Part shown: positions 1 to 64,000 of the stretch, piece after piece | Layout: the number at the start of each line of letters is the position of its first letter | Position numbering within the stretch: position 1 is the first letter of the stretch | Assembly: GCA_946480465.1 (NCBI GenBank) | Contig: CAMLJY010000014.1 | Location: 50,679 to 114,678 of the forward strand | Length of the DNA: 64,000 nt | Reading direction: 5' to 3' | DNA from: an uncultured Burkholderiales bacterium | GTDB lineage: Bacteria; Pseudomonadota; Gammaproteobacteria; Burkholderiales; Burkholderiaceae | Translations under genes and position numbers: made by a program | Notes under the pieces: model-generated | Database searches by the model: none | Told to the model about the DNA's origin: nothing | Seen by the model: the letters and a program-made list of their open reading frames with translations, nothing else

Positions 1-750
1 ACGCAAAGACTCTCGGGCAAGACGGCCCTCATCACGGGTGGCAGCAGCGGCATCGGCCTGGAGACAGCCAGGCTATTTCTGGAACACGGGGCACGAGTGG
101 CCATCACGGGTCGGGACGAGACCACCCTGGCCGAGGCGCGCAAGGCGCTGGGCAACGACGTGCTGGCGATCCGCAGCGATGCGAGCCGTGTTGGCGAGAT
201 CGAGCAGTTGATGTCGAAGCTCAAGGCCCGCTGGGGCCGGCTCGACGTGCTGTTCGTCAACGCCGCGGTCGCAGGACCGGCGCCCTTCGAGGCGGTCAGC
301 GAGGCGCAGTTTGACGAGCTGTCGGCGATCAACTTCAAGGGCGTGTTCTTCACCGTGCAGAAGGCACTGCCCCTGCTGTCCGATCGCGCGTCTGTGATCC
401 TGACCACGTCGATCGCCAACCAGATGGGCTCGCCCAACTTCAGCGTCTACGGTGCTTGCAAGGCGGCGCTGCGCTCGCTGGTGCAGACACTGGGCCTCGA
501 ACTGATCGGCAAGGGCATCCGCACCAACGCTATCAGCCCAGGCCCGATTGAGACGCCGATCTGGGGCAAGTTCGGCCTGCCGAGCGAAGCCGAGCAGGCG
601 GTGAAGGCGGAGGTGGAGCGCAAGTCGCCGGCCAAGCGCTTCGGCAAGGCTGACGAGGTCGCGCGGGCCGCATTGTTCCTGGCGTCCGACGACTCGTCCT
701 ATGTCGTCGGCCAGGAGCTCGTCGTCGACGGTGGCATGAGCCTGCTGTAG
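1..750 (+). CDS. SDR-family oxidoreductase, 5' end cut by window edge
   Basis: The reading frame is open from base 1 and only a few N-terminal residues are missing. It is a short-chain dehydrogenase/reductase, an NAD(P)-dependent oxidoreductase of the classical type. Visible motifs are the cofactor-binding TGGSSGIG near the start, an NAAVAG form of the NNAG motif, the catalytic serine in LTTSIAN, and YGACK as the YxxxK catalytic pair. It ends with the typical VDGG segment. The substrate cannot be told. It is the first visible gene of a + strand operon with two citrate-synthase-like genes (4-bp gap) and a P450, which suggests a role in an unidentified oxidative pathway. The family call is firm; the role is not. 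Confidence 0.9.
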   Translation, partial: TQRLSGKTALITGGSSGIGLETARLFLEHGARVAITGRDETTLAEARKALGNDVLAIRSDASRVGEIEQLMSKLKARWGRLDVLFVNAAVAGPAPFEAVSEAQFDELSAINFKGVFFTVQKALPLLSDRASVILTTSIANQMGSPNFSVYGACKAALRSLVQTLGLELIGKGIRTNAISPGPIETPIWGKFGLPSEAEQAVKAEVERKSPAKRFGKADEVARAALFLASDDSSYVVGQELVVDGGMSLL

Positions 751-753
751 CCC

Positions 754-1563
754 ATGAGCAGCCTCAGCACGAAAACCGAACGCATCCGGACTCGCATCTG
801 GCTGGAGGAGCCTGAGTCCGGCTCCTCCCACTCCACCCGGTCGGCCTACTGCCACGGCTATGACGTGCACGGCGACATGCTGGGGCGGGCGCGGTGGGCC
901 GACATGCTCTACCTGCTGTTCCGCGGAGAGGCGCCCACCGCTGCACAGGCGTCATTGCTGGATGCGCTGGCGGTCGCGCTGGCCAACCCGGGGCCGCGCG
1001 ACCCGGCGGTGCATGCGGCGATGTGCGCCGGTGTCGGCGGCTCGACCGCCGCGGCCAGCCTCATGGCAGCCCTGGCAGTGGGAGCAGGCCAGCACGCCGG
1101 CGCCCGCGAAGTCTTTCTGGCCATGAGCGGCTGGCGGGACTGCGGCCCGGAGCTGTCCGCTTGGCGACAGCGATTGCGCGTCCCGCCTGCGTCCGTCACC
1201 GGCATCTGGCCCGAGGCCGAGCACTCGCCCGGCTTCGATCCACATGCGATGGCCACCCCGACCCTGGTGCTGCGCACCCTCGACGTCCTCGCGGCACTGA
1301 GCCCCGGCATTTGCACGCCCTGGCTCGCATCCAACCGCCTGGCGCTGGAAGAAGCGGCCCGGGCGCCCCTGACGCTCGCCGGTGTCGTGGCGGCAGCGTT
1401 CACCGACCTGGGCTTCTCGCCCGAGCAGGGCGAAATGTTGCACTTGCTGTTGCAGCTGCCAGGCGCAGCCGCCCATGCGCTCGAGCAGCGGGCCCTCGGC
1501 CACAAGAACTTCCCGTTCTTCGACCTGGCACTCGAGAACGATCCGCTGGAGATCACGCCATGA
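754..1563 (+). CDS. Divergent citrate-synthase-fold protein (first of a pair)
   Basis: This 269-aa protein resembles the citrate synthase / citryl-CoA lyase superfamily. Its N-terminal GYDVHGDM segment and a helix-rich middle fit the fold, and GQHAGAREVFL resembles the region carrying the first active-site histidine (LHGGANEAV in classical enzymes). The GHR-type second histidine motif is not evident; the corresponding stretch (near GIWPEAEHS) has diverged. It is much shorter than full citrate synthases (about 430 aa). It overlaps the next gene, also citrate-synthase-like, by ATGA, so the two are probably translated together and may form a mixed complex. Condensing or lyase activity on a CoA thioester is only an inference. 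Confidence 0.65.
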   Translation: MSSLSTKTERIRTRIWLEEPESGSSHSTRSAYCHGYDVHGDMLGRARWADMLYLLFRGEAPTAAQASLLDALAVALANPGPRDPAVHAAMCAGVGGSTAAASLMAALAVGAGQHAGAREVFLAMSGWRDCGPELSAWRQRLRVPPASVTGIWPEAEHSPGFDPHAMATPTLVLRTLDVLAALSPGICTPWLASNRLALEEAARAPLTLAGVVAAAFTDLGFSPEQGEMLHLLLQLPGAAAHALEQRALGHKNFPFFDLALENDPLEITP

Positions 1564-2357
1564 GCAAGCGCTTGGATGGCGTGCAGCCCACTCGCATGGG
1601 CAAGTGCTTCGTGGGGACGCGCGCGGTCTTCCGCGGTCACGACCTGCATGCGGAGTTGGGTGACATGGACTGGCTGGAGCTGTTCTTGTTCGGCATCACC
1701 GGCAGGCGCTTCGAGCGCAGGCAGCTGAAGCTGCTGCATGCCATGTGGGTCCACACCAGCTACCCGGACGCCCGAATCTGGAACAACCGTGTCGCCGCCC
1801 TGGCCGGCGGCAGCCGCAGCACGCCGGCGCTGGGCATCTCCGCGGCGCTTGCGGTCTCGGAGGCCACCATCTACGGCGGGCATCCCTTCGTTCGTGCCGC
1901 CGACTTTCTGATCCAAGCCAGGCAAGCGACGGAAGGTGGAGCGGCCCTCCCGGACGTGGTCAAGCAGGAATTGGCGCAGCGGCGGATCTATGGCTACGGC
2001 CGGCCGCTTGCGTCCGCCGACGAGCGCCTGCCCGGCCTTATCGCCCTGGCGAAGGACCTGGGCCTCGATGGCGGCCCACACCTCCGACTGGCGTTCGAGG
2101 TAGAGCAGCTGCTCGTGCAGCGGGACGCGCGCCTGCGCATGAACTACGCCGCGCTGATGGCGGCCCTGGCCGCGGATCTCGGTCTGTCGCCGCGCGAACT
2201 CCACCACTTCCAGGTACCGGTGTTCCTCGCCGGAATGTCACCGTGTTTCATCGAGGCGGCAGAGCGGCCTCCCGGCACGGTGTTCCCGCTGTCCTGCGCG
2301 CACATCGCCTACGAAGGCGTCCCCAAGCGGCAGTGGCAGGCGCGGCCAGCCAGCTGA
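1560..2357 (+). CDS. Divergent citrate-synthase-fold protein (second of a pair)
   Basis: The start is the ATG overlapping the stop of the preceding gene (ATGA), giving 265 aa. The segment [16 protein letters not shown] and the later [10 protein letters not shown] (comparable to the active-site LHGGANEA region) match the citrate synthase superfamily. The segment [13 protein letters not shown] aligns with the GxGHRVYxxxDPRA motif of true citrate synthases but has RP where the catalytic HR should be. This protein and its partner therefore each look catalytically altered in a different way. They sit in one operon with an SDR enzyme and a P450. The fold is likely; the reaction is unknown, and a non-catalytic partner role is possible. 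Confidence 0.6.
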
Positions 2358-2385
2358 CCATCCACTCCCCACCGTCCACGCCGCC

Positions 2386-3555
2386 ATGAGACCCGACCCG
2401 TATCCGCACTACGCCGCCATGCGCGCTAACGCCCCCGTTGCCTTCAACCCGACGCTCGGTGTCTGGGAGGTCTACGGTTATCACGACATCCAGGCCGTGA
2501 TGGGCGATCCCGCCACCTTCTCGTCCAACATTTCGCAGCTGCAGACGCTGGTGTTCATGGATCCGCCGCGCCACACACAGCTGCGCAGGCTGGTCGCGCG
2601 TGCGTTCACCACCAAGGTCGTGGCGGACCTCGAGCCCAGCATCCGCGCGATCACCGACGCGCTGCTGGATGCCGTAGCGGACCGGGGCGAGATGGACGTC
2701 GCCGCCGACCTCGCGTTTCCGCTGCCGGTCACGGTGATCGCCGAGCTGCTGGGATTGCCGGTGTCCGATCGGGACCGGTTCAAGTCCTGGTCGGTGCCGG
2801 CGATCAAGGCTGCCGAGATGGAAATCCAGGGCCAGGTCCCCGAACCTCACCTGTTGGACGCGGTCGGTGAGTTGATGGATTACCTGGAGGCGCTGGTCAT
2901 CGAGCGCGAGCGCCAGCCCCGCAGCGACCTGATCAGCGGCCTGGTCACCGCCACCGTTGACGGCGAACACCTGACGCGGCAGGAGATCACCAGTACCTGC
3001 CGGCTCCTCTTGATCGCGGGCTTCGAGACCACGGCCCACTTGATCGGCAACGCGACCCATCTGTTGTTGCAGCATTCAAAGGCGCTGGCAAAGGTGCGCG
3101 CAGACGAGGCGTTGCTGCCGTCGGCCATCGAGGAAGCACTGCGCTACCACGCCCCGTTCCAATTCTTCGCCCGCATCGCCACCCGAGACGTGGAGTTGGG
3201 CGGCCAGCTGATCCGCGCGGGCCAGCAGGTGATGATCTTCAATGCGTCCGGAAATCGCGACGAGGCGGCCTTTGCCGAACCGGACGTATTTGACGTGACC
3301 CGCACGCCGAATCGCCACTTGAGCTTCGGCCATGGCATCCACTTCTGCCTTGGCGCGGGACTCGGGCGGCTGGAGGCCCGAATCGCCATCGGCGCGCTGC
3401 TGCGCCGGTTCCCTGACCTGAGGCTGCACGACGCCAAGCCCCCGCTGCCGCAACCTTCCGCGGTTCAGTACGCTTGGCGCTCGCTGCCGGTGCAGTTCAG
3501 CCCTGAGCGAGCGAGCCACGCGATGCTGGAACAGGACGCCTGCATCGCCAAGTGA
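2386..3555 (+). CDS. Cytochrome P450
   Basis: A soluble bacterial class I P450 of 389 aa. The I-helix oxygen-binding motif AGFETT, the K-helix ExxR (EEALR) and the haem-binding loop [10 protein letters not shown], with cysteine ligand near residue 321, are all present. The N-terminus is slightly short for the family because the first recognisable motif ([10 protein letters not shown]) is right at the chosen ATG, and no good Shine-Dalgarno sequence precedes it, so a few residues may be missing from this start. No ferredoxin or reductase gene is adjacent. It is the last gene of the operon, 28 bp after the citrate-synthase-like pair. The substrate is unknown; a hydroxylation step in a secondary or degradative pathway is an inference. 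Confidence 0.93.
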
Positions 3556-3568
3556 ATTCGCCCGAGGT

Positions 3569-5692
3569 TCAGAGGCGATAGACCAACTGCAGGTAGACCG
3601 AGCGCGGCGCCATCGGCAAGTCGTTGGGGATGGCGCCCGGCGCCAGGCTGGGCTCGCGCACATCAGCGTCGAACAGGTTCTTCACCGCTGCAGAGAACTC
3701 CCAGCCTCGCTTACCGTGGTTGGTCCTGACGGCAAGATCCACCGTGGTGTAGTCGGCGACCGGGGGGCGCGTGTCGCCGACCGGGCGCTTGCGGCCGGCC
3801 ACGCGGTTGGCCTGCCCGCTCAGCAGCCACCCGCTGGCGACGCTCCAGTCCACTCGGCCGAACAGGTGGTGGTGCGGCGCATAGCCGGCATCGCCGCCGC
3901 TGCTCTTGTCCGTCGAGCGCTGGTAGGCATAGTGCCCGGCAAGCCGAAGGTTCCGCCCGATGGTCCGGTTCGCTTCCAACTCGAAGCCGTGCCCGCGCTG
4001 GGTCCCGATGTTCGTGAAGATGACCGTCCCGTCATCCGCGCCAGCGGTCCGGATGATGTCTTTCATTGCGTAGCGAAAGACGCTCAGGTTGAGCTGCGTG
4101 TCCGCACGGGCCTGCCAAGAAATCGCGCTCTCCAGCGTATTGATCGTCTCGGGCTTCAACTCGGGATTGCCGCGGTAGACCGGGTTGTTGATGCTGTAAA
4201 GCTCGGTGAATGCAGGCGCTCGGAAGGCCCGGCCATAGAGGAGCTTCGCCGTTACGTCCAAGCTCGCATCCCATACCAAGGCCAGGCGCGGATTCGTCGT
4301 TCCACCGAAATCCGAGTACTGGTCGTGACGGATGCCAGCCGTCAACGTCCAGTCCCTTGAGAAGCTCCACTCGTCCTGCAGGTACGCATACGTGACTCGC
4401 CGGCGATGTGGCTGCAGGAAGGAGCTATCGACCGGGAACTCGATCACGTCCGCCCCGGGCGTCGGCGTGGGCAGTCCCGTCAGGGGACCGGACGTGATGA
4501 AACTGAAGTTCTTGAGCTCGCGGGTCCGGTACAGGTTCAGGTCGTCATGTCCGACGCCGAGCCGAAGATTGTGTTTCGCCAGCCCCGTGTACACGGCGAC
4601 GGCCGCCAGCCGCAGCTGGCGCTCCCAGGTACTGGGGGCGCCGAACATGCCGTTCGGAAAGGCGCCGCCGAAGGCGCCCGGGGGAAAGACCTGCAGGGGG
4701 GCCGGGAAGGTATTGGCGTAGTGGAAGAAACTGCCCGTCAGGCCCAGCGTCAAATCTTGGGCGAGCTCGATGTCGTTCCAGGAGAAGTCGGCGCTGATGC
4801 GCTCGGTCCGGAACTTCCCCACCGGGTCCAAGGCGCTGCCCACCCCGGCGCCGGTACCCATGTCGTCGCGCAGCTTGTAGCCCAGGCGCAGCCGGGCTTT
4901 CTGATACCCCACGACCAGGCTGCCATCCACGGCCTCATAGCCGGTGTTCACCGGCCCCGGCGCCAGGCTGGCCCGCGTCCCGAAGAGCTGGTCGAGCCCG
5001 CTCTGGGCATCGGCGGAGACTGTTTGCTTGTGACCGTCCGACTGGCCGACCCGCAGGTACGCCGCCACGTCCAGTGGGCCCAGTTTGCTGCCGTGCTGGA
5101 TCCAACCATCCCGCGCATCGAAAGACCCGGCGCGCAGGCCGAACTCCGTTCCCGGCGTGTCGGCCGCGCTCTTGGTGATGATGTTGACGACCCCGGCGTA
5201 CGCATCGGCGCCGTACAGGGCGGAACCGGGCCCACGGATGACTTCGATACGAGCGACGTTTTCCAGCGGCAAGCCTGCCCAGCCCAGGCCGCGGTTGCCG
5301 ACGAACAGCGTCGTCATCGGTACGCCGTTCTGCAGCACGAGAGTCTGAGGATTGAACTCGCTGTAGATCCCGCGCACCACGTACAGGGGGTTGTAGCCCT
5401 GGTTATTGCGGCTGACGTGGATGCCCGGCACTGTTTCAAGCACCTCGTCCAGGTCGATCGCGCCCATCGCCGCGATGTCGGCCGCTGTGATGACGGTGGC
5501 CACAGCGGGCGCGCGACGCAAAGGCTGCTGGCTGCCAGTCGCAATGCTGACGGTCGCCTTGTCGCCGAACGCGAGGGCCAGTTCCTCTTCCTCGGTGGCG
5601 GCATGGGCCTGCCCCAGGGGCAGCATGACCGCGGCACACGCCAATGCCACGGCCGACCTCGAAGCCCGCACGCTCATCTTGCTTGCTTGCAT
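3569..5692 (-). CDS. TonB-dependent outer-membrane receptor (paralogue 1)
   Basis: Start chosen at the ATG preceded by GAGGAGGCAGTG, giving 707 aa with a signal peptide ending near AHA. The plug domain follows (VITAADIAAMGAIDLDEVL, then VVRG, QNGVPM, IRGPGSALYGADA, VVNIITK), then a 22-strand-type barrel ending in the aromatic-terminated LQLVYRL expected of outer-membrane proteins. Such receptors import iron chelates, cobalamin or other scarce ligands using TonB energy. Long stretches match the receptor at 6826-9030, so the two arose by duplication. They flank an SGNH-type hydrolase on the same strand. The ligand cannot be assigned. Confidence 0.93.
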   Translation of the reverse strand: MQASKMSVRASRSAVALACAAVMLPLGQAHAATEEEELALAFGDKATVSIATGSQQPLRRAPAVATVITAADIAAMGAIDLDEVLETVPGIHVSRNNQGYNPLYVVRGIYSEFNPQTLVLQNGVPMTTLFVGNRGLGWAGLPLENVARIEVIRGPGSALYGADAYAGVVNIITKSAADTPGTEFGLRAGSFDARDGWIQHGSKLGPLDVAAYLRVGQSDGHKQTVSADAQSGLDQLFGTRASLAPGPVNTGYEAVDGSLVVGYQKARLRLGYKLRDDMGTGAGVGSALDPVGKFRTERISADFSWNDIELAQDLTLGLTGSFFHYANTFPAPLQVFPPGAFGGAFPNGMFGAPSTWERQLRLAAVAVYTGLAKHNLRLGVGHDDLNLYRTRELKNFSFITSGPLTGLPTPTPGADVIEFPVDSSFLQPHRRRVTYAYLQDEWSFSRDWTLTAGIRHDQYSDFGGTTNPRLALVWDASLDVTAKLLYGRAFRAPAFTELYSINNPVYRGNPELKPETINTLESAISWQARADTQLNLSVFRYAMKDIIRTAGADDGTVIFTNIGTQRGHGFELEANRTIGRNLRLAGHYAYQRSTDKSSGGDAGYAPHHHLFGRVDWSVASGWLLSGQANRVAGRKRPVGDTRPPVADYTTVDLAVRTNHGKRGWEFSAAVKNLFDADVREPSLAPGAIPNDLPMAPRSVYLQLVYRL

Positions 5693-5825
5693 CACTGCCT
5701 CCTCAAACCCCAATGCTCCGCGACAGCGTGCACGAGCGCCATACCGAGCCTTCCTGCCCTCGCCCTCGTGTCGCGCGGCCGACACACTGCGACCGGATCT
5801 GCTCCGGTCGCAGGGGCGAAGTGTG

Positions 5826-6659
5826 TCAGGGCTTGGCGTCTCGCTGGATCAAGGTTTGCGCGATGAGGCGGGCGGCGCGCCGGGTGGTGGCGTCGTCGGG
5901 ATGGATGCCGTCACCGGAGTGCCTGAACTCTCTCCACATGTCCAGCACGATGGCCTGTGGCAGTTCAGCCGTCAGCCGGCCGCGATGCAGGTCGCGCAGG
6001 GTGTTGTAGTCCGCCTCGCCGATCGCCCAGGCCAGCCCGAAGGTCGAGCGGAACAGCGGCAGGTCCAGGTCGCGGTAGCGGGGGTACACGTCGAAGATCG
6101 GGGTGATGCCCTTGGACAACGCGAAGTTGCCCAAGGCGACGAGCCGGTCGACGACGCCGTTCATCTGCGCCAGCGTGCAGGGCTGCGCCAGGTGCTGCGG
6201 GATGCCGAAGGCATCGGCGTGCAGGCAGTCGTTGGCCAGCGTCACGACGACGTACTTGGCGTTGTAGGTGTTGAACGCCGGGGGCTGTGCCACCCGGGCC
6301 AGCGCCTTCTCGAACTGGGTCTGGTAGCTCTCCCAGGCCGCCGGCCCGCAGGTGGACGCGCCCGGTGCGCAATAGGGCCGCGCGAAGGTCCCGCCGCCCG
6401 CCTGGGCCTCGTTGATCAGGTGGCCGGGCAGCCGCTCGTCGCGCGTCAGCGCGTGCCCCAGGCTGACGTAACTTCCGAAGCCCACGGAAATGCCGCCCAG
6501 CGGCGCCAGGCCGTTGTTGAACGGTGTCTTGCCCTCGGAATACGAGGCCCCGATCACCAGCAGCGGGCGCTCGGACGCCTTCTCCTTGGCCGCGTGGACG
6601 GAGCCGGCACCCAGGGCGCCGCACAGGGCAGCGAACGCAATGGCACTCTTCAAGTTCAT
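5826..6659 (-). CDS. Secreted SGNH/GDSL-type hydrolase
   Basis: A 277-aa protein with a signal peptide (MNLKSAIAFAALCGALGAG, cleavage after VHA). The SGNH blocks are present in altered form: nucleophile region VIGASYSEG, a glycine-rich block NEAQAGGGT, the asparagine block LANDC, and the catalytic Asp-His pair in GDGIHPDD. This fits an esterase or deacetylase acting in the periplasm or outside the cell. A Shine-Dalgarno GGGAG lies before the start. It sits between the two TonB receptors, so it may process a substrate that they import. The family call is fairly firm; the substrate is not known. Confidence 0.8.
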   Translation of the reverse strand: MNLKSAIAFAALCGALGAGSVHAAKEKASERPLLVIGASYSEGKTPFNNGLAPLGGISVGFGSYVSLGHALTRDERLPGHLINEAQAGGGTFARPYCAPGASTCGPAAWESYQTQFEKALARVAQPPAFNTYNAKYVVVTLANDCLHADAFGIPQHLAQPCTLAQMNGVVDRLVALGNFALSKGITPIFDVYPRYRDLDLPLFRSTFGLAWAIGEADYNTLRDLHRGRLTAELPQAIVLDMWREFRHSGDGIHPDDATTRRAARLIAQTLIQRDAKP

Positions 6660-6825
6660 CGAAGGACTCCCAGTGAGATGAGTGGGACGCCCGCACGCCC
6701 CCTCGGCGTCGCGCGCCGGCAGGGCGAACCGCGCTGCCTCATCTCATTTCGTCATCCGACGTCGCTCACTTGATGTAGCAATAAGTCACCACGCCGGCGC
6801 CCGGGACGTGACTTCCGTCCTGGCG

Positions 6826-9030
6826 TCAGAACTGGTATTGGGCTTGCACCAACCAGCTCCGGCGCGCCATCGGCAAGTCGTTGGGCAGCGAGACGCCCGG
6901 GGCGAGGCTGGGCTCGCGAACGTCGGCATCGAAGGCGTTGCGCAGCGTGGCCATGAACTCCCACCCGCCGCGCACGCTCGGGCTGCGCAGGGTCAGGTCG
7001 ACGGTGGTGTAGTCGGCGATGGGGGGCCGGGCGTCGCCCGCGGCGCGGCGGCGGTCGGCCACGTGCAGCGCCTGCAGGCCGGCTCGCCAGCCGCCGTCGA
7101 GCTGCCAGTCGGCGCGGGCATGCAGGCGGTGGCGCGGCGCGTAGCCGGCGTCGCGTCCCGTGGTGTCGTCGATGGAGCGCTGGGTCGACCAGTGCGCCGT
7201 CACGCGCAGGCGCCGATGGGCGTCCCAATGGGCTTCCAGTTCGGCGCCGGCCCCGCGCTGGCTGCCCTGGTTGACGAAACGTGCGACGCCGGCGACCACA
7301 GGGGCCGTGCGGATGATGTCGGACATGCCATAGCGGTACAGGCTGAGGTTGAGCTGCAGGTCATTGCGCGCCTGCCAGGCAAAGGCGGCCTCGAGCGTGC
7401 GCATGGTCTCCGGGCGCAGCGTTCGGTTGCCCTGGATCACGGGGTTGTTGCTGCTGTACAGCTCCGTGAACGCTGGCGCGCGAAAGGCGCGGCCGTAGAG
7501 CAGCTTGGCGGTCAGGTCCAGCGTCGCGTCCCACACCAGCGCCAGCCGGGGATTCGTCGTGCCGCCGAAGTCCGAGAACAGGTCGCGGCGCACACCGGCG
7601 GTCAGGGTCCAGTCGCGCGCCAGGTTCCATTCGTCCTGCACATAGGCGTAGTCGACCCGGCGCCGATGTGGCGCGAGGAAGGACTGGTCGACCGGGAACT
7701 CCACGACCTGGGCACCCGGCGTCGGAATCGGCAGCCCGACCAGCGGGCCGCTGGTGATGAACGAGAAGTTCTTCAGCTCGCGGGTGCGGTAGAGGTCCAG
7801 TTCGTCGTGGCCGGCGCCGATGCGCAGCAGGTGGCCGTTCCAGCCGTCGTAGGTCGCCACCATCGAGAAGCGCCACTGCCGTTCCCAGGTGTAGGGCGCG
7901 CCGAACATGCCCTGGGGAAATGCGCCGCCGAAGCCGCCGGGCGGGAACAGCTGCAGCGGCCGCGGGAAGGTCTGCTGGTAGTGCAGGCCGCTCAGCGTGG
8001 CGCCCAGCCGCCAGCCGCCCGCCGCGAGGATGTCGTTCCAGCTCAAGTCGGCGTGCACGCGCCGGCTGCTGATCTCGCCGTAGGGATCCAGCGCCTGGGC
8101 CACGCCGGCTCCGGCACCCAGGCGGTCACGCTGCTTCAGCCCGAGGCGCAGCCGCACGGTGTTCCACGCCAGGTCCAGCCCGCCGTCCAGGGCCCGGCCG
8201 AGGCGGTTGTTCGCCGGCCCTGGCGCCAGGCTGGCGCGCGTGCCGAAGAGCTGATCCAGGGCGGTCTGTGCATCGGCCTCCACCATGCGCTCGTGGCCGG
8301 CGCGGCGTCCCACGCGCAGGAAGGCCGCGACGTCCACCGGCCCCAGCCGTCCACCATGCTGCATCCAGGCGTCCTGGGTATCGAAGGCGCCGGCGCGCAC
8401 CCCCAGCTCCGTGCCGCCGACGTCGGCCGCCGATTTAGTGACGATGTTGATGACGCCGGCGAAGGCATCGGCCCCGTACAGCGCCGAACCGGGGCCGCGG
8501 ATGATCTCGATGCGCGCGACGTGCTGTACGGGCAGGCCGCCCCAGATGATCCCGCGGCTGCCCACGAACAGCGTGGTCATGGGTACGCCGTTCTGCAGCA
8601 TCAGGGTCTGCGGGTTCAGTTCGCTGAAGACGCCGCGCACGACGTACAGCGGGCTGTAGGCCTGGTTGCTGCGCGCGACGTGCAGGCCGGCCACGGTGGC
8701 CAGCACCTCGTCGAGGTCGGTGGCGCCCATCGCCGCGATGTCGTCCGCGGTGATCACCGTGGCCACCGCGGGCGCGCGCCGCAGCGGCTGCGGGCTGCCG
8801 GTGGCGAGGCTGATGGTGGCCTTGTCGCCATAGGCCAGGGCCAGCGCCAGCTCTTCCTCTTCCGCCGGCACGGCCACGGCTCGATGCATGCTCCCGGCCG
8901 TCACCATCACCCGGGCCGGCTGCGCGGGCGTCGCCGCCCAAGGCGTGCCGCTGGCCATGACGACCAGCGCAGCGGGTGCGATCACGTGCCGGAGGCCGTG
9001 CCGGTACGCCGCTGACATGCGCCGCGTCAT
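6826..9030 (-). CDS. TonB-dependent outer-membrane receptor (paralogue 2)
   Basis: A receptor of about 734 aa with plug motifs (DIAAMGATDLDEVL, VVRG, IRGPGSALYGADA, INIVTK) and a barrel that closes with VQAQYQF. It closely parallels the receptor at 3569-5692, including LDQLFGTRASLAPGP and the loop around PNDLPMA. The start is uncertain: ATG at 9030 or 9018, neither with a strong ribosome site. An open frame continues further upstream but has shadow-like composition and overlaps the divergent gene. Its divergent neighbours are an ABC_sub_bind periplasmic protein and a hybrid kinase, a grouping that suggests sensing and uptake of one ligand. Confidence 0.9.
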   Translation of the reverse strand: MTRRMSAAYRHGLRHVIAPAALVVMASGTPWAATPAQPARVMVTAGSMHRAVAVPAEEEELALALAYGDKATISLATGSPQPLRRAPAVATVITADDIAAMGATDLDEVLATVAGLHVARSNQAYSPLYVVRGVFSELNPQTLMLQNGVPMTTLFVGSRGIIWGGLPVQHVARIEIIRGPGSALYGADAFAGVINIVTKSAADVGGTELGVRAGAFDTQDAWMQHGGRLGPVDVAAFLRVGRRAGHERMVEADAQTALDQLFGTRASLAPGPANNRLGRALDGGLDLAWNTVRLRLGLKQRDRLGAGAGVAQALDPYGEISSRRVHADLSWNDILAAGGWRLGATLSGLHYQQTFPRPLQLFPPGGFGGAFPQGMFGAPYTWERQWRFSMVATYDGWNGHLLRIGAGHDELDLYRTRELKNFSFITSGPLVGLPIPTPGAQVVEFPVDQSFLAPHRRRVDYAYVQDEWNLARDWTLTAGVRRDLFSDFGGTTNPRLALVWDATLDLTAKLLYGRAFRAPAFTELYSSNNPVIQGNRTLRPETMRTLEAAFAWQARNDLQLNLSLYRYGMSDIIRTAPVVAGVARFVNQGSQRGAGAELEAHWDAHRRLRVTAHWSTQRSIDDTTGRDAGYAPRHRLHARADWQLDGGWRAGLQALHVADRRRAAGDARPPIADYTTVDLTLRSPSVRGGWEFMATLRNAFDADVREPSLAPGVSLPNDLPMARRSWLVQAQYQF

Positions 9031-9307
9031 CGGAATTGAAGATCCGCTGCTGGAAAGCGTGCATGTTGCGCACGCGGCGGCGCGGGCACCACGGGTGGAA
9101 CCCCGGAGCGAGGGTTCACCGGCGGTCGGGACCCGGTTGCGCACGGCTACACTTCCACGCCACGCGCGGCGCCCGAGGAACCGGTGAAGGAAGCCGGTCC
9201 GCAGCAGTTCGAGGCGCGCGTCAACGCCAGACAGGGAGCGATGGATTGAGCATGGGCGCGGCGCCTCGACTGCTGCCACGGCGGCACCATTCCGCCGCAC
9301 GGATGCC

Positions 9308-10276
9308 TTGAGATCCTCCCACGACGTCCGCCCGTCCACCCGCCGTGCGCTGCTGTGCACGTCGCTGGGGCTTGCCGGGCTGCTGGCATCGGCATCGCGT
9401 GCGGCAGAGCCCGCGCGGGCGATAGCGGTCATCTACCCCGACCTCGGCGAGCCGTTTCGCAGCGTCTTCTCCACGATCCTCGAAGGCGTCGAGGACCGGC
9501 TGCGCGGCCGCATAACCAGCTTCGCGGCCGGCAACAACGCCACGCCGGCGGAATTTGCCGACGAGATCCGCCGCAAGGACATCAAGGTGCTGATCGGCCT
9601 GGGCCGCAGCGGCATGCGCGTGGCCGCGGGCCTGGCCAACGAACTGGGTGTCATCGTCGGCTGCGTGGTCTCGGTGCAGGAGAACGAGGTCCGCGGCTTT
9701 CCCGTGTACACGCTGGCCCCCGATCCGGCGCTGCTGCTGCAGCGGCTGCGCCGGCTGATGCCCGCCATCAAGCGCGTGCACGTGATCTACGACCCGCGGC
9801 TCAATGGCTGGCTGGTCCGCCTGGCGCGCGACGCGGCCCGGGCCGAGGGCATGGAGCTGGTGGCGCACGAAGCCGTCGACCAATCCGCCGCGCTGCGCCT
9901 GTATGCCCAGGTGCTGTCGACGGCCGATCCCACGCGCGATGCGCTGTGGCTGGCGCAGGACTCGACCACCGTCGACGACAACGCGGTGCTTCCGCTGGTG
10001 CTCAAGGAAGGATGGAACCGCGGACTCGCGGTCTTCTCCAGCAACGTTTCCCACGTCAAGCGCGGTGCGCTGTTCTCGCTGTACCCGGACAACCTGGAAC
10101 TCGGACGTTCGCTCGCCGGCGCGGCCCTGCGTGCACTGACGGCGCAGCGCTTGACGGCGGGCGTGCAGCCGCTGCGCGAGACGCGTGCCGCGGTCAACAC
10201 CCGCACCGCGGCACACCTGGGGCTGGACATCCAGTCCCGGCTGCCTACCTTCGACCTCGTTTTTCCGGCCCCCTGA
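9308..10276 (+). CDS. ABC_sub_bind-type periplasmic binding protein
   Basis: About 322 aa, starting with a TTG codon in this model; the true start is uncertain because no ribosome site stands out. An arginine-rich N-terminus followed by a hydrophobic stretch and ASRAAEP looks like a signal peptide. The rest resembles the ABC transporter substrate-binding family PF04392 (IAVIYPDLGEPFRSVF at the start, KRVHVIYDP in the middle, repeating beta-alpha pattern). No permease or ATPase is adjacent. It precedes a hybrid histidine kinase on the same strand and is divergent from a TonB receptor, so it probably presents a ligand to the kinase rather than to a transporter. That role is an inference. Confidence 0.8.
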   Translation: MRSSHDVRPSTRRALLCTSLGLAGLLASASRAAEPARAIAVIYPDLGEPFRSVFSTILEGVEDRLRGRITSFAAGNNATPAEFADEIRRKDIKVLIGLGRSGMRVAAGLANELGVIVGCVVSVQENEVRGFPVYTLAPDPALLLQRLRRLMPAIKRVHVIYDPRLNGWLVRLARDAARAEGMELVAHEAVDQSAALRLYAQVLSTADPTRDALWLAQDSTTVDDNAVLPLVLKEGWNRGLAVFSSNVSHVKRGALFSLYPDNLELGRSLAGAALRALTAQRLTAGVQPLRETRAAVNTRTAAHLGLDIQSRLPTFDLVFPAP

Positions 10277-10384
10277 GATGAAACTCCCCCGTCCACTTCG
10301 TTCGCGGACCCCGAGAGGCGCAGAGCCCGCCCGGAACCGGCCACGCGCCGGCTGAATCGGCCACCCTTGCAGAACGCAGACGTC

Positions 10385-12457
10385 ATGCCACCCAGCACCG
10401 ATCTCACCGAGCCCCGCCTCGCATTGCGCGACGGCACCGAGCCGGTGGCGCACGGCCGCAGCTGGCTCGCCCGCCTGACGCGCGACAGCTCGTTCCGCCG
10501 CCAGCTGAGCATCGGCGTGACCGCGGGTGTGCTGCTGCTGGCCCTCTTCATGGCCGTGGTCAGCGCCTGGCAGGGCGGTCGCCAGGTCCGCGCGACGCTG
10601 ATGGAGCACGGCGAGCGCATTGCCTCCAACCTGGCGACCAACAGCTCGCTGGCGCTGCTGTACGCCTCGGCCGACAACGCCGAGGAAGCCATCGCCTCGT
10701 CGCTGGCGTTCCCGGACGTCACCGGCATCGAGATCCGTGACGCCGGCGGACGCCTGCTGCTGGCGCTGGGCGCGGCGCGGGGCCGCGCCATCGGCGCGCC
10801 GACGCCGCCCGCCGGTGCTACTTCCGGCGCGTGGATCGATGCCGAGACCGACGACGACTGGTCCTTCGTCGCCCCGGTCTGGGCCAAGCGCGATGCCTCG
10901 CCCTTCGACGTCTCGGTGCGTCCGGAACAGCTGCTGGGCCACGTGCGCGTGCTGCAGAGCAAGGAGACGCTGCACCGCACGCAGGCCAACCTGTTCCTCG
11001 TCAACCTGGGCGTCGCCCTCGCCTTCGCGCTGATCTTCCTGATCGCCGTGCGCTACCTGGCCCTGCGCTTGACCGAACCCCTGGCCGCGCTGGCCGACGC
11101 GATGGAACGCGCCGAGCGCGGCGACACCGATGCCCGCGCGCCGGTGGACGGCCCGCGCGACATCGCGGCGATGGCGCAGACCTTCAACCGCATGATCGCG
11201 GCGCTGCAGGAACGCGAGGTGGAGCTGGAAAGCCACCGCGACCACCTGGAAGAACTGGTGCGCGACCGCACCGCCGAACTGAGCGAAGCCAAGGAGCGCG
11301 CCGAAGTCGCCAACCAGGCCAAGAGCCAGTTCCTCGCCCGCATGAGCCACGAGCTGCGCACGCCGCTGAACGCCATCCTCGGCTATGCGCAGATCCTGAA
11401 GATGGACAGCGGGCTGACACCGCGCCAGATCAACGGCCTGGACACCATCCACAACAGCGGCGAGCACCTGCTGACCCTGATCGTCGACATCCTCGACCTG
11501 TCGCGCATCGAGGCCGGCAAAGCCGAGCTGTATCCCTCCACCGTCGAGCTGCGCAGCAGCCTGCATGGCGTGGCCGACATCGTGCGGATCAAGGCCGAGC
11601 AGAAGGGCATCGGCTTCGACGTCGAGCTGGCGCCCGACCTGCCGCCCACGATCCAGGCCGACGAGAAGCGCCTGCGTCAGATCCTGATCAACCTGCTGGG
11701 CAACGCGGTGAAGTTCACCGACTCCGGCGGCGTCACGCTCTCGGTGCGCCAGGTCGCCATGCGCGAAGGCCAGGCGGTGCTGCGCTTCGAGGTGCGCGAC
11801 ACCGGCGTCGGCATCCATCCGGAGCAGGTCGAGCGCCTGTTCCAGCCCTTCGAGCAAGGTGGCGACGCCGCCAAGCGCATCGGCGGCACGGGGCTGGGCC
11901 TGGCGATCAGCCGGCAGCTGGTGCGCATGATGGGCGGCGACATCCAGGTCGACAGCCTGCCCGGCGCCGGCAGCAGCTTCTGGTTCGAGATCCCGGTCGC
12001 CGCCGACGCCGCCGCGGCCCTGCCGGCCAGCCAGGAGCCGCTGCCCGTCGGCTACCAGGGGCCGCGGCGCCGCCTGCTGGTGGTCGACGACGTGCCGGGC
12101 AACCGCACCATGCTGTCCGAGATGCTGGGAACGCTCGGCTTCGAGGTGGGCACCGCGGGTGATGGCGAATCGGCGCTGCTGCAGCTGGAGACCGGCCCCT
12201 GGGACCTGGTGCTGATGGACACCACGATGCCCGTGATGGATGGCCTGGAGGCCACGCGCCGCATCCGGCGCCATGCCGGCTGGCAGAAGCTGCCGGTGAT
12301 CGCGCTGTCTGCCAACGCATCGGAGGCCGACCGCAACCGCTGCCTCGCGGCCGGCGCCACCGCCTTCCTGTCGAAGCCGATCGACCGCGCGGCGCTGCTG
12401 AAACTGCTGGGCGAGCAGCTGGCGCTGCAGTGGCGCTGGGCACCCGGGCCGCCCTGA
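10385..12457 (+). CDS. Hybrid sensor histidine kinase (CHASE8-HAMP-HisKA-HATPase-REC)
   Basis: About 690 aa from the ATG used here; a TTG 18 bases upstream is an alternative. Order of parts: membrane segment (near residues 40-60), a periplasmic CHASE8-like sensor domain with [16 protein letters not shown], second membrane segment and HAMP, HisKA with phospho-acceptor histidine near 322 ([12 protein letters not shown]), ATPase with N-box NAVKFT, DTGVGI and [10 protein letters not shown], then a receiver domain with the phospho-acceptor aspartate near 612 ([12 protein letters not shown]) and a lysine in LSKPID. No output regulator is adjacent, so signal exit is probably through phosphorelay to an unlinked protein. 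It follows the periplasmic binding protein gene and likely reads its ligand state. Confidence 0.95.
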
Positions 12458-12491
12458 GCCGCTGGAGCGATCCGGGAGCGCGGGCCGCGGC

Positions 12492-13427
12492 TCAGAGGTC
12501 GGCCAGCACGCGCAGGTGCGCGGCCACGCTGCGGCCCAGCGCACCCAGCGCATAGCCGCCCTCCAGGCAGGAGACGATGCGTCCGCCGGCGTGGCGGCCG
12601 GCCACGTCCTTGATGCGGCGCGTGATCCACTCGTAGTCCGCTTCCACCAGGCCGAGCTGGCCCAGCTCGTCCTCGCGGTGGGCATCGAAGCCGGCCGAGA
12701 CGAAGACCATCTGCGGCCTGAATTCCTCGAGGCGCGGCATCCACATCGCCTCGATGATCTCGCGCACCTCACCCCCGCGGGTGTACGGCGGGATCGGCAC
12801 GTTGACCATGTTGGTGCCCAGCGGTATCGCGCCGCTGCCGGGGTACAGCGGGTGCTGGAAGAAGCTGGCCATCAGCACCCGCTCGTCGCCGGCAATGATG
12901 TCCTCGGTGCCGTTGCCGTGGTGGACGTCGAAGTCGACGATGGCGACCCGCTTCAGGCCATGCACGTCCAGCGCATGGCGGGCGGCGACGGCCACGTTGT
13001 TGAAGAAGCAGAAGCCCATGGCCGAATCGCGAGTGGCGTGGTGGCCGGGCGGGCGAACCGCGCAGAAGGCGTTGTCGACCTCGCCGGCGATCACCGCGTC
13101 GGTGGCCGCGACGGCCGCGCCGGCGGCGCGCAGCGCGGCGCGCCAGGTGGCGGGGCTGGCCACGGTGTCCGCATCGATCGCGCGGCGCGCGCCGCTGGCC
13201 TGCACTTGCTCGAGCAGGTCCTTCAGGTTCATCACGTGGGCTGTGCTGTGGGCACGCGTCAGCGGGGCCAGATCGGCCAGCGGCGCCTCGCGGTGTTCCA
13301 GCGCCACGTCCAGGCCCGAAGCGAGCAGGCGGTCGGCGATCGCATCGAGCCGCTGCGGGCATTCCGGGTGGCCTTCCCCCATATCGTGCAAACGGCACTC
13401 GGGGTGGGTGTAGTAGGCAGTGGGCAT
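12492..13427 (-). CDS. Histone deacetylase family amidohydrolase
   Basis: A 311-aa zinc hydrolase of the class II histone deacetylase / acetylpolyamine amidohydrolase family. Visible catalytic features are RPPGHHA (tandem histidines), FDVHHGNGT (zinc-binding Asp and His), SAGFDAH (zinc Asp) and the C-terminal LEGGY with the transition-state tyrosine. Bacterial members remove acetyl groups from polyamines, acetoin-related or other small substrates, or from proteins; which applies here is not visible. It is convergent with the kinase gene and divergent from the MoxR operon, with only about 36 bp between it and the moxR start. Confidence 0.93.
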   Translation of the reverse strand: MPTAYYTHPECRLHDMGEGHPECPQRLDAIADRLLASGLDVALEHREAPLADLAPLTRAHSTAHVMNLKDLLEQVQASGARRAIDADTVASPATWRAALRAAGAAVAATDAVIAGEVDNAFCAVRPPGHHATRDSAMGFCFFNNVAVAARHALDVHGLKRVAIVDFDVHHGNGTEDIIAGDERVLMASFFQHPLYPGSGAIPLGTNMVNVPIPPYTRGGEVREIIEAMWMPRLEEFRPQMVFVSAGFDAHREDELGQLGLVEADYEWITRRIKDVAGRHAGGRIVSCLEGGYALGALGRSVAAHLRVLADL

Positions 13428-13463
13428 TCAGGGGGTCCCGGCTTTTGGGCTATGGTGCCGCGC

Positions 13464-14393
<930 letters not shown>

Positions 14394-14420
14394 AGAAGCT
14401 GCCGCAGGAACCCGCCCAAG

Positions 14421-15419
14421 GTGTTTGCCGAGCGCATTCGACGTTATCTCGAGAACCGCCTGCCGCGCAGCGCCAGCTGGACGCTGGGCCAGGGCAACAT
14501 CTACATCCTGCCGACCCGCGCCGGCTGGGCCTATGCCGTCACGCTGCTGGTGATGCTGCTGGCGTCCATCAACTACCAGCTGAACCTGGGCTACGCCCTG
14601 ACCTTCCTGCTGTGCGGCTCGGGTCTGGTGGCGATGCACCAGACCCACACCAACCTGCGCCGCCTGACGCTGCACCTGAAGGCGCCGGCCCCGGTCTTCG
14701 CCGGCGAGCGCGCGCTGCTGGAGGTGGTGCTGACCAACCCCGGGCGCGAGCGCCACGGCATCGGCGTCGGCGTGCACCGCGCCGGCCCTACCGGCATGGC
14801 CTGGGTCGACGTGCCGGCCGAAGGCAATTCCAGCGCGCGCCTGGCCTTTGTGCCACCCCGGCGCGGCCCGCATGCGATCCCGACGCTGGTGGCCGAGACC
14901 AACTTCCCCCTCGGCCTGTTCCGCGCCTGGACCGTCTGGCGCCCCGCCGGCCGGCTGCTGGCCTACCCGCGGCCGGAGCAGCCGGTCCATGGCCTGCCGC
15001 AGGACCAGCCCGCGCCCGGTGGCCAGGCCCAGGCGCTGGTGCGCTCGGGCGGCGAATTCGATGGCGTGCGCGCCTACCGCCGCGGCGACACGGTGCGACA
15101 GGTGGTCTGGAAGAAGGCGGCCAAGAGCGGCGAGCTGATCAGCCGCGACACCAGCGCCCACGCCAGCCGCGAGCTGTGGCTGGACTACCAGCTGGCCGCC
15201 TTGCCCGATCCCGAGGCCCGCCTGTCCCGCCTGGCGGCCTGGGTGCTGACGGCCGAACAGCGCGGCATCAGCTTCGGCCTGCGCCTGCCGGGCCAGGAAC
15301 TGGCCTGCGGCGAAGGCGAACTGCAGCGGCGCGCCGCGCTGGAGGCCCTGGCCCTGTGGGGGGCGCCGGCCGACGCCCCGGCCCACGCGTCGGCCGTTCA
15401 CGGCGGAGCGGGTGCATGA
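14421..15419 (+). CDS. DUF58 domain protein
   Basis: A 332-aa protein from a GTG start. Two membrane segments lie near the N-terminus (roughly residues 35-75), followed by a beta-rich domain and the DUF58 signature around GGEFDGVRAYRRGD and VWKKAAKSGEL. DUF58 proteins have a von Willebrand A-like fold and pair with MoxR ATPases; the precise function is unknown in general. It ends in a 4-bp overlap (ATGA) with the transglutaminase gene, indicating coupled translation. Confidence 0.92.
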   Translation: MFAERIRRYLENRLPRSASWTLGQGNIYILPTRAGWAYAVTLLVMLLASINYQLNLGYALTFLLCGSGLVAMHQTHTNLRRLTLHLKAPAPVFAGERALLEVVLTNPGRERHGIGVGVHRAGPTGMAWVDVPAEGNSSARLAFVPPRRGPHAIPTLVAETNFPLGLFRAWTVWRPAGRLLAYPRPEQPVHGLPQDQPAPGGQAQALVRSGGEFDGVRAYRRGDTVRQVVWKKAAKSGELISRDTSAHASRELWLDYQLAALPDPEARLSRLAAWVLTAEQRGISFGLRLPGQELACGEGELQRRAALEALALWGAPADAPAHASAVHGGAGA

Positions 15420-17506
15420 GCCGACCCGCCAGCGCAAGCGCAGCGGCCCCCGCCGCCGGCCGCGGCCTGCGCGCCGAATGGAGCCTGCTGCCCCGCGAAA
15501 CCCGCGACACGCTGTTCCAGCTCGGCGTCATCGGCTGGACCGTGGTGCCGCACCTCACCCACCTGCCGGTGTGGTGCGGGCTGATGACGGCGCTGGTGCT
15601 GATGTGGCGCGCGCACCTGGCGCAGCGCAACCTGCCGCTGCCCGGGCGCTGGCCGGTGATCGGCCTGCTCGTCGCCACGACGCTGCTGACGCTGTGGACC
15701 CAGCGCACGCTGTTCGGCAAGGAAGCCGGCGTGATGCTGCTGGTGGTGCTGATGGCCTTGAAGACGCTGGAGCTGCGCGCACGCCGTGATGCGCTGGTGG
15801 TGTTCTTCCTCGGCTTCTTCCTGGTGCTCACGCACTGCCTCTACTCGCAGTCGCTGCTGACGGCGCTGTGGATGATGGTCTCGGCCTGGGGGCTGATGAC
15901 GGCCCAGGTGCTGGCCAACATGCCCGTCGGCCGCCCGACGCTGAAGCGCGCCGGCGGCATCGCGCTGCGCTCCGCCCTGCTGGGGCTGCCGTTGATGGTC
16001 GTGCTGTTCCTGCTCTTCCCCCGCATCGGGCCGCTGTGGGGGCTGCCGCAGGACGCTCTGGGCAAGACCGGCCTGTCCGGCACGATGCGCATGGGCGGCG
16101 TGGCCGAGATCGCGAACGACGACTCCATCGCCTTCCGTGTCCGATTCGAAGGGCAGCAGGCACCGCCCGACCACCAGCTGTATTTCCGCGGCCCGGTGCT
16201 GTCCCGTTTCGATGGCTTCGAATGGCGGCAGTCCAGTGCCGTGCGCCGCGGTCCGCCAGCACGCGCGATGGACCTGCGGACCACGGGTGAAAGCCTGGGC
16301 TATGAACTGCTCGTCGAGCCCTTGCGCCTGCCCCTGCTGCCGCTGCTGGAGGCCACGCCGGATCGGCCGGACGACGCACCCCGCGCCACCGGCTGGCGGT
16401 TCACGCCGACGAGCGACCTGCAGTGGCAGGCCGACCGCCTGATCGCCGAGCGCATTCGCGTCCAGGCCCGGGCCTGGACACGGCATGCCCTGCAACCCGC
16501 GGCCCAGCTGCCGGACCATGCCGAGCAAACCGCCCTGCCCCCGGCCGGCAACCCGCGTGCGCTGGCATGGGCAAGTTCGCTGCGCGCACGGCCCGATCTG
16601 GCGGACGCCGACGCCTCCGCGCTGGCGCTGGCCCTGCTCGCGCACATCCGCAACGACGGTTTCAGCTACACGCTGGCACCGGGCGAGTACGGCCGCGATG
16701 CGGTCGACGAGTTCTGGTTCGACCGCAAGCTGGGCTTCTGCGAACACTTCGCCGCCAGCTTCGTCGTGATGATGCGCGCGATGGGCGTGCCGGCCCGGGT
16801 GGTCACCGGCTACCAGGGCGCGGAGCCGGCGGACGCCGACGGCTGGATGGTCGTGCGCCAGAGCAACGCCCACGCCTGGGCGGAGTTCTGGCAGGCGGGC
16901 GTCGGCTGGCGCCGGGTGGACCCGACCGCGGCGGTGGCGCCCTGGCGCGTGAACAACAGCCGCCCGCTGGCGCCACGGCCCGGCTTCATGGCCGGCGCGC
17001 TCGGCACGGTCAGTCCCGCGCTGGCCGAGCAGCTGCGGCGGGCCTGGGAACTGATCGACAACCGCTGGAACCAGTGGGTGATGAGCTATTCGCGTACCCA
17101 GCAGTTCGACCTGCTGCGCGCCCTGGGCGTCGGCACGCCGAGCTGGGAAGACCTGGGCGTGCTGCTGGTCGGCCTGATCAGCGCGGTGGCGCTGGCCGGT
17201 GCCGGCTGGGCCTGGTGGGACCGCCATCGCCAGGACCCCTGGCTGCGGTTGCATGCCGGCGTTTGCGAGGCTTTGCGCAGCCTGGGCCTGGACGCCCGGC
17301 CGCACCACCCGCCGCGCACGCTGGCCGCCCAGCTGCTTGCCCGCTACGGCGACGCGGCCCGGGCTGCCGCGGCCGCACTGGAGGCGCTGGACCAGCTGCG
17401 CTACGGCCCGGCCAACCGGCGCCTGCCCGCCGCCGGCTGGCTGCGCCGTTTCAAGCGTGACGTGGCCCGGTTGCGCCACCGGCCGGCGCTGGCGCAGCCG
17501 GGATAA
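15416..17506 (+). CDS. TgpA-like membrane transglutaminase (DUF3488-TGase-DUF4129)
   Basis: A 696-aa inner-membrane protein. The N-terminal third holds several hydrophobic helices (DUF3488 region). A periplasmic transglutaminase-like domain follows with Cys442 in GFCEHFA, His486 in NAHAWAEF and Asp502 in RVDPTA as the catalytic triad. A further membrane helix (LVGLISAVALAGAG) and a C-terminal DUF4129-type cytoplasmic tail complete it. The Pseudomonas aeruginosa protein TgpA of this family is essential in that species; the natural substrate is not known. It is the third gene of the MoxR operon and overlaps the DUF58 gene. Confidence 0.93.
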   Translation: MSRPASASAAAPAAGRGLRAEWSLLPRETRDTLFQLGVIGWTVVPHLTHLPVWCGLMTALVLMWRAHLAQRNLPLPGRWPVIGLLVATTLLTLWTQRTLFGKEAGVMLLVVLMALKTLELRARRDALVVFFLGFFLVLTHCLYSQSLLTALWMMVSAWGLMTAQVLANMPVGRPTLKRAGGIALRSALLGLPLMVVLFLLFPRIGPLWGLPQDALGKTGLSGTMRMGGVAEIANDDSIAFRVRFEGQQAPPDHQLYFRGPVLSRFDGFEWRQSSAVRRGPPARAMDLRTTGESLGYELLVEPLRLPLLPLLEATPDRPDDAPRATGWRFTPTSDLQWQADRLIAERIRVQARAWTRHALQPAAQLPDHAEQTALPPAGNPRALAWASSLRARPDLADADASALALALLAHIRNDGFSYTLAPGEYGRDAVDEFWFDRKLGFCEHFAASFVVMMRAMGVPARVVTGYQGAEPADADGWMVVRQSNAHAWAEFWQAGVGWRRVDPTAAVAPWRVNNSRPLAPRPGFMAGALGTVSPALAEQLRRAWELIDNRWNQWVMSYSRTQQFDLLRALGVGTPSWEDLGVLLVGLISAVALAGAGWAWWDRHRQDPWLRLHAGVCEALRSLGLDARPHHPPRTLAAQLLARYGDAARAAAAALEALDQLRYGPANRRLPAAGWLRRFKRDVARLRHRPALAQPG

Positions 17507-17513
17507 TTCGCAA

Positions 17514-18647
17514 ATGACGTTGACTCTTTTCCGCGCGTGCCGCTCGCGCCGCGCCGCGCTGGCGCTGCTGCTGGGCGCCGCCCTCGCCTTCCCGCTGCAC
17601 GCCAAGCCGCCGAAGAAGGCGCGCACCAAGCCCGCGGCCGTGCACCGCGATGCCGCCCCCGACATCGTCACCTACGGCCGGCGCGAGGACGTGCAGCGCT
17701 TCGCCGCCGAAACCTCGACCGATCTGGGGCTGGACCGCGACTGGGTCGAATCGGTGCTGGCCCAGGCGCGCTACCTGCCCGTGGTGGCACGCCTCGTGAT
17801 GCCGCCGCCGGCGGGCAGCGCCAAGAACTGGGCGGCCTACCGCGGCCGCTTCGTCGAGCCCGAGCGCATGCGCGCCGGCGCCAGGTTCTGGCGCACCCAT
17901 CAGCACGCACTGGACGCGGCCCATGCGCGTTATGGGGTACCACCTGAAGTGATCGTCGGCATCATCGGGGTCGAGACCTACTACGGCCGGCTCACCGGCG
18001 GGTTCCGGGTGCTCGACGCGCTGGCGACGCTGTCCTTCGACTTTCCCGCCGGCCGCAAGGACCGCAGTGCCTACTTCCGCAGCGAGCTGCAGCAGTTCCT
18101 GCTGCTGGCGGATGCCGAGGGCTTCGCGCCCGCCAGCGTGAAGGGCTCGTTCGCCGGGGCCATCGGCCTCGGGCAGTTCATGCCCGGCAGCATCCTGCGC
18201 TTCTCGGTCGACGGCGACGGCGACGGCCACGTCGACATGGCCGGCAACGCCACGGACGTGATCTTCAGCATCGCCAACTACCTGGCCGTGCACGGCTGGC
18301 AGCCCGGCCTGCCCACGCACCACGCGGTGAAGCCACCGGTCGACGCCCGCGATCGCGCGGCCCTGCTGGCACCGGACATCCTGCCCAGCTTCAGCGCGGC
18401 GCAGATGCTGGCGCGCGGCGCCGAGCTGGACGAAGCCGGCCGGCTGCACGAGGGGCCGCTGGCGCTGGTGGAGCTGCAGAACGGCGACGCCGCCCCCAGC
18501 TTCATCGCCGGCACGCAGAACTTCTATGCCGTGACGCGCTACAACTGGTCGAGCTACTACGCGCTGGCGGTGATCGAGCTCGGCCGCGCGGTGGCGGCGC
18601 TGGTCAGGCCGACGCCGGCCGAACGAACAGCTTCTTCCCCACGCTGA
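17514..18647 (+). CDS. mltB: Lytic murein transglycosylase B
   Basis: A 377-aa periplasmic transglycosylase that cleaves the MurNAc-GlcNAc bond of peptidoglycan. A signal peptide ([16 protein letters not shown]) precedes the catalytic domain. Catalytic Glu154 lies in IIGVETYYG, and [13 protein letters not shown] is the family signature. No lipobox cysteine is seen, so this is a soluble form. It follows the transglutaminase gene by 7 bp. Its last codons overlap the convergent DUF808 gene by 44 bp, so the exact C-terminus is well constrained but unusual. Confidence 0.92.
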
Positions 18648-19521
18648 CGAGCGCCAGCACGATGGCGCCGGCGACGATGCCGGCCAGGCCGCCGACCAGC
18701 GGCTCGACCAGCCAGCCCATGCCACCCGCGGCCTGGGTCCACGCGTCCACGGCATGGTGCAGCGGGCCGATGCCGTGCACCAGGATGCCGCCGCCGACGA
18801 GGAACATCGCCGCGGTGCCGGCGATGGCGAGGAACTTCATCAGGGCCGGTGCCGCCACGAGCAGCGCCGCACCGATCTTGCGCTGCAGCGCGCCCGCCTG
18901 GCGGCTGAGCCAGAGCCCGGCGTCGTCCATCTTCACGATGCCAGCCACCAGGCCGTAGACGCCCACCGTCATCAGCAGCGAGATGCCGGCCAGCACGATG
19001 GCCTTCGTGGCCAGCGGCTGGGTGGCCACGGTGCCGAGCGTGATGACGATGATCTCGGCCGACAGGATGAAGTCGGTGCGCACCGCGCCCTTGATCTTGT
19101 CCCGCTCGAAGGCGACCATGTCCGCCGCCGGATCGGCCAGCGTCTTCACCAGCTCCGCGTGGTGCGCGTCGTCTTCCGCCTGGCTGTGCAGGAACTTGTG
19201 CGCCAGCTTCTCCACGCCCTCGAAGCACAGGAACAGGCCGCCGATCATCAGCAGCGGCAGGATGGCCCAAGGCGCGAACACGCTGATGATGAGCGCCACC
19301 GGCACCAGGATGGCCTTGTTGACCAGCGAGCCGATGGCCACCTTCCACACCACCGGCAGCTCGCGTTCGGCGCGGATGCCGGCCACCTGCTGCGCATTCA
19401 GCGCCAGGTCGTCGCCCAGCACGCCGGCGGTCTTCTTGGCGGCGACCTTGGTCATGACGGCTACGTCGTCGAGCACGAGCGCGATGTCGTCGAGCAGGGC
19501 TAGCAGGCTGGCGGCGGCCAT
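18604..19521 (-). CDS. DUF808 family inner-membrane protein (YedI-like)
   Basis: A 305-aa polytopic membrane protein. The N-terminal [28 protein letters not shown] region and the following hydrophobic helices match the DUF808/YedI family, whose function is unknown. The start is supported by AAGGA before the ATG. The gene is convergent with mltB and overlaps its end. It is separated by about 90 bp from the next - strand gene. Confidence 0.9.
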
Positions 19522-19613
19522 GGTGGGTCCTTCCTGGGGTACGCGGTTGAAACGGAGGGCGATGGTACGTGCGCGCGGTTTCAGGCGCGCAGCGGTCGCG
19601 CGCCCGGGCGGCT

Positions 19614-20507
19614 TCAGCCCACCGGCTCGACCGTCACCGCCACCCTCGGCGGCGTGCTGCCGCCGCCGCGGATGACGCCGCGCAGCGGCGCCACGTCGGC
19701 ATAGTCGCGGCCGAAGGCCAGCGTCACGTGGTCGGCGCCGGCGTGCATGTCGTTCGTCGGGTCCAGGGCCACCCAGCCGTTCAGCGGGCACCACACCGCC
19801 ACCCAGGCATGCGAGGCGTCGGCCCCCACCAGCCGCGGCTGGCCTGGTGGCGGCTGCGTCAGCAGGTAGCCGCTGACGTAGCGCGCGGCCAGCCCGCGCG
19901 AGCGCAAGGCGCCGATCATCAGGTGCGCGAAGTCCTGGCAGACGCCGCGGCCGTGCGCCAGCGCCTGCAGCGCGTCGGTCGCCACGTCGGTGCTGTTCGA
20001 CTCGTAGCGCATGCGCTCGTGCACCCGGTGCATCAGCGCCTGGGCCACTTCCAGCACGGGTTGGCCGGGCTCGAACAGGCCTTCGGCAAAGGCCTGCAGC
20101 AACGGATGCACCGGCGCGAACGCGGAGCCGAGCACGAACTCGACCGCATCGGGCTGCGTCGATCCAGCGTGATAACGCAAGGCCTGTGCGGCCTCCTGCC
20201 AGGGCGGGCTGGACGTGGCGTCCGGCTCCGGCGCGTCGAGCATGCGAACGCGGAAGCTCGACACCACGGACAGGTGCTCGTGCACCGTGGCGTGGTTGAA
20301 GCCGTGGCGCCAGTTGCCGAAGGCGTCGCGGCTTTCCTGCACCGCGGCGCGGCCGCCCTCGGGCTCGGGCGAGATCTCCAGCTGCCAGTCCAGTACCTGC
20401 TGCCGCTCGGTGTCGCGCGGGCGCAGGTGGGCGCTGTGGTGGGCCACCTCGACCGGATCGTCGTAGGCGTAGTGCGTTTCGTGGCGCACGGCGAGGACCC
20501 GGCTCAC
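19614..20507 (-). CDS. Transglutaminase-like cysteine protease domain protein
   Basis: The chosen start is a GTG overlapping the stop of the upstream gene (GTGA), giving 297 aa. An N-terminal beta domain ([21 protein letters not shown]) precedes the transglutaminase core: Cys in [12 protein letters not shown], His in ASHAWVAV, Asp in LDPTND. Proteins of this type are consistently linked to circularly permuted ATP-grasp and alpha-E proteins, a set described by Iyer, Aravind and colleagues as a predicted peptide-synthesis or modification system. Here it follows the fused ATP-grasp/alpha-E gene with translational coupling. It probably acts as a peptidase or transpeptidase; no substrate is known. 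Confidence 0.9.
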
Positions 20508-23146
20508 AACCACACGCTCCTTTCGGACGATACGACGTGCACGAACAGCTGGCGGTCGATCTCGTCGGACAGCATGCGCGCGGCCTCGCTGCAGGTGCCC
20601 AGGGCCTCGATCAGCGCGCTGTGGCGGCCGGCGGCGTCGGGCGCGGCCATCGCCTCCAGGCCCCATGATTCCGGCGCCGGCAGCGCGGCAACGACGCGCT
20701 GGGCCCAGGCCGGGTGCTGGCGCGCCAGCTTGGCGCAGCGGTCACGCATCGTGCGGGCGACCCAGGCCAGCGAACGCGGGTTGTCGGTGTCGAAGACCAG
20801 CAGGTGCAGCAGCGGCAGCACCTCGCGCCGGGCCTGGAACTGCGCCCGGTAGGTGATCACGCTGTCGAAAAGCCCCAGCACCACCGCGAAGCCGTCGTCG
20901 GCCTCGTGCACGCCGTGCTCGAAGGCGGTGGCCAGCGCATGCGACAGCATGTCCAGCCGCTCGATCTGCCGTCCCACCGACAGCAGGCGCCAGCCGTCGT
21001 CGCGGGTCATGCGGTCGGTCTGGGCGCCGGTGATGGCCGCCAGGTGCGTGGTGGCGCGGGCCAGCACCCCCAGCACGTCGGGCGCGGTGGCATGGCCTTC
21101 GGCCTCGTCCAGCACGGCGGCCAGGTGGTGCTCGAAATGGTCGCCCACCTCGTGGATCAGCTTCCAGTGCTCGGGCGACAGCCGCTCGCGCAGCGCCTTC
21201 GCGCAGCCGCGCAGCGCGCGCAGGTTGAAGGCGACGCTGGTCAGTCCGTGGGCATCGCCCAGGCCCTGCACCAGCGCCCGCTCGAAGAGGCGCATCGACT
21301 GCTGCGGCGTCGGCACGCCGGCCGGCACCAGGCCATGGCGCCGCGCCAGCGCATCCAGCATCTGCAACACCGGCTCGCTGGCCTCGGGCAGCGCTTCCAG
21401 CATCACGCGGGTCAGGCGGGTGCAGTTCTCGGCCCGCTCGGTGTAGCGGCCCAGCCAGAACAGGTCTTCCGCCGCGCGGCTGCTGACGGTGCGGTGCCAG
21501 CCCTGCAGCTCGGCCGCCGTCAAGGCCTTGGGCAGCAGCGAGCTGCTGTCGACCACGCCGCGCGCGATGACCCAGGTGTCGACGCTGGCAGCGCCGCGCT
21601 GCATCGACAGCAGCGGATCGTGCATCGCCTCGTCGCGCCCGGCCACGCGCGTCAGCGCGCCCGGCAGCACGTGCCAGCCGCCGCTGCCGTCGGCCAGCGC
21701 GTAGACGCGCATCACCGCCGCACGCGGCCACAGCTGGCCATCGGCCCACACCGGCGTCTCGGACGGGCGTTGCGGCGTCAGCAGCGTGTAGGCGGCGGGG
21801 TCGGCGTCGATGCGGGCGATGAGCGCGGCGCGCGCGGCCTCGCCCAGCTGCGACACCACCTGCACCATGGGGCCCCCGGCTTCGCCCGGCCGCCCCGGGG
21901 CGCCTTGGCGCACGGTGTCCGACGCTGGCGCGCTGGGCGTGCGGCTCGGGAAGGTCGGTGCGACGAGGAACTGGTCCAGCCGTTCGCGCTGTTCGGCCCA
22001 CACCGCCTCTTCGCCGCACCACCAGGTGGTGGGGGCGGGCAGCAGCAGGTCCTCGCCCAGCAGGCGCTGCGCGACCGCGGGCCAGAAGGCCGACAGGCCG
22101 GGGCTCTCGAGAAAGCCGGCGCCGGGTGCGTTGGCCATCACCAGCTCGCCGGCACGCAGGCACTGCAGCAGGCCCGGCACGCCGAGCGCGGAGTCGGGGC
22201 GCAGTTCCAGCGGGTCGAGGAATTCGTCGTCGACACGCCGCAGCAGCACGTGCACCCGCTCCAGCCCGTGCAGGGTCTTCAGGTACAGCCGCGTGCCGCG
22301 CACCGTCAGGTCCGAGCCCTCGACGAGCGTGATGCCGAGGTAGCGCGCCAGGAACACCTGCTCGAAGTAGGTTTCGTTCAGCGGCCCGGGCGTCAGCAGC
22401 ACGATGCGCGAGCGTTCGCCGGCCGGGCTGGCGCGCATCAGCCCGTCCAGCAGCGAGCGGAAGGTGGACGCCAGGCGCTGCACGCGCAGCGCCACGAACT
22501 CGTCATGGAACTGCGGGCCGATGATCAGCCGGTTCTCGAGCAGGTAGCCCAGGCCCGAGGGCGCCTGCAGCCGCTGCGCCAGCACGGTGAAGCCGCCGTT
22601 GGGGGTGCGCGCCAGGTCGAAGGCGGCGATGTGCAGGTGCGTGCCGCCGCGCGGCCACAGGCCGTGCACCGGCCGCAGGTACTGCGGGTGCGCGAACACC
22701 AGCGAGGGCGGCAGCAGCGCATCGCGCAGCAGCGTCTGCGGGCCGTAGATGTCGGCCAGCGCCAGTTCCAGCAGCTTGGCGCGCTGCTGCACGCCGCGCT
22801 CGATCGCCGCCCAGTCGTCGGCACGGACGATGAAGGGCAGCAGCTCCAGCGGCCAGGGCCGGTCGGCATCGCCGCGCTCGGCGTAGATGTTGTAGGTGGC
22901 GCCGTCCTCGCGCACCCGCTGCTGCACGCGCAGCTGGCGCGCGCGCAGGTCGGCCCAGCCGTCGTGTCCCAGGCTGCTGAAGAACTGCCGCCACAGCGGC
23001 GACAGCCCGCCGGCCGGGGCCGGCGCGCCGGGCGACAGCATGGCCCTCAGTTCGTCGAACTGCCCCGGCGTGCCGCGGTGCGCGACGGCCGCGGCCACGG
23101 CGGCGGCATCGGGCAGGTCGTCGTCGGCGAGCAGGCTGCTTTGCAT
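20504..23146 (-). CDS. Fused circularly permuted ATP-grasp and alpha-E domain protein
   Basis: An 880-aa fusion. Residues about 1-510 are a circularly permuted ATP-grasp amide ligase ([45 protein letters not shown]). Residues about 560-870 are an alpha-E helical domain, which opens with [20 protein letters not shown]. In the same cluster these two parts also exist as separate proteins (28215-29765 and 26954-27910), so the genome has both split and fused versions. ATP-grasp ligases form amide bonds through acyl-phosphates; alpha-E is of unknown function. The start is the ATG at 23146. It overlaps the downstream transglutaminase gene. Confidence 0.92.
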
Positions 23147-23284
23147 GGGCCGTGAATCATGCCCTGGGAAGGCCGGCGCTAGCTCGTCCGGCCGCCCCCG
23201 TCCCCCGGGCGAAGGCCCGGGAGCGTGACCGGCACCACACGGCACCGGCCGGGCGGGCCGGTCCGCGCGCCGGAGAGCCCGCCC

Positions 23285-26200
23285 TCACCGCCCCACCGTG
23301 CGCAGGTCCAGCGTGAACGGGAACTCCAGGCTGCGCTCGGGCTCGCCCACCTTCATCACGCCGGGCGTGTGGCCGATGGTGAAGAAGCGCGCCAGGCGCC
23401 GGCTTTCGGCCTCGTAGGCGTTGACCGGGAAGCTGGCGTAGTTGCGCCCGCCCGGGTGGGCGACGTGGTACTGGGCGCCCCCCAGCGAGCGCTGCATCCA
23501 GCGGTCGACCAGGTCGATCACCAGCGGCGCGTGCACGCCGATGGTCGGGTGCAGCGCCGACGGCGGCTGCCACGCGCGGTAGCGCACGCCGCACACGTAC
23601 TCGCCGACGCGGCCGGTGGGCTGCAGCGGCACCGCCACGCCATTGACCGTGACGGCATGGCGCGGATCGACCAGGCCGCTGACCTTGATCTCGAGCCGCT
23701 CCAGCGACGAATCGACGTAACGCACCGTGGTGCCCTGCGCGCCCTCCTCGCCCATCACGTGCCAGGGCTCCAGCGCGTTGCGCAGCGCCATGTGCACGCC
23801 GCGGGCGCTCAGTTCGCCCACCTTGGGGAAGCGGAACTCGAAGTGCGGCGCGAACCACTCGGCCTTGAAGGCGTGGCCGGCCTGGGCCATTTCCTCGAGC
23901 ACGTCCTCGAGGTCCATCCACACGAAGCTGGGCAGCAGGAAGCGGTCGTGCAGCTCGGTGCCCCAGCGGACCAGGTCGGCGCGGTAGGGCTCGTTCCAGA
24001 AGCGCGCCACCAGCGCCCGCAGCAGCAGCTGCTGCACGATGCTCATGCGCGCGTGGGGCGGCATCTCGAAGGCGCGCAGCTCCAGCAGACCCAGGCGGCC
24101 GGTGGCGGAGTCGGGCGAGTACAGCTTGTCGATGCAGAACTCGCTGCGGTGGGTGTTGCCGGCGACGTCGACCAGGATGTTGCGCAGCGTGCGGTCGACC
24201 AGCCACGGCGGCATGTTCTGGCCGTACACCGCCTTGTTCCGCTCGATCTCGCCGAGCGCGATCTCCAGCTCGTACAACTGGTCGTTGCGTGCCTCGTCGA
24301 CCCGCGGCGCCTGGCTGGTCGGGCCGATGAAGAGGCCCGAGAACAGGTAGCTCAAGGACGGGTGGTTGTGCCAGTAGGCCAGCAGCGAGCCCAGCAGGTC
24401 GGGCCGGCGCAGGAAGGGCGAATCGGACGGCCGCGCGCCCCCCAGCACGAAATGGTTGCCGCCACCGGTGCCGGTGTGGCGGCCGTCGAGCATGAACTTC
24501 TCGGTCGACAGGCGCGATTGCCACGCGGCGTCGTACAGGAACTCGGTGTGCTCGACCAGTTCCTTCCAGTCGTGGGCGGGATGGATGTTGACCTCGATGA
24601 CGCCCGGGTCGGGCGTGACCTGCAGCAGCTTCAGGCGCGGGTCGCGTGGCGGCGGGTAGCCTTCCAGGACGATCTTCACGCCCTGCGCCGCGGCGGTGGC
24701 CTCGACCGCCGCCAGCAGGTCCAGGTAGTCCTCCAGCCGCTGCAGCGGCGGCATGAAGACGTAGAGCACGCCGGTGCGCGTGCCCCGGCTTTCCGCCTTG
24801 GGGCCGCTGGAGCGGCGCGGATCGCGCGCTTCGACGACCAGCGCGGTGCGGGTGATCCAGTGCGCGGACTCGAAGCGCTGCGGCGCCCGCGTGAGGCCCT
24901 GCGCTCGCGCGTCGGCCGACGATGGCCCACTGGCGGCGCCAGCGGCCGATGGTGCCGGCCCAGCCGCCCGGCCGCCCGCGACGCCGAGCGCCTGCCCCAC
25001 CGCGGGCCACGCCCCACCCTGGACGCCCACCGTGCCGCCCTCGGCAAAGCCACCGCCGATCACGTGCGCCGCGTACTGCGACTTCAGCGCCGCGGCGGCC
25101 GGCAACTGGTCGCGCGGGGCGAAGGGGTCGGGTTCGATGTGGTACGGGTAGTCGGAACCCTTGACCCAGGGCAGTGAATCGAGCGGCAGCCGGTAGCCCA
25201 TCGGCGAATCGCCGGGGAACAGGTACATGCGCTCGTCGCGGAAGAACCAGGGGCCGGTGATCCACCGGGGGCCTTGCAGCGGAGGGCCGGCCGGGCGTCG
25301 GGCCGCCCCGAGACCGGCCACCCCCTCGGGGGGCGCGAGCGAAGCGAGCTCGGGGCTCCATTCCGCGGGCTTGATGGGCAGTGCATAACCCACTTCATGA
25401 GCGAGTCCCTGCTCGAACACGCGGCGCAGGCGCATGCGTTCCAGCTCGTCGTCGAGCCGGGCGTCGAAGGGGTCAACGTTGACCGGCAACCGGCGTTCGC
25501 GCCACAGGTAGTACCAGGTGTCCTCGTAGCCGGCCTGCACGTGCTCGGCGCTCAGCCCCAGGCGCTGCGTCAGCGCCTGCATGAAGGCCTTCGCGTCCTG
25601 GGAGGTGTACTGGTGCGGGTCGCGCTCGTCGGCGAACAGCGAGGGGTCGTGCCAGCAGGGTTCGCCGTCCGCGCGCCAGTAGATGCTCAGCGCCCAGCGC
25701 GGCAGTTGCTCGCCGGGATACCACTTGCCCTGGCCGAAGTGCAGGAAGCCGCCCCGGCCGTAGTGCGCGCGCAGCCGCTGGGTCAGGTCCTGCGCGATCA
25801 TGCGCTTGGTCGGCCCCAGCGCGTCGGTGTTCCATTCGGCGCCGTCGCGGTCGTCCACCGAGACGAAGGTCGGCTCGCCGCCCATGGTCAGGCGCACGTC
25901 GCCGGCCACCAGCTGCTCGTCCACCGCTTCGCCCAGGGCCAGCACCTCGGCCCATTGCTCTTCGGTGTAGGGCTTGGTGACGCGCGGCGATTCCCAGATG
26001 CGGGTGACCGCCATCGAATGGCCGAACTCGACCTCGCACTCGTCCACCGCGCCCGAGACCGGCGCCGCGCTGGACGGCTGCGGCGTGCAGGCCAGCGGGA
26101 TGTGGCCCTCGCCGGCCAGCAGGCCCGAGGTGGGATCGAAGCCGATCCAGCCGGCGCCGGGCAGGTAGACCTCGCACCAGGCGTGCAGGTCGGTGAAGTC

Positions 26201-26869
26201 GATCTCGCTGCCGCTGGGCCCGTCCAGGGCCTTCACGTCGGGCTTCAGCTGGATCAGGTAGCCGGAGACGAAGCGCGCCGCCAGGCCCAGGTGGCGCAAG
26301 GTCTGCACCAGCAGCCAGCCGGTGTCGCGGCAGGAGCCGCTGGCCTTGGTCAGCGTTTCCTCGAGCGTCTGCACGCCGGGCTCCATGCGGATCAGGTAGG
26401 CGATCTCGCGCTGCAGGCGCTGGTTGAGGCCCACCAGGAAGTCGATCGTGCGCTGCTCGCCGCGGTCGATGCTGGCCAGGAACGCAGCGAAGGCCGGCGT
26501 GGCCGCTTCTTTCACGAGGTAGGGGGCCAGTTCCGCCTTCAGCGCCTCGTCGTAGGTGAAGGGAAACGTCTCGGCCCCGGGTTCGAGGAAGAAGTCGAAG
26601 GGGTTGTGCACCGCCATCTCGGCCACGAGATCGACGGTGACGCGGAACTCGGTGGTCTTCTCGGGGAAGACCAGGCGCGCCAGGTAGTTGGAGAACGGGT
26701 CCTGCTGCCAATTGATGAAGTGGCCCTCGGGCTCGATCTTCAGCGAGTACGACAGGATGTTGGTGCGGCAGTGCGGCGCCGGGCGAAGCCGCACGATCTG
26801 AGGCGACAGCGAGACCCGGCGGTCGTACTTGTAGTGGGTGACGTGGTTCAGTGCGACGTGGATCGACAC
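23285..26869 (-). CDS. Large transglutaminase-DUF2126 protein
   Basis: A 1194-aa protein. The N-terminal part is a transglutaminase with beta-barrel N domain (NHVTHYKYDRRVSLSPQ), Cys in SGSCRDTGWLL, His in DLHAWCEV, Asp in FDPTSG. The remaining two thirds is DUF2126, recognisable from MGGEPTFVSVDD, GKWYPGEQLPRWAL and later HTGTGGGNHFVLGG. The DUF2126 part resembles a glutamine-synthetase-fold ligase region in published analyses of these clusters. It sits between the split ATP-grasp/alpha-E pair and the fused version, in the same direction, and most likely works with the split pair. Confidence 0.92.
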   Translation of the reverse strand: MSIHVALNHVTHYKYDRRVSLSPQIVRLRPAPHCRTNILSYSLKIEPEGHFINWQQDPFSNYLARLVFPEKTTEFRVTVDLVAEMAVHNPFDFFLEPGAETFPFTYDEALKAELAPYLVKEAATPAFAAFLASIDRGEQRTIDFLVGLNQRLQREIAYLIRMEPGVQTLEETLTKASGSCRDTGWLLVQTLRHLGLAARFVSGYLIQLKPDVKALDGPSGSEIDFTDLHAWCEVYLPGAGWIGFDPTSGLLAGEGHIPLACTPQPSSAAPVSGAVDECEVEFGHSMAVTRIWESPRVTKPYTEEQWAEVLALGEAVDEQLVAGDVRLTMGGEPTFVSVDDRDGAEWNTDALGPTKRMIAQDLTQRLRAHYGRGGFLHFGQGKWYPGEQLPRWALSIYWRADGEPCWHDPSLFADERDPHQYTSQDAKAFMQALTQRLGLSAEHVQAGYEDTWYYLWRERRLPVNVDPFDARLDDELERMRLRRVFEQGLAHEVGYALPIKPAEWSPELASLAPPEGVAGLGAARRPAGPPLQGPRWITGPWFFRDERMYLFPGDSPMGYRLPLDSLPWVKGSDYPYHIEPDPFAPRDQLPAAAALKSQYAAHVIGGGFAEGGTVGVQGGAWPAVGQALGVAGGRAAGPAPSAAGAASGPSSADARAQGLTRAPQRFESAHWITRTALVVEARDPRRSSGPKAESRGTRTGVLYVFMPPLQRLEDYLDLLAAVEATAAAQGVKIVLEGYPPPRDPRLKLLQVTPDPGVIEVNIHPAHDWKELVEHTEFLYDAAWQSRLSTEKFMLDGRHTGTGGGNHFVLGGARPSDSPFLRRPDLLGSLLAYWHNHPSLSYLFSGLFIGPTSQAPRVDEARNDQLYELEIALGEIERNKAVYGQNMPPWLVDRTLRNILVDVAGNTHRSEFCIDKLYSPDSATGRLGLLELRAFEMPPHARMSIVQQLLLRALVARFWNEPYRADLVRWGTELHDRFLLPSFVWMDLEDVLEEMAQAGHAFKAEWFAPHFEFRFPKVGELSARGVHMALRNALEPWHVMGEEGAQGTTVRYVDSSLERLEIKVSGLVDPRHAVTVNGVAVPLQPTGRVGEYVCGVRYRAWQPPSALHPTIGVHAPLVIDLVDRWMQRSLGGAQYHVAHPGGRNYASFPVNAYEAESRRLARFFTIGHTPGVMKVGEPERSLEFPFTLDLRTVGR

Positions 26870-26953
26870 GGAAGGCCTTTGGTTTTGTGTGAAGCGATGA
26901 GGAGCCGCGGAAGCGAATGCCTTGGCGTCCGTTCCGCCCGCGCGGTCCGGGGA

Positions 26954-27910
26954 TCAGGCCGGCACGAGGAAGTCGCGCGAGATGCCCGCCCCGATGTCGT
27001 TCACCCGGTCCAGGAACTGCGTGAGGAACGCGTGCAGCCCGGTCGCCAGGATCTCGTCGATGCGCCCGAACTGCAGGTCGCTGCGCAGGCGGCCGGCGCG
27101 CCGCTGGGTTTCGCTGCTCTGCTCGTTGGCCACGTGCTCCAGGTTGGCGACGACCTCGTTCATGCAAGCGGCCAAAGAACGCGGCATGTCCGGCCTCAGG
27201 ATCAGCAGCTCGGCCACCTTGTCGGGCCGGATCACGTTGCGGTAGACGCGGCGGTAGATCTCGAAGCCGGACACCGAACGCAGGATCGCCGACCAGTGGT
27301 AGAAGTCCACCTCCGGCGCCTCGTCATGGCCCCACGCACCGAAGTAGTCGCCGGCCAGCGCGTGGAACTTCACGTCCAGCAGGCGAGCGGTGTTGTCGGC
27401 CCGCTCCAGGAAGGTGCCGATGCGGATGAAGTGCAGCGCCTCGTCCTGCAGCATCGTGCCCACCGACACGCCGCGCGACAGGTGCGAACGGAACTTCACC
27501 CACTCGAACAACGCGGCGGGGTCGCGCTCGAACGCGCCCTCGCGCAGCATGCGGTTGAACTCGAGCCAGGTCTGGTTGGTCGTCTCCCACAGCTCGGTGG
27601 TCAGCGTGCCGCGCACCGCGCGGGCGTTCTCGCGCGCGGCGGACAGGCAGGAGACGATGGACGACAGGTTCTGCCCGTCGCGCACCATGAAGTGCATGAC
27701 GTTCCTGGCGTCGACGGTGTCGTGCTTCTTCTCGAAAGCCTGCGTCAGCTCGGAGATGCCCAGCACGCCCTGCCAGCCCTGCTCGGCACGGTCGGCCGAC
27801 TGCGGCAGTAGAGACGTCTGGTAGTTCACGTCCAACATCCGGGCGGTGTTTTCGGCCCGCTCCATGTAGCGCGCCATCCAGAACAAGTGATCAGCAGTAC
27901 GCGACAGCAT
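26954..27910 (-). CDS. Alpha-E domain protein
   Basis: A 318-aa all-helical protein starting MLSRTADHLFWMARYMERAEN, the signature of the alpha-E family. It pairs with circularly permuted ATP-grasp ligases and transglutaminases; its own activity is unknown. The start ATG overlaps the stop of a 47-codon duplicate fragment in the arrangement TGATG. The first 19 codons are present two more times upstream in the tandem duplication at 27853-28196. A ribosome site (GGTGGAGGGCGTG) precedes the ATG. It lies between the ATP-grasp gene and the transglutaminase-DUF2126 gene. Confidence 0.92.
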   Translation of the reverse strand: MLSRTADHLFWMARYMERAENTARMLDVNYQTSLLPQSADRAEQGWQGVLGISELTQAFEKKHDTVDARNVMHFMVRDGQNLSSIVSCLSAARENARAVRGTLTTELWETTNQTWLEFNRMLREGAFERDPAALFEWVKFRSHLSRGVSVGTMLQDEALHFIRIGTFLERADNTARLLDVKFHALAGDYFGAWGHDEAPEVDFYHWSAILRSVSGFEIYRRVYRNVIRPDKVAELLILRPDMPRSLAACMNEVVANLEHVANEQSSETQRRAGRLRSDLQFGRIDEILATGLHAFLTQFLDRVNDIGAGISRDFLVPA

Positions 27911-28196
27911 CACGCCCTCCACCAGGCCGAAAACCCCGCACGCGCTGACGCGCGCGGCCGTGCTTGGGCTTCGCCACAAGCGCTTCGCGCTTGACCGGCC
28001 CGCTCCATGTAGCGCGCCATCCAGAACAAGTGATCAGCAGTACGCGACAGCATCACGCCCTCCACCAGGCCGAAAACCCCGCACGCGCTGACGCGCGCGG
28101 CCGTGCTTGGGCTTCGCCACAAGCGCTTCGCGCTTGACCGGCCCGCTCCATGTAGCGAGCCATCCAGAACAAGTGATCAGCAGTTCGCGACAACAT
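27853..28196. repeat. 143-bp tandem duplication plus partial third copy
   Basis: Two identical 143-bp units (27853-27995 and 27996-28138) are followed by a 58-bp partial third copy (28139-28196) that has three mismatches. Each unit holds, read on the - strand, the first 19 codons of the alpha-E gene preceded by its ribosome site. The partial copy is the one next to the ATP-grasp gene and is the most diverged, so it is probably the older start region. Exact identity of the two full units points to a recent event. This is all that the 300-bp gap between the alpha-E and ATP-grasp genes holds. Confidence 0.95.
27910..28196 (-). pseudogene. Two duplicated 5' fragments of the alpha-E gene
   Basis: Two successive 47-codon reading frames (28196-28053 and 28053-27910) each start with MLSRTADHLFWMARYMERA and then run into unrelated residues to a stop. 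Each stop overlaps the next start as TGATG, the second one being the start of the intact alpha-E gene. They arose from the 143-bp duplication. They may be untranslated relics, or they may form a coupled relay that feeds ribosomes to the real start. Confidence 0.7.
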
Positions 28197-28214
28197 TCCT
28201 GGTTCTCCCCCTGA

Positions 28215-29765
28215 TCAGCCTCGACGTTGCGACTGGGACTGCCCGCCCTGGGACTGGGACTGCGACTGGGACTGGCTCTGCGGCTGGCCCAGCGGGTCCA
28301 GCGCCCCTGGCATCGTGTCGCGCCCCGGCTCGTCTTCCAGCACCCAGGTGTCCTTGGTACCACCACCCTGCGACGAATTGACGACCAGCGAGCCTTCCTT
28401 CAGTGCCACGCGGGTCAGGCCGCCCGGCACCATCTGCACCGTCTGGCCCGACAGCACGAAGGGCCGCAGGTCGATGTGGCGCGGCGCGATGCCGCGTTCG
28501 ACGAAGGTGGGGCAGGTGGACAGCGCCAGCGTGGGCTGCGCGATGTAGTTGCTGGGGTTGCCGAGCAGCTGGGCGCGGAACTCCTCGATCTCCGCCTTGG
28601 TGGCGGCGGGGCCGACCAGCATGCCGTAGCCGCCCGCGCCATGCACTTCCTTCACCACCAGCTCGCCCAGGTGGTCCAGCACGTACTGCAGGTCCTGCCG
28701 GTCGCGGCACAGGTAGGTCGGCACGTTCTCGAGAATGGGCTTCTCGCCGAGGTAGAACTCGACCATCTTCGGCACGTAGGGGTAGATCGACTTGTCGTCC
28801 GCGATCCCGGTGCCGATGGCGTTGCTGAGCGTGACGTTTCCCTTGCGGTAGACGTCCAGCAGGCCGGCGCAGCCCAGCGTGGAGTTGGGGCGGAAGGCCA
28901 GCGGGTCCAGGAAGTCGTCGTCGACGCGGCGGTAGATCACGTCCACCCGCTTCGGCCCCTGCGTGGTCCGCATGTAGACGAAGTTGTCCTTGACGAAGAG
29001 GTCCTGCCCCTCGACCAGCTCCACGCCCATCTGCTGCGCGAGGAAGGCGTGCTCGAAATAGGCGCTGTTGTACATGCCGGGGGTCAGCACCACCACCGTG
29101 GGTTCGTTGACCGAGGCCGGCGCCACGTCGCGCAGCGTCTCCAGCAGCAGGTCGGGGTAATGCGCCACCGGCGCGATGCGGTGCGAAGCGAACAGCTCGG
29201 GGAAGAGCCGCATCATCATCTTGCGGTTCTCGAGCATGTAGCTCACGCCCGAGGGCACGCGCAGGTTGTCTTCCAGCACGTAGTAGGTGCCGCTGCCATC
29301 GGGCCGCGCCGCTCGCACGATGTCGATGCCGGAGATGTGCGAGTACAGCCCGCGCGGCACGTCCACGCCCATCATCTCGGGCCGGAACTGCGCGTTCTTC
29401 AGCACCTGCTCGGCGGGCACGATGCCGGCCTTCAGGATCTCCTGCCCGTGGTAGACGTCGTGGATGAAGCGGTTCAGCGCGGTCACCCGCTGCACCAGCC
29501 CCGCCTGCATGGTCTGCCACTCGTCGTGCGGGATGATGCGCGGGATCAGGTCGAAGGGAATCAGCCGCTCGGTGCCGGAGCCGTCCTCGTCCTTCGCGCC
29601 GTACACGGCGAAGGTGATGCCGACGCGGCGGAAGATCAGTTCGGCCTCCTCGCGGCGCGCGGCCATCAGCTCGCGCGGTTGCTGGGCCAGCCAGCGATCG
29701 AAGCCGCGGTAGTGCGGGCGGACCGCCACCGCGCTGGCATGCATCTCGTCGAAGCTCGGGGTCAT
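28215..29765 (-). CDS. Circularly permuted ATP-grasp type 2 protein
   Basis: A 516-aa amide ligase of the circularly permuted ATP-grasp type, with LEDNLRVPSGVSYMLENR, VVVLTPGMYNSAYFEH, YRRVDDDFLDPL, VKEVHGAGGYGM and SSQGGGTKDTWVL. The start is supported by AGGAGAAGGCAAACA before the ATG, and it overlaps the comEC stop (ATGA). The C-terminus ends in a low-complexity run of alternating Gln and Ser coded by repeats of GACTGG, likely to vary in length between strains. It begins the split ATP-grasp / alpha-E / transglutaminase set. Confidence 0.93.
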   Translation of the reverse strand: MTPSFDEMHASAVAVRPHYRGFDRWLAQQPRELMAARREEAELIFRRVGITFAVYGAKDEDGSGTERLIPFDLIPRIIPHDEWQTMQAGLVQRVTALNRFIHDVYHGQEILKAGIVPAEQVLKNAQFRPEMMGVDVPRGLYSHISGIDIVRAARPDGSGTYYVLEDNLRVPSGVSYMLENRKMMMRLFPELFASHRIAPVAHYPDLLLETLRDVAPASVNEPTVVVLTPGMYNSAYFEHAFLAQQMGVELVEGQDLFVKDNFVYMRTTQGPKRVDVIYRRVDDDFLDPLAFRPNSTLGCAGLLDVYRKGNVTLSNAIGTGIADDKSIYPYVPKMVEFYLGEKPILENVPTYLCRDRQDLQYVLDHLGELVVKEVHGAGGYGMLVGPAATKAEIEEFRAQLLGNPSNYIAQPTLALSTCPTFVERGIAPRHIDLRPFVLSGQTVQMVPGGLTRVALKEGSLVVNSSQGGGTKDTWVLEDEPGRDTMPGALDPLGQPQSQSQSQSQSQGGQSQSQRRG

Positions 29766-31477
29766 TGTTTGCCTTCTCCTGATGCTGGGATAGCAACGTT
29801 CGCACCACCTCGCGACATGCCCTGCGACGGCATGGCCCCGTCCCCGGTGGCCGACGCTGGACCCGTTTCGGTGCCCGCCGCACCAGAAGCCGGCAGGTGC
29901 CAATGCCAATACCGCCGACGCACGTCGCGGGTGCATGTTCCCGCACCATCGTGCCACATCCATGCGCCGCATCGATCGGTGCGAACCACGGGTATGCCCA
30001 GGGCCTGATAACGCGCCATCACGTCGGGCGCCGGGTGGCCGAAGCGGCTGCGGTAGCCGGCCTGCACCACGGCCACCTGCGGCCGCACGGCGCGCAGGAA
30101 AGCCTCGGTCGACGAGGTGCGGCTGCCGTGGTGCGGCACCACCAGCACGTCGCTCTCCAGGCTGCCCGGCGGGCTGCGTTGCAGCAGCGCGGCTTCCTGC
30201 TCGGCCTCGATGTCGCCGGGCAGCAAGGCGGTGCGGCCGCGCTGGTCGACCACGCGCAGCACGCAGGAGATGGCGTTGGGCTTGCGCGCCCGCTGCTCTT
30301 CACCCGGCACGGGATGCAGCACGTCGAAGCGCACGCCGTCCCACTGCCAGGACTGGCCCGCCACGCAACGCTCGGACAGCCGCGCCCGGCCGTGCAGCGG
30401 ATGCCCGGCCTCCAGCGAGCTGAGCAGACGGCGCGGCGGCAGCGCCGCCATCACCGACGCGGCACCGCCGACGTGGTCGACGTCGCGGTGGCTCAGCAGC
30501 AGCAGGTCGAGCCCGGTCTCGCCGCGGGCCTGCATCAAGGGCACCAGCACCCGGTGGCCGGCGTCGTTCTCGGCCGAGTACTGCGGGCCGGCATCCACCA
30601 GCAGCAGGTGGTGCCGGGTGCGCACCAGCACCGCGGTGCCTTGGCCCACGTCCGCGGCCAGCAGCTCGAAGTGGCCGTGCGGCGGTCGCTCGATCGGCGG
30701 CGCCAGCAAGGGCAGCGCCATCGGCAGCGCCAGCCACCTCACCCGCCAGGGCAGGGGCAGCAGCAACAGCAGCGCCGCCGCGAGGCCGCTGGCGACGCCC
30801 CAGCCCGGCGCCACGCCCACCGACCACACCGCGCCCGGCCAGGCCGCGAGCACCGAGAGTCCATGGCCCGCCACCTGCACCAGCGCCGCAGCCGCCCACC
30901 ACAGCGGCGCGGCCAGCACGCCCAGCAGCGCCAGCGGCGTGATGAGCAGCGTGACCAGCGGAATGGCCGCCAGGTTGGCGACGAAGCCGACCAGTGACAG
31001 CTGCTGGAAGCACAGCAGCGACAGCGGCGCCAGCCCGACCGTGGCCACCGCCTGCGCGCGCAGCATGCCGCCGGCCGCGGCGCGCCAACCGGTCGCCGGC
31101 GGGCCGCGCCGCGGCGCCTCGGACGCCAGCAGCAGGCCCACCGCGGCGAACGAGAGCCAGAAGCCCGGCTGCAGCAGCGACCACGGGTCCAGCGCCGTCA
31201 CCGCCACCGCGGCCACCGTCAGCACCAGCAGCCAGGGCCAGCGCCAGCCCGCGCTGCGCAGCAGCACGCCCACCGCCAGCATCACCACCGTGCGCTGTGC
31301 CGGCACGCCCCAGCCGGCCAGCAGCGCGTACCCGAAAGAGGCCAGCAGGCCGCCCCAGGCACCGGCCAGGCGCGCCGGCACGCGCAGCGAGGCACCCGGC
31401 CAGCGACGCCACGCCCAGCCGATGGCATGGCCCGCGAGCCAGGCGAACATGGTCACGTGCAGGCCAATATAGGTCAC
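29762..31477 (-). pseudogene. comEC: comEC, 5' part removed by prophage insertion
   Basis: This is the C-terminal two thirds of ComEC/Rec2, the inner-membrane DNA uptake channel. The competence domain starts abruptly within its conserved GLHVT motif, continues through many membrane helices, and is followed by the metallo-beta-lactamase-like domain (LLSHRDVDHVGG, LVVPHHGS). Normal ComEC has an N-terminal domain and the first membrane segments ahead of this point, about 200-280 residues, which are absent. Upstream of GLHV the sequence turns A/T-rich and leads directly into the phage integrase. The frame stays open to a GTG at 31477, but a functional protein is unlikely. The missing part should lie beyond the far end of the prophage. 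The stop overlaps the ATP-grasp start (ATGA). Confidence 0.9.
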
Positions 31478-31480
31478 TTT
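31447..31480. other. Probable attL: chromosome-prophage junction in comEC
   Basis: On the - strand, host-like comEC coding sequence (Gly-Leu-His-Val-Thr-Met) runs up to about 31465 and then stops matching the conserved ComEC pattern (the expected Ile-Ser before Gly is replaced). The next bases are A/T-rich, unlike the chromosome. The integrase start codon lies 24-54 bases further on. Adjacent att site and integrase is the normal layout. The exact crossover core cannot be fixed without the other end or an empty site. Confidence 0.8.
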
Positions 31481-31518
31481 TGATTAGAATGGACAGTCGA
31501 AGCCCCATGGGCCTTTCC

Positions 31519-33081
31519 ATGTCCAAGATCGCCTTCAGCTACGTCCGATTCAGCACCAAAGGCCAGTTCTCCGGTGACAGCCTGACGCGGCAGCTCACCA
31601 AGGCCCGCGACTACGCCGCGCGCCACGACCTCCAGCTCGATGAGAGCAGCTACCTCGACCTCGGCATGTCCGCGTTCCGGGGTAAGAACGCCAAGGAAGG
31701 GATGCTTGGCGCGTTCCTCTTGGCGGTCGACGAGGGGCGGGTTCCGAAGGACTGCATCCTGCTTGTCGAGAGCCTGGACCGCATCTCACGCGCGAACATC
31801 ATGGACGCGCTTCCGCTGTTCATGAGCATCATCAACCGTGGCGTGACGGTGGTGACGCTCGCAGATGGTGAGCGGGTCTACACCCGTGAAGCGATCATCA
31901 AAGACAACGGGATGTCGCTCTTCGGCTCGATGATGGTGCTCATCCGAGCGCACGAGGAGTCGGCCACCAAGAGCATGCGCGTCAAGAGCGCCAAGGCCAA
32001 CGCCCTCAAGGCGGGCAAGAAGCACGGCAAGTGCCCCGCGTGGCTGCAGCCGAACGACGACAGGCAGAGCTTCACCATCATCGAGGAGCAGGCCAACATC
32101 GTGCGCGAGGTATTCCGCATGCGCCGTGAGTCCATTGGTTCGCTGCGGATCGCGAAGCACCTGAATGCCACCTACGGCTGGAAGTACGGCGCACCGCAGG
32201 TCGCGCGCCTCCTCAAGAACCCCACCGTGATCGGCACCAGGGTGTCACAGGCAGGCTACGAGCCGCTCCTCGACTTCTACCCACCCATCATCAGCAAGGA
32301 AGAGTTCTACGACGTGCAGCGGCTGATGTCGGGTGCCATCGGCACCAAGCGCGGCCGCCGAGCCGAGGACGAGCCAAACCTCTTCACGGGCCTGCTGTTC
32401 TGCGCGCACTGCGGAGCGCGCATGCAGTTCTTCAGAGCGACAAAGAATGTCTCACAGCGGTACCTCCGGTGCGACAACGCCATCAAGGCCGTTGGGTGCG
32501 AGTCAGCCGACGGTGGGTACGTCAACTACGACGCGCTTGAGAAGGAGGTGATCGGTTGGCTGCTGCTCGACCAAGACGAGGATGTCGTCACGCTGTTGGA
32601 CAAGAAGCCCACGCAGAAGGTCACGACAAGCGCCGAGCTGCAGAGCCTGAAGGAGCAGCAGGCTCGTTTGATTGACCTCGTGAGCGAAGGACTGATGAAC
32701 CCCCGCCTGGTTCGCGAGAAGCTGAACGCCCTTGAGATGCAGATCAGTCACCACGAAGCAACGCTCGTTGCCGAGCCTGAGGCGGATGAGCGGCTGTTCG
32801 CTGAGAAGGCCTGGGCGCTGGTCGAGCGGCATGAAGATGCACGACTGGCAGTGGAGGCAGGCGAGGACCCGCAGGAGCTGTACGCCGTGCGACGGGAGCT
32901 GAAGACCGCGTTCCAGCGCTCACTTGAGCGCATCAACGTCTTCCCTGAGAAGCGCGTGAAGAACATCCACCGCTGCAAGTTCTCGGTTCGCTTCCGTGGG
33001 TACGACGGCGAGCCAGCGCGCAAGTACGAGCGCCCTGCCCTGAATCACGTGAAAGGCGTCTTCAATGGTGCAACCAAGTAG
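31519..33081 (+). CDS. Large serine recombinase, phage integrase
   Basis: A 520-aa serine integrase. The catalytic domain has Ser12 in YVRFSTKGQ and the LDRISR motif at 86-91. A recombinase domain follows (VRMRRESIGSLRIAKHLNAT type helices, then ARLLKNPTVIGT), then a zinc ribbon with Cys295, Cys298, Cys318 and Cys327, and a coiled coil (SLKEQQARLIDLVSEG onward). The most natural start is the Met of MSKIAFSYV at 31519; in-frame ATGs at 31507 and 31489 are possible and no ribosome site decides. It lies at the attL edge and overlaps the next gene by 17 bp. It should catalyse integration into comEC. Confidence 0.95.
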   Translation: MSKIAFSYVRFSTKGQFSGDSLTRQLTKARDYAARHDLQLDESSYLDLGMSAFRGKNAKEGMLGAFLLAVDEGRVPKDCILLVESLDRISRANIMDALPLFMSIINRGVTVVTLADGERVYTREAIIKDNGMSLFGSMMVLIRAHEESATKSMRVKSAKANALKAGKKHGKCPAWLQPNDDRQSFTIIEEQANIVREVFRMRRESIGSLRIAKHLNATYGWKYGAPQVARLLKNPTVIGTRVSQAGYEPLLDFYPPIISKEEFYDVQRLMSGAIGTKRGRRAEDEPNLFTGLLFCAHCGARMQFFRATKNVSQRYLRCDNAIKAVGCESADGGYVNYDALEKEVIGWLLLDQDEDVVTLLDKKPTQKVTTSAELQSLKEQQARLIDLVSEGLMNPRLVREKLNALEMQISHHEATLVAEPEADERLFAEKAWALVERHEDARLAVEAGEDPQELYAVRRELKTAFQRSLERINVFPEKRVKNIHRCKFSVRFRGYDGEPARKYERPALNHVKGVFNGATK

Positions 33082-34144
33082 GCGCCTGTCGGGCTCGGTT
33101 CCGGCATGGCTGCGAAGGGCCAACGGCGGCCTTGAGGTCATCAAGGAGAAGGCGGACGTCGTACTCCAGATCTTCGAGCTGGCGACCAACGGGATGAGCA
33201 CCGCACGCATCAGGGATTGGCTCAATGACAACAACGTCCCCACGATGGCCGGCAAAGGCGAGAACGGCTGGAGCGAAGGCGTGGTGTCAATGCTGCTGCG
33301 AAATCAGGCGGTCATCGGGCACGTCGAGCGAAGCGACGGCACGCTCGACAAGGGGCGCTACCCACCGATCCTTGATGAAACGCTGTTCGACAAGGCGCGG
33401 GACGGGATTGCCTCACGTCGCGGTAAGGGCGGCCAGCCAGGCAAGAATGTTCGCAACCTCTTCAGCGCCCTCGTGTTCTGCGGGGCCTGCGGCTCCAAGC
33501 ACCGCTACGTGGACGGCTGCGTGCGCTGCCTGCGTGGCTACGCAAAGCGGGCAGAGTGCGGTGCGAAGCCGCTACCCTACTTGCCGCTTGAAACGAAGAT
33601 CCTCGACCTCTGCTCCACCGGCAGGCTGCTCGATCCGCGGCCGGTGAAGGCCGACAAGACCGTGGGGCTGCGACGCAAGCTGCTCGATGTCGAGGAGCGG
33701 CTGAAGAGGATCTACGACGACATCACACGCAAGCCACTGGACAGGCTGTCAGGGCTGCTCATCGTCGTCAGGAAACTTGAGGCGGAGAAGGCAGAGCTGG
33801 AGAAGCAGATCGAACAGCTACGACCGAAGGAGTTCGACGCCGAGTTCATCTTGGAACTGCGGCTTGAAATCATGGCGGCGCGTCGAACCGTGCAGCACGA
33901 CGCTGACACGTTGGAAAAGCGACTGGCGCTTCAAGCGCGCATGCGGCAGCTCTTCACGCGGATCGTCGTGACAGATGAGGTGGATGAGAAGAAGAACGTG
34001 CGCTACGTCGAGCTGTACGGGCCGTTCGTGCCTGCGCTGCTAAAGGCGCACAGGCTGCCTCGGGTGGGCAGGGAGACGGATGCCACCGGGACCACGGCGA
34101 CCGACGTTGGGATGAAGGTCGGTGTGGTGCTACCGGTGAGTTGA
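33065..34144 (+). CDS. Recombinase-domain protein without catalytic domain
   Basis: A 359-aa protein that starts at the point corresponding to the linker after a serine integrase catalytic domain: both proteins share PAWL just before the recombinase domain. It has the recombinase domain (STARIRDWLNDNNVPTM, VSMLLRNQAVIGHV), a zinc ribbon (Cys139, Cys142 and a second pair in CVRCLRGYAKRAEC region) and a long coiled coil (VRKLEAEKAELEKQIEQL). No YxRxS or DRxxR catalytic motif is present. Its start lies inside the integrase gene with a 17-bp overlap, so the two are made together. It may bind the att sites beside the integrase, act as a directionality factor, or make a mixed synapse. All three roles are inferences. 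Confidence 0.85.
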   Translation: MVQPSRRLSGSVPAWLRRANGGLEVIKEKADVVLQIFELATNGMSTARIRDWLNDNNVPTMAGKGENGWSEGVVSMLLRNQAVIGHVERSDGTLDKGRYPPILDETLFDKARDGIASRRGKGGQPGKNVRNLFSALVFCGACGSKHRYVDGCVRCLRGYAKRAECGAKPLPYLPLETKILDLCSTGRLLDPRPVKADKTVGLRRKLLDVEERLKRIYDDITRKPLDRLSGLLIVVRKLEAEKAELEKQIEQLRPKEFDAEFILELRLEIMAARRTVQHDADTLEKRLALQARMRQLFTRIVVTDEVDEKKNVRYVELYGPFVPALLKAHRLPRVGRETDATGTTATDVGMKVGVVLPVS

Positions 34145-34504
34145 CTAGGCGTCGGGCTTGGTGACGGTGAAAGTCACCTCCATCTTCTCAAGGTCGTAGA
34201 GGGCCACGATGGTGCCGTAGATGGGCGGTGGTTCGACCCACTGACGCTCCTGCTTTGGGCTCCACGAACGAATCTCCCACGCCTTGTGGGTGTGGGTGTC
34301 CACAGTCCTACGAAACCAAGGGCTCTTGCGCCCCGACAGCTCGCGTCCAAGCTGGGTTACGTACTCGTAGCTGAGCTGGTACAGCTTCTTCTTCTGGGTG
34401 TTGAAGGCGACCCTGCTGAGACGCTGGTCAGCGCTTTCGGGTGGAACGACGCGCATTCCTGGCAGGCGCTTCAGCGCCTCCCGTTCCTTACTGCGCGCCG
34501 TCAT
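34145..34504 (-). CDS. Unknown phage protein (119 aa)
   Basis: I do not recognise this protein. From the ATG at 34504 (GGGG about 8 bases before) it has 119 aa, beginning MTARSKEREALKRL. It is basic in the first half and ends in a beta-rich stretch (MEVTFTVTKPDA). It is convergent with the recombinase-like gene, ending directly beside it, and overlaps the upstream unknown gene by 17 bp, so the two are probably co-translated. Confidence 0.6.
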   Translation of the reverse strand: MTARSKEREALKRLPGMRVVPPESADQRLSRVAFNTQKKKLYQLSYEYVTQLGRELSGRKSPWFRRTVDTHTHKAWEIRSWSPKQERQWVEPPPIYGTIVALYDLEKMEVTFTVTKPDA

Positions 34505-35111
34505 CGCCGCCCCCACGCGCCTCAAGCTCGCGCTGCTTCAGGCGCTCAACGATGTTGTGCAAGCGACCTTCCGAACCAAGCGGCTCCATGTCTGGTTCGC
34601 TCATGTATTCGACAAACTGATCGTGAGCTGCGCGCAGCAGTGAATGCTGGTCCTCGTAGAAGTCCCTGACCGCGTAGCGCTCCAGCGGGGTCAGCTCGTC
34701 GTAGTGATCGACGAACAGCAGCTCAGGTGGTGGGTCAAAGTCGTGCGGGTTGTAGTGGTGCTTCGCTAGCTCCTTCGTTCCCTTTGACAGGTAGAACGTG
34801 ACCATCTGGTCGTGGTCGTACGCCTGCAGACATAGGACATTGGGGTCGTCGAACAGCGCCTTGAACTCAGGGGTGTCGGTGGCGCGGTGCTTGTTGCTGC
34901 GGTTCGAGTGGAAGTCCACTGAGACCCGGCCCCAGAACTGGGCAACGGTGTCGACGCACCCGATGGAGTCGTTCGACAGCGTGTTGAATCGAACGCGATG
35001 GAAGATCCAGTTGTGGTCCTCGTCGCGCTTCCAGTGCAGGTGGCCGTCTTCGTCTAGCGTTACGAGGTCGAGGGGGAAGAAATGGTACGTGTCAGTCCAA
35101 CCGTAGCTCAT
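34488..35111 (-). CDS. Unknown phage protein (207 aa)
   Basis: I do not recognise this protein. It starts MSYGWTDTYHFFPLDLV, is acidic and rich in His, Asp and Phe, and has no evident membrane segment or signal. A ribosome site (AGGAG) precedes the start. The start region forms one arm of an 8-bp inverted repeat (35111-35118 and 35154-35161) that could pair in the mRNA leader. It overlaps the downstream unknown gene. Lying between the serine and tyrosine recombinase loci, it could be an accessory of lysogeny, but nothing in the sequence proves this. Confidence 0.65.
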   Translation of the reverse strand: MSYGWTDTYHFFPLDLVTLDEDGHLHWKRDEDHNWIFHRVRFNTLSNDSIGCVDTVAQFWGRVSVDFHSNRSNKHRATDTPEFKALFDDPNVLCLQAYDHDQMVTFYLSKGTKELAKHHYNPHDFDPPPELLFVDHYDELTPLERYAVRDFYEDQHSLLRAAHDQFVEYMSEPDMEPLGSEGRLHNIVERLKQRELEARGGGDDGAQ

Positions 35112-35207
35112 CCTGAACTCCTGTCAACGCCGCAACATCGCGGCAATCGCAGTGTTCAGGAGCGCCCCTCCTCATACCACCTAGCACTCGGCCTCAACCG
35201 CTAGGCA

Positions 35208-35786
35208 TTAGAGTCTGGCGGCGTACGCCTTGGTCACGTCGTCGGCCATCCGGCCCATATACGTCAGCGTCTGCCGCTCGCTGGAGTGGTTCAGCACCTC
35301 CATCAGCGTCGCCATCGACGTGCCCAGGTAGTCGTGGTGCAGCCGCACGAACGACTTGCGCGCGGTGTGGGAGGCGAACGAGCCTTCCAAGCCAGCGGCC
35401 TCGCACCATGCCTTCACCATCCGACCCCACGAGGCGGTCGTGAGCGCTCCACGCTGGCCGGCGTAGATGTGCGGGGAGTCGCACTCCCGGCGCCAGAGGC
35501 GAAGGGCGCTGCTGGCCGCTTCGTTCAGCGGGATCACGCGTCGCTTCTTCGTCTTGCCTTCCAGCAGGGTGAGCGTGAGCGTGATGCCGTCGTCGCTCGT
35601 GTCGTCCCAGGTCAGCTTCACGAGGTCGCCTGCGCGGAGAGCCGAGCCGATGGCCACCTCGAACAGCGCCCGGTCCCGCGTGGTCTGGAGCTGCTGCCTG
35701 ACCTTCGCCAGGGCCTCCGGTGACTTGATCGGGTCGGTGGTGATGGTCCTACCTTTGTTCGGGGATTCGTGACCGGTGGTGAACAT
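35208..35786 (-). CDS. Minimal tyrosine recombinase (catalytic domain only)
   Basis: A 192-aa tyrosine recombinase. The catalytic pattern is visible: first Arg in GSALRAGDL (Arg51), the beta-hairpin Lys region TKKRRVIPL, HTARK (His and second Arg), LNHSS (third histidine position) and the tyrosine in LTYMG. The usual N-terminal core-binding (SAM-like) domain is missing, so it is about half the length of lambda-type integrases. The start is the ATG at 35786 with GGAG before it; a TTG 12 bases upstream is less likely. The serine recombinase already accounts for integration, so this one may resolve multimers or invert DNA. Confidence 0.88.
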   Translation of the reverse strand: MFTTGHESPNKGRTITTDPIKSPEALAKVRQQLQTTRDRALFEVAIGSALRAGDLVKLTWDDTSDDGITLTLTLLEGKTKKRRVIPLNEAASSALRLWRRECDSPHIYAGQRGALTTASWGRMVKAWCEAAGLEGSFASHTARKSFVRLHHDYLGTSMATLMEVLNHSSERQTLTYMGRMADDVTKAYAARL

Positions 35787-35974
35787 ACTCGGCTCCAAAA
35801 ATACTTGACGAGTTTGATTCTATTCTGGTGGTGGAGTTTGTACACAGCGGGAGCGCGAGTATGTGCGCACGTCAAAACGGTGTAACGACGTGGGCCACGT
35901 ATGTACTTCTCGACCCGTCTAGATATTATGACCATACTGGATGAGTATCCAGTTCAACCAAGGAGATTCTCAGT
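35787..35974. promoter_or_regulatory. Divergent control region with two palindromes
   Basis: This stretch separates the tyrosine recombinase (-) from the small + strand genes. It holds two near-perfect palindromes: ACGTGG-G-CCACGT at 35888-35900 and ACTGGAT-GAGT-ATCCAGT at 35936-35953. A -10-like TATTAT lies at 35924-35929, just ahead of the second palindrome. On the - strand, TAGAAT (35817-35822) with TGTACA 16 bp upstream could serve the recombinase gene. The layout suggests repressor operators over divergent promoters; no repressor is identified. Confidence 0.4.
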
Positions 35975-36160
35975 ATGGCAACCGCTCAAACCCCGAAGAC
36001 CCCCGCTACCCCCAAGGCCGAGAAGAAGCCCGCCCCCACCCCGGTCCAGCGCGTCACCGACCTCCTGAAGAAGGCCGCCCTTCAAGGCAAGGTCACGGCC
36101 GACGAACTCGATGTGGTCGCGAACCTCGCTGGTTCGCTCAAGGTTTTCATCAAGTCGTGA
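35975..36160 (+). CDS. Small Ala/Pro/Lys-rich phage protein (61 aa)
   Basis: A 61-aa protein with a good ribosome site (AAGGAG, 9 bases before the ATG). The first 25 residues are rich in Ala, Pro, Thr and Lys; the rest (VQRVTDLLKKAALQG onward) is predicted helical. I do not recognise a family. It is coupled to the next gene by GTGA. Confidence 0.65.
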   Translation: MATAQTPKTPATPKAEKKPAPTPVQRVTDLLKKAALQGKVTADELDVVANLAGSLKVFIKS

Positions 36161-36501
36161 GCGCGCGGAGGCTGCTTCAGGCCTCCTTCTTCTGGCGCAA
36201 CGACAAGCCGGGTGGGATAGGACTGACGTTCCGCCCACCTGGCTTCACGCCTGACGAGCTGACCGAGATGTTCAGCGGCGCCACGGTGCGGGACTACTTC
36301 CGCGACAGCGACGCAAACCTCGGCACCCAGCTCGTCGAGACGTACCTGACCCAGCTTGAGTGGCTGGCAGGCGAGGCCAAGAAGGGGCCGCTTCCACTTC
36401 CTCGCGCGATCTTGGTCGCGCTCAACATCATGTGGCTCGCTGAGCGCGGGTTCATACCCAACGACGAGTTCAACGGGCCGATGTTCGTGTGGTCTGAATA
36501 G
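36157..36501 (+). CDS. Unknown phage protein (114 aa)
   Basis: The start is a GTG that overlaps the stop of the preceding small gene (GTGA). The protein begins MSARRLLQASFFWRNDKPGG and contains FRPPGFTPDELTEMF and a helical second half. I do not recognise a family. A strong intrinsic terminator lies about 90 bp after its stop, closing this two-gene unit. Confidence 0.65.
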   Translation: MSARRLLQASFFWRNDKPGGIGLTFRPPGFTPDELTEMFSGATVRDYFRDSDANLGTQLVETYLTQLEWLAGEAKKGPLPLPRAILVALNIMWLAERGFIPNDEFNGPMFVWSE

Positions 36502-36590
36502 GCGAAGGCCAGCGGGGACGCCCGCACAACAAGGCGACTTCTGGAAACCGTTTCGGCGCCAACATCTCGTTAACGGAACCGACCTCCACA

Positions 36591-36616
36591 GGGGCCTTTC
36601 ATGAGGGCCCCTTTTT
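36591..36616 (+). terminator. Rho-independent terminator
   Basis: GGGGCC (36591-36596) pairs with GGCCCC (36606-36611) over a 9-base loop and is followed directly by TTTTT. It ends the small two-gene unit and stands just ahead of a TAAATA element, so the next gene needs its own start of transcription or a processed message. Confidence 0.85.
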
Positions 36617-36625
36617 CATGTGCTC

Positions 36626-36670
36626 CTAAATATCTGCAGGTCAACGCGCCCCGCCTGATGAGTAGATATT
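36626..36670 (+). promoter_or_regulatory. TAAATA-hairpin element 1
   Basis: CTAAATA at 36626-36632. The inverted repeat AATATCT (36629-36635) and AGATATT (36664-36670) begins within the motif and spans 28 bases that contain the start codon of the GIY-YIG gene at 36658. The motif follows a terminator directly. Confidence 0.6.
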
Positions 36671-37434
36671 CAAGAGCAACAGAACACGACACCGTGACCA
36701 CCGCCACCTACGCCCTCTTCCACCTCGACCCGCAGGGGGAGCCCGTCCCGTTCTACGTCGGTGAATCGACCGACCCTGGCCGGCGCTTTCGGCAGCACCA
36801 GCGCGACTGTCGAGACCCGCTCACGGAGAAGGAGGCCTACGTCTACCTTCGCGACCTGTCGTTCCCAGAGTTTCACTACGAGGTGATGCACGGCATGACC
36901 GAGGCCGAGGCCGTCGAGCGGCTGACCAAGGCGGGCTTCACGCTCTACAACGGCAACCGCGGGATCGCGGTGACGACGAAGGTGAAGCGCAAGGAGAGCG
37001 AGTGGAGCCGCATCAACCGCGAGGCGATGGAGCGCGTCGAGCGAGCCGAGCGCCGAACGGTGCTGCACAACAGCGCTCAGCAGCTCACGAAGTCCGAGAT
37101 CGTGCGTCAGCGGATCAACGGCGCCGAGCTGGATGTCGACGTGCTCGATGGGTTGACGTGGACCGAGTGCCCGATTGAGCTGATCCCGCGGCAGCGCAAG
37201 CTGCCAAAGAAGCCCGAGGAGTGCCGCGCCGAGTACGTGAAGTACGGCGACATCAACATCTACGTCGGCTGGCGGAACAACGGCAAGAACGCCACGCACT
37301 ACGCGCGCGACACCGCGAACTACAAGGAGTCGACGCGGCAGCTCACGTGGTCCGACAAGCCGCGCACCCGACGCGAGGTGCTCCAGCACCTCGTTTGGTG
37401 CTCAAAGCGCGACGGGTTCTGGTTGAGCTACTGA
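36658..37434 (+). CDS. GIY-YIG domain protein
   Basis: A protein of about 258 aa. The N-terminal segment YALFHLD...FYVGESTDPGRRFRQH has the GIY-YIG pattern in variant form (YAL and YVG) with the catalytic-type Arg in the following helix. The remainder is charged and not recognised. The start is uncertain: ATG at 36658 or GTG at 36694, neither with a clear ribosome site. GIY-YIG domains usually nick or cut DNA; a free-standing phage copy may be a homing-type or host-DNA nuclease. It converges on the secreted-protein gene with a 7-bp overlap. Confidence 0.75.
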   Translation: MSRYSRATEHDTVTTATYALFHLDPQGEPVPFYVGESTDPGRRFRQHQRDCRDPLTEKEAYVYLRDLSFPEFHYEVMHGMTEAEAVERLTKAGFTLYNGNRGIAVTTKVKRKESEWSRINREAMERVERAERRTVLHNSAQQLTKSEIVRQRINGAELDVDVLDGLTWTECPIELIPRQRKLPKKPEECRAEYVKYGDINIYVGWRNNGKNATHYARDTANYKESTRQLTWSDKPRTRREVLQHLVWCSKRDGFWLSY

Positions 37435-37772
37435 AACTTTGCGGGGTCGAGGAGGCAGTGCCGAGTGGCGTAGTCCTCGATCTCTGCCAGCGGCATGCTC
37501 GGCGGCATCATGAAGACGAACTCTGCGAGCTTCTCCTTGCGCCGCAGGAAGGTCTTCCCTTGAGCCTCAGTGATCTTGCCTTCCCGCACCTTCTCGGCGA
37601 GGTATTCCTCGTTCTTGGCGAGATACGTCGCCAGCGTGCTCATGCCAACATCTGCGATTCGGCCTTTTTGCATCACTGCCGCAAGTTGACCAGTCAAACC
37701 ACAGAACTTGGCGTTCTGAGCGTGCGCGCTACCAGCGAGAACCAGGGCGGCGATAATCAGAATCGGTTTCAT
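37428..37772 (-). CDS. Small exported phage protein (114 aa)
   Basis: The chosen start, MKPILIIAALVLAGSAHAQ, is a clear signal peptide with cleavage after AHA; the mature part is about 95 residues with two cysteines. I do not recognise a family. A prophage gene for an exported protein in the - strand block could be a lysogenic conversion or superinfection-exclusion factor, which is inference. The start codon lies in one arm of a perfect 10-bp hairpin. Confidence 0.7.
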   Translation of the reverse strand: MKPILIIAALVLAGSAHAQNAKFCGLTGQLAAVMQKGRIADVGMSTLATYLAKNEEYLAEKVREGKITEAQGKTFLRRKEKLAEFVFMMPPSMPLAEIEDYATRHCLLDPAKFQ

Positions 37773-37859
37773 GCACATACTCCATAGTTGGTATGTGCAT
37801 ATTAAGTTGACGGCTCCATCAAGTACATAGCGGGCGCCAACCAATACTCACCGTGAGTA
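37771..37859 (-). promoter_or_regulatory. Start-codon hairpin and upstream palindrome
   Basis: ATGCACATAC (37771-37780) and GTATGTGCAT (37791-37800) form a perfect 10-bp stem with a 10-base loop. Read on the - strand, the loop and stem edge hold the ribosome site (TGGAG) and the start codon of the exported-protein gene touches the stem, so translation should depend on the stem opening. A second palindrome, TACTCAC-C-GTGAGTA at 37845-37859, lies upstream and looks like a protein-binding site. Confidence 0.55.
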
Positions 37860-37875
37860 CCAGTTAACACCCGGC

Positions 37876-38097
37876 TCATACTCCTGGCGAGTTCTCCTCG
37901 ATATACAGCGTCAGGTCGTCGATCATCTCGGTGAGGTGATCCCGCACCGGCTCCTGAATGAGGTCGCCCATCAGAGCGATGGTGCGGTTTAGCTCCTCCA
38001 GTCCGGCGTACGCGGCTTCGATGACGTGCTCCTGCTTCTTCGCTACGTCGAGCAGGTACTCAAGGTCGGTGGTCTTGCGGGTGGTGATGGTCGGCAT
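37876..38097 (-). CDS. Small acidic phage protein (73 aa)
   Basis: A 73-aa, mostly helical acidic protein (MPTITTRKTTDLEYLLDV) with ribosome site GAGGAG before the ATG. No family is recognised. It lies in the - strand early block between two other small genes. Confidence 0.65.
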   Translation of the reverse strand: MPTITTRKTTDLEYLLDVAKKQEHVIEAAYAGLEELNRTIALMGDLIQEPVRDHLTEMIDDLTLYIEENSPGV

Positions 38098-38120
38098 GCG
38101 TCGTCTCCTCAGCTCACCTA

Positions 38121-38252
38121 CTACTTAGAGCTGAGCGACACCGCGCTCCCGCAGTAGTGCGCCTTGTTCGTCGCGACGGTCCACTCCGTCCAGGCACCGA
38201 GAGCCAGCGTGGCGACGGTCGCGAGCGCGACGGCGATGAGGGCGCGCTTCAT
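38121..38252 (-). CDS. Very small exported or membrane protein (43 aa)
   Basis: Read directly from the sequence: ATG at 38252, stop TAG at 38121-38123. It begins MKRALIAVALATVATLALG, a basic start and hydrophobic helix, followed by about 24 polar residues with one cysteine. AGGAG stands 8 bases before the ATG. Its start overlaps the end of the upstream gene. It resembles a small membrane-anchored phage protein; no family can be named. Confidence 0.65.
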   Translation of the reverse strand: MKRALIAVALATVATLALGAWTEWTVATNKAHYCGSAVSLSSK

Positions 38253-38428
38253 GGCTGCTCCTGGTAGACGGTCGTCCAGAACAGGGTGCCGGGCTGGTCC
38301 AGCACGCTCGTCACGGAGCGGACGATGCCGGCAAAGACGGCGCAGTCGGTGACGTGCGCGGCGATACGGTAGGTGCGGACGACGCCCTCGTTCAAGATGG
38401 GTGCGTTCCAGGTGATGTGGTCGTTCAT
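38249..38428 (-). CDS. Small phage protein (59 aa)
   Basis: Start at 38428 (MNDHITWNAPILNEG) with ribosome site CAGGAG; 59 aa. It has a mixed beta/helix look and no recognised family. A GTAAATA motif lies 27 bases ahead of the ATG (38461-38455, - strand). It overlaps the 43-aa gene downstream. Confidence 0.65.
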   Translation of the reverse strand: MNDHITWNAPILNEGVVRTYRIAAHVTDCAVFAGIVRSVTSVLDQPGTLFWTTVYQEQP

Positions 38429-38454
38429 GGTTGTCTCCTGTGCTTTCGACCGGT

Positions 38455-38461
38455 TATTTAC
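38455..38461 (-). promoter_or_regulatory. TAAATA element 2 (no hairpin directly after)
   Basis: GTAAATA on the - strand in the gap between the primase-helicase gene and the 59-aa gene. Unlike most copies, no inverted repeat begins immediately after it; a GCTTTC/GAAAGC pair flanks the motif instead. Confidence 0.45.
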
Positions 38462-38481
38462 GGGAAAGCCCAGAAAGCCAA

Positions 38482-41400
38482 CTACTTGGTCAGCCGTTTC
38501 ATCTTCGAGTACCACTCGTAGTAAAGGGCCTGAGATTCCGCGTTGATGAAGTAGTGCATCTTGCGCACGCCACCCTGCTGCACCTTCTTCTTGCTCAGGC
38601 GTAGGGCCTTTGCGCCAAGGGTGGCGTCCCACACCTGCTTGTGGTGCTTGGGGTTGTTGGCGTCGGCGATGCGAATGCGTCGCTCGAAGTACAGCGAGAT
38701 GTCGTACTTGTGCTCTTCAAAGGCGGCGGCGAGCTTGGCTAGCTGTTCAGCGGTCACCTGCACGTCTTCAAATCGCGCCGCTTCATGTAGCTGCTCAATG
38801 TCGATGCCTGCTGCTGCGGTCAGGACATCAACGAGCTGTTTGACCTTTGCGCTGTGCTTGATGTCGGTAAACGTCGTGCTGTTCAGCTCGGCGCTGTCGC
38901 GGTCCCGCTCAAGCCGCTGTTCATGCGACAGCAGGAAGTAGTTGAAGGCGTGGCGTACGGACTTGAGAAGCTGCTCTTTCACTGCCTGTCGCAGTGCATC
39001 CACTGTGACATCAATTCCTGCCTCCTCAAGCCGCTCGACGTAGCGGAAGCGTTCAAGGGCCAGCCTGTCGTCGTGGGTGAGTGGCTTGCCATCTTGCTGT
39101 GTGTTGAGCTGCTCATACTCTTCCCAGGTCAGCTCACGCGCCTCGAACAGGACCTTGCCATGATCGGCGTGAAGATCAGCGTGATCTTCAATCAGCTCCT
39201 TGCCAAGATCGCGTTTGGTCTTGTCGAGTTCGTGTTCGACGAAGGTCCAGCCGTCGTTTGCGCGGTACTCGCGGAACTGACGTGGCTTGTGCGTAGACCA
39301 GCTTGAGGCAAGTGCGCGGATGTGGCTGATGAAGCCAATCCAATGTGCTGCGCTCTTGCTTTGAACGTCGTATTTGACGAACTCATCTCGTAGGATCTTG
39401 TCGACCTCGCAGTCGATGTGGAACGACTGCGAGGTTGGCTGCACTTCGGCCGCGTTGCCCTGAATGAAGACGTGATGTGGGACGTTTTGACGAACACGAC
39501 AAAGTGCCTGGTCGTGGTCGAAGAACGTCCCTGGGTTGTGAGAGAAATCGCCATACACACGGTTGAAGTGCTCTACCTCGATAGAGAACCCAGTGTTCAA
39601 TGTTGGCGAGGTGACGATGACCTCGTAGCGAGGTGCCTCGTCCTGCGGGTTCAGGATGAGTGCCTGCACTGCCGGTGTTTCGGCGGTGGCAGAGGTCACT
39701 AGCAGCACAGCCGGGTGCTGCTTGCCTACCTCAAGGCCGTCGCGTTCGTTGAGAACAGTCGAGAACACTGCCGCGACTGTGGTCGCACGCGCTTTCGAGT
39801 TGGTCGCCCAGAAGAGCCTGTCACCGGACGACAGTTGCTGGACGGCATCTACGAGCAGTTGGTGTCGGTCCTCGTAGAGATGGGTCGTGCGGCCCACACC
39901 ATAGCGGTGGGTGTTGTCGATGCCGAGGTGATCATCCGCGTGTGTGAAGTGGTTGCGATAGTCAGCTCGCAGCGCGCGGAATGAAGCCAAGCTCAGTGAT
40001 GACAGGTCAGCATCGAGCAGCACTACCAAGCGAGCACGAGAGATGTAGTGCTGCAGCTTCAGGTAGATGTCGTTGCGGTCGCCTTCGCGAATGTGGTCGG
40101 CGTCCAGCGCCTGCAGCACCTGCTCGCTCTCGTCGATGATGACGGTGTCGTAGGCATCGCCGTGCATAGGCTCACGAATACCAAGGCTGTTCAAACAGAC
40201 GACACAGTACTTGCTCAGCTCTCCTTCGGTCAGGTCTTGGTAGTTGTCGATGCCAAGGTTGGCTGAGGTCGCACGAAGTAGGTTGATGCGGTGACCGATG
40301 AGCAGCGTCGAGCGGTTGTGCCTCTTGTTGTCGGCGATCAGTGGGTGAAGGGTCTTGGTCTTGCCAGTTCCCTTCGGCGAGCGAATGGCGAGGAGGCCCT
40401 GCTTTGGAGCGAGACGAACGATGTCGTCAGAGTGGTCCTTGAGGTCGGCCTCGTTGATGGTGATGACCACTGGCCTGTCGTCAAGCAGGTGCTGCGGTGG
40501 AAGCGGCAGCGGAATACTGACGATCTCACGAGGCTCGGTCGCTGCCTCTTCTTTGCGCTTGCGGCGTTGCAGCGGGGGGAGAGCACCTGCTTCTTCCTCA
40601 AGCTCTTCCAGCGCCTCCCCCGTGACGGCGCGCTTCGCCTTCAGCACGGGAATGAACTGCTTGCCGCCGGCGTTGTCGAAGTAGCAGATGCCGGTCTCGT
40701 ACTTGTAGACGTAGCAGCCGGGCTTCCGATCCGTAGGGTCGTTCAGTCGGTAGCACGAGACGCTCTTGTTCGGCACCATGAGGTCGAAGAGGTCGCCGGC
40801 TTGGATCTCACCGTACTGCACGGTGTTGATGATCTGTGTTGCTGGGACGCGCTCGCCAGTTGCCTCATACGTCACCTTGCGGGCGGCAGGGATCGGGTCC
40901 AGCGGCAGCGCGAGGATGTCGAAGCGTCGCTGCGTCTTGTCTGTTGGGTCGGAGGCCTCGAAGCGGAACGGCAGCTCGGGGTGCTTGATGGGTACGTAGA
41001 ACGGTTGGCTGAACGTGAAGCCGGCCGGGTCAGCGAATGGGAACAGCTCCTTCAGCGCCTTCAGCCGCTCCTTGATGTCCTTCTTCGTCACCTGCCGCTC
41101 AAGAGGCAGCAGCACGCGGAACTTCTCGACACCGCCGTGCTTGGCAGGGTTCAGGTGATTGAAGGACGTGTAGAGCAGAAACTGCAGTCCCCTGACCTCC
41201 TGCAGGGCCTCTTCGACGGAGCAGCTTGGCAGCGCGTCTCGGCCCTTTGGCGCCGGATCGTTGTCGATGTCGAGGACCAGGAAGTGGATGGCGACGACGT
41301 TCTCATCGCACCGCGAGTAGGCGGGGGTAAGCGTGCCGTGAAGGTTGAAGCCTTGGGTCTTGGCCCCGTCCTCAAGGGTCCGCATCTCGGCCGGAACGAA

Positions 41401-41562
41401 GAGGGGAAACGGGGTGTTGCGACGATCCTCACGGACGAGAGGTGTCGAGAAGGCCTCGATCAGCTCGGGCCATGTGTAGGTGTGGTGCTGTACGCGCTTG
41501 GTCTTGACGCTGTCGCAGAGCGTAAGGTGGAAGCGACGGGCTGGTGGCTTGAGAGCGGTCAT
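38482..41562 (-). CDS. Replication protein: AEP-like primase plus SF2 helicase
   Basis: A 1026-aa protein from the ATG at 41562; the frame extends 19 codons upstream but that part is proline-rich and unlikely. The N-terminal part looks like an archaeo-eukaryotic-type primase: LVLDIDND with Asp98 and Asp100 as metal ligands, then YTSFNH and FRVLLPL. The second half is a superfamily 2 helicase like the origin-binding replication proteins (Herpes ori-bp / CyRepA1 group): Walker A SPKGTGKT with Lys401, a DE box VIIDESEQ near 477, LLDADLS, and a later motif region TSPTLNTGFS. It should open and prime the phage origin, which probably lies in the next gene upstream. Confidence 0.85.
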   Translation of the reverse strand: MTALKPPARRFHLTLCDSVKTKRVQHHTYTWPELIEAFSTPLVREDRRNTPFPLFVPAEMRTLEDGAKTQGFNLHGTLTPAYSRCDENVVAIHFLVLDIDNDPAPKGRDALPSCSVEEALQEVRGLQFLLYTSFNHLNPAKHGGVEKFRVLLPLERQVTKKDIKERLKALKELFPFADPAGFTFSQPFYVPIKHPELPFRFEASDPTDKTQRRFDILALPLDPIPAARKVTYEATGERVPATQIINTVQYGEIQAGDLFDLMVPNKSVSCYRLNDPTDRKPGCYVYKYETGICYFDNAGGKQFIPVLKAKRAVTGEALEELEEEAGALPPLQRRKRKEEAATEPREIVSIPLPLPPQHLLDDRPVVITINEADLKDHSDDIVRLAPKQGLLAIRSPKGTGKTKTLHPLIADNKRHNRSTLLIGHRINLLRATSANLGIDNYQDLTEGELSKYCVVCLNSLGIREPMHGDAYDTVIIDESEQVLQALDADHIREGDRNDIYLKLQHYISRARLVVLLDADLSSLSLASFRALRADYRNHFTHADDHLGIDNTHRYGVGRTTHLYEDRHQLLVDAVQQLSSGDRLFWATNSKARATTVAAVFSTVLNERDGLEVGKQHPAVLLVTSATAETPAVQALILNPQDEAPRYEVIVTSPTLNTGFSIEVEHFNRVYGDFSHNPGTFFDHDQALCRVRQNVPHHVFIQGNAAEVQPTSQSFHIDCEVDKILRDEFVKYDVQSKSAAHWIGFISHIRALASSWSTHKPRQFREYRANDGWTFVEHELDKTKRDLGKELIEDHADLHADHGKVLFEARELTWEEYEQLNTQQDGKPLTHDDRLALERFRYVERLEEAGIDVTVDALRQAVKEQLLKSVRHAFNYFLLSHEQRLERDRDSAELNSTTFTDIKHSAKVKQLVDVLTAAAGIDIEQLHEAARFEDVQVTAEQLAKLAAAFEEHKYDISLYFERRIRIADANNPKHHKQVWDATLGAKALRLSKKKVQQGGVRKMHYFINAESQALYYEWYSKMKRLTK

Positions 41563-41579
41563 TGCGCTGAGGGTCCCTT

Positions 41580-41691
41580 GGTAGCTCGGAGGGGGTGGTG
41601 GGGAGCTACCACCCACCACCCACGCCGGCTCATGACTTCCAGCGCTTCCCCGTTGAAGGCCTGACGGCCATCTTGTTGACCCTCTATTTAG
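41580..41691 (-). promoter_or_regulatory. TAAATA element 3 and leader hairpin of the primase-helicase
   Basis: CTAAATA on the - strand at 41691-41685 is followed about 12 bases on by a short hairpin (GGCC-GTCA-GGCC). Closer to the start codon, GAGCTACC/GGTAGCTC (41603-41610 with 41580-41587) makes a perfect 8-bp stem over 15 bases. The leader is about 120 bases long and probably controls expression of the replication protein. Confidence 0.5.
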
Positions 41692-41727
41692 GCGTTTTGC
41701 TGGGTTTCTTGGGTTTTCGGCAGCGTC

Positions 41728-42672
41728 TTACGCAGGTTGAGTGCTGATGTCGCGCTCGATCAGCCTCTTGAGCTTGACGATCTCCCGTTCAATCGCCTTG
41801 TTGGCGTTTGACATCAGCTGGATGACCGATGGCTCGTACGACGGGCGCATGATCCTGGAGCTGTCGTTCAGCAGAATGCGGCAGGCTTCGCGGGACTGGG
41901 CATGTGCCAGGATCGTCTTGAGGATGGTCTGCGCCATGCAGTCAAGGTCGATATCCCAGAAATGGTGGTACGGCGGTAGTGGGTGGCCATGGTTTCTAGT
42001 GGCCTCATACTCGTCGAAGAGGCACTCAAGGGTGGTTTTGAACCTCTCCCCATTCTTGATACGTTCGACTAGGGCTTGTGGGTTGGGCTGCATAGTGGTC
42101 TCCAAACTAGCTGGTTGGTCTGGGGTAACTTCCCCGGGTTTCCTAGCTAATTTATATCGACCACCTGATTCCACACATTCGCTGATGGTTAGAACCTCAC
42201 CGGCTGACCCTTTGGGCCCTTGAGTCACGTCAAGTGTCCCAACTTGACGAGGTAGTGAATATTGATTATTGACTGCTTCGTCAAGTTGGGACACTTGTTG
42301 GGACACTTGTGGTCGTTGAAGCTCTGTCTCAGTCCGTGTCCCAACTTGACGAGGTAGTGAATATTGATTATTGACTGCTTCGTCAAGTTGGGACACTTGA
42401 CGTGACTCAAGGGGGCCGTGCCCTGCCTCAGCAGCGCGATCCACGGGAGTGCCGCCGTCCGCCGCCCCCGGCTCCCCAGGCTCCACGGCTCCCAGGACGC
42501 TCGCGAGCTGCTCGGCCTTCTCCTGGTGCCACCGAGCCCAGCGGGCCTCAAGGCCCCTGGAGGTCTTCTTTCGCCACCAGTCGGGCTTTGGCCGACCACG
42601 GTGGTAGTTGCCAATGCGCTCCGCCGCTGCCGCCTTCTGCTCATCTGTCCAAACGTAGCCACGTCGCGGCAT
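41728..42672 (-). CDS. Putative replication-associated DNA-binding protein with internal origin repeats
   Basis: A 314-aa protein. The N-terminus (YVWTDEQKAAAAERIGNYH, then RGRPKPDWWRKKTS) resembles the NUMOD-type DNA-binding helices seen in homing endonucleases. The middle contains a 34-residue-period repeat with the block VSQLDEAVNNQYSLPRQVGT twice, encoded by the palindromic repeat cluster at 42217-42413. The last 121 residues form a separate helical domain. An internal ATG at 42093 has an excellent ribosome site (TTGGAG, 8 bases), so a 121-aa short form starting MQPNPQALVERI is likely. The arrangement of an origin inside a replication gene recalls phage lambda O. No enzymatic motif is visible. 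Confidence 0.65.
   Translation of the reverse strand: MPRRGYVWTDEQKAAAAERIGNYHRGRPKPDWWRKKTSRGLEARWARWHQEKAEQLASVLGAVEPGEPGAADGGTPVDRAAEAGHGPLESRQVSQLDEAVNNQYSLPRQVGTRTETELQRPQVSQQVSQLDEAVNNQYSLPRQVGTLDVTQGPKGSAGEVLTISECVESGGRYKLARKPGEVTPDQPASLETTMQPNPQALVERIKNGERFKTTLECLFDEYEATRNHGHPLPPYHHFWDIDLDCMAQTILKTILAHAQSREACRILLNDSSRIMRPSYEPSVIQLMSNANKAIEREIVKLKRLIERDISTQPA
42217..42413. other. Probable phage replication origin: nested palindromic repeats
   Basis: A 197-bp element inside the coding sequence above. Two identical 64-bp units (42234-42297 and 42336-42399) start 102 bp apart. Each unit is itself a hairpin with 17-bp arms (GTGTCCCAACTTGACGA and its complement) around an A/T-rich centre (GAATATTGATTATTGA). 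The whole is bounded by a perfect 34-bp inverted repeat (42217-42250 and 42380-42413). The 12-mer TTGGGACACTTG or its complement occurs at 42231, 42286, 42298 and 42388, with a partial copy at 42334. Iterated sites plus A/T-rich segments next to a primase-helicase gene fit an origin. Confidence 0.65.
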
Positions 42673-42709
42673 ATAACCCCCGGAGATATTGAACTCACGG
42701 GGTATTTAC
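42673..42709 (-). promoter_or_regulatory. TAAATA-hairpin element 4
   Basis: GTAAATA on the - strand (42709-42703) is followed by ACCCC and, 19 bases later, GGGGT or by CCCCG/CGGGG, just before the start codon at 42672. The pairing would cover the G-rich ribosome site. Confidence 0.5.
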
Positions 42710-43396
42710 CAGGGAGATATCTTGTCCCAGGCCCTCCGACCCTGAATTTGCCACCCGACGAATTTCCAGGGGCCCCGCGGGCGTGTAACAAAAGGGCACC
42801 GGCGACCTCTGGGACCTCGGCAGAGGCCTCCTGGGCCTAGCCCGTGTAACAGCCGCCCGGAGCCTCCCAGGGCCTCCCGGTTCTCGGTACCACGGGCAAT
42901 CCCCATAGACCGGTCAGCCAGCCTGTTACAGCCCGAACCAGCAGACACACCCCCAGGACCGATCTATGGGGACCCTTCGTTACAACTCGTAACTCTCCAA
43001 TCCAGGGGGCAAACAGCGACCGGTCTATGGGCAATCTCCATAGACCGGACCCAGGATCACGCTGTACCCCGCTGTAACTCGGTACCCCGGTTTCATCGTT
43101 TCTCTCCCCGGTCGTCAAGGTCTGAGAGAAACGTGACGGTTTCGAGCCCGGAGACACCCGGGCCATCGGGTGTGCTGCCCTACACCCTGCGCGGTCGGGA
43201 GTGACTGGGCCTCAACCGTGCGACCGGTGACTACCCCATCAGCTCTCCCCAGGGGTCACCCGGTCTCTTCCCGTTAGGTGACCCGTTAGGCGTTTCTCTC
43301 ACCGGGGTGACGCCAGCCACACGCCGGGCGCTGACTGGTGGGCCGGCGTCGGGCAGCCAAGTGCGCTGAACCTGCGTCGTCGGTTCCCGGCCCGCG
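42710..43396. promoter_or_regulatory. Repeat-rich phage control region without genes
   Basis: No convincing gene lies between the divergent early and late blocks. Four copies of a GACCGGTCTATGG-like site occur: 42901-42915 and 43038-43050 in one direction, 42957-42971 and 43018-43031 in the other, the last two of the cluster forming an 11-bp inverted repeat over 7 bp. CGTTTCTCTC occurs at 43097-43106 and 43291-43300, with its complement at 43124-43133. GGGTCACC/GGTGACCC pairs at 43253-43260 and 43277-43284, and CCGTTAGG is repeated at 43271 and 43283. Several GTAAC/GTTAC words are scattered through it. This looks like the operator and early/late switch region, possibly part of the origin. Confidence 0.6.
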
Positions 43397-43403
43397 CTAA
43401 ATA
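43397..43403 (+). promoter_or_regulatory. TAAATA element 5
   Basis: CTAAATA 28 bases ahead of the first late-block gene, followed by the strong ribosome site AGGAGGGAG. No clear inverted repeat begins directly after the motif in this copy. Confidence 0.5.
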
Positions 43404-43430
43404 GCCGTGAGAACAGCAGGAGGGAGCCAC

Positions 43431-44063
43431 ATGGAACCCAAGCCCAAGAACGAGCGAATCAGCGAGGCCATACGTCGCCGGTGGGCTGACCCCGCCTTCA
43501 AGCAGCGCTACAGCGAGCGCCACGCCGAGCGCATGAAGGACCCCGAGTACGCCGCAGCCCGTCAGGCTCAGTGCGCCGCCGCCGGACGCCGGTCGTGGGA
43601 CGACCCCGAGACGAGGGCCCAGCGCGCCGCTCAGACGGGTCAGCTCCTGCGCGCCATGTGGCAGGACCCGACACACCGACCCCGCCTCCTCGCCAACCTG
43701 AGGAACCGCGTCCTTACACCGGAGGCCCGTGCCCTTCGCAGCGCCAAGACGCAAGCGAGCTGGACCGATCCCGTCTACCGCGAGGCCATCACCACCAAGG
43801 TCAGCACGTCAATGCTGGCGCAGTGGGCTGGACGCAGCGACGAAGAGCGCGAGCAGGTGGCGAAGCGCATGGGCAGTGGGCAGGCCGCGTCATGGGCCGA
43901 CCCAGTGAAGGGGCCGCTGCGGCGCGCTCGCTTCCTCGCCTCGTACGACAAGAAGCCATCGACCCTGCCCTACCTGGAGCCAGGGAAGTGGGAGGCCATG
44001 AGCCGCGATGAGCGCGTCGAGTGGCAGCTAGGAATTACCAACCAGTCCAAGGAGACCGAATGA
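43431..44063 (+). CDS. WxDP-repeat protein, likely DNA-binding
   Basis: A 210-aa protein from the ATG with ribosome site GGAGGGAG; an upstream GTG at 43407 is less likely. A short motif recurs at intervals: RWADPAF, SWDDPET, MWQDPTH, SWTDPVY and SWADPVK, each followed by a basic helix. This resembles chains of NUMOD-type DNA-binding modules found beside homing endonucleases, here without any nuclease core. As the first gene of the late block it could regulate or take part in packaging. It is coupled to the next gene by ATGA. Confidence 0.65.
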   Translation: MEPKPKNERISEAIRRRWADPAFKQRYSERHAERMKDPEYAAARQAQCAAAGRRSWDDPETRAQRAAQTGQLLRAMWQDPTHRPRLLANLRNRVLTPEARALRSAKTQASWTDPVYREAITTKVSTSMLAQWAGRSDEEREQVAKRMGSGQAASWADPVKGPLRRARFLASYDKKPSTLPYLEPGKWEAMSRDERVEWQLGITNQSKETE

Positions 44064-44434
44064 AGCCCATCTATGCCCGTCGCGCCAATCACGGCGGCCC
44101 TGTCTACACGGCTGTCCCGAACGGCGTCGTCCCATCTGCCCCTGCGCCTACCACCGCGCACGAGATTCCAACAGGCTGGTCGTATAACTGGCCCGCTACG
44201 GAGACCGGTCAGGTGGTCTGGCAAACCGATCCACGGTACTCACTAGGCTCCAAGCAGACGGAGTGGGACACCCCCTACATGGCGTGCACACGTCATGAGG
44301 ATGCGGCGCAAGCCGAGTGGAACCGTCGCATGGACAACTGGCTGAAGACGGCTCCGCAGGGCCTTGCCGCAATGGCGACTGCCATCGCTCGACTTGGCTG
44401 CGCATTGAACACCAAGGCCGACAGCGCCTCGTAA
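44060..44434 (+). CDS. Unknown phage protein (124 aa)
   Basis: Start at the ATG overlapping the preceding stop, with AAGGAG before it. The protein begins MKPIYARRANHGGPVYTAV, is rich in Thr, Pro and Trp in the middle and ends in a helical stretch. No family is recognised. Its stop codon TAA is part of a GTAAATA element. Confidence 0.6.
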   Translation: MKPIYARRANHGGPVYTAVPNGVVPSAPAPTTAHEIPTGWSYNWPATETGQVVWQTDPRYSLGSKQTEWDTPYMACTRHEDAAQAEWNRRMDNWLKTAPQGLAAMATAIARLGCALNTKADSAS

Positions 44435-44456
44435 ATACCAAGCTGCTCCACTTGGT
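44431..44456 (+). promoter_or_regulatory. TAAATA-hairpin element 6
   Basis: GTAAATA at 44431-44437 followed at once by ACCAAG (44437-44442) and CTTGGT (44451-44456) with an 8-base loop. The motif overlaps the stop codon of the preceding gene. Confidence 0.6.
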
Positions 44457-44657
44457 TTCATGAGCGTCCATTGCACATGGTCGACAGCGCCTTCGGAGGA
44501 GCAGCGGGGAAACCAGTCCCTCGAAGAACCGGAGCGCTGTGAATCCGGGTAAGTGTGGAATGTGCTGCGAAGGTCAACTGCCGCAAGGCTAAGAACCACC
44601 GCCTTCACGAGAGGGGTCCCAACGGACCCCTCTGTCGTTTGACCTGCCCTGCCTTCT
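44457..44657 (+). other. Leader region before terminase, possible mini-gene and 10-bp hairpin
   Basis: A possible 30-codon frame starts at 44460 (MSVHCTWSTAP) and ends at 44552, and a cysteine-rich frame without good support follows. AGAGGGGTCC (44610-44619) and GGACCCCTCT (44624-44633) form a perfect 10-bp hairpin with a 4-base loop, but only a weak T-tract follows, so it may be an attenuator rather than a full terminator. Nothing else is recognised here. Confidence 0.4.
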
Positions 44658-44691
44658 CTAAATACGCGGCCCCAATGAACAGAGAGGCCGC
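44658..44691 (+). promoter_or_regulatory. TAAATA-hairpin element 7
   Basis: CTAAATA at 44658-44664, then GCGGCC (44666-44671) and GGCCGC (44686-44691) over 14 bases. The stem lies directly against the terminase start codon at 44695 and includes the likely ribosome site. Confidence 0.6.
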
Positions 44692-44694
44692 CGG

Positions 44695-45198
44695 ATGGCA
44701 CGAATCACCACACGTCCCGATGAGGACATCACCCCCGACAACCCAGCCCTACGTGACCTAGAGCCCAATACCGAGTGGCGCTCGCGCATTCGCGACTACA
44801 GCTCGATTGGAGATGATGCCAACGCCAGGATCGAGGCGTTCCGCGACAAGGTCTACGCCCTGGTCCTCGCCACTGGAGCGAAGAACGCCCAGGTAGCGAA
44901 GTACTTCGCCCTGCCTGAGGCCCTCGTGAAGAGCCAGCTCGGCCCCGTCATCGAGATGGCCACCGCTGAGCTGCAGCTCGCGATCCAGGCCAAGCAGATC
45001 CACACCGCGCTGACTAGCAAGCAGCCGATCTCGCACATCTGGGCAGGCAAGCAGTTCGCTGGTCAAACCGACGCACCGGCCGCCGCGACGACTGGCGATG
45101 ACGGCAGCGTCGAGGTACGCATCAACGTTGTTCGCAAGGGCGATGACGTGGTGAGCGCCGAGGACGCTCCTTCGGCCGGTGAGGGCGTGGACCTTTGA
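44695..45198 (+). CDS. Terminase small subunit
   Basis: A 167-aa protein directly before the large terminase, overlapping it by TTGA. The middle (VYALVLATGAKNAQVAKYF, then ALPEALVKSQLGPV) is a helix-turn-helix-like DNA-recognition region as expected for the subunit that binds the packaging site. The C-terminal third is a low-complexity, acidic tail. Identity rests on position, size and this region rather than on a signature motif. Confidence 0.75.
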   Translation: MARITTRPDEDITPDNPALRDLEPNTEWRSRIRDYSSIGDDANARIEAFRDKVYALVLATGAKNAQVAKYFALPEALVKSQLGPVIEMATAELQLAIQAKQIHTALTSKQPISHIWAGKQFAGQTDAPAAATTGDDGSVEVRINVVRKGDDVVSAEDAPSAGEGVDL

Positions 45199-46475
45199 TC
45201 CTCGACCTTCAGCTCCTTCCGCACCAAGCCGACTTCGTCACCGACACCACCACGCGCAACCTAGCGCTCGTCGGTGGCTACGGCTGCGGCAAGACGTACT
45301 CGATGGCAGCGAAGCTGACGACGCTCGCGCTGCTGAACCCGGGTTACGAGGGCATCGCGCTGAGCCCCACGTACGGCATGGCGCAGAAGGTGCTCGTCCC
45401 GGCCATCGACGACCAGCTCCGCGCCACGCGGCTCCGCTACCACCTCAACAAGTCAGACCTGACCTTCGACATCCACGTTCCTGGCTCCGCGAAGCCGACG
45501 CGCCTGCACGTCATGGCCGCTGAGTCATACCGCCGCACGGCCGGTATCAACGCGGCGTTCTTCGGCGTGGACGAGGCCGACCTTATCGAGCCGGACACAG
45601 CCCGAGCAGCGTGGCGGATGCTCTCGTCCCGTCTCCGCAAGGGCCGCGTCTACCAGGGCTGCAGCACCTCGACGCCCGAGGGCTTCAAGTTCCTCTGGAG
45701 CTACTTCGTCGACGAGGTGGAGAAGGACCCGTCGCTGCGCGAGTCGCGTCGCGTCATCCACGCCTCGACCTACGACAACCCGTTCCTGCCGCAGGACTAC
45801 ATCGCCGAGCTGGAGCAGCAGTACCCGCCGCACCTCATCGACGCCTACCTCCGTGGGCAGTTCGTCAACCTGCTTGGCACGACTGTCTACTACTGCTACG
45901 ACCGCGACCTCAACGGAACGTCGAAGACCGTCGCCGACTACCCCAACAGCGTGCTCCATGTGGGCATGGACTTCAACGTGGGCCGGATGTCGGCCGTCGT
46001 TTCGGTGGTGGACAACGGCGCGGTCTACGTGCTCGATGAGCTGTACGGCGCTCGCAACACCGAGGAGCTGATCCAGAAGCTCAAGGCGCGCTACCCACGC
46101 CGCCCCACTGGCTCGTTCTACATCTACCCCGACTCGTCGGGCAAGAACGCCTCGGCCAACGCGCCGCGCTCGTCCATCGCGCTTCTTCAGGACGCGGGCT
46201 TTGAGGTGCGCTTCCGAAACGCCAACCCCCGCATCCCCGACCGCGTCGCGTCCGTGAACCTTCGCTTCAAGGACATGCACGGCGTGCGACGGGCGTTCGT
46301 GAATCACCGGACGTGCCCGCAGCTCGTCAAGGGCCTCATGAACCAGGCCTACGACCGGGAAGGCAAGCCCGACAAGTCAGGCGACATCGACCACTGCCTC
46401 GACGCGCTGGGCTACTTCATCTACTTCAACTACCCCGCACAGGGTCGTGGAGCCAGCTACACGGTGGTTGGCTGA
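45195..46475 (+). CDS. Terminase large subunit
   Basis: A 426-aa packaging motor and nuclease, starting with TTG that overlaps the small-subunit stop. Walker A GGYGCGKT at residues 27-34, Walker B FFGVDEAD, coupling motif CSTSTPEG, then an RNase H-like nuclease with acidic residues in GMDFNVGRMSAV, IYPDSSG and DIDHCLDALGYF. It cuts phage concatemers and drives DNA into the capsid through the portal. Confidence 0.95.
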   Translation: MILDLQLLPHQADFVTDTTTRNLALVGGYGCGKTYSMAAKLTTLALLNPGYEGIALSPTYGMAQKVLVPAIDDQLRATRLRYHLNKSDLTFDIHVPGSAKPTRLHVMAAESYRRTAGINAAFFGVDEADLIEPDTARAAWRMLSSRLRKGRVYQGCSTSTPEGFKFLWSYFVDEVEKDPSLRESRRVIHASTYDNPFLPQDYIAELEQQYPPHLIDAYLRGQFVNLLGTTVYYCYDRDLNGTSKTVADYPNSVLHVGMDFNVGRMSAVVSVVDNGAVYVLDELYGARNTEELIQKLKARYPRRPTGSFYIYPDSSGKNASANAPRSSIALLQDAGFEVRFRNANPRIPDRVASVNLRFKDMHGVRRAFVNHRTCPQLVKGLMNQAYDREGKPDKSGDIDHCLDALGYFIYFNYPAQGRGASYTVVG

Positions 46476-46500
46476 CCCAACGACCTGCGCGACCACCCCA

Positions 46501-46535
46501 CCACCTAAATACGTCCTACCAGACCGTTTAGGTGG
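46501..46535 (+). promoter_or_regulatory. TAAATA-hairpin element 8
   Basis: Here the motif itself is in the stem: CCACCTAAA (46501-46509) pairs with TTTAGGTGG (46527-46535), a perfect 9-bp inverted repeat over 17 bases. The portal start codon follows 9 bases after the stem. Confidence 0.6.
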
Positions 46536-46543
46536 ATTGACGC

Positions 46544-48061
46544 ATGCAGCTTCTCACCCTTCCTTTCCAGCGCGGCCACGCCAGCCCTCCCATTGCCGAG
46601 GGCCTCTCCAAGGAGCAGTGGGTCGCCCTTCTGCACACCGAGCGGGCCAAGTGGGCGTGCAAGTCGCTCAACTACCTCGACGGCAAGCAGCACGAGGAGG
46701 TGGTGAAGTTCCTGTCGGACCCCGAGTGCGGCCGCAAGGACTGGCGCGCTCGCGGCTTCGTGCCTCGCTACCGCAACATCACCGCTGCCGTCGTTGAGAA
46801 GAGCGGGACGCTCTACCGCGACAAGGCGCCGACGCTGGAGGTGTGGACCGGAGACACCGAGAAGCCCGACGACGGCCTGACGCAGCGACTCTCGGACGAG
46901 CTGCACAAGCTGGAGTGGGTCGAGTTCTTCTCGAACCTGGACCGCGTCGTTCGCCTTCTGAAGACCGCTCTCGTGCTGGTGCAGTGGGACCCGGCCGAGC
47001 GAATGCTGGTGCTTGACGTGCTGCACCGTGGCAACTGCGAGGTGGTGCTGAACCCGGCCACCCGCCAGATCAGCTCGCTCATCCACCGCACGAGCGACGA
47101 CCCCGAGCACACCACGTACCGCATCTGGACGCCCGACGAGGTCATTGACCTTCAGCACCAGGGCACCGAGGTCACCGTCATCAACGTCGAGCCGAACACG
47201 CTCGGCGTCGTCCCGGCCGCCGTCTTCTACGACACCGCGTCCCCTCGCTCCGGCTTCTGGGTCGAGGCCCCGCAGGACCTCGTTTCCTTCAACGAGCTGC
47301 TGAACATCCACCTCACGGACAGTGAGCGCGCGATCCAGTGGGCGAAGAACCCGACCCTCTTCACGAACGGTCGCTTCCGCTCCAGTGGTGATGACCGCAT
47401 GGAGGTCGCCGAGGTCTACGGCTCGCCGCTGCCTCGCCTTGCCGCCGCCACCCCGTCGCTCACCGGCGGACCCGGTCAGGCAGTGCTGATCGACTCCACT
47501 GGCGTCGAGTCGCTCTTCATCGACTACAAGGGACCGAACCCGGACCTGAAGAGCCTTGACGAGGTCGTCATGGGGTGGGCGCATGCCTTTGCGTCCGACT
47601 GGTCCGTCCGCATGGATGTGGCCGGTGAAGGCCGTGCCTCTTCGGGCTTCCAGCTCGTCGTCGAGGAGCTGCCGAACATCGACCTTCGGCGCCAGCGCAC
47701 GAAGGCGGCACAGGCGGGCTTCAAGCGTCTCTTCCGCGTGCTGCGAACCGTCCTCGCTCCGGTGATGTCCTTCCCCGAGCAGGCCGAGCTGTACGTCACC
47801 TTCCCCGAGCCCGTCATCGCGACCGACCCGATGGAGCGCGAGCAGCTTTGGACCGAGCGCATCAAGCAGGGTCGCGCCACCGTCATCGACTACTTCGTCG
47901 AGGTGCTTGAGCTGACCCCCGAGGAGGCGGCCAAGAAGCACGCCGAGATCGTGGCCTTCAACGCGGCCAACGCCACGTCAGCGCAGCCTCAGACCGATGA
48001 GACGGAAGGCGCTGAACCTGACGCTGCGGATCAAGCGGATTCACTAAATACCGGCACCTAA
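46544..48061 (+). CDS. Phage portal protein
   Basis: A 505-aa SPP1-type portal protein by size, position after the terminase and general pattern (acidic C-terminal tail, central FSNLDRVVRLLKTALVLV and APQDLVSFNELLNIHL). It forms the dodecameric channel at the capsid vertex and docks the terminase. The C-terminal end overlaps a TAAATA element. Confidence 0.88.
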   Translation: MQLLTLPFQRGHASPPIAEGLSKEQWVALLHTERAKWACKSLNYLDGKQHEEVVKFLSDPECGRKDWRARGFVPRYRNITAAVVEKSGTLYRDKAPTLEVWTGDTEKPDDGLTQRLSDELHKLEWVEFFSNLDRVVRLLKTALVLVQWDPAERMLVLDVLHRGNCEVVLNPATRQISSLIHRTSDDPEHTTYRIWTPDEVIDLQHQGTEVTVINVEPNTLGVVPAAVFYDTASPRSGFWVEAPQDLVSFNELLNIHLTDSERAIQWAKNPTLFTNGRFRSSGDDRMEVAEVYGSPLPRLAAATPSLTGGPGQAVLIDSTGVESLFIDYKGPNPDLKSLDEVVMGWAHAFASDWSVRMDVAGEGRASSGFQLVVEELPNIDLRRQRTKAAQAGFKRLFRVLRTVLAPVMSFPEQAELYVTFPEPVIATDPMEREQLWTERIKQGRATVIDYFVEVLELTPEEAAKKHAEIVAFNAANATSAQPQTDETEGAEPDAADQADSLNTGT

Positions 48062-48088
48062 ACACGACGGGCGGATGCCCACAGGTGC
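48044..48088 (+). promoter_or_regulatory. TAAATA-hairpin element 9
   Basis: CTAAATA at 48044-48050 inside the last codons of the portal gene. GCACCT (48054-48059) pairs with AGGTGC (48083-48088); a smaller GGGC-GGAT-GCCC hairpin sits in the loop. The scaffold start codon at 48092 follows directly. Confidence 0.6.
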
Positions 48089-48091
48089 TGA

Positions 48092-48700
48092 ATGACTGCG
48101 GATGCAGAGCTGAATGAAAACACGGGTGCGGATGCACCAGAGCAGGTAGAGCCAGGTTTCAAGTCCCTCGAAGAGGCGGTAGCGGCGCACAACGCGCTGA
48201 AGGCCGACCACGACAAGGCGCTGAAGAACCTTGAGCAGAGCCGCAAGGAAGAGACGTTCAACAAGACAGAGCGCAAGCGCCTTGAAAAGGAGCTAGCCGC
48301 TGCATTGAAGAGCGACGGCCTTTCGGACCTGCAGGCAAAGCTTGAAGCAGCCGAGGCGCGTGCTAACGCCCTTGAGCAGAAGGCCAACAACAAGCTGATC
48401 GACGACGCCCTCACGAAGGCGTTGACGGACGCGAAGGCGAAGGCCGTTTCCACGGTGATGAAGCTCATCAACCGAGGAGACATCAAGGTCGGTGACGACG
48501 GCGTGGTGGACACCAAGTCGATCGAGGCACAGATCGCAACGCTGCAGAAGGAAGACCCGTTCCTGTTTGAGGCGGTGGAGACACCGAGCGTCAAGCGTGG
48601 AGCGGAGGGCGCGGTCGTTGGCGGCTACGAGAAGGAAGTCGCTGCAGCCAAGTCCATTCAAGACCTCGAAGCGGTCATGCGCAAGTACGGCAAAGCCTAA
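48092..48700 (+). CDS. Scaffold-like protein
   Basis: A 202-aa highly charged coiled-coil protein (EAVAAHNALKADHDKALKNL, ELAAALKSDGL region) between portal and capsid genes. This position and composition are typical of capsid scaffolding proteins. A motif for protease activity is not seen. Confidence 0.75.
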   Translation: MTADAELNENTGADAPEQVEPGFKSLEEAVAAHNALKADHDKALKNLEQSRKEETFNKTERKRLEKELAAALKSDGLSDLQAKLEAAEARANALEQKANNKLIDDALTKALTDAKAKAVSTVMKLINRGDIKVGDDGVVDTKSIEAQIATLQKEDPFLFEAVETPSVKRGAEGAVVGGYEKEVAAAKSIQDLEAVMRKYGKA

Positions 48701-48733
48701 GCGCGACCAGCACAACTAGATCAGGGAGGCAGC

Positions 48734-49657
48734 ATGCCATTCACCACCAACCTCACGGGTACCACCCAAGTCGACGACAGCATCCTCACCGCTTATGACG
48801 CGGCGATGCTCATTGCCTACGGTCAAGAGAACGTCATGGACGCTCTCGTTCAGAAGCGCGTTGACATCGGCGCCAAGTCCATCGAGCTGCCGAAGTACAG
48901 CCGCCTGGGCCTCGCGACTACGCCGCTGACTGAGACCGACGACGTTACGTCCGAGGCTCTGGTCGACACCAAGATCACCTTCACTCCGGTTGAGTACGGC
49001 AACGTCGTCACCAAGACGAACCTTGCCAGCCTGCAGACCGGTGGTCGCGTTGATCTCGCTGCCGCTCAGCTCATCGGCATCAACTGGTCGCAGACCATGG
49101 ACAAGCTCGCGGTGCTGGCGCTCGACGCCTCGACCAACGGCTATGTCATCGGTGGCACCGCTGAAGGTTCCGTCACCTCGGGTCAGGTTGCTTCGCGCAC
49201 GTTCCTGAACTACTTCTACAACAAGATGGCTCGCGCCAACGTGCCGACCATCGGTGGCATGTACGTCGCGGTGATGCACGACGACGTGATCCACGACCTC
49301 CGTGCCGACACCAACACTGGCGGCTGGATGGACGTTGCGAAGTACGCTCAGCCTGACACCGTCTTCCGCAACGAAGTCGGCATGTACGGTGGCTTCCGCA
49401 TCATCCGCAACAACCACGCTACCTTCGCTGACCAGTCGGGCGCCGGTACTGTTGACCTCTACAACAGCTACTTCATGGGCTTCAACGGTCTCGGCAAGGC
49501 GACCTCGCAGCCTGGCTCGCTCCGTGTCACGGGTCCGTTCGACAAGCTCGGCCGCTTCGTGAACATGGGCTGGTACGAAGTCACCCAGTACAAGATCGTC
49601 GAGCAGGACGCTGTCTGGGTTGGCAAGTGCGCTTCGAGCGTCGGCGCCAACGCCTAA
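48734..49657 (+). CDS. Major capsid protein, N4gp56 family
   Basis: A 307-aa HK97-fold capsid protein of the N4gp56 family. Characteristic stretches are TNLTGTTQVDDSILTAYD, DIGAKSIELPKYSRL, TPLTETDDVTSEAL and VEYGNVVTKTNLASLQTGG. A good ribosome site (GGGAGG) and a codon use richer in common codons than its neighbours agree with high expression. A strong terminator follows. Confidence 0.92.
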   Translation: MPFTTNLTGTTQVDDSILTAYDAAMLIAYGQENVMDALVQKRVDIGAKSIELPKYSRLGLATTPLTETDDVTSEALVDTKITFTPVEYGNVVTKTNLASLQTGGRVDLAAAQLIGINWSQTMDKLAVLALDASTNGYVIGGTAEGSVTSGQVASRTFLNYFYNKMARANVPTIGGMYVAVMHDDVIHDLRADTNTGGWMDVAKYAQPDTVFRNEVGMYGGFRIIRNNHATFADQSGAGTVDLYNSYFMGFNGLGKATSQPGSLRVTGPFDKLGRFVNMGWYEVTQYKIVEQDAVWVGKCASSVGANA

Positions 49658-49677
49658 GCAGCTCCCTAGCTGATTAC

Positions 49678-49710
49678 ACAAAGGCCGGTTCGTCCGGCCT
49701 TTGTTCTTTC
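49678..49710 (+). terminator. Rho-independent terminator after the capsid gene
   Basis: ACAAAGGCCGG (49678-49688) pairs with CCGGCCTTTGT (49694-49704) over TTCGT and is followed by TCTTTC. This would let the capsid gene be transcribed above the level of the tail genes, which then need a new start or read-through. Confidence 0.85.
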
Positions 49711-49718
49711 TGCGACCC

Positions 49719-49746
49719 CTAAATACGTCCACACCAACGAGGGACG
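49719..49746 (+). promoter_or_regulatory. TAAATA-hairpin element 10
   Basis: CTAAATA at 49719-49725 just after the capsid terminator, followed by CGTCC (49726-49730) and GGACG (49742-49746) over 11 bases. The stem contains the ribosome site (GAGGGA) of the next gene. Confidence 0.6.
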
Positions 49747-49749
49747 CAC

Positions 49750-50268
49750 ATGCCAACTCTCATCATTGAAGACGGCACGAAGCCAGCCAACGCGAACACC
49801 TACGTCTCGCTGGCCGAAGTCGATGCCTATCACGAGGCCTACGGCAACCTGGACTGGGCAGGCGATGACGCCACCAAGGAGCAGGCCATCATCAACGCCT
49901 GCCGCTCGCTTGAGCTGCTCTACGGCGCCCGCTTTGCCTCGGCACCGTCATCCAACACGCAGCCTCTTCTCTTCCCACGCTACGCCTTCGCTGACCGCTA
50001 CAGCCGGTACCGCACCGGCATCCCGAAGGAGCTGAAGGACGCCCAGTGCGAGATCGCGCTGAAGGCCCTGAACGGCGAGGACATCCTTCCAGTCGAGGAC
50101 GAGTCAGACACCGTGTTGTCCGATGACGTGACGATCGGGCCGCTCTCGTTCTCAAAATCCTTCGCGCCTCGCCAGCAGACAAACGAGGTCGACGGCTTCC
50201 GTCGTATCGAGCTGATCCTCCTCCCGATCCTGCGGGATGAGTACGCGACGCCTCGCTTCGCGCTGTGA
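49750..50268 (+). CDS. Head-tail connector, DnaT-like family
   Basis: A 172-aa protein with the N-terminal pattern LIIEDGTKPANANTYVSLAE of the phage DnaT-like (DnaT_2) family and a helical middle. These proteins sit directly after the capsid gene in many siphoviruses and probably act as the first head-completion or adaptor protein. Confidence 0.78.
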   Translation: MPTLIIEDGTKPANANTYVSLAEVDAYHEAYGNLDWAGDDATKEQAIINACRSLELLYGARFASAPSSNTQPLLFPRYAFADRYSRYRTGIPKELKDAQCEIALKALNGEDILPVEDESDTVLSDDVTIGPLSFSKSFAPRQQTNEVDGFRRIELILLPILRDEYATPRFAL

Positions 50269-50275
50269 GGTACCC

Positions 50276-50617
50276 ATGAAGCAAATCAACTACAGCAAGT
50301 ACGCCGACATGGTGTCCAAGGCCCTTACTGCCGCTGGTGCCAAGCTCGTGCTGAGCCGCTACGACGAGACCCAGGACCGCGATGTTGATGTCGCCAAGTC
50401 CTACGGCGTCGTCATCGAGAAGAAGCAGGAGACGGACACCACGGGAGCGGCGTCGACTACCAAGGCATCCTTCCAAGTGCTTGTGCCACCGTCAATCAAG
50501 ACCCCTCCCGTCCCTGGCGACCACCTGACCATCCAGTCGAAGCGCTGGTACATCGAGGCCGTTAAGGAGGAGAAGCCAGCAGGTGTCGTCCTGCTCTATA
50601 CGGTGGACGTGCTGTGA
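50276..50617 (+). CDS. Head-closure or connector protein
   Basis: A 113-aa, beta-rich protein (MKQINYSKYADMVSKALTAA, SYGVVIEKKQE, GDHLTIQSKRWYIEAV). The position between the adaptor and the gp10-like protein suggests a head-closure or stopper protein. The family is not certain. It overlaps the next gene by GTGA. Confidence 0.6.
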   Translation: MKQINYSKYADMVSKALTAAGAKLVLSRYDETQDRDVDVAKSYGVVIEKKQETDTTGAASTTKASFQVLVPPSIKTPPVPGDHLTIQSKRWYIEAVKEEKPAGVVLLYTVDVL

Positions 50618-50934
50618 GCGTCAAGATGGAGCTTCGCGGCTTTGAACAGGTGCCGCTCGTCAAGGAAAGCCTGCGCAAGTTCATCGTGAACTGGGCGCGC
50701 ATCTTCAAGCGCCGCGTTCAGGAGAAGACGCCTGTTCGCTCGGGCCTGCTGCGTCGCTCGTGGTCCGTTCGCTCCGTGACCACCAAGGGCATCGACATCG
50801 TCAACCAGACCCCGTATGCCGGCTACATCGAGTACGGCACACCCAAGATCGCGCCTGTAGCCATGCTGGCTCGCACCATCGAGGAAGCCGAGCAGATCAG
50901 CCGTCAGGCCGCAGAGGAGGCAGGACTCGTATGA
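50614..50934 (+). CDS. HK97 gp10-like tail-completion protein
   Basis: A 106-aa protein starting with GTG coupled to the preceding stop. The segment RRVQEKTPVRSGLLRRSWSV followed by PYAGYIEYGT is the signature of the HK97 gp10 / neck protein family that joins head and tail. It overlaps the next gene by ATGA. Confidence 0.88.
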   Translation: MSVKMELRGFEQVPLVKESLRKFIVNWARIFKRRVQEKTPVRSGLLRRSWSVRSVTTKGIDIVNQTPYAGYIEYGTPKIAPVAMLARTIEEAEQISRQAAEEAGLV

Positions 50935-51329
50935 GCATCGAGAACATCCACAAGGCGCTCGACGCGCAGCTTGAAACCGTCACGGACCTTCCCGATCTTG
51001 AGAAGGAGAACCGTCGCCTTGAGGCCTCAGCTATCCGCATTAGTTGGTGCCGCGCGACCCTGCTGCCCATTGAGTCCGATGTCATCAGCCTCGGCTCAGG
51101 CGGCACGCTGAGGGCGCAAGGCCTCTACCAAGTCGACCTGTTCTACGCCGCCGACCGTGGAGCGACGAAGGCCAACCAAATGGCCGACCTTGTTGTCGCG
51201 GCCCTTGACCGCAAGCACCTCACGCAGGGCGGAACGGTCGTGAAGACGACGAAGGCATGGCGCGACATCGGCTCGCGCCAAGACCAGTACTACGTCGTCA
51301 GCGTCTTTGCGCGCTGGTACTCAACCTAG
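50931..51329 (+). CDS. Tail terminator protein
   Basis: A 132-aa protein placed directly before the tail tube gene. The pattern MSIENIHKALDAQLETV and the beta-rich end QYYVVSVFARWYST fit the small tail-terminator proteins (DUF4128-like) that cap the tail tube. Position is the main evidence. Confidence 0.7.
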   Translation: MSIENIHKALDAQLETVTDLPDLEKENRRLEASAIRISWCRATLLPIESDVISLGSGGTLRAQGLYQVDLFYAADRGATKANQMADLVVAALDRKHLTQGGTVVKTTKAWRDIGSRQDQYYVVSVFARWYST

Positions 51330-51341
51330 CGAGCCCCTTCA

Positions 51342-51372
51342 CTAAATACGTTCACGAACTTCTCGTGAACGT
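51342..51372 (+). promoter_or_regulatory. TAAATA-hairpin element 11 (strongest stem)
   Basis: CTAAATA at 51342-51348, followed directly by a perfect 10-bp stem: ACGTTCACGA (51348-51357) and TCGTGAACGT (51363-51372) with loop ACTTC. The tail-tube start codon is 57 bases further on, with its own ribosome site outside the stem. Confidence 0.65.
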
Positions 51373-51428
51373 CTGTGTTCCTCCCGTGAGCACTGGCGTC
51401 TCCGTACGTCCTTCAAGGGAGAGAACAC

Positions 51429-52337
51429 ATGGCAATTCAGCAGTCCGGCTCCACCGCAACCCTCGGCTTCGGTGTTGAGTCCACCTTCAACACCCCGGCG
51501 ACGAGCATCCAGCTCATCGAGTACGTCAACTTCACCCTGACGCCCACTCCCGAGACGATTCGCGATCCGAGCCGCAACCCCAACCGTGCCGCAACCTACG
51601 TGCGTCGCGGCAACAGCTTCTCGACGGGCAACCTCGAAGCGGTTCTGCGTCCCGATGTTCTCGACGACATCCTGGCAGTTGCACTTCACGGCGAGTGGAC
51701 GACGAACGTCCTCAAGCAAGGCACGACTCGCAGCTCACTGACCTTTGAGCAGGGCTTCCCCGACTTCACCACCGACATGTACCGCTCGTTCTCGGGCGTT
51801 GTGGCCGACTCCATTGAGTTCAGCCTGACGACCGACGAGCTGGCCCGAGTGACCATCACTCTGCGCGGTGCGTCAGATACCGCCATCGGCAGCACGCCAC
51901 TCGATGCAACGCCAACCGCGGTCGTTGCGAAGAACGGCTACTACCACGTTGGTGGCTCGTTCAACGAAGGTGGTTCGCCAATCGCGTACTTCAGCACGCT
52001 GAACTTCACGCTCACGAACAACCAGGAAGGCGTCTCCGCGCTGGGCACTGACGGCTACCGCCACATCACTCCAGGCACCGCGACCCTGACAGGCACCGCG
52101 ACGGCTCTGTTTGAGTCGGAGACCCTCTACAACAAGTTCAAGAACGACACGGCCTCGTCCATCTCGTTCACGCTGACCGAGGGTTCCGAGTCGCACACCT
52201 TCCTGATCCCGAAGATCAAGTACACGGGCGCGCCGATCCAGGTCAACACGGACCAGGGCCTGCTGGTGGAGCTGGAGTTCGAGGCCTTCCTTGAGGCGAC
52301 CGAGAACACCCTCCTGAAGATCACGCGGAGCGCCTAA
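51429..52337 (+). CDS. Tail tube protein
   Basis: A 302-aa beta-rich protein of the major tail tube type (MAIQQSGSTATLGFGVESTF, TGNLEAVLRPDVLDDIL, IEFSLTTDELARVTITL). It forms the stacked rings of the tail. A ribosome site AAGGGAG precedes it. Its stop overlaps the start of the chaperone gene by one base. Confidence 0.88.
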   Translation: MAIQQSGSTATLGFGVESTFNTPATSIQLIEYVNFTLTPTPETIRDPSRNPNRAATYVRRGNSFSTGNLEAVLRPDVLDDILAVALHGEWTTNVLKQGTTRSSLTFEQGFPDFTTDMYRSFSGVVADSIEFSLTTDELARVTITLRGASDTAIGSTPLDATPTAVVAKNGYYHVGGSFNEGGSPIAYFSTLNFTLTNNQEGVSALGTDGYRHITPGTATLTGTATALFESETLYNKFKNDTASSISFTLTEGSESHTFLIPKIKYTGAPIQVNTDQGLLVELEFEAFLEATENTLLKITRSA

Positions 52338-52786
52338 TGAACCCATTCCTGCCGCAAGCCGCGAAGCTGGAGCTGGTGCACCCTGTTGATGGACCAACGG
52401 GGTGCTTCTTGACCCTCGTTGGTCTTGAGTCCAAGCAGGCACAGGCACAGGCTCGCCGCTCGACTCTCGACAGCAAGAGCCTCGCTGACATCGCGCGTCA
52501 GAACGTCGACGCCGCGACCATGCAGAAGATCAACGACGAGCAGACCCGCGTCATTGCGGCCTGTGTCGTTGGCTGGGACGCGAAGTTCGAGGAGCACTTC
52601 GGACCTTGGACCGCCGAGCGCGGCCTTGAGGTCTTCACCATGCCTGAGATGACGTGGGCGACCGAGCAGGTCGTCGAGTTCATCAAGGACCGCCGCAACT
52701 TTTTTCGATCAGCTGCTGGCGGGCCTCGTGGCGTGGACTCGCTGGCTGGTGCGCGCGAACCGGCAGGTGCAGGGAACGAAGGTTGA
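52337..52786 (+). CDS. Tail assembly chaperone, short form
   Basis: A 149-aa protein in the position of lambda gpG, between tail tube and tape measure. After FIKDRRNFF the frame runs into a low-complexity Gly/Ala-rich end, as expected for the unshifted product of a frameshifting gene. The frame that continues as a normal protein is the +1 frame. Confidence 0.8.
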   Translation: MNPFLPQAAKLELVHPVDGPTGCFLTLVGLESKQAQAQARRSTLDSKSLADIARQNVDAATMQKINDEQTRVIAACVVGWDAKFEEHFGPWTAERGLEVFTMPEMTWATEQVVEFIKDRRNFFRSAAGGPRGVDSLAGAREPAGAGNEG

Positions 52787-53060
52787 CGCTCACCTGGACG
52801 CGTTCGCAAAGCTGAAAGGCCAGACGCGCACCAGCGTTGAGCCCGAGCTTCCTCCAGGTGGTCGCCAGCTCGCTGAGCTGTTCATGGAGCTGCACTCAAC
52901 GCGACAGGTCGGGATGGCTCCGTGCGCCATCACGTTTCAGGAGATCAAGGCCTTCACCGAGCTGATGGACGTGCAGCTTGAGCCGTGGGAAGTCGATTGC
53001 ATCAAGGTCATGGACATGACGCTGCTTGAGGAGCTTGGGGAAGTGGAGAAGAAGCAATGA
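52337..53060 (+). CDS. Tail assembly chaperone, frameshifted long form
   Basis: The two overlapping frames are joined if ribosomes shift +1 at TTT-CGA (52703-52708) within C-TTTTTT-C: Phe-tRNA can move from TTT to TTC and the next codon, CGA, is a rare and slowly read arginine codon. The joined product is about 240 aa: RRNFF then DQLLAGLVAWTRWLV. This mirrors lambda gpG/gpGT, which uses a -1 shift. No typical -1 heptamer is present and the frame relation requires +1 (or -2). The downstream frame overlaps the tape-measure start. Confidence 0.75.
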
Positions 53061-55201
53061 AGATCTTTGAGCTGCTGTTCAGCGTCAACTCAAGCCAGCT
53101 CGACAAGCCAGCGAAGCAGCTTGACAAGATTGGCGACGAGGCGAAGGAAGCGAAGCGCGAGGTCAACGGCCTTGGCGACGCACTTGACGCCTTTTCGGGT
53201 CTAGACGGTCCCATCGGCAACGTCGCCGGCCAGATCAAGAACCTCCGTGAGAACGCCAACACGGCGCTTGGTGGTATCCAAGCCCTGACGAGTGGCCTTG
53301 GTGGCGTCGCTGCCTCGGTTGGTCTCGTGACTGGCGCCGTCCTTGGACTTGCTGGTGCTGGCGGCATCGTTGCTGCCTTCAACTTCGCTGGTCCGCTCGA
53401 CGACATCGGCGACCTCGCAGCGAAGCTGGGTCTCTCAGCCGATCAAGCCTCGATCCTTGGTGACCGTCTCGCCGCTGCCGGCACCAGCATCGACGTTTAC
53501 TTCAACTCCATCGACAAGGTCAGCAAGGCGCTTACCAAGGCCGACGAGGAAGGCTCGAAGGCAAACGAGGCGCTTGGCAAGCTGAACATCAACGTCAAGG
53601 ACGGCGCTGACCCCATCAAGACGCTGAACACCCTTGTTGACGAGTACAGCGACAAACTGGAGAAGGGAAAGGTCTCGGCTGACGAGCTTGCATCGCTGCA
53701 GCTCGTGCTTGGCAAAAACTACCGTGAGGTCATCGTTGCCAACAAGGAGGCGCGTGACGCTCAAGAGGAGGTGAACCGCCTTTACGAGATGGGCATCGGC
53801 ATCTCACAGCAGGGCTCCGAAGCCGCTGGTGAGTTCGAGAAGGCCCAGCTCGGCATCAGCCACATCTTCAAGGTGGTGGGCAGCCAGCTCGTGCGAGACA
53901 TCCTCCCGACGTTCACGGCACTCATCAACCAGTTCCGCGAGAGCTACGAGCAAGGTGGCCTCGTGAAGCAGATCTTCTCGGGCATCGCGCTCGCTGCAGA
54001 TGTGCTGATGATCCCGATCAAGGTCCTCATCAACGGCTTCATCGTCCTTGAGACGACGATCATGGCGGTGGGCAAGGGCCTCGCTGGCGTGTTCGCGGCA
54101 ATCGCAACTCGCTCGCTTGATCCCCTGAAGGAGATGAATGCAGAGGTCGAGAAGCTGTGGATGAACGCAGCGGACAAGGTCGAGAAGATCGACCTCTTCG
54201 GCCAGCGCAACAACAGCGACACCGTTGCCGCCCCTCGCTCCATCGAAGTCGGCTCCAGCGCTCCTTCCAAGCCGAAGGACAAGGAGGACACGAAGGACAA
54301 GACAAGCGCCGTCGACCCCTTCTACGTCTCGATGCAGGGCGTCACCGATCTTGCAAAGGTCGAGCAGTACAGGCGCCAGATTGAGCAGCGCGACGCGGCT
54401 GCTGCTGAGCGCGAAACGCAGCGCCTGCTTGGCCTGAAGGCTCGCTACACCGAGCTTCTCGATCCGCTCAACAAGTACACCAAGATGCTCGATGAGGTGC
54501 GGCTGCTTCGCGAGAAGGGCCTGATCACCGCTGAGCAGCAGCTCGACATGGAGCTGGAGATTGAGACCCAGCGTCAGAAGGCGCTTGAGGGAACCAAGAA
54601 GCAGCACGAAGAGACCTTCGACATCATGCAGCGCGTCGGCATGACGGCGTTCCAAGGACTTGAGGACGCCATCGTCTCGCTCGCCACGAAGGGCAAGTTC
54701 TCGTTCAAGGCCTTCGCGCAGTCGATCTTGCAGGACCTGATCCGCATCACCGCGCAGCTCTACATCATCAAGCCGCTGATGGCGTACCTGGGCTTCCCAG
54801 TCGCTTCAGCGAAGGGCAACGTCATCTCGAACGGCTCGGTCGTTCCCTCTGCCAAGGGCAACGTCTTCAGCAATGGCGGTGTGACCGCCTTCGCCAACGG
54901 TGGTGTTGTCTCGCAGCCGACGTTCTTCCCGATGCGTCGTGGCACCGGCCTCATGGGTGAAGCCGGCCCTGAGGGCATCCTGCCTCTCAAGCGCAACAGC
55001 AGCGGCCAGCTCGGCGTCATCGCCTCGGGCATGGGCGGCACGACCAACAACCAGTTCAACATCAACGTCACCGTTCAAGGCGGACAGACCAACGAAGAGA
55101 CGGGCGCCGTCACCGCACGCGCCGTTCGTCAGGAAGCTGAGCGAATTGCTCAGAAGGTCTACAGCGAGAACCGCAAGCGTGAGCGCTTGGCCGTGGCGTA
55201 A
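53057..55201 (+). CDS. Tape measure protein
   Basis: A 714-aa tail-length protein. A charged coiled-coil N-terminus (SQLDKPAKQLDKIGDEAKEA) is followed by hydrophobic stretches (LVTGAVLGLAGAGGIVAAF, ALAADVLMIPIKVLINGFIV) and a lambda-type C-terminal part with FAQSILQDLIRITAQLYI and GGVVSQPTFFP...GLMGEAGPEGILPL. Its length would set a fairly short tail. It overlaps the chaperone long form by ATGA. Confidence 0.93.
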   Translation: MKIFELLFSVNSSQLDKPAKQLDKIGDEAKEAKREVNGLGDALDAFSGLDGPIGNVAGQIKNLRENANTALGGIQALTSGLGGVAASVGLVTGAVLGLAGAGGIVAAFNFAGPLDDIGDLAAKLGLSADQASILGDRLAAAGTSIDVYFNSIDKVSKALTKADEEGSKANEALGKLNINVKDGADPIKTLNTLVDEYSDKLEKGKVSADELASLQLVLGKNYREVIVANKEARDAQEEVNRLYEMGIGISQQGSEAAGEFEKAQLGISHIFKVVGSQLVRDILPTFTALINQFRESYEQGGLVKQIFSGIALAADVLMIPIKVLINGFIVLETTIMAVGKGLAGVFAAIATRSLDPLKEMNAEVEKLWMNAADKVEKIDLFGQRNNSDTVAAPRSIEVGSSAPSKPKDKEDTKDKTSAVDPFYVSMQGVTDLAKVEQYRRQIEQRDAAAAERETQRLLGLKARYTELLDPLNKYTKMLDEVRLLREKGLITAEQQLDMELEIETQRQKALEGTKKQHEETFDIMQRVGMTAFQGLEDAIVSLATKGKFSFKAFAQSILQDLIRITAQLYIIKPLMAYLGFPVASAKGNVISNGSVVPSAKGNVFSNGGVTAFANGGVVSQPTFFPMRRGTGLMGEAGPEGILPLKRNSSGQLGVIASGMGGTTNNQFNINVTVQGGQTNEETGAVTARAVRQEAERIAQKVYSENRKRERLAVA

Positions 55202-55210
55202 GGAGACGAC

Positions 55211-55558
55211 ATGCCAGCAGCACTCCCGCTCACCGACATGATCTCGCAGGCCAGCACGGGCACCTACAAGAACAAGGTGCGAATCGCCCAGTTCGGCGAT
55301 GGCTACGTGCAGGCAGTCGCGGACGGTCTCAACTCGACGATGGGCATGTGGCAGCTCACGTACGAGAACCTCTCCTCCTCTGAGCGAAGCACCCTAAAGG
55401 CGGTGCTCGACGCGGTCGGTAGCTGGGACTACGTCACATGGCAGTCGCCTCTCGACGCTAGCTCGAAAAAGTGGCTCGTCACCGAGGACGGCATCGCTTG
55501 GACAGCGAAGTCCGGTGACCTCTACACCGCCACATTCACTCTGAGGCAGATCCCATGA
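55211..55558 (+). CDS. Minor tail protein M-like
   Basis: A 115-aa protein matching the lambda gpM family (VRIAQFGDGYVQAVADGLN, WDYVTWQSPLDA). It is part of the tail-tip assembly and is followed, overlapping by ATGA, by the gpL-like gene. Confidence 0.88.
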   Translation: MPAALPLTDMISQASTGTYKNKVRIAQFGDGYVQAVADGLNSTMGMWQLTYENLSSSERSTLKAVLDAVGSWDYVTWQSPLDASSKKWLVTEDGIAWTAKSGDLYTATFTLRQIP

Positions 55559-56067
55559 CCGCACCAAGCGCCGACCTCCAAAGCCTCAACCAAGGCAGCG
55601 GCTTCATCACGCTGTGGAAGGTTGATCTTTCCCCAATCGGTGGATCGACCTACTACCTCACCAATGAGGGAGGCAACCCGTCGTTTGGTGGTCAAACCTA
55701 CACGAGCTTTCCAATCGACGGCACTGGATTCGATCAGGTACTGACTGGCAACCAACCGAAGCCAACACTGTCCGTGAGCGACGTTGACAAGCTCTTCTTC
55801 GCTTCGCTTGTGACCCTCGGCGATGCCGTAGGCGGCATGGTGACCCGCTACCGCACGTTCGCGAAGTACCTAGACGGCGGCTCCTCGCCCGATGGCTCGC
55901 GCTACATGAAGGACGTGTACCTCATCGAGCAGAAGACGGCTCACGTCCCCGGCAAGCTGATCACGTGGCAGCTCTCGACGATCTCAGACCGCCTCGGCAT
56001 GTACCTCCCTCGTCGGCAGTTCCTGCAGGACAAGGGCTTCCCAGGTCTCGGCCTGTTCCGCACATGA
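55555..56067 (+). CDS. Minor tail protein L-like, short form
   Basis: A 170-aa protein of the lambda gpL family (FITLWKVDLSPIGGSTYYLT, VGGMVTRYRTFAKYLDGG). Lambda gpL has about 230 residues and a C-terminal 4Fe-4S domain with four cysteines; this protein ends before that domain and has no cysteines. It overlaps the gpK-like gene (ATGA). Confidence 0.82.
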   Translation: MTAPSADLQSLNQGSGFITLWKVDLSPIGGSTYYLTNEGGNPSFGGQTYTSFPIDGTGFDQVLTGNQPKPTLSVSDVDKLFFASLVTLGDAVGGMVTRYRTFAKYLDGGSSPDGSRYMKDVYLIEQKTAHVPGKLITWQLSTISDRLGMYLPRRQFLQDKGFPGLGLFRT

Positions 56068-56801
56068 AGCTGAAGAAGTCCACCGTCTCCAAGTTCGAGA
56101 AGGACGTTCTTGCCCGGTTCCCTCAGGAGGCCTGTGGCTTGGTGGTTGATGGCAACTACATCCCGGTCCCGAACTCATCCCCAGAGCCCACCAGTACCTT
56201 CCGGATTGACCCCCTGCACCTTGTCAAGGCAAGTGCGATGGGTGAGGTGCAGGCCGTGCTTCACAGCCACCCCTACGACAAGGCCAAGCGCCAGAAGTAC
56301 CCACCTGAGTGGGCATCGCAGGAGGACATGGTGCACTGGCTGGCGAACCCCATTCCGTGGGGCATCGTCGCGACGGATGGCGAGGGCATCTCGCCCTTCT
56401 ACTGGCTCGAAGATGACCGAGCGAAGCCGCTGGTTGGCCGCGAGTGGGTTCACGCCACCGCCGACTGCTACGCCCTCGTGCGCGACTGGTTCTGGCAAGA
56501 GCGCGGCGTCGACCTTCCCAACTACGCGCGTGGCCTGGGCTGGTGGGACAGGGACGGCCCCGGAATGATCGAGGAGAACTTCCGCGCCGCTGGCTTCACG
56601 CCCATCACCGCCGACAAGGTGACCGTTGGCGACTGCCTGCTGATGCGCTATGGCACCCGCATCCCTGCTCACTGCGGTGTCGTCGTTAGCACGAACGAGG
56701 TTCTTCACCACCTCTACAACCGCCTGTCTGGAACGAGCAGCCTTGCCAAGCTCGCGTCTGTGACGGTGCGCTACCTCCGCTACACGGGAGCCCAACCATG
56801 A
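56064..56801 (+). CDS. Tail tip protease K-like (JAB-NlpC/P60)
   Basis: A 245-aa protein like lambda gpK. The N-terminal JAB/Mov34 metalloprotease part has GEVQAVLHSHPYDKAK and a later Ser...Asp in ASQEDM. The C-terminal NlpC/P60 part has the cysteine in TADCYALVRDWF and the histidine in AHCGVVVS. It probably processes tail proteins or cuts peptidoglycan during DNA entry. It overlaps both neighbours. Confidence 0.92.
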   Translation: MKLKKSTVSKFEKDVLARFPQEACGLVVDGNYIPVPNSSPEPTSTFRIDPLHLVKASAMGEVQAVLHSHPYDKAKRQKYPPEWASQEDMVHWLANPIPWGIVATDGEGISPFYWLEDDRAKPLVGREWVHATADCYALVRDWFWQERGVDLPNYARGLGWWDRDGPGMIEENFRAAGFTPITADKVTVGDCLLMRYGTRIPAHCGVVVSTNEVLHHLYNRLSGTSSLAKLASVTVRYLRYTGAQP

Positions 56802-57415
56802 TGCGAACCGTCCACCTCATCGGTGCCTACGGCGACCGAATGATCGACCTCGACGCCGACAGCCCAGTGATGCTGTTCCGTGGCCTGCAAAGTCAGGTTC
56901 CGGGCTTCAAGCGCGCCATGCTTGAGCACCCCAACGCCTGCGTTGTGCTATCGAACGACGACCGCACGGAGTTCGAGTGCCTAACCGAGGACACGGCCAA
57001 GTTCACGTTGGGCAAGTGGACGCGCATTCACATCGTGCCGGTAACCGAAGGCAGCTACGGCTTCGCCGAAGTCGCGGCATACATCGCATCGACGTACGGC
57101 ATCAGCGCCGTCTACGCCTACGCCATCACTGCTGTGATCTACATCGCCGCTTACGCCGCGATCAGCCAGATGCTGGCTCCATCACCAGAGACTGGCGGCA
57201 CAAAGGCTGACGAGAACAAGTCCAACCTCTTCGACGGCGTCGAGAACATCACCCGTCCAGGCGGACCCGTTCCCATCGTGTACGGCAAGCACATGGTCGG
57301 CTCGACCGTGCTCGCGTCCGACCTTTCAACGACAGAGATTCCATACGTACCGCCTGAGCCAGACGTGACAAGTCCGCCTGAGGAAGAGTGGCAATTTGGA
57401 CACGGAGGTTCATGA
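56798..57415 (+). CDS. Tail assembly protein I-like
   Basis: A 205-aa protein of the lambda gpI family with a hydrophobic central segment (ISAVYAYAITAVIYIAAYAA) and the conserved NLFDGVENITRPGGPVPIVYG near the C-terminus. It acts in tail-tip assembly between K and J. Confidence 0.88.
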   Translation: MMRTVHLIGAYGDRMIDLDADSPVMLFRGLQSQVPGFKRAMLEHPNACVVLSNDDRTEFECLTEDTAKFTLGKWTRIHIVPVTEGSYGFAEVAAYIASTYGISAVYAYAITAVIYIAAYAAISQMLAPSPETGGTKADENKSNLFDGVENITRPGGPVPIVYGKHMVGSTVLASDLSTTEIPYVPPEPDVTSPPEEEWQFGHGGS

Positions 57416-60400
57416 GCATGAAAGCAATCAAGGGAGCATTCGGCGGCGGCGGTGGAGGTGGTGGCACGGAAGCGCCAAACACGCTGCGCGCATCGACCAC
57501 GCTCAAGGTACTTGACGCCCTTTGCGAGGGACCCGTCGAAGGCCTCATCGGCGGTGCGAAGGGCATCTACCTCGACTGGACTCAGCTCCAAGCGTCGAAC
57601 GATGAGTACAACTTCCCTCGGGTAGCGTGGGACTTCCGCAGCGGGCTGCCAGTTCAGGACTACATCCCAGGCTATCCGTCAGCGTCCTCTCCAGTAGGCA
57701 TCAATACGGTGGTTACGACAACCACGCCAGTGGTCCGCACATCACCATCGACCGCTGACTCCTCTGACGTGACGATCAACACGCCACAGGGCATGCTTGA
57801 GTTCGATGGTGGTGACCAGAAAGGCTCGTCGGTCACGTACACCATTGAGACGAAGCTGACTAGCTCGGGCACCTGGGCAAACCTGCAGACCTTCACCATC
57901 GAGGGTAAGACGGGCAACCCTTACGAGCGCACGCACAGCATTCCGCGCCCTGCTGGCACAGGCGACTGGGACATTCGCGTAAGCCGCGTGACCCCCGACG
58001 CCACCACCAATTCAGTTCGCAATCAGATTAGCTGGCTTCGCCGCACCGACAAGGCAGAGATCCAAGAGGAGTACGAGAACACTGTCATCACGGCGATGTC
58101 CGTTGATGCTGAAGCGATGGGCGGCCGGATTCCGCTGCGGGGCTACCTGCTCAAGGGCCTCATCGTCAAGATTCCGTCTAACTTCAACGGTGAAACGCGC
58201 GTCTACACGGGCACATGGGACGGCACCTTTACCACTGGCTGGACCGACTGCCCTGCTTGGTGCCTGTACGACCTCATCACGAACGCGCGCTACGGCGCGG
58301 GTGAGTTCATCACCGAATCGCTGGTCGACAAGTACAGCTTCTACGACGCCTCGGTCTACTGCGCTGAGCAGGTGGACGACGGCAACGGCGGCACCGAGCC
58401 ACGCTTCTCGCTGAACTGCATCATCAAGGACCGCGACGAGGCACAGAAGTGGTTTGCCACCCTCGCCGGCACGATGCGCTCGAACCTCATCTGGGTTGAC
58501 GGTCTACTCACCGTCGTGCAGGACCGCCCCGAGGACGCTGTCAAGCTCATCACCAAGGCCAACGTCATCGACGGCTTGTTCGAGTACAGCGGCACGTCCA
58601 TCTTCAACCGACACACCGCGTACAACGTGACGTGGAACGATCGCGCCGACCGTCACTTCCAAAAGGTCACGTCGCTCGACGCCACCACAGCGGCTGATAT
58701 CGCCCCCTCCTACGTCACAGCCCTGTCGTCCGCTCAGGACCGCTACGGTTACGTGCCCGCTGACATCGCGGCCTACGGCGCGACCACCCAGGGTCAGGCC
58801 ATTCGCCACGCGCTGTGGGCGCTGGACACCGAGCTGACGCAGACCGACGCCGTTCGGTTCAAGATGTCGCTCAACGGCTTCGCGCTGCGTCCTGGCGACA
58901 TCGTCAACATCTACCAGGAAGACTACGCTGAGGTCGCTGGCTCCGGTCGCATCGTCTCTGGCTCAGGCACGTCCTACGTGCTAGACCGCGCGGTGACCCA
59001 CGGCGGCGCGAATGAGCTGTCGGTTCTGCTGGCTGATGGGGTGACCATCGAGACGCGAGCCGTCACCGGCGGCTCGGGCGTCAACGTGACCATTGCGTCG
59101 CCCTTCAGCCAGTCGGTTCCTGCTGGTGCTGACTTCCACTTCATCACGACCGTCGAGGCCCGTCCCTTCAAGATCATCTCGATCAAGGAGGACGAGAACC
59201 TCACCGTCGCAGTTGAAGCGCTGTTCCACGACCCGGCGAAGTACGACCGCGTCGAGGAAGGCATCTTCATCCCGCCTCCCACCTACACCAACACCGTCAG
59301 CGGAACTGTCGGACCCCCGAGCAACCTCGTCATCACCGAGCTGGGTCGCCCAGCCGACAACAGCGTCTACCGCAACCTCCTGCTTTCGTGGGACCCACCG
59401 ACCGTGGGTGTCGCCGCGTACTACACGATCCACTACCGCAAGGACGGCGGCAACTGGGAAATCGCCACGCCTATCAGGTCGCCCGTGCTAGAGGTGCCCA
59501 ACCTCGCCCCAGGCACCTACGACCTGAAGATCTACTCGGTCTCAATCCAGGGCAACCAGTCCGCCACATCGCTCGACGACACATACACCATTGACGTTGC
59601 AGGCGGCTCGTCCGACCTTGAGGCTCCAACGAACCTTCAGCACGACATCACCGCGTCGACGACAGCGTTCGAGGGCAACGAGATTCCGCTGCGCTGGACC
59701 AACCCTGCTACGCAGGCCGACATGCTCACCGCAGCTCTGATGGACTTCGAGGTGCGCGTCATCGACCCCGACGACGACACCATCCTTCGCACTGCCTACT
59801 TCCCTGCGGTGGCCGCTGGCGCCGTGCAGCGCGGCATCTACGACTACGCGTCGAACGTTGCCGATGGCGGTCCACGTCGCTCAGTGAAGTTTGAGGTTCG
59901 CTGCCGCGACACGAACTACAAGCTGTCCGCGCCTGCGACCGTCACGATGACGAACCCAGCACCTGCAGTGCCGGACAACATCACGACCTTTGCGATTCCA
60001 GAGGGCATCGCGCTTTCGTACGACCCCGTGTCCGATGCGGACAAGGCTGGCTACGTCGTTTGGGCAGACACAACCCCAGGCTTCACACCGTCTGCCAGCA
60101 ACCGGCTCGTGCTTGGCAACGTCACGCAGCACACCTTCACTGCGCTTCCGGCTTCGACGACCTACTACTTCCGCGTTGCTGCTTACGACACGTTCACCAG
60201 CGACGCTGCTCTTGAGACGGGCACAGGCCTGAATCTCTCTGTTGAGGACAGCGTCACCACGCTCAGTGCGACCTCGTCTACCAACACGGGCTACGTGGTC
60301 GCCTACAAGCGATCAGCGACCGCTCCGACCGACAACCCAGGCGACGTGACGTTCACCTTTGGCACGGGGATCACAACCCCTGCCACCGATGCGCTTGCCA

Positions 60401-62646
60401 ACGGGTGGACAAAGACGATCCCAGCATCCGACGGCAATCCGCTCTACATCATCGGTGCGGTAGCTGGCGGAACTGGTGCCACAGACACGGTGCTGGCCGC
60501 AGAGTGGGACGACCCGATCCTGATGGTCAACGACGGCCTGGACGGCATCAACTACACAACGGTTCACCTGTACCGGCGCACCGCTACCAACTCGGCACCG
60601 TCGCTTACGGGTACGACACCCGCGAACGACCTCACATACACATTCTCGACCGGAGCAATGACCGGCACGCCGCCATCTGGCTGGTCGCTCACCATTCCTG
60701 GCTCAGGTGGTGCATACCTCTGGCGAGTCGATGCTCTTGCGTCGAGCAGCACTGCGACTGACGTGATTCCGTACACCCGCTGGTCGACGCCGTACCTGTT
60801 TGCCTCAGACGGCGCGAATGCAGTCTCGTACTGGCTGCAGACCTCGGCCGCTGCCGTACAGAAGTCGCTCTCGAACGTCTTCACACCAACGACGCTTTCG
60901 GTCACTGGCCGCACGTCCAGCGGTTCGTCCGTGTCGAACTACGCGGGCCGGTTCATCATCGCCACATCTACGGATGGTTCGTCATGGACCGACCGCTACA
61001 CGTCGGCGTCCAACGAAAGTTCCTACGTCTGGACCATCACCCCCAGCTCGACGAACTTCATCCGTGTTCGGCTCTACGAAGCAGGTGGAGTGACGAACCT
61101 GCTGGACGAGGAAATCGTTCCGACGGTGAGCGAGGGTGCGGTTGGTGCTGATGGCAAGGCAGCTATCACGGTTGTCGTACAGAACGACAAGGTTACGCTG
61201 CCAGCCGACAGCGCCGGTACGGTGTCCAGCTACTCAAACTCGGGCGCCTCAATCAGCGTCTATGAAGGTGGGACGGCGCTGATCTACAACTCGTCGATCC
61301 CGGTTGGCGCTCCAGGCAAGTTCACAGTGGGCACACCGACGGTCACGAACGGCACCATTACCGTTCCGTCCCCCTCATACAGCGGCCTCAGCACAAACAC
61401 GGCAACGGTCGGCAACTCATCAAGCATGACGACAGACACCGCAACGATTCGGTGGCCGATCACCATCTACCGTCTCGACGGCAGCATCGACTCGGTCACC
61501 TACTACGCGACGCAGTCAGTGGGAAAGGCCAAGCAAGGAGCGACTGGTTCAACGGGCTCAACGGGCAACACCGGAGACAGCGTCCGCTACGCCTACGCGC
61601 TCTTCACTGGTTCTCCCGGTTCCGTCACATGGGATGTCGGCTCTACGCGAACGGTATCAGGTGACACCCTTCCGGGTAGCTCAACGGTGTCCAACCCAGA
61701 CGCTGCTTCGATCTGGACCGCTACACCACCAACTCCGTCGGCTGGTCAATCGGTGTGGGTCGCGTTTGGCAAGTACCGCATCGCCACGAACGACACGGTG
61801 TGGGACAGCCCCATCCTCAACACCCTGAGGGTGAACCAGCTCTCGGCGATCACGGCCGACATGGGCACGCTTACTGCCGGAACCATTGACACATCGGGGT
61901 GGATTCGAGCGCAGGGCAACACCTCGCTCAGCGTCCCGTTCTTCGGAGGCTCTGTCACACGCACTGCCGCGGTCATCTCCAATACCTCGCTCGGTGCTCA
62001 AGTAGGCCTGTACGGCAACTCAACATCCACGAGCGGCTTTGGGGTTATGGGTGCCAATGCAACCGGCTACTCAGGGGGGTCATACGGCGTAGGCGTCTAC
62101 GGCGAGGGTGGCATCGGCGTCCAGGGCTACGCTCTGAACACGTCATCGATTGGTGTCTTTGGAACGATGGGCTCGTCGCTCACCATCGGCAAGGCGGGCT
62201 ACTTCGGTCTGAACGGCAATTCGAACAGCGGCGCCATCGGAGTTGAGATTGATGCGTCGAACCAGAACCAGAAGGCGCTGACGACTCAGGGCGGCAAGAT
62301 CGAGTTCAACGGCGACGGCTCGACGCAGGAGATGCGGCTCAAGACCTCCGTGCGCGGAAGCTCGGTGGGCTACGGCGTGATGCACGCGATGTCGTCGACC
62401 AACTACCAGATCAACCTGACCAGCTCTGGAAACGCAGGTGGTTCGGCAAGCGTCACCTCGCTGGACATCACGATGTCTACAGGCAACGTGGCAGTGCGTG
62501 GTCTCTCGCTGACCAACATGACGGTCGGCACGGGTGCCGCGACAGCGACGTTCTCTGGAACCAACAAGCCCGGCGCCAACACGTCCAACACCTGGGTCAC
62601 GATGGTCATCAACGGTACGACCTACTACATCCCTGCTTGGACATGA
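57412..62646 (+). CDS. Central tail fibre / host-specificity protein J-like
   Basis: A 1744-aa protein; the ATG with CACGGAGGTTC before it is coupled to the preceding stop. The N-terminal half is the conserved gpJ tip domain (ALCEGPVEGLIGGAKGIYLD, GYLLKGLIVKIPSNF). Fibronectin type III-like modules follow (PPSNLVITELGRPADNSVY, EAPTNLQHDITAS), then repeated beta modules. Near residue 1370 is a short collagen-like run of Gly-X-Y triplets (GATGSTGSTGNTG). The glycine-rich end (GVGVYGEGGIGVQGYA and after) probably binds the receptor. J decides which cells are infected. Confidence 0.93.
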   Translation: MSMKAIKGAFGGGGGGGGTEAPNTLRASTTLKVLDALCEGPVEGLIGGAKGIYLDWTQLQASNDEYNFPRVAWDFRSGLPVQDYIPGYPSASSPVGINTVVTTTTPVVRTSPSTADSSDVTINTPQGMLEFDGGDQKGSSVTYTIETKLTSSGTWANLQTFTIEGKTGNPYERTHSIPRPAGTGDWDIRVSRVTPDATTNSVRNQISWLRRTDKAEIQEEYENTVITAMSVDAEAMGGRIPLRGYLLKGLIVKIPSNFNGETRVYTGTWDGTFTTGWTDCPAWCLYDLITNARYGAGEFITESLVDKYSFYDASVYCAEQVDDGNGGTEPRFSLNCIIKDRDEAQKWFATLAGTMRSNLIWVDGLLTVVQDRPEDAVKLITKANVIDGLFEYSGTSIFNRHTAYNVTWNDRADRHFQKVTSLDATTAADIAPSYVTALSSAQDRYGYVPADIAAYGATTQGQAIRHALWALDTELTQTDAVRFKMSLNGFALRPGDIVNIYQEDYAEVAGSGRIVSGSGTSYVLDRAVTHGGANELSVLLADGVTIETRAVTGGSGVNVTIASPFSQSVPAGADFHFITTVEARPFKIISIKEDENLTVAVEALFHDPAKYDRVEEGIFIPPPTYTNTVSGTVGPPSNLVITELGRPADNSVYRNLLLSWDPPTVGVAAYYTIHYRKDGGNWEIATPIRSPVLEVPNLAPGTYDLKIYSVSIQGNQSATSLDDTYTIDVAGGSSDLEAPTNLQHDITASTTAFEGNEIPLRWTNPATQADMLTAALMDFEVRVIDPDDDTILRTAYFPAVAAGAVQRGIYDYASNVADGGPRRSVKFEVRCRDTNYKLSAPATVTMTNPAPAVPDNITTFAIPEGIALSYDPVSDADKAGYVVWADTTPGFTPSASNRLVLGNVTQHTFTALPASTTYYFRVAAYDTFTSDAALETGTGLNLSVEDSVTTLSATSSTNTGYVVAYKRSATAPTDNPGDVTFTFGTGITTPATDALANGWTKTIPASDGNPLYIIGAVAGGTGATDTVLAAEWDDPILMVNDGLDGINYTTVHLYRRTATNSAPSLTGTTPANDLTYTFSTGAMTGTPPSGWSLTIPGSGGAYLWRVDALASSSTATDVIPYTRWSTPYLFASDGANAVSYWLQTSAAAVQKSLSNVFTPTTLSVTGRTSSGSSVSNYAGRFIIATSTDGSSWTDRYTSASNESSYVWTITPSSTNFIRVRLYEAGGVTNLLDEEIVPTVSEGAVGADGKAAITVVVQNDKVTLPADSAGTVSSYSNSGASISVYEGGTALIYNSSIPVGAPGKFTVGTPTVTNGTITVPSPSYSGLSTNTATVGNSSSMTTDTATIRWPITIYRLDGSIDSVTYYATQSVGKAKQGATGSTGSTGNTGDSVRYAYALFTGSPGSVTWDVGSTRTVSGDTLPGSSTVSNPDAASIWTATPPTPSAGQSVWVAFGKYRIATNDTVWDSPILNTLRVNQLSAITADMGTLTAGTIDTSGWIRAQGNTSLSVPFFGGSVTRTAAVISNTSLGAQVGLYGNSTSTSGFGVMGANATGYSGGSYGVGVYGEGGIGVQGYALNTSSIGVFGTMGSSLTIGKAGYFGLNGNSNSGAIGVEIDASNQNQKALTTQGGKIEFNGDGSTQEMRLKTSVRGSSVGYGVMHAMSSTNYQINLTSSGNAGGSASVTSLDITMSTGNVAVRGLSLTNMTVGTGAATATFSGTNKPGANTSNTWVTMVINGTTYYIPAWT

Positions 62647-62667
62647 TGCGCTGAAGCCGCCCCGTCC

Positions 62668-62699
62668 CTAAATACGGTCACAACTTCTGGAGTGACCGT
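62668..62699 (+). promoter_or_regulatory. TAAATA-hairpin element 12
   Basis: CTAAATA at 62668-62674, followed directly by ACGGTCAC (62674-62681) and GTGACCGT (62692-62699) with a 10-base loop AACTTCTGGA; the loop edge holds a ribosome site (TGGAG) for the leader frame at 62701. Confidence 0.65.
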
Positions 62700-62700
62700 T

Positions 62701-62739
62701 ATGGTGCCCAGCACGTCTTCTGAGGGGGTCCGCTCGTGA
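62701..62739 (+). CDS. 12-codon leader peptide, coupled to next gene
   Basis: ATG at 62701 directly after a hairpin; the frame encodes MVPSTSSEGVRS and stops with TGA that overlaps the GTG start of the next gene (GTGA). A short coupled frame right after an element 12 hairpin suggests that its translation opens or controls the downstream start. Whether it is translated is not proven. Confidence 0.5.
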   Translation: MVPSTSSEGVRS

Positions 62740-63101
62740 CCCCCGGCATCTACAACTGGACCATCTACCAAGGCGCGAGCGACGGCCTGACCTTCACGGT
62801 CGAGGACGGCGGCTCTCCCCTTGACCTGACTGGCTACACGGCCCGCTGCATGGTTCGCAAGAACTACGACAGCGCGAACCCGCTGCTGAGCCTGCTGTCC
62901 ACGGGTGTCGATCCCCACATCACCCTCACGCCGCTCATCGGCAAGGTCGAGATTCGCGTCGACCCGAGTCAGACCTCGGCCCTCCCCTTCAAGGGCGAGG
63001 AACTTGAGTGCGTCTACGACGTTGAGCTGGTAGCCGGCGACGGCACCGTCACTCGCGTCCTGATGGGCGACGCAACCATCAGCAGGGAGGCGACGCGATG
63101 A
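62736..63101 (+). CDS. Fibre-accessory / baseplate upper protein-like
   Basis: A 121-aa protein from GTG with a G-rich ribosome site (GAGGGGG). The pattern YNWTIYQGASDGLTFTVED then PLDLTGYTARCMVR is the BppU-type N-terminal domain found in fibre accessory proteins. It probably attaches a fibre or receptor-binding part to the tail tip. It overlaps the next gene by ATGA. Confidence 0.75.
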   Translation: MTPGIYNWTIYQGASDGLTFTVEDGGSPLDLTGYTARCMVRKNYDSANPLLSLLSTGVDPHITLTPLIGKVEIRVDPSQTSALPFKGEELECVYDVELVAGDGTVTRVLMGDATISREATR

Positions 63102-63589
63102 GCACGACCGTCACGATCCTTGAGGACAAGGTCCTCACCGTCGAGGTCGCAGGCGGCTTTCCTCTCGGCAACGGCGTGCCCTCGGGTGGCACGACTGGAC
63201 AGGTGCTGGCGAAGAACTCGTCCACGAACTACGACGTGGAGTGGATAAACGTCGCGGGCGGCGGTGGCGCTGAGGACATCGAGATCGCGTTCGACTACGG
63301 CGATGCCTCACCGAAGGCGCTTGGCACCGTCCCAGCGAACAAGGTCATCTACAGCGTCAAGGTCATCTTGACCACCCCATTCAACGGTACCGGCTACAGC
63401 CTCACGGTTGGAGACGCCGCTGACAACGATCGGCTTGTGGAGGCAACGGACACGGCTCCGGGCACGGCTGGCTCGTACGAAACCAACCCGGCCTCGAAGT
63501 ACGTCGCTGACACCGAGGTGCTTCTCTACATCACTCCAGGCACCAGCTCGCAAGGCTCAGGCGTCGTGGTGATCAGCTACCAGTCCTAA
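63098..63589 (+). CDS. Tail fibre-associated protein (163 aa)
   Basis: A 163-aa protein containing GGTTGQVLAKNSSTNYDVEW, a linker pattern common in phage fibre proteins, followed by a beta-rich domain (KVIYSVKVILTTPFNGTGYS). It is likely a fibre component; the exact role is unknown. Confidence 0.7.
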   Translation: MSTTVTILEDKVLTVEVAGGFPLGNGVPSGGTTGQVLAKNSSTNYDVEWINVAGGGGAEDIEIAFDYGDASPKALGTVPANKVIYSVKVILTTPFNGTGYSLTVGDAADNDRLVEATDTAPGTAGSYETNPASKYVADTEVLLYITPGTSSQGSGVVVISYQS

Positions 63590-63610
63590 AACCAAACCAG
63601 GGAGACAACC

Positions 63611-64000
63611 ATGTCTGTATTCCAAAAGATCGCCGGTACCCAAGTAGGCTCATTCCTTCTGGGCCTCGCAGGCGTCCGCCTCAAGAACTCGGGTGGCAAC
63701 CTCGTCGTTCGCAACAACGCCGACAGCGCCGACGCTGAGCTGACCGCCTCGAAGGTCAACATCTCCGGCAACGACCTCGTCATCAACTCGGACAGCGCAG
63801 GCGCTGGTGCCGACTGGAAGGTCACGCTCACGCGTCCTTCCTCGGGCATGACCGCCGACGTGACGCTGACCCTGCCTGTCGATGATGGCAGCGCTGGTCA
63901 GGTTCTCTCGACCGATGGCAACGGCGTTCTGTCGTGGGCCTCGGCCGGCACGACCGCTCACCTCACCGCCAACGACACCACGTCGTTCGCCTTCGGCTCC
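63611..64000 (+). CDS. Tail fibre-like protein, cut by window edge
   Basis: The gene starts at 63611 with ribosome site GGGAG and continues past the window. The visible 130 residues are beta-rich and repeat the linker pattern GSAGQVLSTDGNGVLSW seen in fibre proteins and in the preceding gene. Probably another fibre or capsid-decoration protein. Confidence 0.65.
   Translation, partial: MSVFQKIAGTQVGSFLLGLAGVRLKNSGGNLVVRNNADSADAELTASKVNISGNDLVINSDSAGAGADWKVTLTRPSSGMTADVTLTLPVDDGSAGQVLSTDGNGVLSWASAGTTAHLTANDTTSFAFGS

Follow-up and report, generated by a model that had tools for sequence, protein, structure and literature searches.

In phage lambda, late transcription is governed by one promoter and the antiterminator Q. 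The late promoters of phage T4, which head late structural genes on both strands, consist of a lone −10 box, TATAAATA, with the core TAAATA and no −35 element, and are served by gp55, gp33 and gp45. The boxes span −13 onwards and lie about one helical turn 5′ of the RNA start, gp55-type late transcription is treated as a general feature of the T4-related family, and gp55 is ranked among the most divergent sigma proteins (PMC2988020). The Aeromonas phage Aeh1 is described there as having a/gC at positions −13/−12 instead of TA, giving CTAAATA (PMC2988020). In the T4 e, soc, 49 and I-TevI mRNAs the ribosome site or start codon is held in a helix, and the late promoters of e and I-TevI are placed such that the 5′ strand of that helix is missing from late RNA (PMC3014915). 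A similar arrangement is described for I-TevII, I-TevIII, segB and Aeh1 mobE (PMC2988022).

An element with the same core was followed in a lambda-like prophage of the window, the 64,000-nucleotide (64-kb) stretch of DNA analysed. The prophage runs from near 31.5 kb past the window end and carries integrase genes from about 31.5 kb, and large terminase, scaffold, major head, connector, tape-measure and lambda J-type tail genes, in an order that is lambda-like and not T4-like. Its integrase gene is abutted by a comEC-like gene at 29762–31540, which has Competence and metallo-beta-lactamase domains and begins at position 30 of the Competence profile; the prophage may be inserted inside comEC, with the other side beyond the window. 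Three consecutive integrase-like genes lie within 31536–35798, the first being long and matching phrog_95 and a DNA-invertase family, the second (33065–34144) matching the later part of phrog_95 only, and the third (35208–35798, minus strand) being partial and of another family. Among phage records, a head-to-tail DNA query (megablast) and a portal tblastn gave no match, and a capsid tblastn gave 50 records, all below 60% identity and mostly Streptomyces phages, with identities of about 26–32% among the 20 matches listed. Viral contigs scanned with a single portal protein yielded no locus, and an Rfam search of 31000–64000 yielded no family at gathering scores.

The twelve (C/G)TAAATA copies listed by eye in the earlier note were all confirmed, and they make up the full TAAATA count on both strands of the window, against 0.74 expected and a maximum of 4 in 100 shuffles. 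The preceding base is C at nine sites and G at three. Every copy lies in the prophage half, between 36,626 and 62,674, and the chromosomal half has none, as had been stated. The further claim that all copies lie in gaps or gene ends depends on gene calling, because reading the frames by hand leaves 12/12 either between genes or at the very end of one, in its last codons or stop, whereas a mechanical choice of the longest ORF puts 5/12 inside an ORF. Placement on the sense strand of the following gene, also claimed for every copy, held at 11 of the 12; the exception, 44431 (+), has nothing after it but a 30-codon frame and a terminator. All twelve sites have the TAAATA core of the T4 late box, and the preceding TA is absent in this phage.

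The leftmost element (36626–36632, plus strand) stands just 3′ of a terminator-like hairpin with a T-run (36590–36612, plus strand) and precedes a gene starting at 36658 that resembles GIY-YIG (E 6e-4, below the Pfam cut-off); its stem, AATATCT 36629–36635 with AGATATT 36664–36670, reaches across codons 3–5. Three elements are on the minus strand. That at 38455–38461, before a 59-codon frame (start 38428), has a weak stem, GGTCG 38451–38447 with CGACC 38423–38419 (P 0.14); that at 41685–41691, before the replication gene (ORF 41619–38482), has no stem of note; and that at 42703–42709, before a 314-aa gene (start 42672), has the stem CCCCG 42702–42698 with CGGGG 42682–42678 at the ribosome site (P 0.13). 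The remaining elements are on the plus strand, and the one at 43397–43403, before a gene starting at 43431, likewise has no notable stem and is followed by a strong ribosome site.

The element at 44431–44437 overlaps a stop codon and has the stem ACCAAG 44437–44442 with CTTGGT 44451–44456 (P 0.08). It heads a short unit (44431–44640) made up of TAAATA, this 6-bp stem, the 30-codon frame and a terminator-like hairpin at 44610–44633, and may represent either a very small gene or a small RNA. The same hairpin lies 5′ of the next element, 44658–44664, before the gene (start 44695) that precedes the large terminase gene, where the stem GCGGCC 44666–44671 with GGCCGC 44686–44691 adjoins the start codon. 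Before the portal-position gene (start 46544), at 46505–46511, the stem CCACCTAAA 46501–46509 with TTTAGGTGG 46527–46535 pairs the motif itself with the ribosome site. In the last codons of that gene, before the scaffold gene (start 48092), the element at 48044–48050 is followed by GCACCT 48054–48059, paired with AGGTGC 48083–48088 on the ribosome site. Between the major capsid gene and the head-tail adaptor (start 49750), the element at 49719–49725 lies 3′ of a terminator-like hairpin (49678–49704) and has the stem CGTCC 49726–49730 with GGACG 49742–49746 (P 0.06). The two last elements are 51342–51348, before a minor-tail-protein gene (start 51429), with a perfect 10-bp stem (51348–51357 with 51363–51372) that is possibly a terminator but has a weak T-run, and 62668–62674, between the J-type tail gene (ending at 62646) and 62736, with an 8-bp stem (62674–62681 with 62692–62699) and a weak T-run. 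At neither of these two is the annotated start covered by the stem.

Relatives were gathered by capsid, portal and tail queries and comprised one apparently complete Variovorax prophage, with 65% capsid identity, and many IMG/VR contigs. The GC-rich ones among them have more TAAATA than expected, largely on one strand and at the same gene junctions. With the main strand set by the capsid gene, contig G024 has 14 copies on it against 0.5 expected (1 on the other strand), G030 has 13 against 1.9 (other strand 0) and the Variovorax prophage 26 against 6.7 (other strand 7). Where the motif count itself decided the strand, G056 (GC 0.61) has 18 against 0.6 (other strand 0), G037 has 11 against 0.9 (other strand 1) and G057 has 10 against 0.4 (other strand 1). 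A 73%-GC contig has 6 against 0.0, with 2 on the other strand. Main-strand enrichment at P<0.02 was obtained for 26 of 133 loci, at least 7 of the 26 being further pieces of contigs already counted, and five of 20 regions (G021, G022, G025, G026 and G027) gave no clear pattern. In AT-rich contigs the count alone is uninformative. To tell the hexamer itself from a mere A/T-richness of gaps, TAAATA was ranked among the 64 hexamers of A and T only, in the window's prophage, the Variovorax prophage, G024, G030, G056, G057, G037, G054, G040 and G063. It is the commonest on the main strand in 10/10, and with both strands pooled it is first in nine and second in G030. The earlier note had named as a refutation that TAAATA be equally common inside genes or on antisense strands, and this was not found in the relatives.

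The portal-position, scaffold, capsid/adaptor and tail junctions carry TAAATA both in the window and in relatives. Within 180 bases 3′ of the capsid gene it occurs in 30 of 55 distinct loci, these being loci with a near-full capsid match and enough sequence, with identical junctions removed, and some copies in AT-rich members of the 30 may be due to chance. Of the 25 loci without it, 12 have a capsid identity below 50%, compared with 3 of the 30 with it. In most of the 30, inspection by eye showed the capsid stop and the motif separated by a terminator-like hairpin of varied sequence; in L040, L238, L255 and L188 this hairpin starts at the motif itself. A scan of 499 sites from 67 loci with GC of at least 0.44, against 10 mononucleotide shuffles, found a T-run hairpin just 5′ of TAAATA at 30 sites versus 1.2 in shuffles, and one beginning at +3 to +8 at 12 sites versus 0.3; two of the 12 are window sites with weak T-runs, 51342 and 62668. 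In GC-rich relatives TAAATA often comes right after an intrinsic terminator and 20–50 nt 5′ of a start codon, and this order of terminator, motif and gene is as expected of a promoter.

Beyond the hexamer little is conserved in 174 sites from 24 loci with GC of at least 0.5. T is scarce just before TAAATA (10/174), and the preceding TA of the T4 box is likewise present in only 10/174. No −35 signal was found in these sites, no position outside −6 to +18 exceeding 0.12 bits, in agreement with what the earlier note had seen in the window. Ribosome-site-like words occur from +12 on, with one earlier, and peak at +18 to +22. Given the T4 spacing reported in PMC2988020, +1 would fall at offset +11 from TAAATA, and A is enriched at this position (66/174, P 7e-4 uncorrected), being frequent at +14 too.

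The stems are unrelated in sequence and length and were judged by register and by shuffle tests. The nine inverted repeats described earlier exist as written, and summing stem scores over the twelve window sites gives 194, whereas 300 dinucleotide shuffles average 134.0 (sd 7.5) and never exceed 161. The excess is weaker against random positions of the same prophage (z 3.6, P 0.003), and single sites reach P<0.05 at 5/12 in one stem test and 6/12 in another. In other contigs the excess has z 5.5 (G024), 4.8 (G017), 3.4 (G008) and 3.3 (Variovorax prophage), and in many relatives z is near zero or below. When best stems were sought anywhere in −35 to +30 at 421 sites of 65 loci, they started at +4 to +6 at 15 sites, against a shuffled mean of 1.05 and a maximum of 3 in 20 shuffles. 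This range was picked once a first analysis, covering some of these sites, had peaked at +5, with 7 of 74 strong stems beginning at exactly +5. Loci chosen for their gp55 genes in other phages, independently of the motif, show this register as well, the stem starting at +3 to +8 at 10/154 sites (shuffled mean 1.0, maximum 4). The suggested compensatory variation is broadly borne out in that unrelated stems recur in the same register here and at the post-capsid junction of a few relatives, but not in the many relatives without a stem excess. The stem is hence not a fixed part of the TAAATA element, and most relatives are stemless at most sites.

The 3′ arm either covers a ribosome site or start codon or sits before a T-run. 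With the RNA starting at +11, the 5′ arm would lie mostly upstream of the transcript and be complete in read-through RNA only. Where a start could be called in the window (11 sites), opening the start region is predicted to cost on average 18.0 kcal/mol in the read-through transcript, compared with 12.0 in the local transcript and 15.3 once the upstream sequence is shuffled. The largest predicted read-through effect is at 36626, where opening costs 19.9 in read-through and 7.9 in local RNA. Hiding of the start by read-through reaches P≤0.05 at 4/11 window sites, and at 2/6 with stricter start calling. The stricter calling gave an overall z of 3.9 for read-through versus shuffled upstream sequence at 158 sites, with 3.0 for the window (6 sites) and 4.0 for G024; chance predicts 7.9 in each tail, and 22 of the 158 fall at P≤0.05 and 12 at P≥0.95. 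Most of the signal is due to the window, G024, G008 and one site of G026, and |z| is below 1 in 11/18 contigs. Hiding of the ribosome site is thus supported for some sites and is not a rule.

A gp55 gene was found in two relatives. T4 gp55 matches a protein of G030 (E 5e-9; phrog_234 E 7e-31) whose gene lies just 5′ of the terminase genes, and in L208 a gp55 gene (phrog_234 E 4e-26) adjoins the portal gene, the TAAATA sites of L208 proving little because this contig is AT-rich (GC 0.35). The small-gp55 profile matches the solved T4 gp55 (7d7c, E 5e-13), and the small proteins keep an A-F pair near the C-terminus, from which a clamp motif might be inferred. In all, phrog_234 was found in 2 of 70 related records (1/32, then 1/38), many of which are fragments and some without the motif pattern. 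In the window, where this prophage is visible up to 64,000, in the Variovorax prophage, which seems complete, and in the contigs fetched, unfiltered hmmsearch and a motif regex both turned up no gp55 other than that of G030. The outcome was the same when the gp55 profile was aligned by hhalign to 465 and then 243 single proteins, a weak test since these had no alignments of their own, and 10 Variovorax proteins put through family scans gave no gp55. The non-structural genes shared across contigs included no universal factor. A 154-aa Variovorax protein encoded 5′ of the terminase genes was considered as a hidden gp55 and rejected, having a weak Pfam match to phage G1 gp67 (E 0.07), a protein search that matched only itself and a low-confidence predicted fold (pLDDT 50). 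Being so divergent a sigma (PMC2988020), gp55 can escape detection. A gp55-type factor in this phage is likely.

The case for the TAAATA element being a T4-late-type promoter is strong, and we infer its activity from the placement at conserved junctions, mostly on one strand and often after terminators, and from gp55 in two relatives; of the hypotheses first offered, a T4-late-like −10 element is the best supported. Probably, such a promoter with a gp55-like sigma is merged at many sites with a hairpin insulating against read-through. A lone −10 box of a lambda-like temperate siphophage would be recognised by the host's RNA polymerase, directed by a small gp55-like late sigma that the phage encodes; RNA would begin 11 bases past the first T of TAAATA, and at many sites the promoter would form part of the 5′ arm of a hairpin that starts at its last base. 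Read-through RNA from the upstream operon would hold the complete hairpin, which would either mask the place where translation of the next gene begins, at its ribosome site or start codon, or stop transcription at a T-run, and promoter-started RNA, lacking most of the 5′ arm, would be translated and not stopped. Each such junction would both start one late gene and insulate it from its neighbour, a mechanism made plausible by the good register statistics and the T4 precedent. A bolder version, less likely than not, is that T4-style late transcription from TAAATA boxes is used across a whole lineage of small temperate phages of lambda type, with a factor unrecognisable as gp55, the box being the 5′ arm of a dual-purpose insulator in which one unit of about 30 bp would end or translationally silence the upstream RNA and start the next gene.

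That the hexamer is a late promoter box read by an unrelated phage activator or sigma of the same preference is rather unlikely. In its favour, no gp55 was found in the apparently complete Variovorax prophage. This prophage encodes a small Fis-type HTH protein (L017:1404–1595) after the replication genes, with TAAATA directly before it and relatives in G006, G008 and G009, but with no clear match in the window, G024 or G030. Against such a factor speak the identity of the hexamer with the core of the T4 late box, the gp55 genes of two relatives, the divergence of gp55 (PMC2988020), which may let it go undetected, and the 99 copies of TAAATA versus about 32 expected in 19 gp55 neighbourhoods of other phages with GC of at least 0.5, a set that includes two near-duplicates and has no gp55-free comparison set. 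It is improbable that RNA starts at the last A of the box and each late mRNA bears a protective 5′ hairpin, as the words 5′-hairpin messages had implied. The stems do start at that A, but T4 late RNA starts about one helical turn 3′ of the box (PMC2988020), A is enriched at +11 with ribosome-site words from +12, and several stems would mask the ribosome site of their own message. Under T4 spacing the 5′ arm would occupy −6 to about +4, and because the local transcript would lack most of it, the hairpin is better assigned to the read-through RNA from upstream.

An exact six-base motif without conserved surroundings is not known to be typical of RNase E sites. Such a motif with nothing conserved around it is what is present here, and a terminator-like hairpin precedes 30/499 sites and overlaps 12/499, where a new start would be needed, so that an RNase E-type cleavage site beside a stem, also proposed at the outset, is very improbable in spite of the position of the motif in A/T-rich gaps of GC-rich genomes. 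Least credible of all is a binding site for a phage DNA protein acting in packaging, replication or silencing with no role in transcription; the Variovorax prophage does encode a protein with an H-NS C-terminal domain (L015:9253–9777, Pfam E 2e-10), similar by eye to proteins of G008 and G009, but the strand bias and the placement before start codons and after terminators argue against it.

The T4-late-type promoter, taken as the preferred reading, shares with T4 the lone TAAATA-core box without −35, at the head of late structural genes and on both strands, and differs in belonging to a lambda-like temperate siphophage, in having C/G-TAAATA with the first two box bases not kept and in that no gp55 was found in the window. 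As in the hairpin-gated genes e, I-TevI, segB and Aeh1 mobE (PMC3014915, PMC2988022), the promoter is predicted to form part of a hairpin's 5′ strand, and this hairpin to hide the ribosome site in read-through RNA alone; the GIY-YIG-like gene at 36658 directly fits the T4 homing-endonuclease case. In contrast to those genes, several such sites belong to this one prophage, mostly at structural genes, and relatives have a terminator version. The tail gene order is of lambda type, but many promoter-like boxes and terminators are present and not one antiterminated late operon. New compared with these precedents are the lineage of phage, the occurrence at several structural genes within a single prophage, and the terminator version in relatives. 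Among the matches listed in a full-text literature search that lacked most subscription journals, none dealt by its title or abstract with late promoters of T4 type in temperate lambda-like phages, which is weak evidence of absence. Among the 40 matches listed of 1711, the phage records with a small gp55 are all of at least 149 kb; a gp55-type system in lambda-like prophages of about 40 kb would, if true, widen its range and offer compact systems for study. The hairpin register suggests a design rule in which start, stop and read-through control are packed into about 30 bases, and TAAATA together with this register would serve as a sequence handle for late promoters in GC-rich phages.

Two further arrangements were seen in the relatives. 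At L048:17706 and at positions 2705 and 25077 of the reversed G003 contig the start codon lies exactly 11 bases after the T of TAAATA, as do five of the 158 starts called in the stricter analysis, and late RNA may be leaderless where this is so. The Variovorax prophage has a divergent pair of TAAATA, at L015:13106 (minus strand) and 13124 (plus strand), flanked on one side by minus-strand genes that by eye resemble membrane or lysis genes and on the other by the gene before the large terminase gene.
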